IMG/VR virus record: IMGVR_UViG_3300046817_000149
Coordinates: 1-39,436 of that record
From: a virus
Reading direction: 5' to 3' (one strand)
DNA length: 39,436 nt
Within the stretch, counting starts at the first letter, position 1. The number at the start of each line of letters is the position of its first letter. Both the position numbers and the translations under genes were made by a program. The notes beneath the pieces are model-generated. The model did not search any database. It had not been told where the DNA came from and was given only the letters and a program-made list of their open reading frames with translations. Of the stretch, positions 1-39,436 are shown piece by piece.

Positions 1-73
1 TGGAATGTCGTTTCCAGAATTTGTGGGGCCGGTTTCTTTTTTAGGTGGCACCGCCAACAGAGGTGTATTGTAA

Positions 74-168
74 TGTATACTAAACTCTAGCGCACAGTGC
101 AAATCTACCATGTATACTAAGTACCAGAAGAAATACGATTTGACTTTTCAAAGTTTAAGAGTATACTA
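74..168 (+). promoter_or_regulatory. Three TATACTA-type sites ahead of the HTH gene
   Basis: The sequence TGTATACTA occurs at 74-82 and 111-119, and AGTATACTA at 160-168. The core GTATAC is a palindrome. Only the third copy has a matching -35 box, so the first two may be operator sites rather than -10 boxes. The segment 76-90 matches 13 of 15 bases with the segment downstream of the -10 box of the leftward promoter at 35641-35669 read on the minus strand. The adjacent gene encodes an HTH protein, so autoregulation is a reasonable inference. No protein was tested here. Confidence 0.45.
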
Positions 169-174
169 GTCACT
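140..174 (+). promoter_or_regulatory. Sigma70-type promoter, leaderless, for the left arm
   Basis: TTGACT at 140-145 and TATACT at 162-167 are separated by 16 bp. Seven bases separate the -10 box from the ATG at 175, which puts the expected transcription start at or within a base of the A of that ATG. There is no Shine-Dalgarno sequence before 175. Leaderless mRNAs are common in actinobacteria, so this is read as a leaderless promoter. It is the only good promoter found before the terminase genes. Confidence 0.7.
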
Positions 175-663
175 ATGGTGATAACGAAGACGAATCCAAT
201 CAAAGAGTTTAGAGAAAAGAACGAACTTACGCAGAACGAACTTGCCAACTCTTTAGGTATTACACGTCAAGTGATAACTAACCTAGAGCGTGGTCTTCTC
301 TCCCATCTCCCCACAGAACTCTCCCAATATACGAGCATCTCTCCAACCCAGTATACGGATTGGGTCACCACCCAAAGACACGAGAACTCTCCATATTTCC
401 ACACGCCTGAACTCAACCACTTTTACTCCTCCGAACTCCCACTCAACTACAGAACGAATAAGGACCGATGGCTGTCGTTCAAATACTTAGTCAGGCCTGA
501 TAGATCCCACAGAGGGTTCTGTCGGCTGCTCGTATATCAGCCTTCTCTACTAGCTTTATATGAGTCGAAGAATCAATGTAAACCTAGTTTGATAGCTGCC
601 CTCAGGCAGGTACTCCTTTCGGACCATGAGATATCCCAGACAGGAATCGTGATCCCCTCATGA
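175..663 (+). CDS. XRE-type helix-turn-helix protein
   Basis: A 162-aa protein. Residues about 8-45 form a Cro/C1-type HTH: the pattern FREKNELTQNELANSLGITR followed by a recognition-helix-like segment and LERG. The remaining ~115 residues are not recognised; they are rich in aromatic and basic residues and have no membrane segment. It is the first gene of the rightward arm and its stop overlaps the terS start (ATGA at 660). It lies directly behind three TATACTA sites and has no ribosome binding site, consistent with leaderless translation. It could be a repressor of its own promoter, a packaging-initiation protein that acts with TerS, or both. The HTH is clear; the role is inferred from position. 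Confidence 0.75.
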   Translation: MVITKTNPIKEFREKNELTQNELANSLGITRQVITNLERGLLSHLPTELSQYTSISPTQYTDWVTTQRHENSPYFHTPELNHFYSSELPLNYRTNKDRWLSFKYLVRPDRSHRGFCRLLVYQPSLLALYESKNQCKPSLIAALRQVLLSDHEISQTGIVIPS

Positions 664-1436
664 CAACTAAAGACTTGAAGCAAATAGAATCTGGACTAAT
701 CGCTCAAGGTGTGAATCCAACCTTGCTCTACAAACCTATAAACCCGACCAAACCAACCAGGGTTATCCCAGGGATTCTTAAAGAGCACCAAGCTTTCCTA
801 GTGGAAGCGATTATCATTCACTACGCGGAATATCACAACTATCCAACGCCTAAAGAGCTACACGAATACAGCAAGCGTTCTATCCCGTTAGCATTGTGTC
901 ACCGTGTTTGGCAAGTCCAACCGTTTCTGGAAGTCCTATATTCTCGGGGCTTGCCGGCTGTCGAAAGTCTCACAGTGCGAAGGGAGGACCCACATGTAGT
1001 AACCAGTATCGCCCTCAGTGAAGCATTAGAGCCTCGACAGTTACTCGCCCTGTCGGTGATGACAGATACCACGCAGCGTTTAACGCTAGAAACCCGTCTC
1101 AGGCGAGCTGGAATCCAGAAGTCCGAATGGCAGAACTGGATGAGGAATAAGAAGTTCCGGGCTAAGTTTGAAGCTATAGCGAGAGAAACTTTTATCCGAT
1201 CGCAGTCGATGATTGATTTGCAGCTAGCATCGGGTGCGCTAGAAGGCAAGCTCGATTTCATCAAATATTACAACGAAGTCTCCGGAAGGCACGACCCTAA
1301 CAAACAGGCAAAAATCAGTGTTCAACAAATCCTCAACGATGTGGTGGAGATTATCACTCGTAACGTAACGGACTCAGATACGCTCCAAAGAATCAGCGCA
1401 GAGCTGTCGGCTGCTGTCGTTAAGTACGAGCTATAA
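660..1436 (+). CDS. Terminase small subunit (phBC6A51-type homeodomain)
   Basis: A 258-aa protein. Residues ~115-180 carry the pattern typical of phBC6A51-family small terminases: a LEPRQLLALSVM-like first helix, an R-L-T-L-E-T-R-L-R-R-A-G-I turn, then W..WM.N..F. The family is known to recognise the packaging site and recruit the large subunit to the DNA. The N-terminal ~110 residues and the C-terminal helical tail, probably for oligomerisation, are less distinctive. Translation is coupled to the HTH gene by ATGA. TerL lies 2.4 kb downstream, separated by the receptor-binding genes, which is an unusual but not unique order. The assignment rests on the helix pattern and context. Confidence 0.72.
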   Translation: MTTKDLKQIESGLIAQGVNPTLLYKPINPTKPTRVIPGILKEHQAFLVEAIIIHYAEYHNYPTPKELHEYSKRSIPLALCHRVWQVQPFLEVLYSRGLPAVESLTVRREDPHVVTSIALSEALEPRQLLALSVMTDTTQRLTLETRLRRAGIQKSEWQNWMRNKKFRAKFEAIARETFIRSQSMIDLQLASGALEGKLDFIKYYNEVSGRHDPNKQAKISVQQILNDVVEIITRNVTDSDTLQRISAELSAAVVKYEL

Positions 1437-1448
1437 GTACTAGAGCTA

Positions 1449-1484
1449 TTTACAAGGTCAGGTCTGTCGGCTAGACTTCTATAT
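1449..1484 (+). promoter_or_regulatory. Promoter, probably leaderless, for the fibre/terL operon
   Basis: TTTACA at 1449-1454 and TAGACT at 1472-1477 are 17 bp apart. Exactly seven bases separate the -10 box from the ATG at 1485, the same geometry as at 167/175. No purine-rich ribosome binding site precedes 1485. The -35 box matches the consensus at five of six positions; the -10 box is weaker (four of six). One copy of the CTGTCG hexamer lies inside the spacer (1464-1469). It would allow receptor-binding genes to be expressed independently of the terminase small subunit. Confidence 0.5.
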
Positions 1485-2207
1485 ATGTCGCATCCGGAGA
1501 CAGAGAGGTATTACACCCCTAAACTTTCGCTGCTCGCTCCCAGTATTGATGACGAGATATCCTCCTGTCGTCCTAATTGGGAGCGGCTCGATGAGGCATA
1601 TGCTGGTGCGCTAGTCGTCTCTACTGGAACCGTGCCAGACGAGAGTATTCTTTTCGATGGGTGCCTGGTCGCAGAACGGAATACCGGGATCGTTTGGCGA
1701 GCGCAACGTAATGCCAGTGGCGTATTTGAGAAGCGGTACGTTAAGTATCCCTGGCGGGCGTCATTTACCCAGGACCAGACTTATCCAAGCGGTGGGACTG
1801 CGGTATGGGGTGCCTGGGGGTATCAAACGGTCGAAGGCGGCAGTATTAATGCCGGCAACGAATCTCTGGTAAATAACCGACTGGTCATTCCCGTGACTGG
1901 AATCTACCAGGGTGCGGACTGGATGAAATGGACCGACTCGGCTGTCGCCGGATCAAATACCGGGGTTCGGTCTCATACGCTCTGGGTAAATGATCTGGTC
2001 ACTCCTGTCGTTAATCCGGAGTTCACCTGGTACGAAGAGTCGGTAGTGCCAACTCAGGTAAATAACGTATGCACCACCTGTGTACGCATTAATCGGCTGT
2101 TTAATGCAGGGGATACGGTTTGTGCTGCGATTTGGCAAAACTCAACAGTCGCCTTGCCGAATACCCATAGGATCATGCTGGCACTAGTTCGCCCTGTCGG
2201 AGGATAG
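1485..2207 (+). CDS. Receptor-binding-type protein 1 (C1q-like head)
   Basis: A 240-aa protein, first of three tandem paralogues. The N-terminal ~90 residues carry the shared block TP-(K/R)-hydrophobic, NW..LD, G-C-L-V-A-E-R-x-(T/S)-G and F.K.Y..YPW, which resembles the attachment domain of actinophage minor tail and fibre proteins. The C-terminal ~130 residues look like a C1q/TNF-type trimeric jelly roll: LVIPVTGIYQ, a SHTLWVN strand, FNAGDTVCAAIWQ, and a final RIMLALVRP strand. The likely role is binding the host surface as a trimeric knob. The domain call is from strand pattern only. It starts at a probable leaderless ATG, and the next gene follows immediately after its stop. Confidence 0.65.
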   Translation: MSHPETERYYTPKLSLLAPSIDDEISSCRPNWERLDEAYAGALVVSTGTVPDESILFDGCLVAERNTGIVWRAQRNASGVFEKRYVKYPWRASFTQDQTYPSGGTAVWGAWGYQTVEGGSINAGNESLVNNRLVIPVTGIYQGADWMKWTDSAVAGSNTGVRSHTLWVNDLVTPVVNPEFTWYEESVVPTQVNNVCTTCVRINRLFNAGDTVCAAIWQNSTVALPNTHRIMLALVRPVGG

Positions 2208-2876
2208 ATGGCTATAGAATATACTCCGAGATTGAAGCTTCGGAAAGAATCTGACGATGAACTAATCGACCAGTTCGAGTACAATTGGCCGATTCTTGAT
2301 CTGTACGCAGATTCGTTGCAGGTCGCTGACGGAGTAACTCCGGCTGACTCTGATTTATACGAAGGTTGTCTCGTTGCAGAACGAACTAGCGGAAAACTCT
2401 GGATGGCTGTCGCAAATCCAGCCAGTCCTCCTCAATGGCTAAAGTCCTACATTTCATATCCGTGGGGTATTAGCGTAGAACGGGTAGTTAATCCGTTTAC
2501 TGTAGGTTTGACGGATCAAACGTTCAGCACAATCCTGCCGGATAACCAGGTCAATTCTAGTGCAGCGGATTTGGTGGGTGGGAAAGTAAAGATTCCAATC
2601 AATGGAATCTACTCGGTACACTATCGTCTGGGCATACCAGCACTAGGTGGCCGGACCCTCAACAGTTACCTACGAGTTAACGGCGCTGTTAATTATGGCA
2701 CGGAGATGATTGAGGGTACAAGCGGTATCGGTACCACACAGTGTATGTGGTCAGCGAATCAGTACTTCAGTTCGGGAGATTTGCTTACCTGGGATGCCAA
2801 TCCATTTGGCGGTACACTTAACGTTTCGTTGAATGTCAGGTTGTTTGTCACGATGATTTCTCCAGTGTGGGTGTGA
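2208..2876 (+). CDS. Receptor-binding-type protein 2 (C1q-like head)
   Basis: A 222-aa paralogue of the 240-aa protein before it. It shares the N-terminal block (EYTPRLKL, NWPILDLY, GCLVAERTSG, SYISYPWG) and the C-terminal jelly-roll strands (KIPINGIYSVHYRL, SYLRVNG, FSSGDLLTWDANP, ending LFVTMISPVWV). The N-terminal halves are better conserved than the heads, as expected if the heads face different receptors. A GGAGG lies directly before the ATG and the gene begins one base after the previous stop. The function is inferred from the fold pattern and the paralogue set. Confidence 0.65.
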   Translation: MAIEYTPRLKLRKESDDELIDQFEYNWPILDLYADSLQVADGVTPADSDLYEGCLVAERTSGKLWMAVANPASPPQWLKSYISYPWGISVERVVNPFTVGLTDQTFSTILPDNQVNSSAADLVGGKVKIPINGIYSVHYRLGIPALGGRTLNSYLRVNGAVNYGTEMIEGTSGIGTTQCMWSANQYFSSGDLLTWDANPFGGTLNVSLNVRLFVTMISPVWV

Positions 2877-2877
2877 T

Positions 2878-3558
2878 ATGGCTACACTAACTCCTCGTGT
2901 GAAGTATACGTTGGACGCTGCCGGACAAATCGGTGTGCAGCACGCTAATTGGGATCGAGCCGACTACGTATCTGGTCTTATTTATCGACTGTCGACTGAT
3001 GCACCTATTGATGAAAACATGCTATTCGACGGCGCTGTCGTAGTCGAAAAGGACACCGGAATCTCTATTCGGTATCTGTGGAATGGCTCGGCATTTGATA
3101 AGAAGTATATCAACTATCCGATGCAGTACCGGGCGCAGCTTACTGGAACATTTGGAAACGGTACAGCAAATGCATCGGGCTGGCCTACGACAGATGATGC
3201 GTGGAATGTTAACGCAAAAGTTGTGGACTGGAAAGATGCTACATCCGGTATTCGCATCAAGGTCAAAGCGCTGTATGATTTGAAGATTCATAACCATTGG
3301 CAAATACCAACGTATCCAACAACTAGTGCATCTGATCGAGATGTAGGTTTCTTTAAGAATAATGTTCTGCAAGCTAACTATAACTATAATAAGTTGACAA
3401 ATACCGGATGGAACTCTCCATCAACTATTGGTTCTTTGTCTGCTCGTTTGGTATTGCAGGTGAATGACCTGATTAATCTGTACTGGTACAATAACGGTGG
3501 AGGGTCTTTAGTACTTACCTCCGCTGTCGAACTTACGCTTATTAGGCCGGTGTGGTAA
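2878..3558 (+). CDS. Receptor-binding-type protein 3 (C1q-like head)
   Basis: A 226-aa protein, third paralogue. The N-terminal block is recognisable but more divergent (TLTPRVKY, NWDRADYV, FDGAVVVEKDTG, KKYINYPM). The C-terminal half again has the alternating strands and ends LVLQVNDLINLYWYNNGG then VELTLIRPVW. The ribosome binding site is weak and the gene starts one base after the preceding stop, so translation is probably coupled. The small fibre-like gene starts inside its stop codon (TAATG). All three heads ending in a strand of similar length suggests a common trimer architecture. Confidence 0.62.
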   Translation: MATLTPRVKYTLDAAGQIGVQHANWDRADYVSGLIYRLSTDAPIDENMLFDGAVVVEKDTGISIRYLWNGSAFDKKYINYPMQYRAQLTGTFGNGTANASGWPTTDDAWNVNAKVVDWKDATSGIRIKVKALYDLKIHNHWQIPTYPTTSASDRDVGFFKNNVLQANYNYNKLTNTGWNSPSTIGSLSARLVLQVNDLINLYWYNNGGGSLVLTSAVELTLIRPVW

Positions 3559-3863
3559 TGACTAGTCCAGCAAATGCCGGTCAGGTAAATACGACAGGTG
3601 GCTCTTCACCCGATAAGCGAGCTGTCGCAGACTTTCATCGCAACTCTGATCTGAATACTCGGGTGGAATCGCAGCATCATGATTTGGGTAACGGTTCAAA
3701 TCAAGCCTCGTTCGGTAACCATACTCATGATGGTCAGCGAGGTTTGCAGCTTCTAGAAGGTGTGACTTTTACAGGGTCACGTACGAATAATACAGCTGAT
3801 ATCTTGAACCAGATTATGAATGCTTTGGTTCCGCTAGGCGCGACCAATGCCACCAGTTCGTAG
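3558..3863 (+). CDS. Small fibre-like structural protein
   Basis: A 101-aa protein if translation starts at the ATG at 3558, which overlaps the upstream TAA (TAATG); a GTG six bases earlier is possible. It is hydrophilic and holds a GNHTHDGQRG motif. Such His-Thr-His/Gly motifs are common at the tips of phage tail fibres, where histidines coordinate metal in a trimer. The C-terminal part (LNQIMNALVPLGAT) could be a short coiled coil. It closes the receptor-binding cluster, so a fibre tip or adaptor is the best guess. No enzymatic motif is present. Confidence 0.6.
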   Translation: MTSPANAGQVNTTGGSSPDKRAVADFHRNSDLNTRVESQHHDLGNGSNQASFGNHTHDGQRGLQLLEGVTFTGSRTNNTADILNQIMNALVPLGATNATSS

Positions 3864-3885
3864 GCGGCGAGATTCCGGAGACGGT

Positions 3886-5430
3886 ATGTCCAAGAAGGAC
3901 ATTATCGGATTTCTGGCAAAGAGCTTGAGCCAACAGGCTAAAACCCCTAACATGCACGCTTACATTCCGCATTCAAAACAGAGTGCGTTTCACAAGAGCG
4001 ACGCAAAGGGACGACTCTACATTGGTGGAAACCGATCAGGCAAATCTGTCGGGGGTGTTGTCGAGGATTTGTGGTGGGCTACAGGACGCCATCCTTATCT
4101 TAAGACTCCCGAATTGCCCGTCAACGGACGAATTATCGGCGTTGACTTCATTAACGGGATTCAAGGTATCCTACTGCCAATCTTCAAACGATGGATTGTG
4201 CCTAGTGACCTTATCAACGGGTCCTGGGAAGACTCTTGGCACAATCTCGAAAGAACGCTCACATTAGCTAATGGTTCTGTGTTGGATTTCAAATCTAACG
4301 ACCAGGACTTGGAAAAGCACGCAGGTACCTCTCGAAACTTCATTCACTTCGATGAGGAACCTCCGCGTGCTTACTTCATTGAGAATTTGCTTCGTCTAGT
4401 TGACGTAGGCGGGTCCTGGTGGATTACCATGACTCCTGTCATGGGCATGACTTGGATTTATTCCCAGCTGTACGAGAAGTGGAAAAAGAGTTCAGTCGAT
4501 AATTTCGATGTCATTGAAGTCGATATGGCAGATAATCCGTACCTGTCGGAAGCTGAAAAGGCCGCGATTCTAGGATTCCTAAATGCTGATGAACGGTCGA
4601 AGCGAGAGCACGGCAATTTCATTCCAAGGGGTGGATTGGTATACCCCGATTTTGAGGAAACAGTTCATACAACAATTCGGAACTGGAAGCCACCTAAAGA
4701 TTGGCTCGTGTATCAGTCTACAGATCATGGGTACAATAATCCTGCCGCCCATTTGTGGCACGCCGTATCTCCTGACGGCTTGACTGTCGTCACGTTTAAT
4801 GAGATGTATGGTAGCGAGAGGATCGTAAAAGAATGGGCGTCTATGATCCTCCAATGGGAATCCGAGAACAGTATCAATATCTTTTTGCGGACTGGGGACC
4901 CGGCTATGAAACAGCGCCAAGCGGTTACCGGAACAAGTATAGCCTCAGAGTATGCGGATTGTGGGATCCATTTCAGTCTGGATTCTGTTCCAAGAGATGT
5001 TTCTGTGGGGGTCAACCGCGTTACGCAGTACCTACAAATCAATCCGAATACTAAGCAACCATTCTGGCAAATTGATGGAGAACGGTGCCCTAACCTGACC
5101 AGAGAAATGCTCCAGCTACAATGGGCATACTATGAGTCGGCTAAATTAGCAGACTCTAATAATAGGCAAGAGAAGATCAAAAAGAAGGATGACCACGCTC
5201 CGGATTCGGCCCGCTACTTCTTCACATTCCTCCCAGACCTGGGAGCGATGGCTGAGACGCAAATTGATCCGATTATGGAAGCACTTGGAAACGGAGGCAT
5301 ACAGGCCGGAACTATCTGGGAGTTTATTGCCAGAGCAAAAGGTCCAGAAAGTTCGTTCGGGCCGACGAGTACTGAATGGATGACTTCACAGGGATTCTCT
5401 GTGACTGATGATTGGGACGATGACTACTAA
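3886..5430 (+). CDS. terL: Terminase large subunit
   Basis: A 514-aa ATPase-nuclease that drives DNA into the prohead. The Walker A-like motif GGNRSGKS is at residues 47-54 and the Walker B/catalytic stretch FIHFDEEPP near 154-160. The C-terminal RNase H-like nuclease has candidate acidic residues in STDHGY, RTGDPA and DDHAPDSARYF. I chose the ATG at 3886 because GGAG lies seven bases before it. An in-frame ATG at 3847 would add 13 residues but lacks a ribosome binding site and overlaps the upstream gene. The length fits the family. The stop (TAATG) overlaps the next start. Confidence 0.93.
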   Translation: MSKKDIIGFLAKSLSQQAKTPNMHAYIPHSKQSAFHKSDAKGRLYIGGNRSGKSVGGVVEDLWWATGRHPYLKTPELPVNGRIIGVDFINGIQGILLPIFKRWIVPSDLINGSWEDSWHNLERTLTLANGSVLDFKSNDQDLEKHAGTSRNFIHFDEEPPRAYFIENLLRLVDVGGSWWITMTPVMGMTWIYSQLYEKWKKSSVDNFDVIEVDMADNPYLSEAEKAAILGFLNADERSKREHGNFIPRGGLVYPDFEETVHTTIRNWKPPKDWLVYQSTDHGYNNPAAHLWHAVSPDGLTVVTFNEMYGSERIVKEWASMILQWESENSINIFLRTGDPAMKQRQAVTGTSIASEYADCGIHFSLDSVPRDVSVGVNRVTQYLQINPNTKQPFWQIDGERCPNLTREMLQLQWAYYESAKLADSNNRQEKIKKKDDHAPDSARYFFTFLPDLGAMAETQIDPIMEALGNGGIQAGTIWEFIARAKGPESSFGPTSTEWMTSQGFSVTDDWDDDY

Positions 5431-5870
5431 TGGGTGATACGTTCACGTTTGTCCGGGCAGGTGAAGCGGCGAGTCCTGGGTCTTGTTTGATTTGTGGATT
5501 CGATCGCAGAGATTTCATCGACTTTCGTCGAGATATGGAATACTACGGCGCTGTACTCGTTTGCATTTCTTGCATCAACGAACTGGGCACCGTTCCTGAG
5601 TTGGACTTCGTGTCTCGAATTGATTACGAAGAGCAGGTATCACTGAACCAAAGCCAGTCTGAAACTATCAGGTCGTACGAAGGACTACGAAAGAAGTTAG
5701 AAGATGGATTGGTACGTGTTGCCAACGATTTTACTGTCGATTTTGATTCCACTGGTATTAATCGAAGGCCTGCGCTACAAGGCAAACCGGGGTTTGTTAA
5801 GCTTGTTGAACCAGCAAAACAAAGAGTTCCAGAGTACCTTGACCCATTTGGCGAACCTCCTGTCGACTAA
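5430..5870 (+). CDS. CxxC-motif protein between terminase and portal
   Basis: A 146-aa protein of unknown function. Two pairs of cysteines near the N-terminus (CLICG at ~19-23 and CISC at ~48-51) could form a zinc knuckle. The middle (about residues 60-95) is charged and probably helical. The last ~55 codons overlap the start of a second reading frame encoding a membrane protein. It starts in the terL stop codon (TAATG). A role in packaging or in portal assembly is suggested only by position. Confidence 0.72.
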   Translation: MGDTFTFVRAGEAASPGSCLICGFDRRDFIDFRRDMEYYGAVLVCISCINELGTVPELDFVSRIDYEEQVSLNQSQSETIRSYEGLRKKLEDGLVRVANDFTVDFDSTGINRRPALQGKPGFVKLVEPAKQRVPEYLDPFGEPPVD

Positions 5871-6069
5871 AGACCCTATGGCATTTCAGGCCGTCTCTGT
5901 TGTAACTCCTGGCGTTCCGAGCTATGATACAGAATACGATCCTAGCGATGAGGCTGAAATTGAAAGATTAAGGGGACGGGGACATAGTGACGGCGCCATA
6001 CTCGATGAATGGAGCGGCGACGAAGGACGCGAATTCGCCGCAATCCGGAGCGAACTCTACGGCGATTAG
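5704..6069 (+). CDS. Small membrane protein nested between Cys protein and portal
   Basis: A 121-aa product read in another frame from its neighbours. Residues ~5-22 form one clear transmembrane segment (VLPTILLSILIPLVLIEG), followed by a helical amphipathic stretch and an acidic tail with GRGHSDGAILDEW. It overlaps the upstream gene by 167 nt and the portal gene by 83 nt. An AGAAG directly precedes the ATG at 5704. The hydrophobic run is too regular to be a chance shadow, and the region 5871-5986 would otherwise be empty. A start at 5878 (MAFQAV) would remove the membrane segment but has no ribosome binding site. Function unknown. Confidence 0.6.
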   Translation: MDWYVLPTILLSILIPLVLIEGLRYKANRGLLSLLNQQNKEFQSTLTHLANLLSTKDPMAFQAVSVVTPGVPSYDTEYDPSDEAEIERLRGRGHSDGAILDEWSGDEGREFAAIRSELYGD

Positions 6070-8206
6070 TCAGTCCGACCCCAGTATTTTACCGTCTGGA
6101 AAAAAGAAGCGGACAGTAGACAAGCTGTCCGAAAAGTCCAAGAAGGAAATTGTATCTTGGGTCCAGAGCGAATATACGAAGATGAAGAATTATCGCCAGA
6201 GGATTCGTCGTCAGTGGGACGTGAATCTGGAAATGTATGGTGGCAACCAGTTCATTACAAATCTTTCCAAGGATGGCAAGACTACCGGCCGCATTGGTAC
6301 ACCGCCTTCTGCGCGACACCGCGAGCGGTCTGTTACCAACCGTATTCGGCCGATGATCCGGACGGAAATTACCAAGCTTACCTCGCAAAAGCCAAGCGTC
6401 ACTGTTATTCCTGCTTCGGGGGAAGATGACGATTTGTTTGCTGCGCAATCAGCGGAAGCGGTTTGGGAATTTCTGTTCGAGCATCTGAATTTCCAGTGGA
6501 CTGCGGAACGTACTGCTTTCTGGACTAGTATTACCGGAAACGGTTTCGTTAAGACCTGGTGGGATTCTCAGAAGAAAGATACCCTGTTCAAGAATATCCT
6601 GGGTATGCCGACAGTCGGAAATATTCAAATCAAGCCAGTCACACCGTATAATATCTTCATGCCTGATCTGTTGTGCGAGGATTTGGAAGATCAGACCCAC
6701 ATCTTTGAGGCATACACGCGGCCTGTCGAATGGGCACGTCAGTACTGGAAGATGGATTTTGAACCTAATGCAGTAGCTAAGACCGAGATTTTTGAGGCTA
6801 GTTACTTCCAAAGTACGGGAGATAATACATCTTCTCCGGATTCTGTGCTGATTATTGAAGCATGGGTTAAACCGGGCGGCTGTAAGATGTTTGAAGACGG
6901 CGCTCTGGTCACCATTTGTGGTGATAAGCTCGTCAACTTCGATGAAGGTATGTGGTATTCCCATGAGGAGTACCCATACGCGCAGACGAAGCACATTCCG
7001 ACCGGTAAAGCTTACGGTGTAAGTATTCTGGAGGATATTAACTCTCTCCAGAGGGAATACAACCGTACCCGGTCACAAGTTATCGAATCGAAAAACCGAA
7101 TGGCGCGGCCCCAGCTGATGGCCCCAATTGGTAGTTTCGATATCGCAAAGTACACCTCTGAGCCAGGCTTAATTATTCCGTACCGTCCTGGGCTCGGAAA
7201 ACCTGAGCCTCTGCAAATCCAACCGATTCCGAACTATGTGCTACAAGAAATTGAGCGCATCATTTCGGATATGGAGGATATCAGTGGACAACATCAGGTA
7301 TCGCGTGGCATGGCCCCGGGACAGGGTGTTGTTGCGGCGACTGCTATTGCCTTCTTGCAGGAAAAGGATGACGCGATTTTATCGCAGACCATATCCTCAG
7401 AAGAGCAGATGGTTGCGAAAATTGCTCGCCACTCACTCACACTTGTAGTAGATTACTGGGACCTCCCACGAATCATCCGGGTTACTGGAACCGACAGGGC
7501 ATTTGACTCGTTCCAGCTAAAGGGCTCGGATATTGCTAACAGCCTGGACGTTCGCGTTGAGCCTGGCTCCGCGTTGCCACAATCTAAAGCGGCCCGACAG
7601 GCTTTTCTTATGGACCTCGCCCGTATGGGTGCAATTTCTCCCCAGCAGATGTTGGATATGATGGAAATTGGTGGGGTCCAAACTCTCGTAGACCGGATGC
7701 GTATTGATATGCGCGCGGCTCAGCGGGAGAATTTGAAGATGAAGCAACTTACCGAGGATATGATCCTGCAATTCAACCAGGGTATGATGAAGAAGGCTTT
7801 GCAGGGTGCTCCTGGTACGGTAGACCCTCAGCGCGGTATTCCGACTGTTGACGCAGCGAATCTTTCGACGTATCCTCCAGTAGTAAAGGTGAACAAGTGG
7901 GATAACCACGCGGTTCATGTTACTACTCACAACAATTTCCGTAAGACCCAGGCGTTTGAATTGCTCTCGCCAATGGTCCAGGATCAGTTTGATCGGCATA
8001 TTACGATCCACGAATCGTATCAGATGATGAGTCAGCAGAATCCTATGTTTGCTATGGCTCAGCAGGGTATGCCGCAAGAAGCAATGGGAATGACGCCAGA
8101 AATGCAAACCGGCCCGCAGGACCCAAGTATGGGTGGGCCACCGCCACAAGACCCAAGTATGGGTGGCGGCGCACCGCCTAGTATGCCGGGAGGAGGTGGA
8201 ATGTAA
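5987..8206 (+). CDS. Portal protein (P22-like)
   Basis: A 739-aa protein forming the dodecameric DNA gateway at one capsid vertex. Recognisable features are the helical block with INSLQREYNRTRSQVIESKN (about residues 347-366), MARPQLMAPIG, and a long helical C-terminal domain. The final ~50 residues are Gln/Met/Pro/Gly-rich with two QDPSMGG repeats. The GTG at 5987 is preceded by AAGGGGACGGGG; an ATG at 6005 is the alternative. The length fits podovirus portals. Context between TerL and scaffold/coat supports the call. Confidence 0.85.
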   Translation: MTAPYSMNGAATKDANSPQSGANSTAISQSDPSILPSGKKKRTVDKLSEKSKKEIVSWVQSEYTKMKNYRQRIRRQWDVNLEMYGGNQFITNLSKDGKTTGRIGTPPSARHRERSVTNRIRPMIRTEITKLTSQKPSVTVIPASGEDDDLFAAQSAEAVWEFLFEHLNFQWTAERTAFWTSITGNGFVKTWWDSQKKDTLFKNILGMPTVGNIQIKPVTPYNIFMPDLLCEDLEDQTHIFEAYTRPVEWARQYWKMDFEPNAVAKTEIFEASYFQSTGDNTSSPDSVLIIEAWVKPGGCKMFEDGALVTICGDKLVNFDEGMWYSHEEYPYAQTKHIPTGKAYGVSILEDINSLQREYNRTRSQVIESKNRMARPQLMAPIGSFDIAKYTSEPGLIIPYRPGLGKPEPLQIQPIPNYVLQEIERIISDMEDISGQHQVSRGMAPGQGVVAATAIAFLQEKDDAILSQTISSEEQMVAKIARHSLTLVVDYWDLPRIIRVTGTDRAFDSFQLKGSDIANSLDVRVEPGSALPQSKAARQAFLMDLARMGAISPQQMLDMMEIGGVQTLVDRMRIDMRAAQRENLKMKQLTEDMILQFNQGMMKKALQGAPGTVDPQRGIPTVDAANLSTYPPVVKVNKWDNHAVHVTTHNNFRKTQAFELLSPMVQDQFDRHITIHESYQMMSQQNPMFAMAQQGMPQEAMGMTPEMQTGPQDPSMGGPPPQDPSMGGGAPPSMPGGGGM
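8120..8166 (+). repeat. Short tandem repeat in the portal C-terminus
   Basis: The 17-bp unit GACCCAAGTATGGGTGG is found at 8120-8136 and again at 8150-8166, a 30-bp period that keeps frame and encodes the repeated QDPSMGG. This looks like a recent slippage duplication in a disordered tail. Confidence 0.75.
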
Positions 8207-8460
8207 TGCCGAATGTCACGATGTATACGACTCAGGGCATGGAAACGACTACCGATAACCGCTGGAATCCAAATACAGGCGGCCTGTCGACTGGTAACGC
8301 AAATGATATCGCTGCTATGAGCGATATCGCTTCGCTAGATACTCTACTGGCGACCCTTGACGGCGTATATTGGACTAGCAGGCGACTTAACCAGGAAAGT
8401 ATCTGGGATAAGTTGTTCTATCTGCGTACCAGTCGTCGAGGTACCGCTTCACTGACTTAG
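8206..8460 (+). CDS. Small protein between portal and scaffold, unknown
   Basis: An 84-aa hydrophilic protein with no recognised domain. Its ATG overlaps the portal stop (TAATG) and GGAGGAGG lies just upstream inside the portal tail. Residues ~33-68 look helical (DIAAMSDIASLDTLLATLDG). The position between portal and scaffold suggests a virion or prohead component, but nothing in the sequence proves it. Confidence 0.65.
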   Translation: MPNVTMYTTQGMETTTDNRWNPNTGGLSTGNANDIAAMSDIASLDTLLATLDGVYWTSRRLNQESIWDKLFYLRTSRRGTASLT

Positions 8461-8512
8461 CCAATTTCAACCCCAGGGCCGGAAGGTACAGGGTATCCAG
8501 TAAGGAATTCCT

Positions 8513-9385
8513 TTGAGTGCACCAGATGGTGGATTTGACACTGGTAACAGTGCCGAACCTGTCGGTTCAACAAGTACGGACACTTCTGCCGAAAGCCCGG
8601 TAACAAACCAACAGGCAGATAATCCCGCTTGGAATCCTGTCCTAGAGGGAATGCCTGAGGTATTTGCAAATCGGGCACGTCCGCATCTTCGGCAGTGGGA
8701 CGACAACTATCGTCAGAGGGAAACCGAATTACGGGAGCTAAAGGAAAAGTACAGCCCTTACGAGCCGTACTTAACGGTCGATCCTGAGGCTATCCAGTAT
8801 GGTTTGGGCCTGGTAGGCCGACTCCAACAAGACCCACTGGCAGTGTATAACGCTCTCAATGAGCACGTACGACAGCTGGGTTTACTTAAAGACGACCAAT
8901 CTGCAAACGGAAATGTTCCCGATCCAAATGCTGTTAATTTGGAAGAGGAAGATCCCCGATATGCAGAACTGGCAAGACGCCAGAAGGAAATCGACGATCG
9001 CCAACAAGCATTTGAGCAGCAGCTTCAGGAACAGGCTTACAACAAACAAGTTGAGACATACGAATCAGAAATCAACACGGCAGTCGGACAGCTTAAACAG
9101 CAGTTCGGAAATGCGGTTGATGAGCACGATCTTCTGCAACGTATGTTGGTCCAGGTCCAAAGGGGCGAAGAACTCAGTGCTCAGCGGGCGTTTGAAGATC
9201 AGAAGGCGTTTTTCCAGAGAATGTATGCCAACGTATCGCAGCAGCGATCTGCTCCGAATGTTCTAGCTCCTGGTGGTCAGCCTGCGGCAAATACTCCGCA
9301 GAAAGACCCGAAGGATATGAACGAGTCGGAGCGAAAGGCATACTTCAAGCAACTACTGGATGCTCATAATGCCGCCGGAGGCTAG
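8513..9385 (+). CDS. Capsid scaffolding protein
   Basis: A 290-aa acidic protein that begins with TTG; GGAATTCC six bases before it gives the ribosome binding site, and no ATG is available in this frame near the start. The first ~45 residues are Ser/Thr/Pro-rich and disordered. The centre is helical and highly charged (RRQKEIDDRQQAFEQQLQEQ is a coiled coil), and the C-terminal ~35 residues end in a basic/helical segment (MNESERKAYFKQLLDAH), as expected for a scaffold that binds coat protein. It sits immediately before the major capsid gene. The call rests on composition, length and position. Confidence 0.75.
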   Translation: MSAPDGGFDTGNSAEPVGSTSTDTSAESPVTNQQADNPAWNPVLEGMPEVFANRARPHLRQWDDNYRQRETELRELKEKYSPYEPYLTVDPEAIQYGLGLVGRLQQDPLAVYNALNEHVRQLGLLKDDQSANGNVPDPNAVNLEEEDPRYAELARRQKEIDDRQQAFEQQLQEQAYNKQVETYESEINTAVGQLKQQFGNAVDEHDLLQRMLVQVQRGEELSAQRAFEDQKAFFQRMYANVSQQRSAPNVLAPGGQPAANTPQKDPKDMNESERKAYFKQLLDAHNAAGG

Positions 9386-9387
9386 AA

Positions 9388-10614
9388 ATGCCCACGAGTC
9401 TTTCGACTCTGACCGCAGTAACGAAGGAAGTTTACGAAGGTAAGCTTCGAGCACAGTTCAACGAGGAAGTCGTTCTGCTCAAGCGTATTGAGCGGAATGG
9501 GAACGGCTCGACGATTACCACCACTGTCGGTGGAAAGTACGTCACTTTCCCGATCAAGGTTTACCGGAACAATGGTCTCGGTTTCCGACGCGAAGGTGAA
9601 AATCTTCCGACCGCTGGTAACCAGGGAACCGCTCCGGTTCAGGTCCGTCTCAAGTACGGATATGCTTCTGTTCAGCTTACCGGTCAGGCAATTCGGCTGA
9701 TCGACAAGGATTTCCAGGCGTTCATTTCTGCGCTCGATCTGGAAATGCAGGGCGTCAAGAATGACGTCGCCAAGGATTTGAACCGTCAGATGTACGGAGA
9801 CGGCACCGGTGCGATTGGTGCTACCAGTACTGTTGGTGCGGCTACTACCGCGACGATTACCCGAGGCATTCAGAATTTCCAGGTTCAGGAAATCGTGGAT
9901 GTTTATGTTCCGGCTACTCTGGCTGCGGACGGTGCGCCAAAGGCTACCGGGGTTCAGATTACCGCAGTCGACACTGCGGCAAATACGATCACCTATGCCC
10001 CGTCTGTTACTTTGGCGGCGGGTGACGTGTTTGTTCGTACCGGTTCAGCCAACCGTGAAATTACCGGCCTGGCTGCCATCGTGAATAACTCCGGTACTTT
10101 GTACGGAGTCGATCCCAACACCTATCCGATTTGGAAGAGTGTTGTGGATTCAAACGCAGGCACGAACCGCGCCCTGTCAGAGTCTGCTATGATCCGGAAT
10201 ACCCATGCGGTCCGGACAAATGGTGGCAAGACTTCTCTCCTGCTTTCCTCTCTGGGCGTTCAGCGCGCGTACTGGAACCTGTTGGTTCAGGCGCGGCGTT
10301 TCTCGAACGTCAAGGAATTTGCAGGTGGATATTCCGGTCTGACATTCACCACCGATCAGGGCGAAGTCCCAATGGTGGCGGATATCGACGCCCCGTACAA
10401 CACCGTCTACGGGCTTGATGAGAGCGAAATTCGTCTCTACCGCGATGCGGATTGGGACTGGATGGATATGGACGGAAGTATGTGGGATCGGGTTCCGGGC
10501 TCTGTTCCGGGAACAATCAAGGACGCCTACGCGGCTGAAATGTTCTCGTACCTCGAACTCGGTACCGGTCGACGAAATGCCCACTGGGTGATGAAGGATA
10601 TCACCGAGTCCTAA
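9388..10614 (+). CDS. Major capsid protein (HK97 fold)
   Basis: A 408-aa coat protein. The N-arm (TAVTKEVYEGKLRAQFNEEV) and the block FQAFISALDLEMQGVKNDV..DLNRQMYGDGTG match the spine-helix region of HK97-fold coat proteins of short-tailed phages. Residues ~140-210 hold a Thr/Ala-rich insertion (ATSTVGAATTATI and the following beta segment), probably the I-domain or a surface loop. A GGAGG lies eight bases before the ATG. The codon choice is more GC-ending than in the following gene, as for a highly expressed gene. A strong hairpin follows the stop. Confidence 0.9.
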   Translation: MPTSLSTLTAVTKEVYEGKLRAQFNEEVVLLKRIERNGNGSTITTTVGGKYVTFPIKVYRNNGLGFRREGENLPTAGNQGTAPVQVRLKYGYASVQLTGQAIRLIDKDFQAFISALDLEMQGVKNDVAKDLNRQMYGDGTGAIGATSTVGAATTATITRGIQNFQVQEIVDVYVPATLAADGAPKATGVQITAVDTAANTITYAPSVTLAAGDVFVRTGSANREITGLAAIVNNSGTLYGVDPNTYPIWKSVVDSNAGTNRALSESAMIRNTHAVRTNGGKTSLLLSSLGVQRAYWNLLVQARRFSNVKEFAGGYSGLTFTTDQGEVPMVADIDAPYNTVYGLDESEIRLYRDADWDWMDMDGSMWDRVPGSVPGTIKDAYAAEMFSYLELGTGRRNAHWVMKDITES

Positions 10615-10630
10615 TCTTTCCCCGGGAAAT

Positions 10631-10666
10631 GGGGTCAGTTCTGTCATGCTCGACAGGACTGGCCCC
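10631..10666 (+). terminator. Strong hairpin after the capsid gene
   Basis: A 15-bp stem (10631-10645 with 10652-10666, two G-U wobbles) closes a six-base loop. No T-run follows, so it is not a standard intrinsic terminator. It is more likely a 3'-end stabiliser, processing site or partial attenuator that keeps capsid mRNA abundant relative to downstream genes. One copy of CGACAG sits in the right arm and a one-base variant (CTGTCA) in the left. Confidence 0.65.
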
Positions 10667-10692
10667 AAGGGCATATCGTCATAGGAGAGAAC

Positions 10693-12153
10693 ATGTCTGC
10701 GCCTCTTTCATTGCGGGACAAGCAATTTGCTTTTCTCGTCGGTCAGTACGGACCTGGTTTGTCTTATGCTGATATGCTTAGTAAATACCTAGGCGGCGGG
10801 AAGTCGCTTTCTGATCTGGAATACGCTGCTTACCTTGGTGACTCCAAGCTGTCATTAGCTGACAATATGAACACTGTGATAGCTGGTAGCGGGTCCCTGT
10901 CGGATAAGATGTACGCAGATTCGTCAGGTGGTATTGTCACTAATATCACCAATCTAATTAATAATCCATATCCTGCTAGTTTGTCAAGTTGGACATATGC
11001 AGGTACGGCGGGTAATTGGGTTGTTACTTACGCTAGTAGCGAAATTAGTGCGGATAGGCAGGCTGCTGCTCCGGCAAATATAGCTGTCTCTATGGCTGTA
11101 ACGGGGTTGTTAGTTGCGAATCCTGTACTTAAAGTTGGAGTTAACTATCAACGTTCGGTAGAAGTATGGGTAGATGCTCCGGCTACAGTTGTGACTCTAG
11201 TACCTAACGGATACGCAGCTGGGCAAGCTCTGCCTGCGAACCAGTGGACTAGAGTATCTCAACAGTTTACCGGTAACGGGGTTGCATCGTACGTAACTGC
11301 GATAGCTATAAATATCCCAGGAGTTGGCACCGGTGTCCATGTAAAGTTCCGTAAAGCTATGTTGTGTGAGAACCCGACTGGTAAAGAGCTAGCTTATACG
11401 GACGGTAACTCACCTGGATGGGTTTGGGATGGTGCGGTTAACAATAGTACTTCTCATGGTCCACCTATCTACGTATCAGATAATCCTGTGTACGCTGGAC
11501 CAACTCCGCTTCATGCATTCTGGGCCGGTAATCCAGATATGGGTGCTATTGCCGATGGTACGGCTATTGCGTCGTGGCTCAATTACGGTGGTGGTTCACT
11601 AACAAATACTGGTGGCGCAGCTCAACCTACATATAAGAAGTCTGACCTTACTCTTAATGGTAAGCCTTCTCTGGTGTTTAATGGTACTGCTAATTACCTA
11701 AGTGTTGATGTTACTGATGCTGCACAGACTTACTATGCTGTTGCTATCTCGTCCGGTAACACTTGGGGACGGGGAGTACTTGGTACTGGAGGTTCCGTTG
11801 CTGCGACAGATGGTGTAGGTATCAGATCATCTAATGGTAACTGGTTCACATGTGCTGGTACTGTTCTTGACTCCCTTATCGTGTCTTCTGCGGTTGCTCC
11901 TACTTTGACGGTAGCTAAGTTTGCCGGTGCTGCTTCTGAGATACAGGTGAATAGCGCAGCCGCAGTCGTCGGTGCTGCCGGTGCAGAAGTACTTAGCTAT
12001 TTCAAGGTTGGTTGTATGGGCCTAGTTGGAGCTAATGCTTCATTCTGGACTGGTTCGGTAGCTTTTGCAGCTATCTACTCTAGTGATCCCAGGTTGGACT
12101 CTAAATGGCCCGCTATTCTAGCTTTTGCTCGTTCTTGTGGAGTTCCAGTCTAG
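10693..12153 (+). CDS. Lectin-like surface protein (head fibre or decoration)
   Basis: A 486-aa protein. Residues ~1-80 are repetitive and helical, with LRDKQFAFLVGQYG and SLSDLEYAAYLGDSK, SLSDKMYAD repeats, and probably anchor it. Residues ~85-230 look like a carbohydrate-binding jelly roll (YPASLSSWTY through VHVKFRKAMLCENPTGKEL). Residues ~265-485 have the concanavalin/LamG pattern (HAFWAGN, KPSLVFNGTANYLSV, SFWTGSVAFAAIYSS). A GGAGAG precedes the ATG. Codon third positions are richer in A/T than in the capsid gene, hinting at separate acquisition. The position next to the coat gene suggests capsid decoration, but a tail-associated adhesin is possible. Confidence 0.62.
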   Translation: MSAPLSLRDKQFAFLVGQYGPGLSYADMLSKYLGGGKSLSDLEYAAYLGDSKLSLADNMNTVIAGSGSLSDKMYADSSGGIVTNITNLINNPYPASLSSWTYAGTAGNWVVTYASSEISADRQAAAPANIAVSMAVTGLLVANPVLKVGVNYQRSVEVWVDAPATVVTLVPNGYAAGQALPANQWTRVSQQFTGNGVASYVTAIAINIPGVGTGVHVKFRKAMLCENPTGKELAYTDGNSPGWVWDGAVNNSTSHGPPIYVSDNPVYAGPTPLHAFWAGNPDMGAIADGTAIASWLNYGGGSLTNTGGAAQPTYKKSDLTLNGKPSLVFNGTANYLSVDVTDAAQTYYAVAISSGNTWGRGVLGTGGSVAATDGVGIRSSNGNWFTCAGTVLDSLIVSSAVAPTLTVAKFAGAASEIQVNSAAAVVGAAGAEVLSYFKVGCMGLVGANASFWTGSVAFAAIYSSDPRLDSKWPAILAFARSCGVPV

Positions 12154-12169
12154 CTTAACGGGGTGGGGG

Positions 12170-12379
12170 ATGGCTAGATTCAGATGGTTCTGGGATTTAT
12201 TTGAAGGGGTTAGACGTATAGTAGTTTTTGTATTAGGGGTTACCATTATCGTATTTGCGCTGGTTGACCCAGAATCGGCAAATACAGTTGTTATGTTAAT
12301 AATCGGCATGGTTATGGTCGGAATCTTACCTATTGAGAATCTTCTGGGATGGTTTCCAAGGCGGAGGGATCGAGAATGA
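12170..12379 (+). CDS. Two-helix membrane protein (holin-like)
   Basis: A 69-aa protein with two predicted transmembrane segments (about residues 17-36 and 39-58) and a basic C-terminus ending RRRDRE. The ATG at 12170 sits directly behind a GGGGTGGGGG stretch; an upstream ATG at 12125 lies inside the previous gene and adds a non-membrane leader. Size and topology match small phage holins, but it lies far from the recognised peptidoglycan hydrolases. A virion membrane protein is equally possible. Its stop overlaps the next start (ATGA). Confidence 0.62.
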   Translation: MARFRWFWDLFEGVRRIVVFVLGVTIIVFALVDPESANTVVMLIIGMVMVGILPIENLLGWFPRRRDRE

Positions 12380-12825
12380 GCGATGAGTTTTGGAGGCAGA
12401 CGTATCACTACGATCAGGATTATGGCGGATTCATCAATTCAAAGCACGAAAGGGTCGCCAGGGTTGTCGCTGAATCTTACCCTGACCTCGAACTCGGATG
12501 GATTCCGCCTAGTGATCGAGACGAAACTGATACGAAGCCTTTTGCGCTCATTTATAATGATCCAAATGGAACGAGATACCCCGTCTCGTACTGGCGAGAA
12601 GACGAAATTGACGAGCGTATCCTCGTCTGGTGTTACGAAAACGACCTTCAACGACGTGACCCAAATGCCGTCTACGACGAAGTCAAGGCAAAGCAAGCCG
12701 CTGCACTCTATCTAAGAAACAAAGAGATCGAGGATCAGGCCGCAGAGAAGTGGGAGTTCGGAAGGTCACTTCTGAAATCCCCACTTCACGCCTACCGGCA
12801 TAACGGAAAGGTATACAGAGGCTAA
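12376..12825 (+). CDS. Structural-module protein, unknown
   Basis: A 149-aa charged, soluble protein. The ATG at 12376 is preceded by GGAGG and overlaps the stop of the membrane protein (ATGA); an in-frame ATG at 12349 would lie inside that gene without a ribosome binding site. The sequence is rich in Asp, Glu, Arg, Tyr and Trp, with WREDEIDERILVWCYEND and a C-terminal helix KAKQAAALYLRNKEIED. I recognise no domain. Its position before the adaptor suggests a head-tail or head-completion role. Confidence 0.68.
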   Translation: MSDEFWRQTYHYDQDYGGFINSKHERVARVVAESYPDLELGWIPPSDRDETDTKPFALIYNDPNGTRYPVSYWREDEIDERILVWCYENDLQRRDPNAVYDEVKAKQAAALYLRNKEIEDQAAEKWEFGRSLLKSPLHAYRHNGKVYRG

Positions 12826-12826
12826 G

Positions 12827-13459
12827 ATGCCCACACCTACCGCCTCAAGAACGCTCGCAGACGTGATGGCGTTTGTGAAGCGTCAATTTGGTGACGAATC
12901 TGGTGTCCAAATCACCGACTCGGATATTACGCGGTGGGTTAACCAGGCACAGACAGAAATCGTCAACAAAAATCCGATCATCCAGGCGACCAGTACAGCA
13001 AATACTGTCGCAGGACAACAGACATACGATATTCCTACGGATATCATCCAGCTGGAGTCTGTGTTTGTTGACGGTATGATTATGGAACCGTCGAACTTTG
13101 AGACGATTCGAGGACAGCTGGGAGCGGATACCGGAACTCAAGGTAATCCGCAGTATTGGTATGTCTGGGCCAATAAGATTTACCTCTGGCCTAAGCCGTC
13201 TCAGGTATGGACACTAGAAGTAAACTACTCGAAGATGCCTAACCGTGTAACTTCGAGTGCTGATGTATTGGGCGTTCCGGATAGGTACTTCGACAGGGTA
13301 TGTGAATACACTATGGCGAAGGCTTATGAACTGGACGAAGACTGGAGCGCACATACGGTTCAGCGACAATCGTTCGAGGACAAGCTCAACGAATCCAACA
13401 ACTCCGATAAGGTCAACTGGGGCGCATTTCCTGTCGCTCATGATGCGGAGTATGAATAA
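12827..13459 (+). CDS. Head-tail adaptor (tail tubular protein A-like)
   Basis: A 210-aa protein matching the gp6/gp11-type adaptor pattern: an N-terminal helical bundle (TLADVMAFVKRQFGDESG, ITRWVNQAQTEIVNKN), a beta section with QQTYDIPTDIIQLESVFVDG, a YWYVWANKIYLWPKPSQ strand pair, and a C-terminal helix region (VPDRYFDRVCEYTMAKAYEL). In short-tailed phages this ring joins portal to tail tube. It starts two bases after the previous stop and its own stop overlaps the next start (TAATG). Confidence 0.8.
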   Translation: MPTPTASRTLADVMAFVKRQFGDESGVQITDSDITRWVNQAQTEIVNKNPIIQATSTANTVAGQQTYDIPTDIIQLESVFVDGMIMEPSNFETIRGQLGADTGTQGNPQYWYVWANKIYLWPKPSQVWTLEVNYSKMPNRVTSSADVLGVPDRYFDRVCEYTMAKAYELDEDWSAHTVQRQSFEDKLNESNNSDKVNWGAFPVAHDAEYE

Positions 13460-15048
13460 TGACGTACGAGGCGACGAAACTCGGACCGTTTGTCGGCGGA
13501 CTGCACAATAGTTCGTCAGGTGAGTTCATTAACGATGATGAGCTTTGGGAGTGTGTGAACCTAGAAGTCGATAATGACGGCTCTCTGGTAAACCGTCCTG
13601 AGATTAAGAAGTTCATTACGTCCGGATTCAATGCCTCGCAGTGTTCTCTGCTAGGTGTGTATATTCCGAATGATGGCCGTAAGTTCTTGGTGGTGTATTC
13701 CCCAGGAGATAGTAAGGTCTATCTCGTGGATGCGGTTTCAGGAGCAGCTAACGCTGTAGCTTCCCCTGTCGGCGTAAACAGCGTGTGTTGTGCTCAATAC
13801 GCAAATAGGCTATGGGTAGTTTCTAAAACAGGAGCATCGGCAAATGGTGGGTATTTTGATGCACCAACTCCGAGCACGATAACGTGGACCACTGTCGCAG
13901 CGATGCCACGTGGTGAGGCGATTACGCAGTACAAAGAGAGGCTGTGGATCGCGTGTGGCCTGTCGGCTACCTCGAATACCTCTAGGTTTAGTTTTAGTGG
14001 TGTTGGCCCCCTTACTGATACTTGGGGCGGTACTGATTTTGTTGACGTTGCCCCAGGTAACGGACAGAAACTAGTATCGCTGGTAAGACTCGGCTCGGAT
14101 TTGATCCTGTTCAAAGAACATAGCACGCATAGGTTTACATACAGTACCGATCCTCGAAAAGCCGAACTTACGGAAATCGACGGATCAATTGGTGTTCCTG
14201 CGGTGAACTGTGTCGTTACGTATAACAACAACACAGTGTACGCGATGCATGATAATGCTGTGTACGAACTGTTCCAGATGACGTATACTCGTATCACGAC
14301 ACTGGTTGATATGGAACAGACGTCGGATTTGGACCTGTTCGCTAAAGATCAGTACGGTTTGACGCTTCATCGGGACAGATTGTTCGTTCGATACTTCAAA
14401 AACCTCTATATTTACAGTTTGAAGATCAAAAGATGGAGCACATGGGAGTCTACTCGCAAGTTTAGTAGAGTCGTCGTGATTCCGAGCGCCACAACGGGGC
14501 TCGATACGGCATATGCGTCCAGTGCTAGCCAAACTAACCCAACTGAGTTGTACTATTTCCAAGATATCCGGAAATTGAACTACACTGGCGGTACTCCGAC
14601 GGATATCATGGAAGTATTCAAGGGGAGAATTACCACCAAGACGTATGACTTTGATAATCCGCATAGTTTTAAAGTCATCTTCTGGTGGGGTTTGAGTATC
14701 GCTACATCTGGCTCGACTCTGTCGTATATCATTATCCCAAACGCAAATAAGAACAGAACTTGGAGAAGCATTAGGGATCAGTATGGAACCTGGCCTGCGG
14801 CTCAAACTGGGCAGCAAACCTGGGCCAGTAATGCTGATGTAGTTATTACGGACACGACTCTGGTTTCCTATGGTCAATATGCTCGGAAGTTTTACAAGCT
14901 CTTGAAAAAGATGCGGTTCCGGCAGATTTACTTTAAGATCGAGTTCGATATCGTAGGGAACACGATTACCGACGATTCCAGTATCCGTGTCTACGATCTG
15001 ACCGCATTCGTCAAACAAAAGGAAACTGTAGTAAAGGAGGTATCGTAG
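13459..15048 (+). CDS. Tail tube/nozzle protein (tail tubular protein B-like)
   Basis: A 529-aa beta-rich protein. It opens with FVGGLHNSSSGEFINDDELW and an LVNRPEIKKF segment, the typical start of podovirus nozzle proteins. Repeated WVVSKTG, ERLWIACG, LILFKEHSTHRFTYS and VYAMHDNAVYELF segments suggest a beta-propeller. It directly follows the adaptor, the standard adaptor-nozzle gene order. No membrane segment or enzyme motif is present. The C-terminal part (residues ~380-529) is probably the distal platform. Confidence 0.75.
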   Translation: MTYEATKLGPFVGGLHNSSSGEFINDDELWECVNLEVDNDGSLVNRPEIKKFITSGFNASQCSLLGVYIPNDGRKFLVVYSPGDSKVYLVDAVSGAANAVASPVGVNSVCCAQYANRLWVVSKTGASANGGYFDAPTPSTITWTTVAAMPRGEAITQYKERLWIACGLSATSNTSRFSFSGVGPLTDTWGGTDFVDVAPGNGQKLVSLVRLGSDLILFKEHSTHRFTYSTDPRKAELTEIDGSIGVPAVNCVVTYNNNTVYAMHDNAVYELFQMTYTRITTLVDMEQTSDLDLFAKDQYGLTLHRDRLFVRYFKNLYIYSLKIKRWSTWESTRKFSRVVVIPSATTGLDTAYASSASQTNPTELYYFQDIRKLNYTGGTPTDIMEVFKGRITTKTYDFDNPHSFKVIFWWGLSIATSGSTLSYIIIPNANKNRTWRSIRDQYGTWPAAQTGQQTWASNADVVITDTTLVSYGQYARKFYKLLKKMRFRQIYFKIEFDIVGNTITDDSSIRVYDLTAFVKQKETVVKEVS

Positions 15049-15050
15049 CC

Positions 15051-15317
15051 GTGACTGATCCGTTTCGTCAGCAGATTGCGAATATGGGAATTGACCGTGC
15101 TGGTGGCGGATTCAATCCATATGCGGCTGGCCCCAAGCGTTACGGTATCACTGGACGAGCTAATGCTACCTCTGGCCCTATTTCTCCAGAAGGTATGCAG
15201 GGTTACGATGACCGCGATATGCAGGCTCGGGCTAAGCGTACCGCACTGTTGAATAGAATGCAGGCCACTCAAAAAGGCCAATACATGAACCCTGCTGCTC
15301 TGAGAGGAATGCAATGA
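15051..15317 (+). CDS. Small virion-module protein, unknown
   Basis: An 88-aa basic protein starting with GTG; AAGGAGGT 12 bases upstream (inside the end of the previous gene) is a strong ribosome binding site. It is Gly/Pro/Asn-rich at the N-terminus and helical and Met/Gln-rich at the C-terminus. No domain is recognised. The stop overlaps the next start (ATGA). Confidence 0.62.
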   Translation: MTDPFRQQIANMGIDRAGGGFNPYAAGPKRYGITGRANATSGPISPEGMQGYDDRDMQARAKRTALLNRMQATQKGQYMNPAALRGMQ

Positions 15318-15844
15318 GGGTTGAAAAAACAAATCCTGCCTGGAACCGCACAGGCACAACGATCAATGCAAATACAGTAGCTCGTGCCAGAGCAGACCAG
15401 CAGAATCACAGCCAGGGTGGTTTGCAGCCGGATCGTCGGGGAAATCGACAGCAGCGTACTCTCCCCACTCCGGATATGCGACAGAGTTCTGCACCGCCTC
15501 CTATGCAATCTGGTCGTCGGGAAACCACTGGACCTGGTTATGGTAATGGTGGTGGGATTATCACGGATGATCCGGGTGGAATTATCGACAGCGAGGGTGC
15601 TGGCGATTTTGACCCGTCTGTATTTGGCGGTACCAATACTGGTATGATGCCTGGCGTTCAAAATGAGCCGGGTGGTGGTATCGGTCCTACTGAAATCATT
15701 AGAGATGGTCCTGGCGCTGGAGTGTCGCTCGATTCGCCCGAAGTTCAGTGGGCAAAACAATTTCATGCACAGTACGGAGCCTGGCCTCCGGGATTTGACT
15801 GGGTTTCTCGGGCAGAACAGGGATTGCGGGGAGGCAGCTACTAA
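15314..15844 (+). CDS. Low-complexity virion-module protein, unknown
   Basis: A 176-aa protein, Gly/Pro/Arg/Gln-rich and mostly disordered up to about residue 145. A compact C-terminal motif, QWAKQFHAQYGAWPPGFDWV, looks folded and may bind a partner. It is coupled at both ends (ATGA before, TAATG after). A linker or core protein is suggested by composition and position only. Confidence 0.62.
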   Translation: MRVEKTNPAWNRTGTTINANTVARARADQQNHSQGGLQPDRRGNRQQRTLPTPDMRQSSAPPPMQSGRRETTGPGYGNGGGIITDDPGGIIDSEGAGDFDPSVFGGTNTGMMPGVQNEPGGGIGPTEIIRDGPGAGVSLDSPEVQWAKQFHAQYGAWPPGFDWVSRAEQGLRGGSY

Positions 15845-16704
15845 TGCCTATGCTTGCTGATGGTATGGCTACGCCGAAGAAGTCTTCTCCTACTTTTGGG
15901 CAGCAGCTTACTAACTTTATCATTAAGACCGTTCCGAAGATTACACCACCTGCGGGAGCAGCTGGTGGAAATGCTCAAAGGGTTAGCCCTCCTCCGGTGT
16001 ACCAGGTAGGGAAGAAAAATACTCCTACATATTCTACCAGTAGTTCGAGTGGAAGTTCTGGTAGGAGTACTGGAACTTCTGGCGGGGGTGGAGGTTACAG
16101 TTCTGGGGGAGGTGGCGGTGGAGGAGGCGGCGGATTTGACGGTGGAGGGGGTGGAGGCGGTGGATTTGATTTTTCTGCCGCACCGGTAATGCAGGATATT
16201 ACCGTCCCGGATGCAACAGAGGATACTGACTACAAACGAACTGTATCTGATTTGGCCAGGGCTATGGCTGATTTCAGTGCACAGCAAGGCTTGTCGAGAA
16301 AACAGTACGATTTCGGTTTCGGAGAAGCCAAGCGGCGAATGGGCTGGGATGAGACCGGTAAGAAGTTTGACCGTAGTATGCCTGGGGCATATGGGGATGC
16401 GATTTACGCTAACGAGAACGACTTTGCCGGGCGTGGTCTTACCTGGTCTGGTTTGTTCGGCAAAGCAACTGGTGATATCAACCAAGAATTTGCCGATCGT
16501 GGCAAGAGTCTCGATGTTGCCCGACAGGATAACGTCGACACGCAGAACCTAGCCAAGAACACATTCACGAGCAACCAGGATGCTACAAAAGAAGTGGCAA
16601 AGCAGAATGCCATTTCTAAGATCATGGCTCAACTCGGTGTATCTGCTTCTGACGTACCTGTCGGCACAGGTTCCCGTGTAATTCAAAGGCAGGCGATTAT
16701 CTAA
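15844..16704 (+). CDS. Gly-rich internal virion protein
   Basis: A 286-aa protein. Residues ~60-115 are almost pure Ser then Gly with FDGGGG and GGFDFSAA, a long flexible linker. The C-terminal ~165 residues are soluble and helical (TVSDLARAMADFSAQQGLSR, FADRGKSLDVARQDNVDTQN). The short N-terminus contains MATPKKSSPTFGQQLTNFII. It is coupled to both neighbours (TAATG). Gly-rich spacers of this kind are frequent in proteins that pass through the portal or tail tube, so an ejected protein is a plausible role. Confidence 0.62.
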   Translation: MPMLADGMATPKKSSPTFGQQLTNFIIKTVPKITPPAGAAGGNAQRVSPPPVYQVGKKNTPTYSTSSSSGSSGRSTGTSGGGGGYSSGGGGGGGGGGFDGGGGGGGGFDFSAAPVMQDITVPDATEDTDYKRTVSDLARAMADFSAQQGLSRKQYDFGFGEAKRRMGWDETGKKFDRSMPGAYGDAIYANENDFAGRGLTWSGLFGKATGDINQEFADRGKSLDVARQDNVDTQNLAKNTFTSNQDATKEVAKQNAISKIMAQLGVSASDVPVGTGSRVIQRQAII

Positions 16705-18308
16705 TGGCCAGACTTACTCCTGCTCAAGTAGCCACACTTCAACGCGCAGGAATTGCTCCTATCGCAATTAATGCGTATCAGTCCGGAAAAGCTGCACCGG
16801 GAGTTGCTCGACAAATTGAAGGCACTCTCCAAAATACTAGCGGCGGGGGTAGTACGGGATTTGCAGTAAATCCCATGGGCGGTACGATTGCTCCACCAAA
16901 TCGTACTCCGAATCCGTCAAATAGTGGAACTACTACTCAGGGCGGCGGTAGCAGTACTGCGGTAATTATTCCCCGTACCGGTACTCCGGCAAGTACTGGT
17001 GGAAGTCCGTGGGGTCGAAATAATCCGTGGGCAGGTAGTGGCGGTACAGTTCCAGATCGTCGTGGAACTTCTACTGCGACTAAACCTTCCGCTAGTTCTA
17101 GTTCCGGGCGATCTACTGGAAAACGAGGCCCTGCTGCTGGTGGGAACGGAGATGTATTTAACGGTCTGGAATTTCCTACATACGATTACCAGCCTCCTCA
17201 GATTCAGATGCACGATTTCACAGATCAGGCTAATAGCCAGGTCGATGCTGCATTTGCTCCGCTCTTTGCGGCATATGCTAAGCAGAAGCAGGATATCAAT
17301 ACCAAGGCCGGTCAAGATCGACAGGTCGTTGGGGGCTTGTACGATCAGTATGTAAAGAGTATTGCCCAAGGTGCTGCTGATACTGGCCAGCGATATGCAA
17401 ATGCTGGCACAGAACGTGCGCAGCAGGGGCAAGCTCTTGCCGGAAATGTTGGCGATTATTACCAGTCTGCAAATTCGAGCACAGCTGATTTGTTGAAGAG
17501 TATCGGAGCGCAACAGGCGGCTCCCGAACTACTCCAACAGGGCGCAAACGAGCAGGCCGTGCAGCAGTCCCAGATTGGACAAGGCACACAGGCTATGCAA
17601 GACTACTACAGTCAGCAGAACCAAGGGGCTCAGGATCAAGCTGTCGGATATCAAGATGCTGCGAGAAATGAAAGTGTCCGTGGACAGGCAAATGTTCTAG
17701 CGGATGCTGCTGCTCAAATTGGAGGAGTCGATAAGCAAGAAGCTGGTTCCAGAACTACGCAGGCGACTACTGCTCTGGATATCGCAAACCAGCTGGCAAA
17801 TCGTGACTTCCAAATGCAGCAAGCTAATGTCGGAAATAACATGAACAACGCTCAGTTCGGATATCAGTCCTCACTGGGTGGATATAACGCTGCTCGACAG
17901 AATATTCTGGACCAGTTCGACCTCAATTACAAGCAGACTCAGCTCGATCAGGGTCAACAGCAAATTGATATAGCGTCAGCTAAAGCAGCTGGTGCTAATG
18001 CCGGTTCCGGCGTATCTCCGTCTGGTCTGAATGCTACAGTTTTGCAGCTCGGTGACACTGTAGGACGACAGGCGGTTAACGATATCCAAGAGGCTATTAC
18101 TAAAACAACTACCGGCTCCGGAGTTCGTCCGGGCGATCCTGATAAGATGGGCAATGCTTTTATTGCCGCTCTACAACAAGCTCCTCAAATTGCAGCATCC
18201 AACGGTCTGTCGGTTTCTCAGGTACAGAGTGCGATGATTCAGATGTGGAAGGATTCTTTCGGATCGGCTGATACGATTCCGGTTCCGAAACAGCCTGGAC
18301 AGATGTAG
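16704..18308 (+). CDS. Gln/Ala-rich internal virion protein (ejection candidate)
   Basis: A 534-aa protein. Residues ~1-40 form a small domain (LTPAQVATLQRAGIAPIAIN). Residues ~50-145 are Gly/Ser/Thr/Pro-rich. From ~165 on it is long, helical and rich in Gln, Ala and Asn (QQSQIGQGTQAMQDYYSQQN, coiled-coil-like), with few hydrophobic blocks. Its composition and its place between the tail-tube gene and the giant protein parallel the internal core proteins of podoviruses that are ejected into the cell. No enzymatic motif was seen. Confidence 0.62.
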   Translation: MARLTPAQVATLQRAGIAPIAINAYQSGKAAPGVARQIEGTLQNTSGGGSTGFAVNPMGGTIAPPNRTPNPSNSGTTTQGGGSSTAVIIPRTGTPASTGGSPWGRNNPWAGSGGTVPDRRGTSTATKPSASSSSGRSTGKRGPAAGGNGDVFNGLEFPTYDYQPPQIQMHDFTDQANSQVDAAFAPLFAAYAKQKQDINTKAGQDRQVVGGLYDQYVKSIAQGAADTGQRYANAGTERAQQGQALAGNVGDYYQSANSSTADLLKSIGAQQAAPELLQQGANEQAVQQSQIGQGTQAMQDYYSQQNQGAQDQAVGYQDAARNESVRGQANVLADAAAQIGGVDKQEAGSRTTQATTALDIANQLANRDFQMQQANVGNNMNNAQFGYQSSLGGYNAARQNILDQFDLNYKQTQLDQGQQQIDIASAKAAGANAGSGVSPSGLNATVLQLGDTVGRQAVNDIQEAITKTTTGSGVRPGDPDKMGNAFIAALQQAPQIAASNGLSVSQVQSAMIQMWKDSFGSADTIPVPKQPGQM

Positions 18309-18316
18309 GAGATATA

Positions 18317-21300
18317 ATGGGGCAAAGATACAGCGTCAAGGCACCGGTTTCCTTAACGCACCCGAAACCGATTGTCAGTAAGCCAGTTGATCTTACGCCC
18401 GTATTTGACCGTAACCTTCCGCTGGTAAACATGGCCCCACCAGAAAATGGTGAGGACCCTGTCGGCTGGTTTGCTGGTCTAATTGATAATTTGCAGCGTG
18501 GTGCGTACGCTGTCAAATCTGCCATCCAGTCTACATATGATGAGGATCCTACCGGTAATCTTCTGACCGCTGCGGCTAAGGGTTGGAATCTTGAGAACCG
18601 AGTTACTGGCGCAGGAGAACTAGAAACTGCTGTCCAGAAAGCTCATGATACCGGAGCTTACGATAAGCTGTCGGATATCCAAAAAATGGCTGTCGACTTC
18701 GTTGGGTCGAACTTCTTTAAAGCGACAGGCGGGATGGTATACGATACCGCTACCGACCCTCTGTCGTATATCCCTGGTAAGGTAATCGCTGCACCGGTTA
18801 CTGGGGCAGCAAAAGTTATCAGCCGTGCCGGTATGGGTGCTAAGTCTGTTGCAAAAGGTACGGCAACACTTACCGAAGAAGCTGCTCGGGCAAAAGGTTT
18901 GGGGCTCGACAGGGTTCTTGTTGGTGAGGAAGTCGGGCCGAAAACACAATCTGCTGCCCCTGCGGCTACTCCTATGCGTGGCGATGTTGGTGGTGCTCTA
19001 TTTCCCGAGCCGCAGTTAGGACCGGGTAAAGTACGGCCAGAACCTCCACGTTCCGCCTCTGGTGCAATTATCGTTGAGCCTACCGTCGGCGGTCCGCATA
19101 CTCCGACATTTGATCCGACAACTCGTGGTGCTGGTTCTAGTTTTGTTAACGATGCCGGCCAGCCAGTATTCGCACCAGAAACTATTCCGACCGGTACCGT
19201 ATCGGGACTAACCGATGCGAAGAATCTGTCGAATGCTCATGCTGCACGTTTGGGCCAACCGGTAAAACCTCCTGGTCCTACAGATTTCCTGCCTAAAGCT
19301 GGGGAAGGAATTCCGTTCCCAGAAATGCTGGACTCTCGATTGAAGCGAGCAAAGCTTGCAAACCCGATCGAGCCGAAACCTGCTAGTCCGGTTACGGATA
19401 CTAGCGTAGTAACTGCGGCGACTCACGATGTTACAGAAGCAGCTAAAGCAATTGAGGATGTTAAGCAGGCGGTCGACCCTGTCGTTACTCAGTCTGATAT
19501 TGCAGCTAACGAGGCTGTCAATGTAGCTGGCGATGTACGAGCAACAGATAGCGCAAAGACTAACGTAGGTATTCCGGACGGACCATATCCGACTGAGGCA
19601 TGGAATACCGTAGCCAATAATAACAAGATGGCTGAACGTACCGCTACTTACGTGAAGACTGCCCGTGAGTATGCCGACAGGAACGCGCCGCTATTCTCAG
19701 AAGTTAATACCCGAGAAGCGGCTCGAAAGATTCAGCTACAGAAGACGCTCGCAAATGACAAGCAGAGTATGCTGCAATCCGGTACCGCTCCTGTCGTTCC
19801 GTATAAAGCCGCCGGAGAAAAGATTCCCAAGAAGTATTTTCTCCACATGGCCGATATTATGAACGTGGTACCAGATACGGTATATCGGTCGTTCTATAAG
19901 ATCAAGGGACAAACCGCACCGTCTAGTTGGATGGGTGCGGCAGCTGCGGCTGTACACCATTCTAATCTTGGAATGACTGGACCAGAACTTACCAACCTGG
20001 TCGAGCAGGCTTTCAAAGATTACCACAAACTTCGGGGTGGAAAACCTTCATCCAGTATGGCAGCACAGGCTGCAAAGGCTCTCACTAAGCCAGAGGCCCT
20101 GTCGAAACTTCATGCAGCGGTACAAGCTAATGAGCAATTTATCGCTCAAGCTGACCATGCAGCCGGTAAGACTGTCGGAGAATCGGCTGCGGCAAATCTT
20201 AAGGCTGTGCTTGATGATCCTGGATCAAGTATGTCGAAGGAATTAGTGGCTGTAGCAGATTTGCATGGAAGTATCGCCAGACAAATCGAGGCGGCTGGTG
20301 GACTGCCCGGAGAGGCATCCGCTGCGACCCAAACGGCCAGAGAGGCGGCTAGCTCGCTCGTAGACGACCTAGACGTCGCGGCAGCCAGAGCCACCCTCCG
20401 GACAGTCAAAGCGGCTCAGCGTGGCGATGAGGTGGCAGTACGGCGAATTGGCCTTGAGCAGTACCGCCGGGATGCAAATGCAGCGAAGCAGATATCAGAA
20501 CGTGACGCATCGGCTTTTGCATCAAATGCTGCCCGTAATATCAATCCTCGGGAGACATTCGCACCACCGGCCAACATTATTGCCGATTTGGCCGACCAGG
20601 AAACCGAGAATTTCCTGAACTATTTCCAGCGTGTGTTCCGCGGAACCGCTATTAAGTTGCAGGGTGGTGCTGGACAGGGAAAGTTTTTCGGTGTTCGTCG
20701 TAGAACTGCCAGTACTTTTGGTGCGCTGCACGGGGAGTACAACCACGCTCTGGGTAAAGCCGAGAAAGATTTCGGCAGAGCAGCTACCGACAACATGTTC
20801 GCACAGATTTGGAATGGTGCGAAGCGGGAAGATTTGAGCCAGGCTGACAAGATGATTTTCGATGATCTGTACCCGCTTATGAAAGGTGTCATCGACCCAG
20901 CTGGCGGATTTCTCGATAATGCAGTACTGCGATCTGGTTTGACTATCGAAGGATTCAACGCCTCGACTAAGACTCGCGGTATTCCGTGGCTCGAACTCAA
21001 AGAGGAATGGCCCGGACAACCTTTGGCGGAAGCTTTCCAGAATCAGATCAAAGATTTCAAGATCGAAGACCCTCTCGACTTCCTGTCGAAGTTTCACTCT
21101 GTCGGTGCAGATGCAGCTGTACTGAATGCGATGGCTAGAGCCGCAGAATCTAAAGGCTCGCTAACTTTCAGAGAGGGCTATTCCCGAATCGCTCGGTCGA
21201 AGGATTTCAAAGAAGCTCCGATTTCCCACTATATCGACAACGAGATGTGGATTCCTAACCAAATCGTTGAAGAGCTTCGTTTAGCAAATAGAGATATGCT

Positions 21301-22714
21301 AAAGACGGTTAACTGGGGGAAGAGTAACACTCCAGTTGCGAGATTCATGAATCAGGTTTTCGATCCAATGACTCGGGCCTGGAAGACATTTGCTACTAGT
21401 CTTCGGCCAGGTCACCATTTGGCGAATGCTTCTGGCGACTCAATTACTAATTTCGTACACGGGGTAAACCCTACTGATTATCTGCGTGGTAATCGTGCGC
21501 TTCGGTCTATTGGTATGGTTGACCGACAGCCGTACGAAATTATGGAACAGATCGCTATGGGAAAGCCCGTTGATGATATGCTTCGGGCTGGAAAAAATGC
21601 GACACCAGAGGCTAGGGCAAAAACCGCAGCTATGGCGAGCGAGCATAGCTTCACCATGACTTTGAAGGGTGGGAAAAAGGTATCGTATACTAATGGCCAA
21701 TTCGGTGATGGCCTGTATAGGAACGGTGCGATTTCTCATTTCCGTCAGCTAGAAGATATCGAAGCTGGGAACAAGATCGTGGAGAACAGATTCAACCGAC
21801 AGGCCGGTAGTGCGATTGACCAGGGCCTGGAACGGGTGATGAATTCTCGGTACGGTCAACTGATGGAAAAGTCTGGTGAATGGAACGCTAATCTCCAACG
21901 TGGTGCTCAGATTGCTAAGCATTTGCGTGATCCCAAATTCACCAAGAAGTTCGCTACAGAAGATGATGCCTGGGAAGCTGCGGTAGAGAGTTCTCTTAGA
22001 GCGCATCCGGATGCAGGCGGCCTGTCGGCTTTCGAGAAGAAATGGGGACGGCGAGTAATGCCGTTCTACTCGTACACCAGGCAGATTATGCCGTGGGTTT
22101 TAACAAACATGATGGCCCATCCTGGGCGTATGGTTGCCATTCCGAAAGCTCAGTATAACATGCAGGTGCTTTTTAATCAGGACCCGAAGCAAATCGGTGC
22201 ACCGTTTACTGGATACGAGCATCTTCCGTCCTGGGCCAGAGCAATTATGGGTGGAAATATCATGGGACCAGAGATGGACCCAACTAAGACGAATATCGGA
22301 TTCTCCCTGTCGTCTCCTCTGGATACTTTTGCAGAGTTCACCAATACACCGGCTGGATTACCTAATGGTGGATTGGGCGGATCGCTTAGCAAAGCAACTA
22401 TCGGTATGCTAAATCCGCTACTTACTGCTCCAGGTAGACTTACTGATCCGTCTAAGGATCAGTCGGAAGAGATAGACAAAACTCTCCCCGGTCTGACGAC
22501 AGTGTCGGGTATTACAGGACGTTCTCCATCGGGAACTGTTGCAAATATCCTGAGCGGAAAGCCTCAACTTGATCCTACTAGGTCGTATCAGCAGGGTCAG
22601 CGTACGCAATTCTTGAATGAAGCACTGTTGAACTTCTTTACTGGTTTGCGGATTCAGGATTTCAGCGACTATTCGTCAGCCGCACCTGGCGGAATAGTTG
22701 GGAGTAGGATGTGA
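18317..22714 (+). CDS. Giant internal virion protein (1465 aa)
   Basis: The largest product of the window. A GGAG lies six bases before the ATG. The first ~130 residues are followed by a long Ala/Thr/Pro-rich region (to ~430), an alpha-helical centre (Ala/Gln-rich, ~430-760), and a more compact C-terminal half. The segment SLRPGHHLANASGDSITNF (about residues 1032-1050) resembles a motif I associate with large polyvalent phage proteins, and FYSYTRQIMPWVLTNMMAHP (about 1258-1277) is a conserved-looking hydrophobic patch. Length and position before the lysin parallel T7 gp15/gp16-type ejection proteins. It has no recognised catalytic site. Confidence 0.68.
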   Translation: MGQRYSVKAPVSLTHPKPIVSKPVDLTPVFDRNLPLVNMAPPENGEDPVGWFAGLIDNLQRGAYAVKSAIQSTYDEDPTGNLLTAAAKGWNLENRVTGAGELETAVQKAHDTGAYDKLSDIQKMAVDFVGSNFFKATGGMVYDTATDPLSYIPGKVIAAPVTGAAKVISRAGMGAKSVAKGTATLTEEAARAKGLGLDRVLVGEEVGPKTQSAAPAATPMRGDVGGALFPEPQLGPGKVRPEPPRSASGAIIVEPTVGGPHTPTFDPTTRGAGSSFVNDAGQPVFAPETIPTGTVSGLTDAKNLSNAHAARLGQPVKPPGPTDFLPKAGEGIPFPEMLDSRLKRAKLANPIEPKPASPVTDTSVVTAATHDVTEAAKAIEDVKQAVDPVVTQSDIAANEAVNVAGDVRATDSAKTNVGIPDGPYPTEAWNTVANNNKMAERTATYVKTAREYADRNAPLFSEVNTREAARKIQLQKTLANDKQSMLQSGTAPVVPYKAAGEKIPKKYFLHMADIMNVVPDTVYRSFYKIKGQTAPSSWMGAAAAAVHHSNLGMTGPELTNLVEQAFKDYHKLRGGKPSSSMAAQAAKALTKPEALSKLHAAVQANEQFIAQADHAAGKTVGESAAANLKAVLDDPGSSMSKELVAVADLHGSIARQIEAAGGLPGEASAATQTAREAASSLVDDLDVAAARATLRTVKAAQRGDEVAVRRIGLEQYRRDANAAKQISERDASAFASNAARNINPRETFAPPANIIADLADQETENFLNYFQRVFRGTAIKLQGGAGQGKFFGVRRRTASTFGALHGEYNHALGKAEKDFGRAATDNMFAQIWNGAKREDLSQADKMIFDDLYPLMKGVIDPAGGFLDNAVLRSGLTIEGFNASTKTRGIPWLELKEEWPGQPLAEAFQNQIKDFKIEDPLDFLSKFHSVGADAAVLNAMARAAESKGSLTFREGYSRIARSKDFKEAPISHYIDNEMWIPNQIVEELRLANRDMLKTVNWGKSNTPVARFMNQVFDPMTRAWKTFATSLRPGHHLANASGDSITNFVHGVNPTDYLRGNRALRSIGMVDRQPYEIMEQIAMGKPVDDMLRAGKNATPEARAKTAAMASEHSFTMTLKGGKKVSYTNGQFGDGLYRNGAISHFRQLEDIEAGNKIVENRFNRQAGSAIDQGLERVMNSRYGQLMEKSGEWNANLQRGAQIAKHLRDPKFTKKFATEDDAWEAAVESSLRAHPDAGGLSAFEKKWGRRVMPFYSYTRQIMPWVLTNMMAHPGRMVAIPKAQYNMQVLFNQDPKQIGAPFTGYEHLPSWARAIMGGNIMGPEMDPTKTNIGFSLSSPLDTFAEFTNTPAGLPNGGLGGSLSKATIGMLNPLLTAPGRLTDPSKDQSEEIDKTLPGLTTVSGITGRSPSGTVANILSGKPQLDPTRSYQQGQRTQFLNEALLNFFTGLRIQDFSDYSSAAPGGIVGSRM

Positions 22715-23889
22715 CCACTCCACTGCTTTTAGAGTCCGATGATACAGACATGCTTTGGAAGAAACTTGATGCCAAAAAGGCAGAGAATGACGCCAAGCAA
22801 AAAGCCAGCGACACTATCGTACCGGACGCCGACAGCCTGGTTTACGACAGCTATTACGATCGACTGAAAAGTATTCAGGATCGCAGTACAAGTGCGACTC
22901 AGGGTGCGATTGCTGCCGATGCTACAAAGAAGCAGTACGAAGCTGCGGTAAAAGCTGCCGAGTTACAAAGGCAGCAGCAGAAAGCTTTGCAAGATGCATA
23001 CAACGGCATGAATAGTATTGCCGGCGGTGGGCAATACGGTCAGCCGTATGGAGCCTCCGGTGGTGGTGCTGGTTGGGGAGGCGGTGGAGCACAGGGCGTA
23101 GCAAATGTTTTGCGGGCCGCAGGTTTTCCTGAATCTGCTGTGCCTACCATGATGGCAATTGCTATGGCCGAATCCTCATGGAATCCGGGGGCCACGCATA
23201 AGAACTCAAACGGTAGTACTGACAACGGCTTGTTCCAAATCAACACAATTCATAAAGGTAACAGCTGGTACCCAAGTAATCCGATGGACCCGTTGCAATC
23301 TGCACAGGCGGCATATGCATTGTGGAAAGGTGCGGGCGGCTCATATCGGGACTGGACTGTATATAACTCTGGTGCGTATAAGAAATTCCTACAGGCCGCT
23401 CCACCTATCCAACCATATATAGCAGCTACTAGTGCCGGCCTCACATATGCTCAGGTAGGCCAGGCCAAGAATTATTCTGGTGTCCCACTGTCGTCTGCCC
23501 GACAGCAGGTATTGAGTATCAGCCGACAGGTATTGAACATCCCATATGTATGGGGTGGAAACTCCCTGCAAACCGGTGTCGACTGTTCTGGTTTGGTTCA
23601 GCAGGTATATTCCCGAGTCGGAGTTTCTATGCCCCGACAGGCAAGAGCACAGGCAACTACCGGTGTTCGTGTCGGTTCTTGGCAGCAGCTACAGCCTGGC
23701 GATTTGGTTGCGTTCCAGTGGGCCGGAGGGTATGCAGGTCCTAACGTCGTGTCGCATATCTCTATCTACATTGGAAATGGTCAGATCATCGAAGCAGCTG
23801 GTGGTTCTCGGGGAGATATCAGGTCACTGGGTAATTCGTCTCAGGACCGTGGTGCAATCTACATCCATACTAGATTCCCGGGAGAATGA
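22711..23889 (+). CDS. Virion lysin: SLT transglycosylase + NlpC/P60 peptidase
   Basis: A 392-aa protein with two catalytic domains. Residues ~128-228 form a lysozyme-like SLT domain with the probable catalytic Glu154 in AMAESSWNPG and an NGLFQIN motif. Residues ~260-392 form an NlpC/P60 domain with Cys292 in DCSGLVQ and His349 in SHISIYIG. The first ~125 residues are charged helices and a Gly-rich linker. The two activities would cut glycan and peptide bonds during DNA entry. It starts with GTG overlapping the previous stop (GTGA). A lysis role is possible, but its place within the virion block favours a particle-borne enzyme. Confidence 0.87.
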   Translation: MTTPLLLESDDTDMLWKKLDAKKAENDAKQKASDTIVPDADSLVYDSYYDRLKSIQDRSTSATQGAIAADATKKQYEAAVKAAELQRQQQKALQDAYNGMNSIAGGGQYGQPYGASGGGAGWGGGGAQGVANVLRAAGFPESAVPTMMAIAMAESSWNPGATHKNSNGSTDNGLFQINTIHKGNSWYPSNPMDPLQSAQAAYALWKGAGGSYRDWTVYNSGAYKKFLQAAPPIQPYIAATSAGLTYAQVGQAKNYSGVPLSSARQQVLSISRQVLNIPYVWGGNSLQTGVDCSGLVQQVYSRVGVSMPRQARAQATTGVRVGSWQQLQPGDLVAFQWAGGYAGPNVVSHISIYIGNGQIIEAAGGSRGDIRSLGNSSQDRGAIYIHTRFPGE

Positions 23890-24332
23890 TGCAGCCGCAG
23901 GAACCACAACAGGACCCAGTACCTCCGATGGGTGGTACCGAAAAATCACCTGATTTGCAGCCGGGCGATGTTCGTATGCAGATGTTGGCAGATTTGGCTG
24001 TCAAGAAAGATGAGCCTGACTTGGCAGTCCAGGTGTATCAAAAGCTGGGAATCCAGAATCCAGATGTATACTCATTAGGTTACCGTGCAAAGATGCAAGA
24101 CCTGAATCCAGGAGATTTGGTCGGATGGGTAGGAGGTCAGGAACAAGACGGTAGCTATGTTGGTAACATCGCAGTGTGGGCAGGCGGGGGAGAAATTATA
24201 GAGAATGTGTTCGGGCACAACCGTCGCAGAAAATTAGGACCTACCGAGAACACCTTCGGTATCCCGGTTAATATGAACGGCGAAGAGGTACCGGGAATGG
24301 GAAACGCCCCTACGGCGGAGGAGTTACCGTAG
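23886..24332 (+). CDS. Inactive NlpC/P60-like protein
   Basis: A 148-aa protein whose residues ~42-112 align with the NlpC/P60 domain just upstream: DLAVQVYQKLGI matches the helix after the catalytic Cys, and LNPGDLVGWVGG with GNIAVWAGGGEIIEN matches the core strands. The Cys is absent (a Pro-Asp pair lies in its place) and the His-bearing SHISIYIG becomes GNIAVWAG, so Asn94 replaces the His. It should therefore not be a peptidase. It may bind cell wall or act as a structural cap. It is coupled to the lysin by ATGA and its last codons form the left arm of a terminator. Confidence 0.68.
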   Translation: MMQPQEPQQDPVPPMGGTEKSPDLQPGDVRMQMLADLAVKKDEPDLAVQVYQKLGIQNPDVYSLGYRAKMQDLNPGDLVGWVGGQEQDGSYVGNIAVWAGGGEIIENVFGHNRRRKLGPTENTFGIPVNMNGEEVPGMGNAPTAEELP

Positions 24333-24346
24333 AGGCGTTTCTTTTT
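24302..24346 (+). terminator. Intrinsic terminator of the late arm
   Basis: A 14-bp stem with one mismatch (24302-24315 with 24327-24340), an 11-base loop, and TTTCTTTTT running out of the stem. The stop codon of the last late gene is inside the right arm. It ends the rightward structural transcript just before the whiB gene. Confidence 0.85.
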
Positions 24347-24394
24347 GCGGAGGGGTTTACGGGCTGGCAAGGACCGCATTAGAAAGGTATCACG

Positions 24395-24634
24395 GTGCGA
24401 TACGATACGTCAACAGCCGCTTGCAAAGACAGTGATTATGCGTATAGCTTAGCCTTATCTGACAAGGCAAAAGAGCAGCAGGAAATGATAACTAATTTCT
24501 GTGCCAAGTGCCCTATGCGGGTGGAGTGCCTAGAACGGGCTGTGAACGAGGATGCGTATGGGGTCTGGGGAGGGACGACGAGGGCATACCGTGTACGATA
24601 TGCTGGGGCGTTTGTATTTCCAGTAGCTCGATGA
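24395..24634 (+). CDS. WhiB-like Fe-S transcription regulator
   Basis: A 79-aa protein beginning with GTG, with AAGG seven bases upstream. The four iron-sulfur cysteines are C10, C36, C39 and C45 in the CxxCxxxxxC arrangement (FCAKCPMRVECLERA), followed by the family turn GVWGGTT at 56-62. WhiB proteins bind a 4Fe-4S cluster and contact the main sigma factor; phage versions are known to alter host gene expression. The segment after the turn is short and lacks the usual basic DNA-binding tail. It lies alone, after the late terminator, and its last 122 bases overlap an opposite-strand gene. Confidence 0.88.
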   Translation: MRYDTSTAACKDSDYAYSLALSDKAKEQQEMITNFCAKCPMRVECLERAVNEDAYGVWGGTTRAYRVRYAGAFVFPVAR

Positions 24635-24782
24635 TCCTGTCGAGCTTATCTAGAACAGCCAACGTAAGTGGAACCTGATACTCTTCAAATAGCAGTGCGG
24701 GATCACCGTGCTTTCTAGTATCTTCTTCTACTTCCTCGATCTTATCCTTAGCTACCTTCCGATAGTCCTGCATCGACTTCAT
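24513..24782 (-). CDS. Small helical protein, antisense overlap with whiB
   Basis: An 89-aa protein. The N-terminal ~58 residues are charged and helical (KVAKDKIEEVEEDTRKHG, then VPLTLAVLDKLDRIIELLEI, an amphipathic helix). GGAGG lies just before the ATG at 24782. The last ~35 residues, Pro/Ser/His-rich, overlap the whiB gene on the other strand. It also overlaps the resolvase gene by 35 nt. No domain is recognised. It is the last gene of the leftward arm. Confidence 0.65.
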   Translation of the reverse strand: MKSMQDYRKVAKDKIEEVEEDTRKHGDPALLFEEYQVPLTLAVLDKLDRIIELLEIQTPQHIVHGMPSSSLPRPHTHPRSQPVLGTPPA

Positions 24783-25200
24783 ACCTCCCTTGCTTAGTCA
24801 ACCAGTAAATCGCATGATTGTATGCGTCGATATCATGCGACTTGGAATGCGCCCCTGTCGGTTTGCGTTGGGTGAACCTCTGAGCAATCGGTTTGATACT
24901 GGGTGGCTGAAATACCAGTTCCACTTGATTAAGGTGTGCCCAGTATTCGAGCATTCCGATTACCCTAGGCGCGTACAGTTTCGACCCGGCTTGTGCGAGG
25001 GCTTTGTTCTTGAATAGAGCAAAGTCCTCCACAATCACCGTATGGATAGGACCACACCAGGCTATACACTGCTCAAGCCATACCGGCATAGCATTGTAGT
25101 GTTCCATACCGTGTGCGATTTCGTGGCCACCCGGGTCTTCGACCAGGCTCCACCCGGTCATATCTCCAGGATCAATTCCCAATATTTGAAGCCTGGACAT
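24748..25200 (-). CDS. RuvC-like Holliday junction resolvase
   Basis: A 150-aa RNase H-fold nuclease. The first strand carries LGIDPGDMTGWSL with Asp10; Glu58 is in TVIVEDFAL; Asp123 and Asp125 are in KSHDIDAYNHAIYWL. This is the RuvC set of acidic residues that binds two metals. Phage resolvases of this type debranch replicating or packaging DNA. I chose the ATG at 25200, with AGAGG upstream, rather than the one at 25209 that lies too near that site. It overlaps the preceding gene by 29 nt. Confidence 0.85.
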   Translation of the reverse strand: MSRLQILGIDPGDMTGWSLVEDPGGHEIAHGMEHYNAMPVWLEQCIAWCGPIHTVIVEDFALFKNKALAQAGSKLYAPRVIGMLEYWAHLNQVELVFQPPSIKPIAQRFTQRKPTGAHSKSHDIDAYNHAIYWLTKQGRYEVDAGLSEGS

Positions 25201-25366
25201 TTGGCACATCCTCTACTGAGATTAGTAGTTTCACTGGACGGCCCATACGGTTCCACCGTTCGTGTCGCATATTGAAACGCAACTCGTCATGCGGATGCTC
25301 GGCATCTCTAGGCGTACCAAATATAGCCCAAGTACCGTCCAGGATTATCAGATGGAATTCGATCAT
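25172..25366 (-). CDS. Small protein in the replication operon, unknown
   Basis: A 64-aa protein starting with an ATG that overlaps the previous stop (ATGA at 25363-25366). It is mixed in composition, with GTWAIFGTPRDAEHPHDELR in the middle and KLLISVEDVPN near the C-terminus. No domain is recognised. It is coupled to the following resolvase gene by overlap. An ATG at 25399 would add 11 residues but would run deep into the previous gene. Confidence 0.6.
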   Translation of the reverse strand: MIEFHLIILDGTWAIFGTPRDAEHPHDELRFNMRHERWNRMGRPVKLLISVEDVPNVQASNIGN

Positions 25367-25548
25367 TCGTAGTCTACTTCCCAGCCTTGAGTTCTCCATA
25401 CTTCGAGGTACATTCGTTTGCCATTTGCTTCTACGATAGGCGGATCATCGACAGGGGATTCCCACCACATCTTACCGTAGTAGGTTTCGTGACCATTGCT
25501 TACTACTACCGGAGTCTCAATCATAGTTCTCCCAATAGAGCCAGCCAT
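25363..25548 (-). CDS. Small protein in the replication operon, unknown
   Basis: A 61-aa protein. Its ATG at 25548 begins one base after the preceding stop. A second ATG at 25524 has a GGGAG four bases before it and could be the true start, giving 53 residues. The sequence is Trp/Tyr/Val/Glu-rich (ETYYGKMWWESPVDDPPIVE) with no recognised domain. Its stop overlaps the next start. Confidence 0.6.
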   Translation of the reverse strand: MAGSIGRTMIETPVVVSNGHETYYGKMWWESPVDDPPIVEANGKRMYLEVWRTQGWEVDYE

Positions 25549-25549
25549 A

Positions 25550-25720
25550 TCACTCGTAGTCCTCCATCCCGTTCGACAGGACGAATTCGAGTTCGGCCCT
25601 AGTCGGACTCACGTCGGAGAAGATTTGGATATCGCCCTCATTGTCGATCAGAATGATGGCGTAGGTATCCTCCTTCTTCACGCGGTTAAGAGTGTCCAGG
25701 CTACGCAGCTGCACTGACAT
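25550..25720 (-). CDS. Microprotein following DNA polymerase, 56 aa
   Basis: Reading from the ATG at 25720, which overlaps the end of the polymerase gene, gives a 56-aa acidic product beginning MSVQLRSLDTLNRVKKEDTY and ending LSNGMEDYE. A GGAG lies eight or nine bases before the ATG within the last polymerase codons. The middle has a clear beta pattern (AIILIDNEGDIQIFSDV), which suggests a small folded domain. The next gene starts one base after its stop. No family is recognised. Confidence 0.7.
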   Translation of the reverse strand: MSVQLRSLDTLNRVKKEDTYAIILIDNEGDIQIFSDVSPTRAELEFVLSNGMEDYE

Positions 25721-27509
25721 TTACTTTTTCTCCACCCCAGTAATGGGCATCTGTTTTGAACGGTACGGACCACTCCGGTCCGCAGTTAGACATTTCAAAC
25801 TGGATCAACGGAACCAGTATACTGAGCAGGTCCTTTCTAATAGACCACACCACACTGTCGTGGATTTGCAGCATCATCCAAGCATCTGCACTTTCAAACT
25901 GTGCGGAGCGTATCATCGCACGTTCTACCAGATCGGCAGCAGTACCCTGGATGAAGGAATTGTACGCCTTGTGGGCCTCCTCCTTTCGGTTTAGAAAATT
26001 ACGATATCTACCTGACCAGAGCCTAACTCTCCCCTCATGAAGTGCATGATTCTGCGCGTAGTTGGAAGCTCGCAGTAGATTACGATAAATGCTGAAGAAA
26101 TTATCCCGGATTTGCTTACCACCAGCATAATCAGTATCGAACACGTTAGCGATTTTTCCGGGTCCACCACCATACGAAAGGAGGTACACAAGGGTCTTGG
26201 CATCCTGTCGTTCCCACTTTCCGAGCGCATCTGCAATCTCCTGAAATATATCTCTGGTAGGATCATTGAAAACTTCGATCAGTTCTTTTTGACCGGCGAA
26301 GTGTGTAGACAATCTGAATTCAAGTTGGGAATAGTCGAACTCTACTAGAGCAAAGTCATCTGATACCGGGACGAAGCATTGCTTCATCTTTCCGTTCCAC
26401 GGTTTCTCACCGGCTCTCGGGATTTGTTGGAGGTTTGGGTTACGACAGGACAGTCGTCCGGTGACCGTACCATACAGCAAGTAGTTTGGTCGGAGTAGAT
26501 TATCTGGCGACAGGAGTCGCACGTATGGTTCGTAATTTGATGTGACACTTTTCTGCCATCCTCGGTAGGCTAGTGTTAGCTGGGCCTCCTTTGATTTGGA
26601 TGGTGCTAGGTACTCCTCCTCGTATACCTGCATCGCATACTTATCGAAACACGGCTTACCTTTAGGCGTTGTCTTAACGACAGGCAGACCCATGCGCTTA
26701 ATCAGCAAAGCCTCTAGGTCTGTCGGACTTCCGGGATTCAAACCACCTAGCCGTACCATGATGTCAGACATTTGCGATCTGCCGATATCACCCATGCGCT
26801 GACATAGAGCTTCGTCGATATTGATACCATGATGTTCCATAGATATCAGTCTCAAGATCATCTGCTGCTTATGCGCCCATACGTCTTTCAGTCCTAGCTC
26901 TCGAAGCTTAGGGCGCAATGTTATAAACAAATCATAAGTGAGCTTGGCATCCCATGCGGCATATTCACAGGTAGCTTCTGCGGTCAGTCCTTCGTACCCG
27001 AAGATCGCCAAACACTCTTCATACTCCTGATTTTTTCGCTTCCCTCCCTGGTCCCCAAGGTAAAGCTTCGTAACGGCATCAAGGGATTTTCCCGCGAACG
27101 GTCTATTCTCATCAACCAAATGCGAAAGTATCTGGGTACAAAAGAATTCAGGTGAACGTCTCGCGTCCAGGCCAAGTGTAGAGAGAGAAACGATATCAAA
27201 GAGGGCGTTGAAATAGATGATCTTCTTAGTGTCGAGTAGTTCCTGTATCTCGGCAGAGAACTCATGAATATCGAGATTCTGATGTGCTTCTTCTTTGTGC
27301 CTAAACGGCAGATAAAAAGCCACTCTGTCGGTAGCAAAGCTAATACCGTAGCAGTATCCTCGTCCATCTCTGATATCTTTCCCATTAGTTTCTGTGTCAA
27401 TTGCTATGTAGTCAGAATCCTTGAGTATTGCTAGTGCCCGATGTGCTACCTCCGATGGCAGTAACGAAGGCCACATTTGCACCGTCGATGATACTGACGC
27501 CACGGTCAT
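25701..27509 (-). CDS. Family A DNA polymerase
   Basis: A 602-aa replicative polymerase. The 3'-5' exonuclease occupies residues ~30-210 with Asp38/Glu40 in AIDTET, IIYFNALFDIVSL and YAAWDAKLTYD. The polymerase motifs are: A, VEFDYSQLEFR near 390-399; B, RQDAKTLVYLLSYGG near 434-448; C, LQIHDSV with His-Asp near 550. Motif B has Tyr rather than Phe at the nucleotide-selecting position, as in T7 polymerase. I chose the ATG at 27509 because GGAA lies seven bases upstream; the open frame runs further into the primase-helicase gene without a ribosome binding site. It lies at the end of the primase-helicase cistron. Confidence 0.93.
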   Translation of the reverse strand: MTVASVSSTVQMWPSLLPSEVAHRALAILKDSDYIAIDTETNGKDIRDGRGYCYGISFATDRVAFYLPFRHKEEAHQNLDIHEFSAEIQELLDTKKIIYFNALFDIVSLSTLGLDARRSPEFFCTQILSHLVDENRPFAGKSLDAVTKLYLGDQGGKRKNQEYEECLAIFGYEGLTAEATCEYAAWDAKLTYDLFITLRPKLRELGLKDVWAHKQQMILRLISMEHHGINIDEALCQRMGDIGRSQMSDIMVRLGGLNPGSPTDLEALLIKRMGLPVVKTTPKGKPCFDKYAMQVYEEEYLAPSKSKEAQLTLAYRGWQKSVTSNYEPYVRLLSPDNLLRPNYLLYGTVTGRLSCRNPNLQQIPRAGEKPWNGKMKQCFVPVSDDFALVEFDYSQLEFRLSTHFAGQKELIEVFNDPTRDIFQEIADALGKWERQDAKTLVYLLSYGGGPGKIANVFDTDYAGGKQIRDNFFSIYRNLLRASNYAQNHALHEGRVRLWSGRYRNFLNRKEEAHKAYNSFIQGTAADLVERAMIRSAQFESADAWMMLQIHDSVVWSIRKDLLSILVPLIQFEMSNCGPEWSVPFKTDAHYWGGEKVNVSAAA

Positions 27510-29250
27510 AGCTAATTTCCTTACCCTCAGCCTGGCTGAATCTAAGCTGCTCGTCACGTTGCATGATGAACGGTGCGTTTGGTTTCCTAGCCATACGTAC
27601 CTTATCCAGAGATAGTACAATGTAATCCTGGATAGGCTCCATGACAAAGATCATATCAGCTTCGGACGTGATGAATACCGAACCGTGAATATCTGTCTGG
27701 TCCATCAGTACCCTACGTCCGACACCTGGTTTCTTCGTATGGTGCAGCATTATCATTGCGCATCCATACTTACGTCGTATCCTAGTTAAGAATGCCTGGG
27801 CCGTACGTACTGCTTCGTCATCGTTAGGGGATTTCTTTAGCATCTTTGACAGAGAATCTATGATACATACTGACGGTCGGATTCTGTTAACCTCGAACTC
27901 GAATGCCTTCTGACCATACTGGTCATCGAGTGGCATCATATCTGCATCATGGTAGATTTGGAAGCGGTCATCCATTTCCTCGACAGGCATATCCATCTGC
28001 TCGATGAAGTACCTTAGCTGCGGAATGTCCATCTCCATTGAGAAGAAAAGTACCTTGCCTTTACGTTCCTGTTCGTTAGGCCACTGAAAGAAACCTAGTC
28101 CTAACGATATAGCCTCGGCAATTCTAAGTGCTAGCTGTGTCTTTCCCACACCTGGCGGTCCGGCAAGGAGTCCATACCCTGTCGTGGAAAGGAGACCAGT
28201 AAAGAACCACTGGATTTGAATCTTGTAGTTGAGGACTTCCTCGATGGTATAGACCGTTTGAGGTGCGACTTCCGTTTCAGCATCTTCGATACCTTTGAAT
28301 TTGATTTCGACATCTTGCCCGATCCGGGCTCGCTCGATGCAATCGGAGTAGAGACGTATCCGATCAGTCTCGGAACGCCGAGTATATTTCTTCCACTCAT
28401 CATCCTTGTGACGTACAAGTACGTACGATTCGAGGTCGGTAAGTCCAGACTCGACACAGGAATGTGCAAGACGAACGAGCGAACGACTCCTGTCGTTTGT
28501 CTCCGTCGCATCCATAAAGAAGACGTGTTGGAAATCCTCAGACATGGTATGAGTGGCGAGGATTTTTTCGATCGTGGGACTTGGACTATTAGATAGTTCG
28601 CGTCGTAAAGCGTCGAATACAACTCTCTGTATTTCACGTTTTGATGGTTCAGGTAGGCCAGCAAATGCTGTAACTCGGTCACTGTTATCCTCCACGAAAA
28701 CTTCGACAGCGGATCGGGACTTCTTGCCATAGCCCCAGTTCATTGTGCCAGGAACTCTGAACAATCCTCCGGCATCCCACCCGGAATTATCTCCGTCAGT
28801 TTTACTGGTGAAGATTCTACGCTGAGCTTCGAGCTTAGGAATGTCAGTTACGAAGCTATCCAGAACCCAGTAAACATGCTTATGGAATTCGTCAGAGGAT
28901 TGTATAATAATGGAAGGTTCAGGCAAACCTCGGTCGGTAAAGCCTGCCATTTCTTGGGGAGCATTACCGTCGAAGTCGACAGGAATCACATGCGATCCCC
29001 GGACATATTCCTTGGTGGCTTTGCCATCCCGGATGGCCTCATGTACGTATAGGTCGGGAGAGTAGTAAACTTCCTTCTGCTGATTCACCGAAGCTTGTAC
29101 GAAGGTGATTACCATCTCAAGCTGTTCGGGATATACGTACAGGGCGTTGTTGAACTTCATATCTTTAGAGCGGGTTGCCAGCCGTATGACGCCTTCTTCT
29201 TGCTTAAAGATATGCTCGAAGAAGTTACGTTGTAGTTCCCCTGTTTCCAC
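27412..29250 (-). CDS. Primase-helicase (prim-pol domain + RecA-like ATPase)
   Basis: A 612-aa protein. Residues ~60-190 resemble an archaeo-eukaryotic primase core: HVIPVDFDG (Asp92, Asp94), HKHVYWVLD (His125) and GGLFRVPGTMNWGYGKK. Residues ~340-600 form a RecA-like ATPase with GPPGVGKT at 364-371 and Walker B CIIDSLSKM (Asp465), like replicative plasmid/phage helicases. It would unwind and prime DNA for the adjacent polymerase. It starts with GTG, with GAGG upstream, and overlaps the previous gene by 26 nt. The primase assignment is by motif pattern; the ATPase is certain. Confidence 0.85.
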   Translation of the reverse strand: METGELQRNFFEHIFKQEEGVIRLATRSKDMKFNNALYVYPEQLEMVITFVQASVNQQKEVYYSPDLYVHEAIRDGKATKEYVRGSHVIPVDFDGNAPQEMAGFTDRGLPEPSIIIQSSDEFHKHVYWVLDSFVTDIPKLEAQRRIFTSKTDGDNSGWDAGGLFRVPGTMNWGYGKKSRSAVEVFVEDNSDRVTAFAGLPEPSKREIQRVVFDALRRELSNSPSPTIEKILATHTMSEDFQHVFFMDATETNDRSRSLVRLAHSCVESGLTDLESYVLVRHKDDEWKKYTRRSETDRIRLYSDCIERARIGQDVEIKFKGIEDAETEVAPQTVYTIEEVLNYKIQIQWFFTGLLSTTGYGLLAGPPGVGKTQLALRIAEAISLGLGFFQWPNEQERKGKVLFFSMEMDIPQLRYFIEQMDMPVEEMDDRFQIYHDADMMPLDDQYGQKAFEFEVNRIRPSVCIIDSLSKMLKKSPNDDEAVRTAQAFLTRIRRKYGCAMIMLHHTKKPGVGRRVLMDQTDIHGSVFITSEADMIFVMEPIQDYIVLSLDKVRMARKPNAPFIMQRDEQLRFSQAEGKEISYDRGVSIIDGANVAFVTAIGGSTSGTSNTQGF

Positions 29251-29689
29251 TAGTGCGCGTCCTCACAAACAGCTCATATCCCGGTGGCAGGATTTCATCA
29301 GGTGGCGGTACAAACCCAAACCGTTTAAGCGCATTCGGCTCAACGACAGGCGGGTAGTACCGTTCGCAACAATTCCAGCAGTACCAACCGACCCTAGGTT
29401 TCGTATGCCACCCCTGTCGTGAGTGGCGGAACCAGTAATAGAACCATTCAAAACACATGCTACATTTCTGCATACGGTTCTGATACTTGTCACACTTACT
29501 GCACTTGGGCGGAGATACCCATGCTAGTTCAGCCTGTATGAGAAGCTTGTAGTCTGGATATCCCCACCGTTTGCAGTGACAAAGTTGATCGTGAATCCAT
29601 AAATCTTTAGGTATACTAGTCTTGACTCCCTTGAAATACGCATATAACTGATCGACTTGTTCTTCTTGATTATACTTACGACGTGCCAT
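29225..29689 (-). CDS. Cysteine-rich protein, unknown
   Basis: A 154-aa protein with up to nine Cys, several in CxxC pairs: CHC near 37-39, CSKC near 63-66, CSMC near 76-79, and CWNCC near 104-108, so one or two zinc sites are likely. The N-terminus is basic and helical (RRKYNQEEQVDQLYAYFKG). AAGAGG precedes the ATG. It lies between the beta-helix ORF and the primase-helicase. The zinc binding is inferred from spacing; the role is unknown. Confidence 0.65.
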   Translation of the reverse strand: MARRKYNQEEQVDQLYAYFKGVKTSIPKDLWIHDQLCHCKRWGYPDYKLLIQAELAWVSPPKCSKCDKYQNRMQKCSMCFEWFYYWFRHSRQGWHTKPRVGWYCWNCCERYYPPVVEPNALKRFGFVPPPDEILPPGYELFVRTRTSGNRGTTT

Positions 29690-29697
29690 CTTACCTC

Positions 29698-30759
29698 TTA
29701 CGCTACTTGTAGGACTGTGTTATCTGAGGCTAGGAGATTTCCGCCTGCTCGTCGGTATCGGATTTGTCGGGGATCGCCGCCAGCGTATAGCCGTGCTCCT
29801 TTAATGTCGAGAACACCGCCACTTTGATAGACGTCTGGATCGCCTTGACCGTTTGCTCGCTTAAAACGACAGTCGGTGAGAGATGCATCCCCTCCAGAGA
29901 CCATAAGTGTCCCCTGTTCACCTCTCCCTGGCACTGCAAAGTTAAAGCTGCACCCGTAGAAACTATATCCACCACCAGTAATTCTGGCAACTGCACCCGC
30001 GCTAGGGGCTCCGGCATTTCGACCTTCCATAACCATACCGTTAATGACTACTCCATTTCTGTCGGCTGGACCTTCACACAAAAGAGCCCGAGCAGGAGAG
30101 CCTGTGATATACAGTGGACCTAGGTAAGACTTTTCGAGCCACGACAGGATAAGCGCAGTCCTAGATGGGTCGGTCATACTAGTACCGAAATCTAGTTTAC
30201 CCCCATCAGTCCAAAGCTGACAATCTGAGCCTTTAATGCGGTAGCTGAAAGGTCCCTTGGTGTTATTGGTGTAGCTATCCCCGCTAATCCGAAGACCGAG
30301 ACAGGGTCCGTCGATGACGTGCCAGAAACCGTCAAACGAGCACCCAGTGATTCCAGCATAGTTGATTTGATTCGGATTATCGTGAGTGCCAATAAGTGGG
30401 GCGCTTGATTGAGACTCAAATCCAATGTTGTAGAATCCCCAGCCTTTGTTACCTGAGTAATTATTACCGTTGTCGGGGATTCGGAAGATGCCTTTAGGAC
30501 CTCCCTTAAAGTATACCGGCCAGGACTTGGCGAATTCATTCTGTGGTCCACCAAATCCTTCAAGGACTGTGCCGGCTTTAAGTTCGATTGGGTTATCCCC
30601 TACGTCAATTACAGTACCAGGCAAGGGGACAATAGCCTGGCTGGTAGTGGCGATTGCATTACGCAACTTGTCAGCAGATGTAGCGCCAGAAAACTCATCG
30701 AGGTATTGATACCCTCTGCCGGTAACCGTCACTGGAGGAATCGGTTCCGGCGTTATGGG
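29698..30759 (-). CDS. Beta-helix domain, probably -1 frameshift extension of the M15 protein
   Basis: A 353-residue segment with right-handed beta-helix character: DEFSGATSADKLRNAIATT then repeated short strands with GF.GP, GITGCSFDGFWHV and SLTDCRFKRANGQG, as in tailspikes and pectate-lyase-like proteins. It has no credible start of its own: no ATG, and a GTG at 30732 has no ribosome binding site. Its frame is -1 relative to the M15 gene, and the stretch before GTG reads as a Pro-rich linker (PITPEPIPPVTVTG). With the frameshift, a ~613-aa peptidase-linker-beta-helix protein is made. Without it, the ORF may be silent or start weakly at 30732. Confidence 0.65.
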   Translation of the reverse strand, partial: PITPEPIPPVTVTGRGYQYLDEFSGATSADKLRNAIATTSQAIVPLPGTVIDVGDNPIELKAGTVLEGFGGPQNEFAKSWPVYFKGGPKGIFRIPDNGNNYSGNKGWGFYNIGFESQSSAPLIGTHDNPNQINYAGITGCSFDGFWHVIDGPCLGLRISGDSYTNNTKGPFSYRIKGSDCQLWTDGGKLDFGTSMTDPSRTALILSWLEKSYLGPLYITGSPARALLCEGPADRNGVVINGMVMEGRNAGAPSAGAVARITGGGYSFYGCSFNFAVPGRGEQGTLMVSGGDASLTDCRFKRANGQGDPDVYQSGGVLDIKGARLYAGGDPRQIRYRRAGGNLLASDNTVLQVA

Positions 30760-30765
30760 TTTGGG
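30718..30765 (-). promoter_or_regulatory. Programmed -1 frameshift signal
   Basis: The slippery heptamer C-CCA-AAC lies at 30765-30759 in the exact X-XXY-YYZ phase of the M15 reading frame. A seven-base spacer (30758-30752) holds the M15 stop codon TAA. A stem follows: GCCGGAACCG (30751-30742) pairs with CGGTTACCGGC (30728-30718), ten base pairs with one bulged A and a 13-base loop. All three elements are at the distances expected for a -1 frameshift site, and the -1 frame opens directly into the beta-helix ORF. Confidence 0.72.
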
Positions 30766-31538
30766 CGAGCGTTTACCTCGTCAATACCCCATACGGTGCC
30801 TTGATGAACGGCATCTTTGAATTGCTGAAAAGTAGCAGCGCCTCCTAGCATTTCTGCAAGCAAACCTCGTACTGCTTCTCGAATGATTACCGGATCAACA
30901 CTGTTGATATCTTCCAATGCCCATTCGACACCATCGTGGACAATTTGCTTGAGTTGCTGCTCTGAATATGGCAAGTCATCGCCTCCGTCTGATCCGAGAA
31001 TGCTCTTAGCCTTGGCGATATGCCCGGCTACATCATCTGGTGTCCAACAGTACCCATAGTGCATGGGATCGTATTTGCCGGTGTATCTGCCACCCCAATA
31101 CAGTCCCAAAGATTCCAAGTCAGCAACCATAGCCGGGGGCATATCGCATTGCCAAGTTGACGAGTAACCGTTGTAGGGAGCGTTAATGTCAACCGACAGG
31201 GCGGCGGAATGACCGGATGGATTGTTAGAACCTGAAATAGCCCGGTTTGAGTATCCCCAAGGACCCCAATTTTCACCGTTCTTGTTTGCCCATACCGTAT
31301 AGTTATGTTTCCTGTCGCAGATTTCAAATGCGAGGTTCCAGAGCGGGACAAGTTCTTTCCTCATCTGGACGACCATCTTCTGGCCGTTGGTTTTATTGGT
31401 GTAGCTTGTGCTTCCCATTAGCGAGGAGGGAACGCCACCAGGGTAGCAATAACCACCCCAAGCACTCCAATTACCATTAGCAGGCTTACCACTATTAGGA
31501 TTGTACGTTCCATATGCTGATTTCGGGTAATTTGTCAC
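30753..31538 (-). CDS. M15 peptidase endolysin
   Basis: A 261-aa protein. The catalytic domain has the M15 zinc triad: His110 and Asp117 in SGHSAALSVDIN and His160 in YDPMHYGYC. These enzymes cut peptide bonds of peptidoglycan stems or bridges. The C-terminal ~70 residues are helical and contain two related segments (HDGVEWALEDIN and HQGTVWGIDEVN) before the stop. It starts with GTG overlapping the previous stop (GTGA). It is encoded in the early-strand operon, not with the late genes. Frame -1 at its last codons continues into a beta-helix. Confidence 0.85.
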   Translation of the reverse strand: MTNYPKSAYGTYNPNSGKPANGNWSAWGGYCYPGGVPSSLMGSTSYTNKTNGQKMVVQMRKELVPLWNLAFEICDRKHNYTVWANKNGENWGPWGYSNRAISGSNNPSGHSAALSVDINAPYNGYSSTWQCDMPPAMVADLESLGLYWGGRYTGKYDPMHYGYCWTPDDVAGHIAKAKSILGSDGGDDLPYSEQQLKQIVHDGVEWALEDINSVDPVIIREAVRGLLAEMLGGAATFQQFKDAVHQGTVWGIDEVNARPNP

Positions 31539-31738
31539 ACTCCTATACCTCCATATCTCTCAAAGCCTTCATACAGCATCGTTCTCCTTAGTTTCGAAAG
31601 ATGAGGCCACCTAACTAACCAGTAGTCTTCAATCGAAAACCTGTCGCCGTAAATGGACATGTAAATCCTTGGCTCTGTAAAACCTCCCGTTCTTTCAACG
31701 ACAGTCTCGCCAATACGTCGATCTTCTTCGTAGCTCAA
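31535..31738 (-). CDS. Small protein before the endolysin, unknown
   Basis: I read a 67-aa protein from the TTG at 31738, which overlaps the TGA of the 27-aa gene (TTGA) and has GGAG eight bases upstream. An earlier TTG at 31792 lies within the upstream gene without a good site. The product is soluble and Arg/Tyr/Glu-rich (SYEEDRRIGETVVERTGGFT, RWPHLSKLRRTMLYEGFERY). No domain is recognised. Its stop overlaps the endolysin start. Confidence 0.55.
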   Translation of the reverse strand: MSYEEDRRIGETVVERTGGFTEPRIYMSIYGDRFSIEDYWLVRWPHLSKLRRTMLYEGFERYGGIGV

Positions 31739-31818
31739 TGGGTCAACTCCGCAATTATCATACCAATGATGAAGAGGCACAGGAACTGACAAATCTCAAC
31801 GATGGTCTCATTTTTCAT
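31735..31818 (-). CDS. 27-aa membrane peptide upstream of the endolysin
   Basis: A very small gene: ATG at 31818 with GGAA six bases upstream, 27 codons, and one hydrophobic segment (FLCLFIIGMIIAEL) after a polar start (MKNETIVEI). It directly precedes a TTGA-coupled gene and then the M15 endolysin. A single-pass peptide here could act as a pinholin, lysis regulator or membrane anchor. The evidence is limited to size, hydrophobicity and context. Confidence 0.55.
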   Translation of the reverse strand: MKNETIVEICQFLCLFIIGMIIAELTH

Positions 31819-31922
31819 ATGAGTTCCTAGTAGCTTATGTATACTAGCATGTGTGGGGTACCGCTCCCACTCCCGCAGCAGATCTGTCTAACCCTGTTAT
31901 GGGTTCTGCGGCCCCTCGTTTT
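31819..31922 (-). other. 104-bp gap with hairpin, leader of the lysis-like group
   Basis: This is one of the longest gaps in the leftward arm. It holds a compound stem: CCGCAG (31873-31878) with CTGCGG (31906-31911), and an inner AACCC/GGGTT hairpin at 31890-31905. A TATACTA match is at 31840-31846 on the plus strand. A weak extended -10 (TGCTAGTAT, read leftward) may start the lysis group, but no -35 box is present. No gene was found in it. Confidence 0.4.
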
Positions 31923-32099
31923 CTACTTCTCTGCCTGAATTTCCGCGTCCAGCAAAGCGTCCGACAGGGCAAATTCATGGCTGTACTTCCACGGCTTTTC
32001 GAGCATGTAGATAATATTCTCTACTGTGTCGCCGCCTTTGAGCATATGTTGTGCGACCTGGTACAAATTGCGGTGGTCGCTCCACCAAAATTCAGTCAT
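31923..32099 (-). CDS. Microprotein after the SSB-like gene, 58 aa
   Basis: Starts at the ATG at 32099 that overlaps the preceding stop (TAATG). The product begins MTEFWWSDHRNLYQVAQHML and continues with KGGDTVENIIYMLEKPWKYS, then an acidic helix. Compact and amphipathic, it looks like a folded small protein with a regular hydrophobic pattern rather than chance coding. No family is recognised. It is part of the recombination cluster by position. Confidence 0.7.
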   Translation of the reverse strand: MTEFWWSDHRNLYQVAQHMLKGGDTVENIIYMLEKPWKYSHEFALSDALLDAEIQAEK

Positions 32100-32575
32100 T
32101 AGAAACCACCCTTACCGGAAAACTGAGCCTCGGCACCGGCCGTCGGCTTACTCGGAGGAGTCCAGGAATCCGGAGTGGAGCCGTTTGTGGCAGCACCTTT
32201 TGCCATGATCTTCTTCACCTGGAAATATTCGCTGTGCGGTTGCGGAACAACGACAATGGTGCATTCGATACCGATGAAGTGATCCGGCTCAAGCGATTCC
32301 CAAACCTCGCGCGGAATTCCCAGGTTCTTAAGGATCATACGCAGGAAACTGGTGTTCCGTGCGCGGGTTTCCGCGTCCTGATCCTTTTCGGGAAGGGTGA
32401 CCCACTTGCGGATGGACTTCTTTCCGTCAGCGGTAAACGTCAGCCACAGACCGAGATTCCCCGACTCGGAACGCGAAACTTTTGCCTCGGAAATCGTGGC
32501 TTCGTACGTACCGTCGGTAAGACCAAACGGATTGTCCGAACCTTCGTCAAAGTTGACATCAGAGAACAGAGACAT
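32099..32575 (-). CDS. SSB-like single-strand-binding protein
   Basis: A 158-aa protein. Residues ~18-115 show an OB-like strand pattern (GTYEATISEAKVSRSESGNLGL, WLTFTADGKKSIRKWVTLPE, IGIECTIVVVPQ), like the DUF669-type proteins that often partner phage recombinases. The C-terminal ~40 residues are Gly/Ser/Thr/Pro-rich and end in a basic/aromatic tip rather than an acidic one. It directly follows the Sak4-like ATPase, which fits a recombination pair. Its stop overlaps the next gene. Confidence 0.66.
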   Translation of the reverse strand: MSLFSDVNFDEGSDNPFGLTDGTYEATISEAKVSRSESGNLGLWLTFTADGKKSIRKWVTLPEKDQDAETRARNTSFLRMILKNLGIPREVWESLEPDHFIGIECTIVVVPQPHSEYFQVKKIMAKGAATNGSTPDSWTPPSKPTAGAEAQFSGKGGF

Positions 32576-32577
32576 TG

Positions 32578-33450
32578 CTACTCACCTTCGATTGTGTTTG
32601 GATTTGTGGACCCGATTGGGACTTCGGGGTCATGATCTGGTACTAGTTCCGGTGGAGGAGCATCTTTGACACTACCTCCCATCCATCCTTTGATTTTTGC
32701 AATCAACTCCTCGTAACTGACTTGTGGTTGTAGACCTCCGATTCTTGTTTTAGCATCAATCCTGCGAGTTGGGTGAACTTGGTAGATTCGACGGTAAGTA
32801 TTTTCGTCGATCTCGTTTCCCGACAGGTTGGTGATTAGATGGAGAGGTTGCTTAACCTTCTGCCCTAGCTTTGGCAGAAAGTTTGGCTTGGTAACCTCGA
32901 CATTCCTGTCGTCCTTATCCAAGCGGGTGTGTCCCACCAGGATAACATTCAAATCCGGAACAGCCAACAGTTCGGCAAGCGATTTTCGATATCGGTTAGT
33001 GACCGCATTGTAGTCCGGTTGGGTCGGCATATCCGGGTCTTTCGCTTTGTCCATGCTTGCTCGGTACTTAACGATCTCGTCGAGCGCCATATCAGCGGCA
33101 CTGGTGGCTTCGTCCCAAACGATCGTCTTATACTTTGCAAACTCGTCCTCCTTTCTACGGAGAGCTTCCGACAGGGCGTCTACTTGATTGAGGTTGATAT
33201 ACCTCATTCTAGTAACGCGCTTCTTCAAATCTGGATGATTCTGTAGCGACACCCACCCTTCCGCGGTATCTAGATATAGGATTTGATAGTAGTCGTTGGT
33301 GATTTCTTGCGCCATATTGACAGCGCCAACGGTCTTACCAACCCCCGACAGGCCATAGATAAGAGCTTTGAAACTGGGATGCGCGTCTGACAAATCTTCC
33401 ATCGACAGGCGCAACCTGTCGAGATATGTCAGCTGTTCTGTACTAGTCAT
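32578..33450 (-). CDS. Sak4-like RecA-family ATPase
   Basis: A 290-aa ATPase. Walker A is GLSGVGKT at 33-40 and Walker B is TIVWDEATS with Asp113/Glu114; a VILVGHTRL strand follows. Sak4 proteins are phage single-strand annealing/recombination ATPases, usually next to an SSB-like protein, as here. The C-terminal segment has a Pro/acid-rich tail. It starts with an ATG overlapping the previous stop (ATGA) and uses the helical N-terminal lead LTYLDRLRLSMEDL. Confidence 0.83.
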   Translation of the reverse strand: MTSTEQLTYLDRLRLSMEDLSDAHPSFKALIYGLSGVGKTVGAVNMAQEITNDYYQILYLDTAEGWVSLQNHPDLKKRVTRMRYINLNQVDALSEALRRKEDEFAKYKTIVWDEATSAADMALDEIVKYRASMDKAKDPDMPTQPDYNAVTNRYRKSLAELLAVPDLNVILVGHTRLDKDDRNVEVTKPNFLPKLGQKVKQPLHLITNLSGNEIDENTYRRIYQVHPTRRIDAKTRIGGLQPQVSYEELIAKIKGWMGGSVKDAPPPELVPDHDPEVPIGSTNPNTIEGE

Positions 33451-33647
33451 TTGTCAAGTGCCACCCGTACGATGCAGTCTTTAGCCTCCAAAAGTTTTCT
33501 CAGTCCCGCCGACTTTTCTGGTCCGTCTGGAACAGTCTCCTCGATCTTATGAGCCATAATCCAGAAGGGAATACTCACCTCTTGCAGGTAGCCTGGCAGG
33601 TGTCTGTACTCGAAGTACTGCAAAATCGGGGATTCGTTCTCAACCAT
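33447..33647 (-). CDS. Acb2-like small helical protein (anti-CBASS candidate)
   Basis: A 66-aa protein. The pattern QYFEYRHLPGYLQEVSIPFW, then H-K-I-E-E-T-V-P-D-G-P-E-K, then LRKLLEAKDCIVRVAL is the layout I associate with the Acb2/Tad1-type helical hairpin family found in many actinophages. Acb2 proteins bind cyclic nucleotides and block CBASS or Thoeris-type signalling. Here it is a candidate only: I cannot check ligand residues. It overlaps the microprotein before and the Sak4 gene after. Confidence 0.6.
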   Translation of the reverse strand: MVENESPILQYFEYRHLPGYLQEVSIPFWIMAHKIEETVPDGPEKSAGLRKLLEAKDCIVRVALDK

Positions 33648-33780
33648 CTTCGTCCGCCCAACAATAGAATAGGCACGCGGTGCAAAGCGCCGGTGATGCT
33701 ACAATGTTTTCGTACTCCTCAGCTGGAAATTCACATGGGATGTTCTCATGTTTGAATCTGTCACACTCACACGGCTTCAT
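33640..33780 (-). CDS. Cysteine-rich microprotein, 46 aa
   Basis: From the ATG at 33780, inside the end of the preceding gene, the frame gives MKPCECDRFKHENIPCEFPA, then a helical acidic segment, then SPALCTACLFYCWADEDG. Seven Cys in pairs suggest a zinc knuckle. AAGGA lies nine bases upstream and the stop overlaps the start of the Acb2-like gene. No family is recognised. Confidence 0.65.
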   Translation of the reverse strand: MKPCECDRFKHENIPCEFPAEEYENIVASPALCTACLFYCWADEDG

Positions 33781-34003
33781 CGTCCTCATCCTTTTCTGAG
33801 AACATCCTGTCCCAGCATTCTGGATGAGTTCCGGTGATGACCAATTCTCGTTTGTCCATCGACCAGTTCGGAACTGCTACGTCAAGAGATAGTCCAGAAT
33901 TGATTCTTTCGTACTCTGCGCGTGACATTTGGATAAGGCTTGACTTGTTACAGTATATGCACAGTTTAGTTTGTACTGTGACTGGAAGGCCATTCCCTTT
34001 CAC
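33767..34003 (-). CDS. Small Zn-knuckle protein, unknown
   Basis: A 78-aa protein starting with GTG; AAGGAAGAG lies upstream. It has CIYC near 15-18 and a later THPECWDRMF, so one zinc site is plausible. The C-terminus is strongly acidic. The composition resembles conserved small actinophage proteins, but I cannot name the family. Its start overlaps a small membrane-protein gene and its last codons overlap the 46-aa gene. Confidence 0.62.
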   Translation of the reverse strand: MKGNGLPVTVQTKLCIYCNKSSLIQMSRAEYERINSGLSLDVAVPNWSMDKRELVITGTHPECWDRMFSEKDEDDEAV

Positions 34004-34112
34004 GCTTTCTCTTCCTTTCGATTGTTATCCTGATCCAGGCTGATGTGAGCCACGTTGTGACGACAATACCAACGACTGTGAATAGGTTTCGGACTCCTCG
34101 AACGTAACGCAT
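33966..34112 (-). CDS. 48-aa membrane protein, unknown
   Basis: Reading from the ATG at 34112, just behind GGAGAGGTAGT, gives one transmembrane segment (NLFTVVGIVVTTWLTSAW) followed by a very basic tail (ERKRKRERE). The frame overlaps the C-terminal part of the preceding Cys/His gene (88 nt) and the start of the next gene (38 nt). A longer start at 34154 lacks the strong site. The membrane segment plus a strong ribosome binding site make it credible. Confidence 0.5.
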   Translation of the reverse strand: MRYVRGVRNLFTVVGIVVTTWLTSAWIRITIERKRKREREWPSSHSTN

Positions 34113-34279
34113 ACTACCTCTCCGTCGATCCACTTCATACGGCAGCAACCACATCTGTGGTGCTTTTTATGCCCCTCCTTTTTTATACACTGTGCCTCAG
34201 TATGACGTCTAAGAAACACATAACTATTAGCTCCGTCGTGATTCTTACACCGACCGTGAGTTTCCGGGCACTGTGTCAC
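34025..34279 (-). CDS. Cys/His-rich small protein, unknown
   Basis: An 84-aa protein starting with GTG; GGGAGAG lies nine bases before. It has C4, C11, C31, and a CGCC pair (43-46) among several His, so zinc binding is plausible. The C-terminal ~30 residues are Ser/Gln/Gly-rich and overlap the membrane-protein frame. It overlaps the HNH gene upstream by 35 nt. No family is recognised. Confidence 0.55.
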   Translation of the reverse strand: MTQCPETHGRCKNHDGANSYVFLRRHTEAQCIKKEGHKKHHRCGCCRMKWIDGEVVCVTFEESETYSQSLVLSSQRGSHQPGSG

Positions 34280-34751
34280 TGGGACGAACTCTCCCTCTCA
34301 TTTCAGCTACTTTAACAGTTTTGTTGTACCACAGTCTACCAGTAGCAGACGGAATACCTTGTTTGTTCAACCTTCGAGCGATGCTTTTGTAGGATATTCC
34401 ATCATCTCGGTATGCAAGTATTAACTGTAGCGTATCTTCCGGGATCGGAATGGTTCTTTTGTTGCGCTGCTGTTCTGACTTAGTGGCCCACCTGACATTA
34501 CCAGGCTCGTAGTTACCGTCCACGTCTATCCTGTCGATAGTGTGGTTCAAACTCGGGCGTGGGCCTATATAGTCATAGAAGGCAAAATAGTTGTCTATCC
34601 ATTCAGGGTATATGGTAATACCTCTGCCGCCATAACTAAAATAGTCTGGATAGTTTGGGTTCAAGCATCGTTGCTTCATCATCGCCCAGCACCGATATCC
34701 GGGATTTGATGCGTGCCAACGGTCTCGATACTCTTTGCTGTTTGTAGTCAT
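34245..34751 (-). CDS. HNH endonuclease with recombinase-type HTH
   Basis: A 168-aa protein. Residues ~38-98 match a phage HNH nuclease: SYGGRGITIYPEW, GPRPSLNHTIDRIDVDGNY and PGNVRWATKSEQQRNKR. Residues ~108-145 form a separate HTH resembling the serine-recombinase type (GISYKSIARRLNKQGIPSAT then TGRLW). A nuclease with a borrowed DNA-binding module suggests a free-standing homing endonuclease. It overlaps the Cas4-like gene before it by ATGA. Confidence 0.8.
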   Translation of the reverse strand: MTTNSKEYRDRWHASNPGYRCWAMMKQRCLNPNYPDYFSYGGRGITIYPEWIDNYFAFYDYIGPRPSLNHTIDRIDVDGNYEPGNVRWATKSEQQRNKRTIPIPEDTLQLILAYRDDGISYKSIARRLNKQGIPSATGRLWYNKTVKVAEMRGRVRPSDTVPGNSRSV

Positions 34752-35608
34752 TTCTTTGTCCGACGTTCGTAGAAAGATTCTGTGATGATGGGAGAATCGA
34801 AACCACCGTTGAGGTCACTGTTGCAGATATCTTTGAAGGGACATAGCATACAGGCCATCGTATTTCGGACGGCGATACTCTCGGCTTCTTCGATACTCAG
34901 CTGGTGGATTCCAGCGACCTTTTTAGCGACGAGGAACTGTTCATGCATAGTTCGCGTCACTCTGTCGGCCGTAATCGGTACCGGTGTCCGTATGTATCGC
35001 TCGAACGGATTGGTTTTGTTGTCTTTGGTATTTCGGTACCTGAGTTGATCGTATTCCAACACGTTCGCCTTGATACCAAGTTCCATGAGCACGGCGAAGT
35101 ACTTGGGCAGCTGAGGATTCATGTCGATCTTATCGACCGTGTAGAAATCGTTGGTGAACTTCCAGTCACGCACGACAATACCCTTGCCGGGAATTTCCAG
35201 CACCAGGTCTACCTTGATTGGCATGATGTAATCGCCAGTGACGTTTACCTCGTGGAGAATCTCAGTCTCGATCACACGAAATTCGTCATCACGATACCGC
35301 TCGAAGTAGTTGAGCAGCAGCCAGTAGAGTTCATCCCAAAGCTTTTCGGGATCATACACGTCATACTGGTTTGCGACGATTGGCAAATGGTCCATCGCGG
35401 CCATACCTGCATCATCATGCGACAGGCCCTCTTTGCGCATGGAGTAGTAGCAGGAGAGAACTTCGTGCCCTACGTTTCCTCGGGCAAGCGGATCAGTAGT
35501 TCTGATCGGCTGAATACGCTGCACATACGAATAGTAGTGCCTACGCGGACACATGAGATAAGACTCGACCTCAGAATGGGACGCTTTGTCGATGTCGCTA
35601 GTGAGCAT
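34748..35608 (-). CDS. Cas4/RecB-like nuclease
   Basis: A 286-aa protein of the PD-(D/E)XK type. The acidic/Lys core is MPIKVDLVLEIP and VVRDWKFTN. An iron-sulfur cluster is suggested by Cys20 near the N-terminus (MCPRRHYYSY) and by CMLCPFKDIC near the C-terminus. Such enzymes process DNA ends in recombination and fit with the SSB-like and Sak4-like genes downstream. It is the first gene behind the strong promoter at 35641-35669; GGGGGT lies before the ATG. Confidence 0.83.
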   Translation of the reverse strand: MLTSDIDKASHSEVESYLMCPRRHYYSYVQRIQPIRTTDPLARGNVGHEVLSCYYSMRKEGLSHDDAGMAAMDHLPIVANQYDVYDPEKLWDELYWLLLNYFERYRDDEFRVIETEILHEVNVTGDYIMPIKVDLVLEIPGKGIVVRDWKFTNDFYTVDKIDMNPQLPKYFAVLMELGIKANVLEYDQLRYRNTKDNKTNPFERYIRTPVPITADRVTRTMHEQFLVAKKVAGIHQLSIEEAESIAVRNTMACMLCPFKDICNSDLNGGFDSPIITESFYERRTKK

Positions 35609-35630
35609 TTGATACCCCCTACTCTGTTAG

Positions 35631-35669
35631 ACTAGACTCTAGTATAGCACACGATAAATTGGTTGTCAA
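35631..35669 (-). promoter_or_regulatory. Consensus sigma70 promoter with palindromic operator
   Basis: Reading leftward, TTGACA (35669-35664) and TATACT (35646-35641) are 17 bp apart: a perfect -35 and a near-perfect -10. The 13-bp palindrome ACTAGACTCTAGT (35631-35643) overlaps the -10 box and the start site, so a bound protein would block initiation. The expected transcript starts near 35634 and includes a ribosome binding site for the Cas4-like gene. The same TATACTA-type sequence occurs at the left end of the window. Confidence 0.82.
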
Positions 35670-35821
35670 ACTGGCTTTGTCTCGGTCAAATCACTCGGAT
35701 ATGTTTGTTCGTAGTTCTCGATAACCAAACCCCCGGGGTCCTCCCCGTAGTATACGTTGTCCTCATGCTCTGGCAGTGGATTTATCTCGGGATTCTCCAA
35801 CTCTGGGTTCGGTCCACTCAC
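35666..35821 (-). CDS. Acidic microprotein before the promoter, 51 aa
   Basis: Starts at the GTG at 35821, inside the end of the HNH gene, with GGAGG ten or so bases upstream. The product begins MSGPNPELENPEINPLPEHE and continues VYYGEDPGGLVIENYEQTYP; it is acidic, Pro-rich and soluble. Its TGA overlaps the -35 box of the next promoter. A regular pattern and the ribosome binding site support coding. No function is recognised. Confidence 0.62.
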   Translation of the reverse strand: MSGPNPELENPEINPLPEHEDNVYYGEDPGGLVIENYEQTYPSDLTETKPV

Positions 35822-36455
35822 GATATGCTACCCTCCTGTCGGCTTTCGGTGTTGCCCACCATCTTTCTGACTTGACTATATCTGCACGTTTGACTTGATC
35901 GAGTCGATTATGTTGGAGGAAATCTGACAGGGGAACGTAAGTCCCGTTATCTTCGGGTCGCGTCCCGTAGGCAGAATCATTAAGCTCATGCCATCTGTTG
36001 TGACAGTTGTGACAAATTCTATGGAGATTGATACCGACTTCGTTATTAATCGTGCTCTTATCGGGTCCGTGGTGTAAAGCTTCAGCAGTGTTTCCATAAC
36101 CTCCAGCATATTCTAACCTAGCCCACTCACATGTGTAGCCTTTAGGAATTTTTGCAATGAGTCCAGCCCGTCTTCTTCCAGCTTCGACGGAAAGCTTTTC
36201 GTGCCGAGGTCTTCCGACTGACCTTTTTTCGTCTTCTTGATTTGTGTACTCGATTGGGGGGAAGTCCTCAGCCCCAACTTGTTTTGAAGAATTTTGCGGT
36301 GACGAACCGTAAACGCCGAAATGACCGTGTGATCCCCGGCAGCAACAAACTTCTTCGCCATTTTCCATCATTTCTGGTGTGATGCACATGTAGCACAAGT
36401 GCGCATGACACCAAGCGCAGGTTTCCAAATCGTGGGAAATTTGCAGTGTGGACAT
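35763..36455 (-). CDS. HNH endonuclease-like protein
   Basis: A 230-aa protein if it starts at the ATG at 36455 (AGGA five bases upstream). The HNH pattern is in the C-terminal half: CEWARLEYAGGYG, AEALHHGPDKS, then GINLHRICHNCHNRWHELND, about residues 105-155. The N-terminal ~40 residues have CAWCHAHLCYMC and CCC, a possible zinc site. A second candidate start, ATG at 36371, overlaps the stop of a 48-aa frame (ATGA) and would give 202 aa with the nuclease intact. Which start is used is open. It is a free-standing nuclease of the early region. Confidence 0.75.
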   Translation of the reverse strand: MSTLQISHDLETCAWCHAHLCYMCITPEMMENGEEVCCCRGSHGHFGVYGSSPQNSSKQVGAEDFPPIEYTNQEDEKRSVGRPRHEKLSVEAGRRRAGLIAKIPKGYTCEWARLEYAGGYGNTAEALHHGPDKSTINNEVGINLHRICHNCHNRWHELNDSAYGTRPEDNGTYVPLSDFLQHNRLDQVKRADIVKSERWWATPKADRRVAYREWTEPRVGESRDKSTARA

Positions 36456-36514
36456 TTTAGTCCTGCCCGGTACCCAGGTTTGGCTTTCGATTCAGGGGGG
36501 CCAAATCTACTCAC
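36368..36514 (-). CDS. 48-aa zinc-ribbon microprotein (alternative frame)
   Basis: From the GTG at 36514 the frame gives MSRFGPPESKAKPGYRAGLK then CPHCKFPTIWKPALG and RTCATCASHQK. The two CxxC pairs fit a zinc ribbon. AGAGG lies about ten bases upstream, and the stop is ATGA-coupled to an internal ATG of the HNH gene. It overlaps the first 88 bases of that gene read from 36455, so at most one of the two N-terminal readings needs to be real. Confidence 0.5.
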   Translation of the reverse strand: MSRFGPPESKAKPGYRAGLKCPHCKFPTIWKPALGVMRTCATCASHQK

Positions 36515-36524
36515 CAAACCTGGG
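36473..36524. repeat. 11-bp perfect inverted repeat around an early start codon
   Basis: CCCAGGTTTGG at 36473-36483 matches CCAAACCTGGG at 36514-36524, with a 30-bp loop. In the leftward transcript the GTG at 36514 lies at the inner edge of one arm and the AGGA before the HNH ATG is just beyond the other. Folding could hide a start site. The rest of 36525-36645 shows AGGCT/AGCCT short stems and no convincing gene. Confidence 0.55.
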
Positions 36525-36645
36525 ACCTCTAAATCGAGGGAGGCTGCCCAGCCTTCAACCCCGAGGCTTGTACCTTAATGATAGAGCCTCTTGACAGGTT
36601 GAGCCAGGATGTTTTCAAAATGTAACCTACTATCGCCCGGTTGGT

Positions 36646-36960
36646 CTACTCGACAGGCTCGTCGACCGGTCCGGACTGGTGTCCTTGAGTCTCAAGCCCT
36701 GCCTTGATACGAAGCAGGACCTTATCGTCGCCCGGAGTATTCGGGACAAATCCTTCCAGGTATTCTGGCGCACCTTCGGGAATGTAGTTCACGTTTGTCA
36801 CCGGAACATACAACGGGTCTTCTGGATTGGCATCTGTGATGAGATTTGTGTCGGCTCCTACCATCGGAGAAACCTCTACCTGTTCGGGATATTCGTCCTC
36901 GACAGGGGTTTCGGTTTCCTCTTCTGGATCGTCCGTAGAAAACAGAACTTCATCAGTCAT
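36646..36960 (-). CDS. Acidic early protein, unknown
   Basis: A 104-aa protein rich in Glu, Asp and Pro. Residues 1-30 are strongly acidic (DDPEEETETPVEDEYPEQVE) and the centre has PLYVPVTNVNYIPEGAPEYL. GGAGG precedes the ATG. Acidic early phage proteins can be DNA mimics, but nothing here beyond composition supports that. No domain is recognised. Confidence 0.65.
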   Translation of the reverse strand: MTDEVLFSTDDPEEETETPVEDEYPEQVEVSPMVGADTNLITDANPEDPLYVPVTNVNYIPEGAPEYLEGFVPNTPGDDKVLLRIKAGLETQGHQSGPVDEPVE

Positions 36961-36983
36961 TGATGCCTCCCGTTTGATTGGCC

Positions 36984-37316
36984 CTATTCTTGGACCAAGC
37001 GTAGACCGTTTACGGTCGCTCCGTCAAGAACTGCGTCGAGTTTGATTTGACCCTTCTCCTCTGCCGACAGGGCATGATCCATCAAATACGTACCGGTGTA
37101 GCGGAATGTCGAACGGGAATACTCTCCGTCCTTCGAGAGGAAGAAATGCTTCTCGGTTCCACAACCACGAGAGCAAATCAGCACCACCCAATACCCGTTC
37201 TTCCGCATCTCTTTTGAGCGTCCCGGCGTAGCCGTGTGCGCCGTCCACGCATGAGAAAAAGCCCGACAGGCAATTGCACCATCGGAAAGATCCTGCCAGG
37301 TGTGAACTTTAGCCAT
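36984..37316 (-). CDS. Small early protein with CxxxC motif, unknown
   Basis: A 110-aa protein. The ATG at 37316 overlaps the previous stop (TAATG), so I prefer it to one 12 bases earlier. It has ACRAFSHAWT near the N-terminus, GYWVVLICSRGCGTEKHFFLS in the middle and a FRYTGTYLMDHALS segment. The layout is like conserved small actinophage proteins, with a possible zinc site (C..C), but I cannot name the family. Confidence 0.65.
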   Translation of the reverse strand: MAKVHTWQDLSDGAIACRAFSHAWTAHTATPGRSKEMRKNGYWVVLICSRGCGTEKHFFLSKDGEYSRSTFRYTGTYLMDHALSAEEKGQIKLDAVLDGATVNGLRLVQE

Positions 37317-37549
37317 TACTCGCTCCATGAGTTGCGCGGGTCATATGGGATTCCGTACTTATCGAACTTCATCATACTTGCGTCTACTGTAAAGTCGGTC
37401 ATAATGCATCTACAATAATCATCACCGTAGAACGTATCGCACTGCTCAGACTTAACAGATATGATCGCTCCTCGATTTCCACCTATCTGTATGTGTGCTG
37501 GTATGAAATGCCATCTGTCGTCTAACTCAACAGGATTAAATATAATCAC
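37316..37549 (-). CDS. Small protein, unknown
   Basis: I read 77 codons from the GTG at 37549, with GAGAAG upstream; an ATG at 37591 would add 14 residues that overlap the preceding gene. The product has HFIPAHIQIGGNRGAIISV and CDTFYGDDYCRCIMTDF, with three Cys. The stop overlaps the next start. No domain is recognised. Confidence 0.55.
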   Translation of the reverse strand: MIIFNPVELDDRWHFIPAHIQIGGNRGAIISVKSEQCDTFYGDDYCRCIMTDFTVDASMMKFDKYGIPYDPRNSWSE

Positions 37550-37928
37550 GACGCATCTTCTCGATTTCTGAATGCTCGGCTTTGATAGCATGCATGTTGC
37601 GATTTATGACGACATAGACTGCGGCTACCATCATGATTGCAAGAAACAAGAGCACGAAAATCAGGCCAGGGCTGACGATATCAGCTGTCGTACTAACCTG
37701 AGTCGGTACTGTCGTTTGAGTGGTAGGCAATACTAGTGGCAAGTTTCTGTCGATGAGTGGGGGCTGGGTAGTCGGGTGATTGATTTTGTAGCCGGTCATA
37801 CATCCTTGCCATGAAATGTGCTGCATGGATACCACGCCGTTACTATCATAGTAATATGGCTCTGGGCCACAGATATCGTATGCGTCCATCATGCCATGTT
37901 TCCCATCACGATAAACCAGACCGCCCAA
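37536..37928 (-). CDS. Membrane protein with C-terminal anchor, unknown
   Basis: A 130-aa protein with TTG start and GGAG eight bases upstream; the ATG at 37892, which overlaps an upstream stop, is an alternative (118 aa). The N-terminal half is soluble (DAYDICGPEPYYYDSNGVVS, a CMTGY segment), then a Thr/Pro-rich linker, and one transmembrane segment near residues 88-110 (GLIFVLLFLAIMMVAAVYVV) with a short charged cytoplasmic tail (HSEIEKMRRDYI). A membrane-tethered early protein; role unknown. Confidence 0.6.
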   Translation of the reverse strand: MGGLVYRDGKHGMMDAYDICGPEPYYYDSNGVVSMQHISWQGCMTGYKINHPTTQPPLIDRNLPLVLPTTQTTVPTQVSTTADIVSPGLIFVLLFLAIMMVAAVYVVINRNMHAIKAEHSEIEKMRRDYI

Positions 37929-38008
37929 CTAACGGCTCCGAGGAACTTCTCATAGGTTGACGTAGGTGTACGTCGTCTCTGTCTCAGCCAACTGCATCAG
38001 AGTGCCTG

Positions 38009-38206
38009 TCACCTTCCACACCCGAATCGGCCACAGGTAATTTCGCCGCGACCAGTAGAGACAGGTTGCATCTCCTTACCATGCCAGGGATTAACCGGCT
38101 GTCCACACATGGGAAGTCCATCATCCTTGGCAATGTGTTGCCGCAGACCTGAGTCCACATGGGGATTAGTAGCTTCTCGAATCTGGCATCGCTGTTCGGC
38201 AATCAT
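38009..38206 (-). CDS. Small Cys-motif protein, unknown
   Basis: A 65-aa protein starting at the ATG at 38206 with GAGGA seven bases upstream. It has CQIREATNPHVDSGL, MCGQPVNPW and a final ITCGRFGCGR. Four Cys in this layout could hold zinc. A longer overlapping frame (to 37984) exists but lacks a ribosome binding site. No family is recognised. Confidence 0.6.
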   Translation of the reverse strand: MIAEQRCQIREATNPHVDSGLRQHIAKDDGLPMCGQPVNPWHGKEMQPVSTGRGEITCGRFGCGR

Positions 38207-38221
38207 TATGTAATCCTCGAC

Positions 38222-38296
38222 TTAAATTGACTCGACTTTGGTATGCACAGGCTGCCCAAACCCGAGGATGAAGAAATACTTCACGATCTTTGGCAT
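38222..38296 (-). CDS. 24-aa microprotein
   Basis: ATG at 38296 with GGAG seven bases upstream (CTAGGAGTTCTAAATG) opens a 24-codon frame beginning MPKIVKYFFILGFGQPVHTK. It is basic and hydrophobic in the middle. The next gene starts 16 bases after its stop. Such very small genes are common between early phage genes; function unknown. Confidence 0.5.
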   Translation of the reverse strand: MPKIVKYFFILGFGQPVHTKVESI

Positions 38297-38343
38297 TTAG
38301 AACTCCTAGGATTTGTGGGGTCAGTACTATTGTGTCGAGTGTA

Positions 38344-39436
38344 TTACAGGTTCTGAATGACATCCGCCAGTTCTTGGAACGTGAATTCGTTCTGGAAAGT
38401 CTCGACCATGTTCCTCTTTCGTTCCACAATCTGTGCCATCTTGGAATCAGCAGAGCCCAGCATCTTGAGACGAAGGATATGGACTTCCGTCTCTTCGGTT
38501 TGTCCCGTGCGGTCAGTGCGCTTATACGCCTGCTCGTTACCTGCCGCACTCCAATCTTCGTCCAAGATCACAGTCTGAGTACAGGCCGTGAGATTCAAAC
38601 CCTCAGATGCCAGCTTGTAGTGGGCCAAAACCACATCCCACTTATCAACGACAGTATCGTCGTGACGGTCGAAATTCTTCTTGATTTCCGCGCGAACCTT
38701 ATCCGGCGTAGGTCCGGCAAACAGTACCGCTTTGACTCCTTCCGCAAGTAAACGCTTTTCCATTTCGATCAGCGGTTCCAAGAAGTTTGAGAAGACGACA
38801 GTCTTTTGCTCCTCCTCAAGAAACTCATGCACCAATTCGACACCCCTGTCGATCTTGGCAGATTCCTGGACGCCCGCACCCAAATGCACACGAGTTTCAA
38901 AGCCAGTGATCGGGTCGATTTCCTTGATGTAGATACCGCCCGGCCACACCGTCGCCTGACGCAAACGGGTCAACAGAGCCATCGCATTGAATACGTTCTG
39001 CTTTCCCGTCTCTTCCATTTCCAGCAGTGAATGCCTCTTGAGCTTACGCAGAACTTCGCGCTGCTTCATATAGAAGCTGGGAAGCGGGTCGATTTCGTGA
39101 ATGATCTTACGCTGCGGCGGGAGCTTGATACCGGCATCATCACGTGACCGGCCGAAGTAGAATCCACGAATCTTCTTGACCAATTCCTGATGGCCGTTCT
39201 TACGCCAAACGCGATTCCCTTCCCAGTCCGTCGTCGTAAACTGCCACTCGTAGTCATACATCTCACCGAAGATTTCGGGATGGCACAGGTGAACGAGCGG
39301 GTACAAATCCATCGGATTATTCCGCAACGGAGTACCGGTCATAAACATAACGTTCTCGACAGAACGCTTGGCCGGAGAATCTTCACCGTGCTCTCCGATA
39401 CAGTGCGCCGTAGTACGAGTCCAGATACGCACGCGG
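38344..39436 (-). CDS. SNF2-family helicase, C-terminal part (cut by window edge)
   Basis: About 364 codons are visible; the gene continues beyond the right edge, so the Walker A half is missing. Seen are VMFMTGTPLRNNPMDLYPL (motif III), KTVVFSNFLEPLIEMEKRL (motif IV), HYKLASEGLNLTACTQTVIL (motif V) and AYKRTDRTGQTEETEVH (motif VI). This is the SNF2/RapA-type C-terminal RecA lobe. It is the most upstream visible gene of the leftward arm and probably acts in replication or recombination. Confidence 0.86.
   Translation of the reverse strand, partial: RVRIWTRTTAHCIGEHGEDSPAKRSVENVMFMTGTPLRNNPMDLYPLVHLCHPEIFGEMYDYEWQFTTTDWEGNRVWRKNGHQELVKKIRGFYFGRSRDDAGIKLPPQRKIIHEIDPLPSFYMKQREVLRKLKRHSLLEMEETGKQNVFNAMALLTRLRQATVWPGGIYIKEIDPITGFETRVHLGAGVQESAKIDRGVELVHEFLEEEQKTVVFSNFLEPLIEMEKRLLAEGVKAVLFAGPTPDKVRAEIKKNFDRHDDTVVDKWDVVLAHYKLASEGLNLTACTQTVILDEDWSAAGNEQAYKRTDRTGQTEETEVHILRLKMLGSADSKMAQIVERKRNMVETFQNEFTFQELADVIQNL

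Follow-up and report, generated by a model that had tools for sequence, protein, structure and literature searches.

In RSF1010, RepB' and RepA are separate proteins, each strand carries a single hairpin ssi site, and GTG has been proposed as the initiation motif of ssiA (PMC4434180). NrSPol of phage NrS-1 is an AEP enzyme with a helix bundle and a helicase and with no zinc finger, and it also replicates the genome. Its site is reported as 5'-GTGA/GTGG-3' with the start just upstream, and changing any of the three GTG bases abolishes activity; a genome-wide enrichment of the site is not described in the text consulted (PMC8718748). In ORF904 of the archaeal plasmid pRN1, a zinc-containing protein with a superfamily 3 helicase, the helix bundle binds a GTG motif (PMC8076596 and PMC8718748), and priming begins with a dinucleotide synthesized opposite the two bases that adjoin GTG on its 5' side (PMC8076596). 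The gene 4 protein of the podovirus T7 is a primase fused to a RecA-type helicase and works with a family A polymerase, but its primase is of the DnaG/TOPRIM type with a zinc domain and not an AEP. Short, dispersed, oriented words are also found in cluster A mycobacteriophages, where they serve as stoperators and are bound by the repressor.

The window analyzed here (the whole 39,436-nucleotide stretch of IMG/VR virus record IMGVR_UViG_3300046817_000149) encodes a protein that resembles RSF1010 RepB' and RepA in the predicted fold of its two halves, with an AEP catalytic domain, a helix bundle and no zinc motif. It differs from RSF1010 in that the protein is a single fusion, in its more than 100 short sites, which lack any long conserved flank, and in a GTC core in place of GTG. 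Unlike NrS-1, whose NrSPol also copies the genome, this phage encodes a separate PolA. We consider it likely that the phage's AEP primase starts at the short word CTGTCG and that selection keeps this word genome-wide.

Judging by its gene sequences, the window is a Jasminevirus-like podovirus, a phage of the soil type. It shares the order of terminase, portal, capsid and PolA-primase with the Jasmine-group phages, to which its terminase and PolA are 46% and 38% identical, respectively. The major capsid protein (9388-10614, positive strand; PHROG 14242), by which the phage family is defined here, is 42-44% identical to those of Jasmine, Shocker and DS1. An HTH protein is encoded at 175-663. The negative strand carries a family A DNA polymerase (25701-27647), which adjoins the primase gene as in the named relatives and whose true start is uncertain because the open reading frame overlaps that gene. 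The PHROG/Pfam scan also recognized, both on the negative strand, a Sak4-like AAA recombinase (32578-33450) that belongs to this replication module and a PD-(D/E)XK exonuclease of the Cas4/RecB-like type (34748-35608).

The proposed reader of CTGTCG is a primase-helicase of 612 amino acids (27412-29250, negative strand), recognized by PHROG primase and DnaB matches, a Pfam AAA_25 match (6e-24), alignments, models and fold matches. An AEP Prim_Pol domain (residues 1-190; 28681-29250), identified by the alignment and by VIA-align to 3h25, is followed by a helix-bundle domain (residues 203-310; 28321-28644) and a RecA-type helicase domain (residues 335-590; 27481-28248). In the AlphaFold model (pLDDT 90.6), the catalytic part was predicted to adopt the AEP (RRM-like) fold, with Z scores of 18.6 to the S-2L PrimPol 6zp9 and 17.6-17.8 to RepB' 3h20/3h25; the VIA-align match to 3h25 (Z 17.8) covered 183 residues at 3.1 A. 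RepB' was also the top Foldseek match of the model (E 1.4e-9), and the helicase part matched RSF1010 RepA 1nlf/1olo with a Foldseek TM score of 0.72-0.74 of the target. Residues 203-310 were helical in both models, forming a bundle C-terminal of the catalytic domain, and a match to the pRN1 primase 9aam extended over residues 1-310 at a low Z of 8.6.

The DxD and H motifs were present in an alignment of 43 primase sequences, in which VDFDG and ...H.YW were conserved, H124 and W127 were invariant and D93 was nearly so; the catalytic domain of the window protein carries VDFDG, QSS...H.YW and R.P.T.N, and no zinc cysteine motif was seen in it in the alignment. At the Pfam RepB_primase/Prim-Pol cutoff of 24.3 bits, Almagne (32.1), Muddy (43.3) and Kale (26.3) scored above and Jasmine, Shocker and ctEqG8 below, and the window protein was not listed. 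Models and motifs point to a primase of the AEP/RepB' type without a zinc domain, joined to a RepA/DnaB-type helicase.

CTGTCG was the most common of all hexamers in the window and ranked first at Markov orders 1, 2 and 3. The sequence-only reading had counted about 115 copies by hand; the enrichment stood, whereas the figure was an undercount. By program, 125 copies were found, 71 on the positive and 54 on the negative strand, the first at 472 and the last at 39357-39362. Dinucleotide shuffles gave 20.5 +/- 4.3 copies, and none of 100 attained 125. The expectation was 23.0 at order 2 and 41.1 at order 3, so that the third-order model, proposed earlier as a means of refuting the claim, fell short of the count. 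Within predicted genes, where 118 of the 125 copies lie, synonymous codon shuffling produced 25.1 +/- 5.2 copies (maximum 43, n = 300). All six frame/strand classes were enriched there, about 2.5- to 7-fold, and the frame independence noticed earlier therefore holds. C was favored directly before the word (68/125) and avoided directly after it (13/125). These dispersed copies (472-39362, both strands) are putative primase start sites of the form CT|GTCG. Their median gap was 424 bp on the positive strand, 523 bp on the negative strand and 238 bp with the strands combined, the largest combined gap being 1201 bp; spacing in the window was barely more even than random (z -0.75).

A preference of the rightward arm for CTGTCG over its complement, previously put at 49 to 21, proved real (51 on the positive and 29 on the negative strand at 1-25500) but was concentrated mainly in the left 15 kb. 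There, at 1-15000, 32 copies on the positive strand faced 10 on the negative (binomial p = 0.0009), the feature extending over 472-14724. The leftward arm (25501-39436) had 20 and 25 copies, respectively, and so shows no mirror bias, as had been stated; this missing strand bias, like the nearly random spacing within the window, is a counterpoint to the reading as a primase site. In leftward-gene regions of the family, the word still favored the late strand, by 727 to 547, and in those of other AEP phages by 210 to 123. The strand bias of the word is set by genome orientation, not by gene direction. Sites were also retained between relatives above background: 86% against 53% for all hexamers in the comparison with L012, and 55% against 32% in that with L003. 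Per-strand spacing in 57 phages was more even than that of matched words (mean z -1.05 vs +0.66, p = 3e-20), although this p-value, like that for the background contigs below, overstates independence because the phage sets include close relatives.

The comparison covered about 70 other phages; among those tested were 54 of the family and 15 outside it with a related primase-helicase. A search of sister phages, suggested at the outset, showed that the word recurs: the dominant word in the family was CTGT[C/A/G]G, usually with one middle letter per phage, and the best CTGTNG z was at least 5 in 50 of the 54 (GC 39-64%). The middle letter was A in 32, C in 18, G in 4 and T in none. At order 3, CTGTNG was the top hexamer in 31 of the 54, the chance being 4 of 2080 words. 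G047, in which CTGTCG and CTGTAG occur together, may represent a transitional state. In all 15 phages outside the family, which span eight host genera, GTGTGG, CTGTGG, GTGTGC or CTGTGC was among the top three words at order 3; the corresponding figure for background contigs was 2 of 85 (p = 5e-16). SorJuana, moved from the controls to the test set because it carries an AEP primase relative, had GTGTGC as its top word, and GTGTGG recurred among phages of Proteobacteria and Actinobacteria. As read from the genome words, the cores are GTGG or GTGC in relatives and GTCG or GTAG here. CTGTGG was enriched in Jasmine (101 vs 16) and not in Laroye, Galaxy and Bennie, three unrelated phages of Jasmine's host, Arthrobacter ATCC 21022; the word therefore follows the phage and not the host. 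In the open-licence literature, no previous description of words of this kind turned up.

Four options had been raised for the word: a primase site, put forward as speculation, a Chi-like element, a repressor site and a modification motif. The primase site is now the best supported, since the word is specific to one replication module, varies by one letter and matches 5'-GTG-3' plus the start dinucleotide; the original rationale, which rested on the GTC core, was wrong, the enzyme being of the AEP and not the T7/DnaG type. A T7-type (DnaG/TOPRIM) primase with a GTC site was rejected on the AEP fold and the lack of a zinc motif. Sites of the T7 primase are hardly enriched, if at all, in the T7 genome itself; a strong primase word is therefore not a general feature. 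Because the primase travels with PolA (always) and with Sak4 and the Cas4-like exonuclease (mostly), co-occurrence by itself does not identify the primase as the reader. Trees built for five genes did not discriminate the reader gene, each requiring three middle-letter changes. We infer that the primase is the reader, that priming starts at the exact nucleotide proposed below, and that selection acts on how many priming sites are available.

In the proposed mechanism, the helicase would travel along the lagging-strand template while the helix bundle would read GTCG in the single strand. The catalytic domain would place the opening dinucleotide opposite CT, on the 5' side of GTCG, and primers would therefore begin 5'-AG. 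Selection would hold the word at a density near one per 300 bp. RepB', ORF904 and the NrS-1 primase share a GTG core, which is probably also the ancestral one; its third base would have drifted to C in the window and to A or G in the family, with each genome rewritten to match. Since the NrS-1 primase loses activity upon any change in GTG, GTC and GTA would require a real shift in specificity, which counts against the reading. Helix-bundle position 289 is Tyr in 13 of 13 primases of C-word phages and Phe in 25 of 27 of A-word and 3 of 3 of G-word phages, but it is only a lead, being confounded with ancestry.

It is unlikely that the word is instead a signal for recombination, Chi-like or otherwise, with the PDDEXK exonuclease, Sak4, an SNF2 helicase or a Holliday-junction resolvase as its reader; no positive evidence emerged for this option or for a modification motif. 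Strand polarity and broad spread would suit such a signal, and recombination genes accompany the primase in most phages with the word; nevertheless, the word fits what primases of this superfamily use in vitro, both as site and as start dinucleotide, and a host recombination system is not the explanation because the word is missing from other phages that infect the same host. We know of no Chi sequence resembling [C/G]TGTNG.

Codon usage, host composition or the copying of a common host word is a very improbable source. This host-derived or mutational explanation has already been largely refuted by synonymous shuffling (25 vs 118 copies), by the three unrelated phages of Jasmine's host, by the presence of GTGTGG in phages of both Proteobacteria and Actinobacteria, and by site conservation above background. 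Two scans of genome contigs for the window's host (by prophage or Lsr2) found no match. A scan of viral contigs for hosts with a CCTGTCG triple pattern was set aside, as it returned mostly locally clustered copies, apparently from repeat-rich coding sequence.

We give just as little credence to a dispersed repressor, stoperator or nucleoid-protein site acting on transcription. Cluster A stoperators are longer, fewer and repressor-bound, whereas the window sites are mostly genic (118 of 125) and oriented with the genome, independently of transcription, which disfavors the stoperator option of the sequence-only reading. No DNA-binding gene was evidently common to all phages with the word, against which stand the HTH protein of the window (175-663), the Lsr2-like genes in Jasmine and a separate, partly intergenic and regulatory-looking motif in Shocker, CTGTAAAG. 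A DNA modification or restriction-related motif, to which a short fixed word on both strands would conform, is the least credible, given that no methyltransferase was found among the window genes scanned with PHROGs and Pfam, that restriction pressure would deplete rather than enrich the word, and that even spacing would be unexpected.

More broadly, and with somewhat less assurance than for the window itself, we think that the genomes of many phages with an AEP primase-helicase are shaped by the supply of primase sites, with the word readable from k-mer counts, and that related primases switched the third base of GTG, giving GTC or GTA, while about 100 matching sites changed in step. Primase specificity is normally worked out for few enzymes, because the biochemistry is slow. 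If the primase reading is true, specificity would be predictable from genome sequence for a large group of phages, including familiar isolates like Muddy, and the strand on which the word lies would reveal the direction of the fork. The reading would also pose an evolutionary puzzle, in which the recognition letter of an enzyme changes while some 100 sites in the genome must follow.

The window, a virus record of 39,436 bases, encodes a terminase, a capsid protein and a DNA polymerase with approximately 30 to 46% protein identity to those of Jasmine-group podoviruses, with which it also shares gene order. The podoviruses compared were Arthrobacter phage Jasmine and its relatives, Microbacterium phage Shocker, Cellulosimicrobium phage DS1 and the uncultured ctEqG8. 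The family A polymerase of the window adjoins a primase-helicase (27412..29250, negative strand, 612 amino acids). Farther along lie genes for a Sak4-like recombinase, a PD-(D/E)XK exonuclease and an SNF2-type helicase, and between the exonuclease and Sak4 genes (34245-34751, negative strand) a further predicted product has a fragmentary, 40-residue match to Pfam Recombinase (PF07508).

By program count, CTGTCG occurs 125 times in the whole window, 71 on the positive and 54 on the negative strand. It is the most numerous hexamer and ranks first under models of orders 1, 2 and 3, which predict 20, 23 and 41 copies, respectively. In the 43 predicted genes, 118 copies were found as opposed to 25 ± 5 after synonymous codon shuffling, and all six frame/strand classes were enriched. 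The sequence-only reading, which had described an excess in every frame and proposed these Markov and codon-shuffled backgrounds as the check, was thus borne out. Cytosine is favored immediately before the word and disfavored immediately after it. Other over-represented words in the window were GATTTG/CAAATC (81 versus 26 expected) and GCAAAT (60 versus 23), both likewise in its closest relatives, and the palindrome GATATC (37 versus 14).

The sites are preferentially retained between close relatives. Against three of them, L012, L003 and L002, 56 of 65 (86%), 23 of 42 (55%) and 20 of 28 (71%) sites were conserved, compared with 53%, 32% and 58% of all hexamers.

Two viral-contig searches yielded approximately 150 relatives, and in total 54 phages were analyzed across the greater part of their length. 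CTGTCG is common to close relatives (76 to 97% capsid identity) and occurs 116 times in DS1 (28 expected). Jasmine, Adat and Casserole carry CTGTGG instead (101, 90 and 95 copies; about 15 expected in each), and ctEqG8 carries CTGTAG (98 versus 28 expected). The best CTGTNG reached a z of at least 5 in 50 of the 54 phages, usually with a single enriched N: A in 32, C in 18, G in 4 and T in none. Some of the phages contain longer forms, namely CTGTAGCG (91 copies, G040), CTGTCGCC (45, G055) and CTGTGGCG (24, G043), or CTGTAA (104, G054). The CTGT portion is fixed and the 3' portion varies. In contig G047 (L358-L359), CTGTCG (31) and CTGTAG (45) are both enriched and intermixed, possibly marking a genome in transition between the two. 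Shocker (L135) has a second motif, CTGTAAAG(G), found also in G016, G022 and G035. Of its 45 copies in Shocker, 19 lie outside annotated genes, although noncoding sequence makes up only 5.5% of the genome, and there is a cluster near the genome ends. This motif looks regulatory and separate from CTGTCG.

The word tracks the phage rather than its host: Laroye, Galaxy and Bennie, unrelated phages on the host of Jasmine, show no CTGTGG excess.

In 88% of 57 phages, the sites on each strand were spaced more evenly than random (mean z, -1.05); words of comparable frequency tended to cluster (mean z, +0.66; 702 tests; p = 3e-20 for the difference). The strand preference of the word follows genome orientation. 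In leftward-gene regions the late-gene strand is preferred both in the family (727 versus 547) and in other AEP phages (210 versus 123), a pattern expected for sites on a lagging-strand template but not for signals of transcription or for codon usage. The window is a weak case for spacing (evenness z, -0.75) and for strand. The rightward preference noted earlier from the sequence holds for the positive strand, but most of it comes from the left 15 kb (positions 1-15000; 32 versus 10), and the leftward arm (25501-39436) is unbiased (20 versus 25).

The proposed reader of CTGTCG is the primase-helicase. It lacks the zinc cysteine motif, and its motifs VDFDG, H.YW and R.P.T.N suit AEP primases. 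In AlphaFold models (pLDDT of 82 overall and 91 for the first 310 residues), a catalytic domain is followed by a helix bundle and a RecA-type helicase. The modeled catalytic domain matches cyanophage S-2L PrimPol (Z of 18.6; 176 residues; 2.8 Å) and RSF1010 RepB' (Z of 17.8; 183 residues; 3.1 Å), with the next matches far lower (Z of ~11), and the helicase part matches RSF1010 RepA. Published work describes template 5'-GTG-3' use by the ORF904 and NrS-1 primases, GTG binding by the helix bundle of ORF904, and GTGA and GTGG as the best NrS-1 sites (PMC8718748). For ORF904, the initial primer dinucleotide is made on the pair of template bases immediately 5' of GTG (PMC8076596). A GTG motif has been proposed as the RepB' initiation site (PMC4434180). 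Another phage AEP enzyme, GP55, uses CCAAC (PMC12205980). The words found in these genomes parse naturally as a start dinucleotide followed by a recognition sequence (GT/GTGG, CT/GTGG, CT/GTCG and CT/GTAG). In all strong-case words T immediately precedes GT, and therefore the primer would start with A. Judged from the genome words, recognition would have shifted from GTG to GTC or GTA.

Beyond the family, GTGTGG is the leading or a near-leading word in phages that combine a related primase-helicase with other capsids: Serbin (62 versus 14 expected), Almagne (74 versus 16), Lebethron (90 versus 23), Muddy (71 versus 23), SteamedHams (79 versus 24) and Kale (65 versus 23). That leading or near-leading position belongs to CTGTGG in ctuI7215 and Strzyga and to GTGTGC in Molivia and SorJuana; CTGTGC in Nonagon is a weaker case. 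A word of this set was among the order-3 top three in 15 of 15 related-primase phages and in 2 of 85 other viral contigs; the p value of 5e-16 overstates the association, since close relatives are counted among the 15 (e.g., three phages of Pseudomonas and two of the Amigo group) and the other contigs form a convenience sample. In the Microbacterium phages Golden (L402) and Kale (L403), where GTGTGG is enriched, CTGTGG is strongly depleted (3 versus 35 and 5 versus 30 expected), an apparent avoidance of the competing start dinucleotide. Eight GTGTGG phages (L391, L392, L393, L396, L397, L399, L401 and L403) show a whole-genome plus-strand excess of the word of ~1.6 to 2.4:1, suggesting mainly one fork direction.

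The primase is always accompanied by PolA and usually by recombination genes, and gene trees fail to separate it from these co-travelling genes. CTGTCG is a real word under strong selection. Its best explanation, which we consider quite probable, is that it marks the sites at which the RepB'-like AEP primase of the phage starts. This enzyme class and its GTG site are already known; judging from a search of open-licence papers, the genome-wide supply of sites, a specificity readable from the genome and the switching of the third base appear to be new.

Follow-up and report, generated by a model that had tools for sequence, protein, structure and literature searches.

The stretch of DNA analysed here, hereafter called the window, is the virus record IMGVR_UViG_3300046817_000149 at its full length of 39,436 bases. 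It harbours a WhiB-like gene, and its capsid proteins are 42-44% identical to those of Arthrobacter phage Jasmine and Microbacterium phage Shocker. On these grounds we placed the phage among the Jasmine-like actinobacterial phages. In that group the annotated endolysin is coded late on the plus strand, where the holin is also found in Jasmine. As a lysin with SLT_3 and NlpC/P60 domains occupies this usual late position in the window, the M15 peptidase coded on the minus strand among replication genes is likely to be a second wall hydrolase (Table 1). Directly after the major capsid gene, at the place where Jasmine has its tail spike, we observed a gene for a 486-aa protein (10693-12153, plus strand) without Pfam or PHROG match, which is possibly the tail spike or fibre of this phage.

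Table 1. Features of the M15 locus and the late lysin gene (window coordinates)
Feature	Position	Strand	Remarks
Late lysin, SLT_3 + NlpC/P60	22711-23889	+	Pfam domains; where Jasmine-like phages carry the annotated endolysin
Single-TM peptide MKNETIVEICQFLCLFIIGMIIAELTH	31735-31818	-	27 aa; upstream of the M15 gene
Small ORF	31535-31738	-	overlaps the stop of the TM-peptide gene (TTGA) and the M15 start; 31535-31792 in the ORF finder
M15 peptidase ORF	31538-30753	-	261 aa, intact; ends ...NARPNP-stop
SD-like GAGG	30776-30779	-	10 nt ahead of the heptamer; may stimulate the slip; lacking there in the relative
Slippery heptamer C_CCA_AAC	30765-30759	-	CC comes next; same sequence in the relative (CCCAAACCC)
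0-frame stop TAA	30755-30753	-	one codon past the heptamer; TAG in the relative
-1-frame ORF	29698-30780	-	open from 30780; ~340-aa Gly-rich, beta-helix-like arm
Pro-rich linker PITPEPIPP	30733-30759	-	-1 frame; protein only if ribosomes frameshift
GTG	30730-30732	-	sole plausible start of the downstream ORF; kept in the relative; rival reinitiation site
Local hairpin	30718-30751	-	10 bp, one bulged A; base 7 nt past the heptamer; not conserved
Alternative conserved fold	30685-30751	-	7-bp stem (30751-30745 with 30691-30685) around two small hairpins

The M15 product matches Pfam Peptidase_M15_4 (PF13539) above the cut-off (E 6.7e-8), and the predicted metal ligands of the HX6D...H motif (H110, D117 and H160) are invariant in eight homologues, making its assignment to the M15 family by profile and ligands sound. 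A weaker PHROG match is to endolysins (E 5e-4), and the AlphaFold model was too poor for use (pLDDT 65). Homologues coded in virus contigs L004-L011 are 40-74% identical to it. Those of L004-L006 and L011 run on in frame, several of them via Pro-rich linkers, to C-terminal regions that look like peptidoglycan (PG)-binding or LysM domains, and some of those in L004-L008 adjoin small TM ORFs. The original prediction called the protein an endolysin; its family is indeed endolysin-like, but given the separate lysin at 22711-23889 a role in lysis is only presumed.

Upstream of the M15 gene lies a peptide gene that ordinary length cut-offs miss. Its single-TM product, possibly holin-like, is nearly identical (MKNETIVEICQFMCLFIIGMIVAELTH) in a related contig described below, in which another small TM ORF precedes it. 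Both phages have in common a promoter-like segment (GGTACCCCACAC...CTAGTATACA) upstream of this operon. The motif CTAGTATAC is present three times in the window, at 31839-31847, 29611-29619 and 161-169 (-), for 0.2 expected occurrences, and twice in the relative; the copy at 31839 falls within the shared promoter-like segment.

At its 3' end the M15 0-frame reads CGC CCA AAC CCA TAA, and the heptamer CCCAAAC thus sits two codons before the stop (30765-30759), as initially described. In the -1 frame the last stop before the junction is a TGA at 30783-30781, which places the slip five codons past the opening and not seven, as first stated. Across the junction the -1 frame reads ...SPKPITPEPIPPVTVTGRGYQYLDEF..., leading via a Pro-rich linker to a protein of 340 residues, in agreement with the first description. 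The junction is devoid of long homopolymers, making transcriptional slippage unlikely.

We then considered how much weight the heptamer can bear. In this genome, in-frame X_XXY_YYZ heptamers are found at 0.30% of codon positions, and the chance of one occurring within the nine-codon overlap is p ~0.027, or 0.015 if Y is A or T. In both the window and the relative, the 0-frame CCCAAAC lies within this overlap with an open -1 frame. The predicted genes of the window contain four in-frame copies of the same heptamer, which is hence not avoided; because three of these copies are inside genes other than that of the M15 protein, the heptamer alone is weak evidence. In E. coli, AAC serves less well than AAG as the second codon, with A_AAA_AAG much above A_AAA_AAC, and it is C_CCA_AAG that is named as highly shift-prone, while G_GGA_AAC and A_AAA_AAC are used by halophilic archaeal viruses (PMC5009743). 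C_CCA_AAC is therefore a plausible slip site, not of the strongest bacterial type.

Whether the M15 protein or the downstream protein served as query, the searches led to the contig IMGVR_UViG_3300046737_000013, the only further one with the gene pair that we found among viral contigs, genome contigs and named phages searched by DNA comparison and tblastn. The M15 protein of this relative shares 82% identity over residues 1-204, beyond which it has a longer, unrelated C-terminal segment (L013, ~4842-5160). It nevertheless also ends with ...PNP-stop on CCCAAACCC, with TAG replacing TAA, which suggests that recombination has occurred immediately 5' of the slip site. In the -1 frame, the linker of the relative reads PVEPEIPPP, which is also Pro-rich and equal in length to PITPEPIPP. 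The downstream protein is 92% identical between the two phages, with dN and dS values of 0.060 and 0.554, respectively (dN/dS 0.11). As it is under purifying selection, we take the downstream ORF to be translated in both lineages. The comparison of the junction in a related phage that had been proposed thus shows that the slip site, the out-of-frame layout and the -1-frame linker are all kept, the site and the -1-frame coding being conserved across the junction in these two sequences.

These data also bear on a trivial explanation, namely that a sequencing or assembly indel, or the decay of a former in-frame fusion gene, has separated the two ORFs. The window is an IMG/VR virus contig, for which such errors might be considered, and a one-base error had been named as a possible refutation. 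However, the second contig has the same frame offset despite its diverged sequence and different upstream segment, and purifying selection acts on the downstream ORF, making an artefact of this kind extremely improbable. In L010 (4810-5619), a different M15 lysin precedes a separate ORF of 269 aa without -1-frame overlap; the pairing of M15 lysins with an extra downstream protein may be broader.

A more serious alternative is termination-reinitiation, in which ribosomes would stop at the TAA and restart at GTG 30732, 20 nt past the M15 stop, to yield a separate 344-aa arm and no fusion. The GTG is at an equal distance in both phages, the operon has coupled small genes (TTGA overlap), and several genes of this phage have weak SD sequences. 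There is also the cautionary precedent of the MS2 lysis gene, whose expression was first credited to frameshifting and was later reported to depend on termination at the coat gene, with reinitiation (both papers are cited in PMC5009743). If the arm started at the GTG, however, the linker upstream would be untranslated and therefore free to drift. From the heptamer region to the GTG there are 27 nt, which differ by 12 substitutions and no indel between the window and the relative, and the linker they encode is conserved as a -1-frame protein (p 0.0035 relative to an equal number of randomly placed substitutions). Over all 18 linker codons, the similarity score is above those of all 20,000 random-substitution trials, with 14/18 residues conserved in the -1 frame versus 7/17 in the other two frames. 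Pro-richness as high as that of the linker is found in 0.06% of nine-codon stretches of the window, whatever the frame.

The original prediction denied the downstream ORF both a start codon and a ribosome binding site. The first part must be revised, as the GTG exists; its SD sequence is both weak and distant (-3.5 kcal/mol with a spacing of 11 nt in the window, -2.9 with 10 nt in the relative), compared with -10.6 for the M15 start. The conservation of the linker as a -1-frame protein, together with the weakness of this SD, is our main argument for favouring a fusion over reinitiation, which leaves both the Pro-rich -1-frame protein upstream of the GTG and the conserved slippery CCCAAACCC unexplained. 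We therefore regard reinitiation without fusion as unlikely. A mixed situation, which we count within our preferred explanation, would see the frameshift fusion accompanied by an arm-only product from the GTG, hence three polypeptides, by analogy with endolysins whose internal start yields a binding-domain-only form beside the full-length one. The conservation of the GTG speaks for it, as does the frequency with which phages of Gram-positive bacteria have internal starts in their endolysin genes (PMC9430671, PMC4777826), and the weak SD against it; we deem this variant rather less probable still.

We also analysed potential stimulatory elements. The seven-base spacer (CCATAAC) and the 10-bp stem with one bulge initially described are present at 30751-30718, with GCCGGAACCG...CGGTTaCCGGC as the arms of the hairpin. 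The first 45 nt past the heptamer fold better than shuffled sequences (z -3.2, p 0.003), with a z value of -1.86 for a 71-nt piece. This stem did not withstand the comparison with the relative, in which 6/10 of its pairs break, and we rejected it as a conserved element. An H-type pseudoknot between the loop UCCUC and a downstream GAGGG was also rejected, on the reasoning that its 1-nt connector cannot span a 10-bp stem.

Another fold is common to both phages. In it, GCC(G/A)GA(A/G) pairs with an invariant UUCUGGC ~60 nt further on, and the stem base is exactly 7 nt past the heptamer in each of them. All 17/17 pairs are standard in both sequences; three one-sided changes keep the pairing, and two-sided changes number zero between these two sequences. 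The consensus energy has a p value of 0.005-0.01 for 75-80 nt, for two sequences and with several lengths tried, and in a scan of the 1-kb alignment by 34 sliding windows, no other scored as extremely for a consensus fold as the 75 nt adjacent to the slip site. The conserved stem is dominant in the relative (pair probability 0.56-1.0) and minor in the window (0.08-0.11), where the local hairpin prevails. The dominant fold thus has its stem base 7 nt past the heptamer in both phages, with different partner arms. With two sequences and several lengths tried, the conserved downstream stem is only a suggestive candidate for a frameshift stimulator. As for the SD-like GAGG, its anti-SD energy is -7.2 kcal/mol, and ~2.5% of background sites reach -5.9.

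The arm protein itself has no match in Pfam, PHROG or PDB sequences, and its AlphaFold model, obtained with two sequences, was too poor (pLDDT 45). The top Foldseek matches of this poor model include tailspikes and lyases at non-significant E values of 0.02 or worse. Hydrophobic periodicity gave a weak peak at 25-26 residues (z 2.0), and no similarity to the Jasmine tail spike was detected. The beta-helix initially assigned to the arm was thus not confirmed by family, sequence or structure searches (Foldseek E >=0.02), and it stays a plausible fold. The N-terminus of the arm (LDEFSGATSADKLRNAI...VPLPGTVIDVG...GTVLEGFGG) presumably resembles the starts of tailspikes and pectate lyases, which we take as a lead. 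The arm most likely binds or cuts wall glycans, because it is located behind a Pro-rich linker, where the M15 homologues carry PG-binding or LysM-like regions.

Whichever way the arm is translated, the pair might belong to the virion, as a tail-borne device directed at the wall or the receptor rather than as a lysis enzyme. The other lysin does sit at the usual late position, and the Jasmine tail spike contains a Beta_helix domain. Nevertheless, the M15 gene shares the minus strand with replication genes and directly follows the conserved single-TM peptide, and the L004-L008 homologues resemble lysis enzymes, with PG-binding or LysM-like ends and small TM ORFs beside some of them. A virion location is thus a minority view in our assessment, to be kept in mind.

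Altogether, a -1 frameshift yielding an M15-linker-arm fusion is the best reading of this locus, as originally proposed: the slip site, the frame offset and the linker are kept in the relative, and the dN/dS value points to purifying selection on the downstream ORF. It appears likely from the sequences that the M15 gene and the next ORF form a single recoding unit. The anatomy of the junction and the conservation of the slip site, the linker, the frame offset and the arm are observations; we infer the occurrence and the rate of the shift, the role of the RNA fold and the fold and function of the arm. Most ribosomes would stop at TAA 30753 and release the 261-aa M15 peptidase, and a minority would slip back by one base at C_CCA_AAC and continue in the -1 frame. 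Alternatively, the C_CCN_TAR sequence at the M15 stop provides a second possible P-site slip, of the Pro-tRNA on C_CCN, and the same protein would result. The predicted fusion, M15-PNP-ITPEPIPP-VTVTGRG-arm, would have ~613 residues. The slip would be promoted by the nearby stop, by the structure whose base is 7 nt past the heptamer and, for the phage of the window, by the GAGG 10 nt ahead of it. The arm, as a putative wall-glycan-binding (or -cutting) part, would tether a portion of the enzyme.

Optional C-terminal domains added by frameshifting are established for phage virion proteins, including the T3 capsid, proteins of Lactobacillus A2 and of Listeria A118, A500 and PSA, SPP1 gp17.1* and TpeX of the 936 lactococcal phages (PMC5009743, PMC6316719, PMC6669499). 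As in our model, the shift takes place at the end of the upstream gene and generates a minority product with an additional surface- or carbohydrate-binding domain. In SPP1 it occurs at a proline codon beside the stop, CCCUAA, but in the +1 direction (PMC6316719). There the added domain is carried by a capsid or tail protein, whereas here the carrier would be a peptidoglycan peptidase, with a -1 shift and a 340-aa arm. Two-polypeptide endolysins, such as CTP1L, LysIME-EF1, LysP7951 and that of phi2638A, are produced from in-frame internal starts (PMC4777826, PMC7098653, PMC9430671, PMC12203907). They similarly obtain from one gene region two lysin isoforms that differ in their cell-wall-binding part. 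However, both of their products share one frame and the shorter one consists of the binding domain, whereas here the short form is catalytic and the arm lies in another frame, setting it apart from the internal-start type. The lambda G/GT tail-assembly chaperone also relies on a -1 shift at an X_XXY_YYZ heptamer, again close to where a phage gene ends, but the protein is unrelated, and its genome place and role are different. Finally, the M15 lysins of contigs L004-L011 often have a Pro-rich linker and a C-terminal region as well, but that region is in frame or absent, with neither a frameshift nor a 340-aa arm.

Our literature search in open-licence papers found no report of frameshifting within an endolysin, in keeping with the initial remark that no established case is known; in TonyStarch, frameshifts are predicted near endolysin genes and not stated as being inside one. 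It is somewhat probable, with less assurance than for the fusion as such, that this is the first instance on an endolysin-type enzyme, with an arm dosed by a -1 frameshift at the conserved CCCAAACCC-stop in a fixed ratio of free to tethered forms. If true, this would join two themes, frameshift-added surface domains and two-part endolysins. It would imply that gene callers split such enzymes and overlook the arm, and that the balance between freely diffusing and tethered enzyme can be fixed by recoding.
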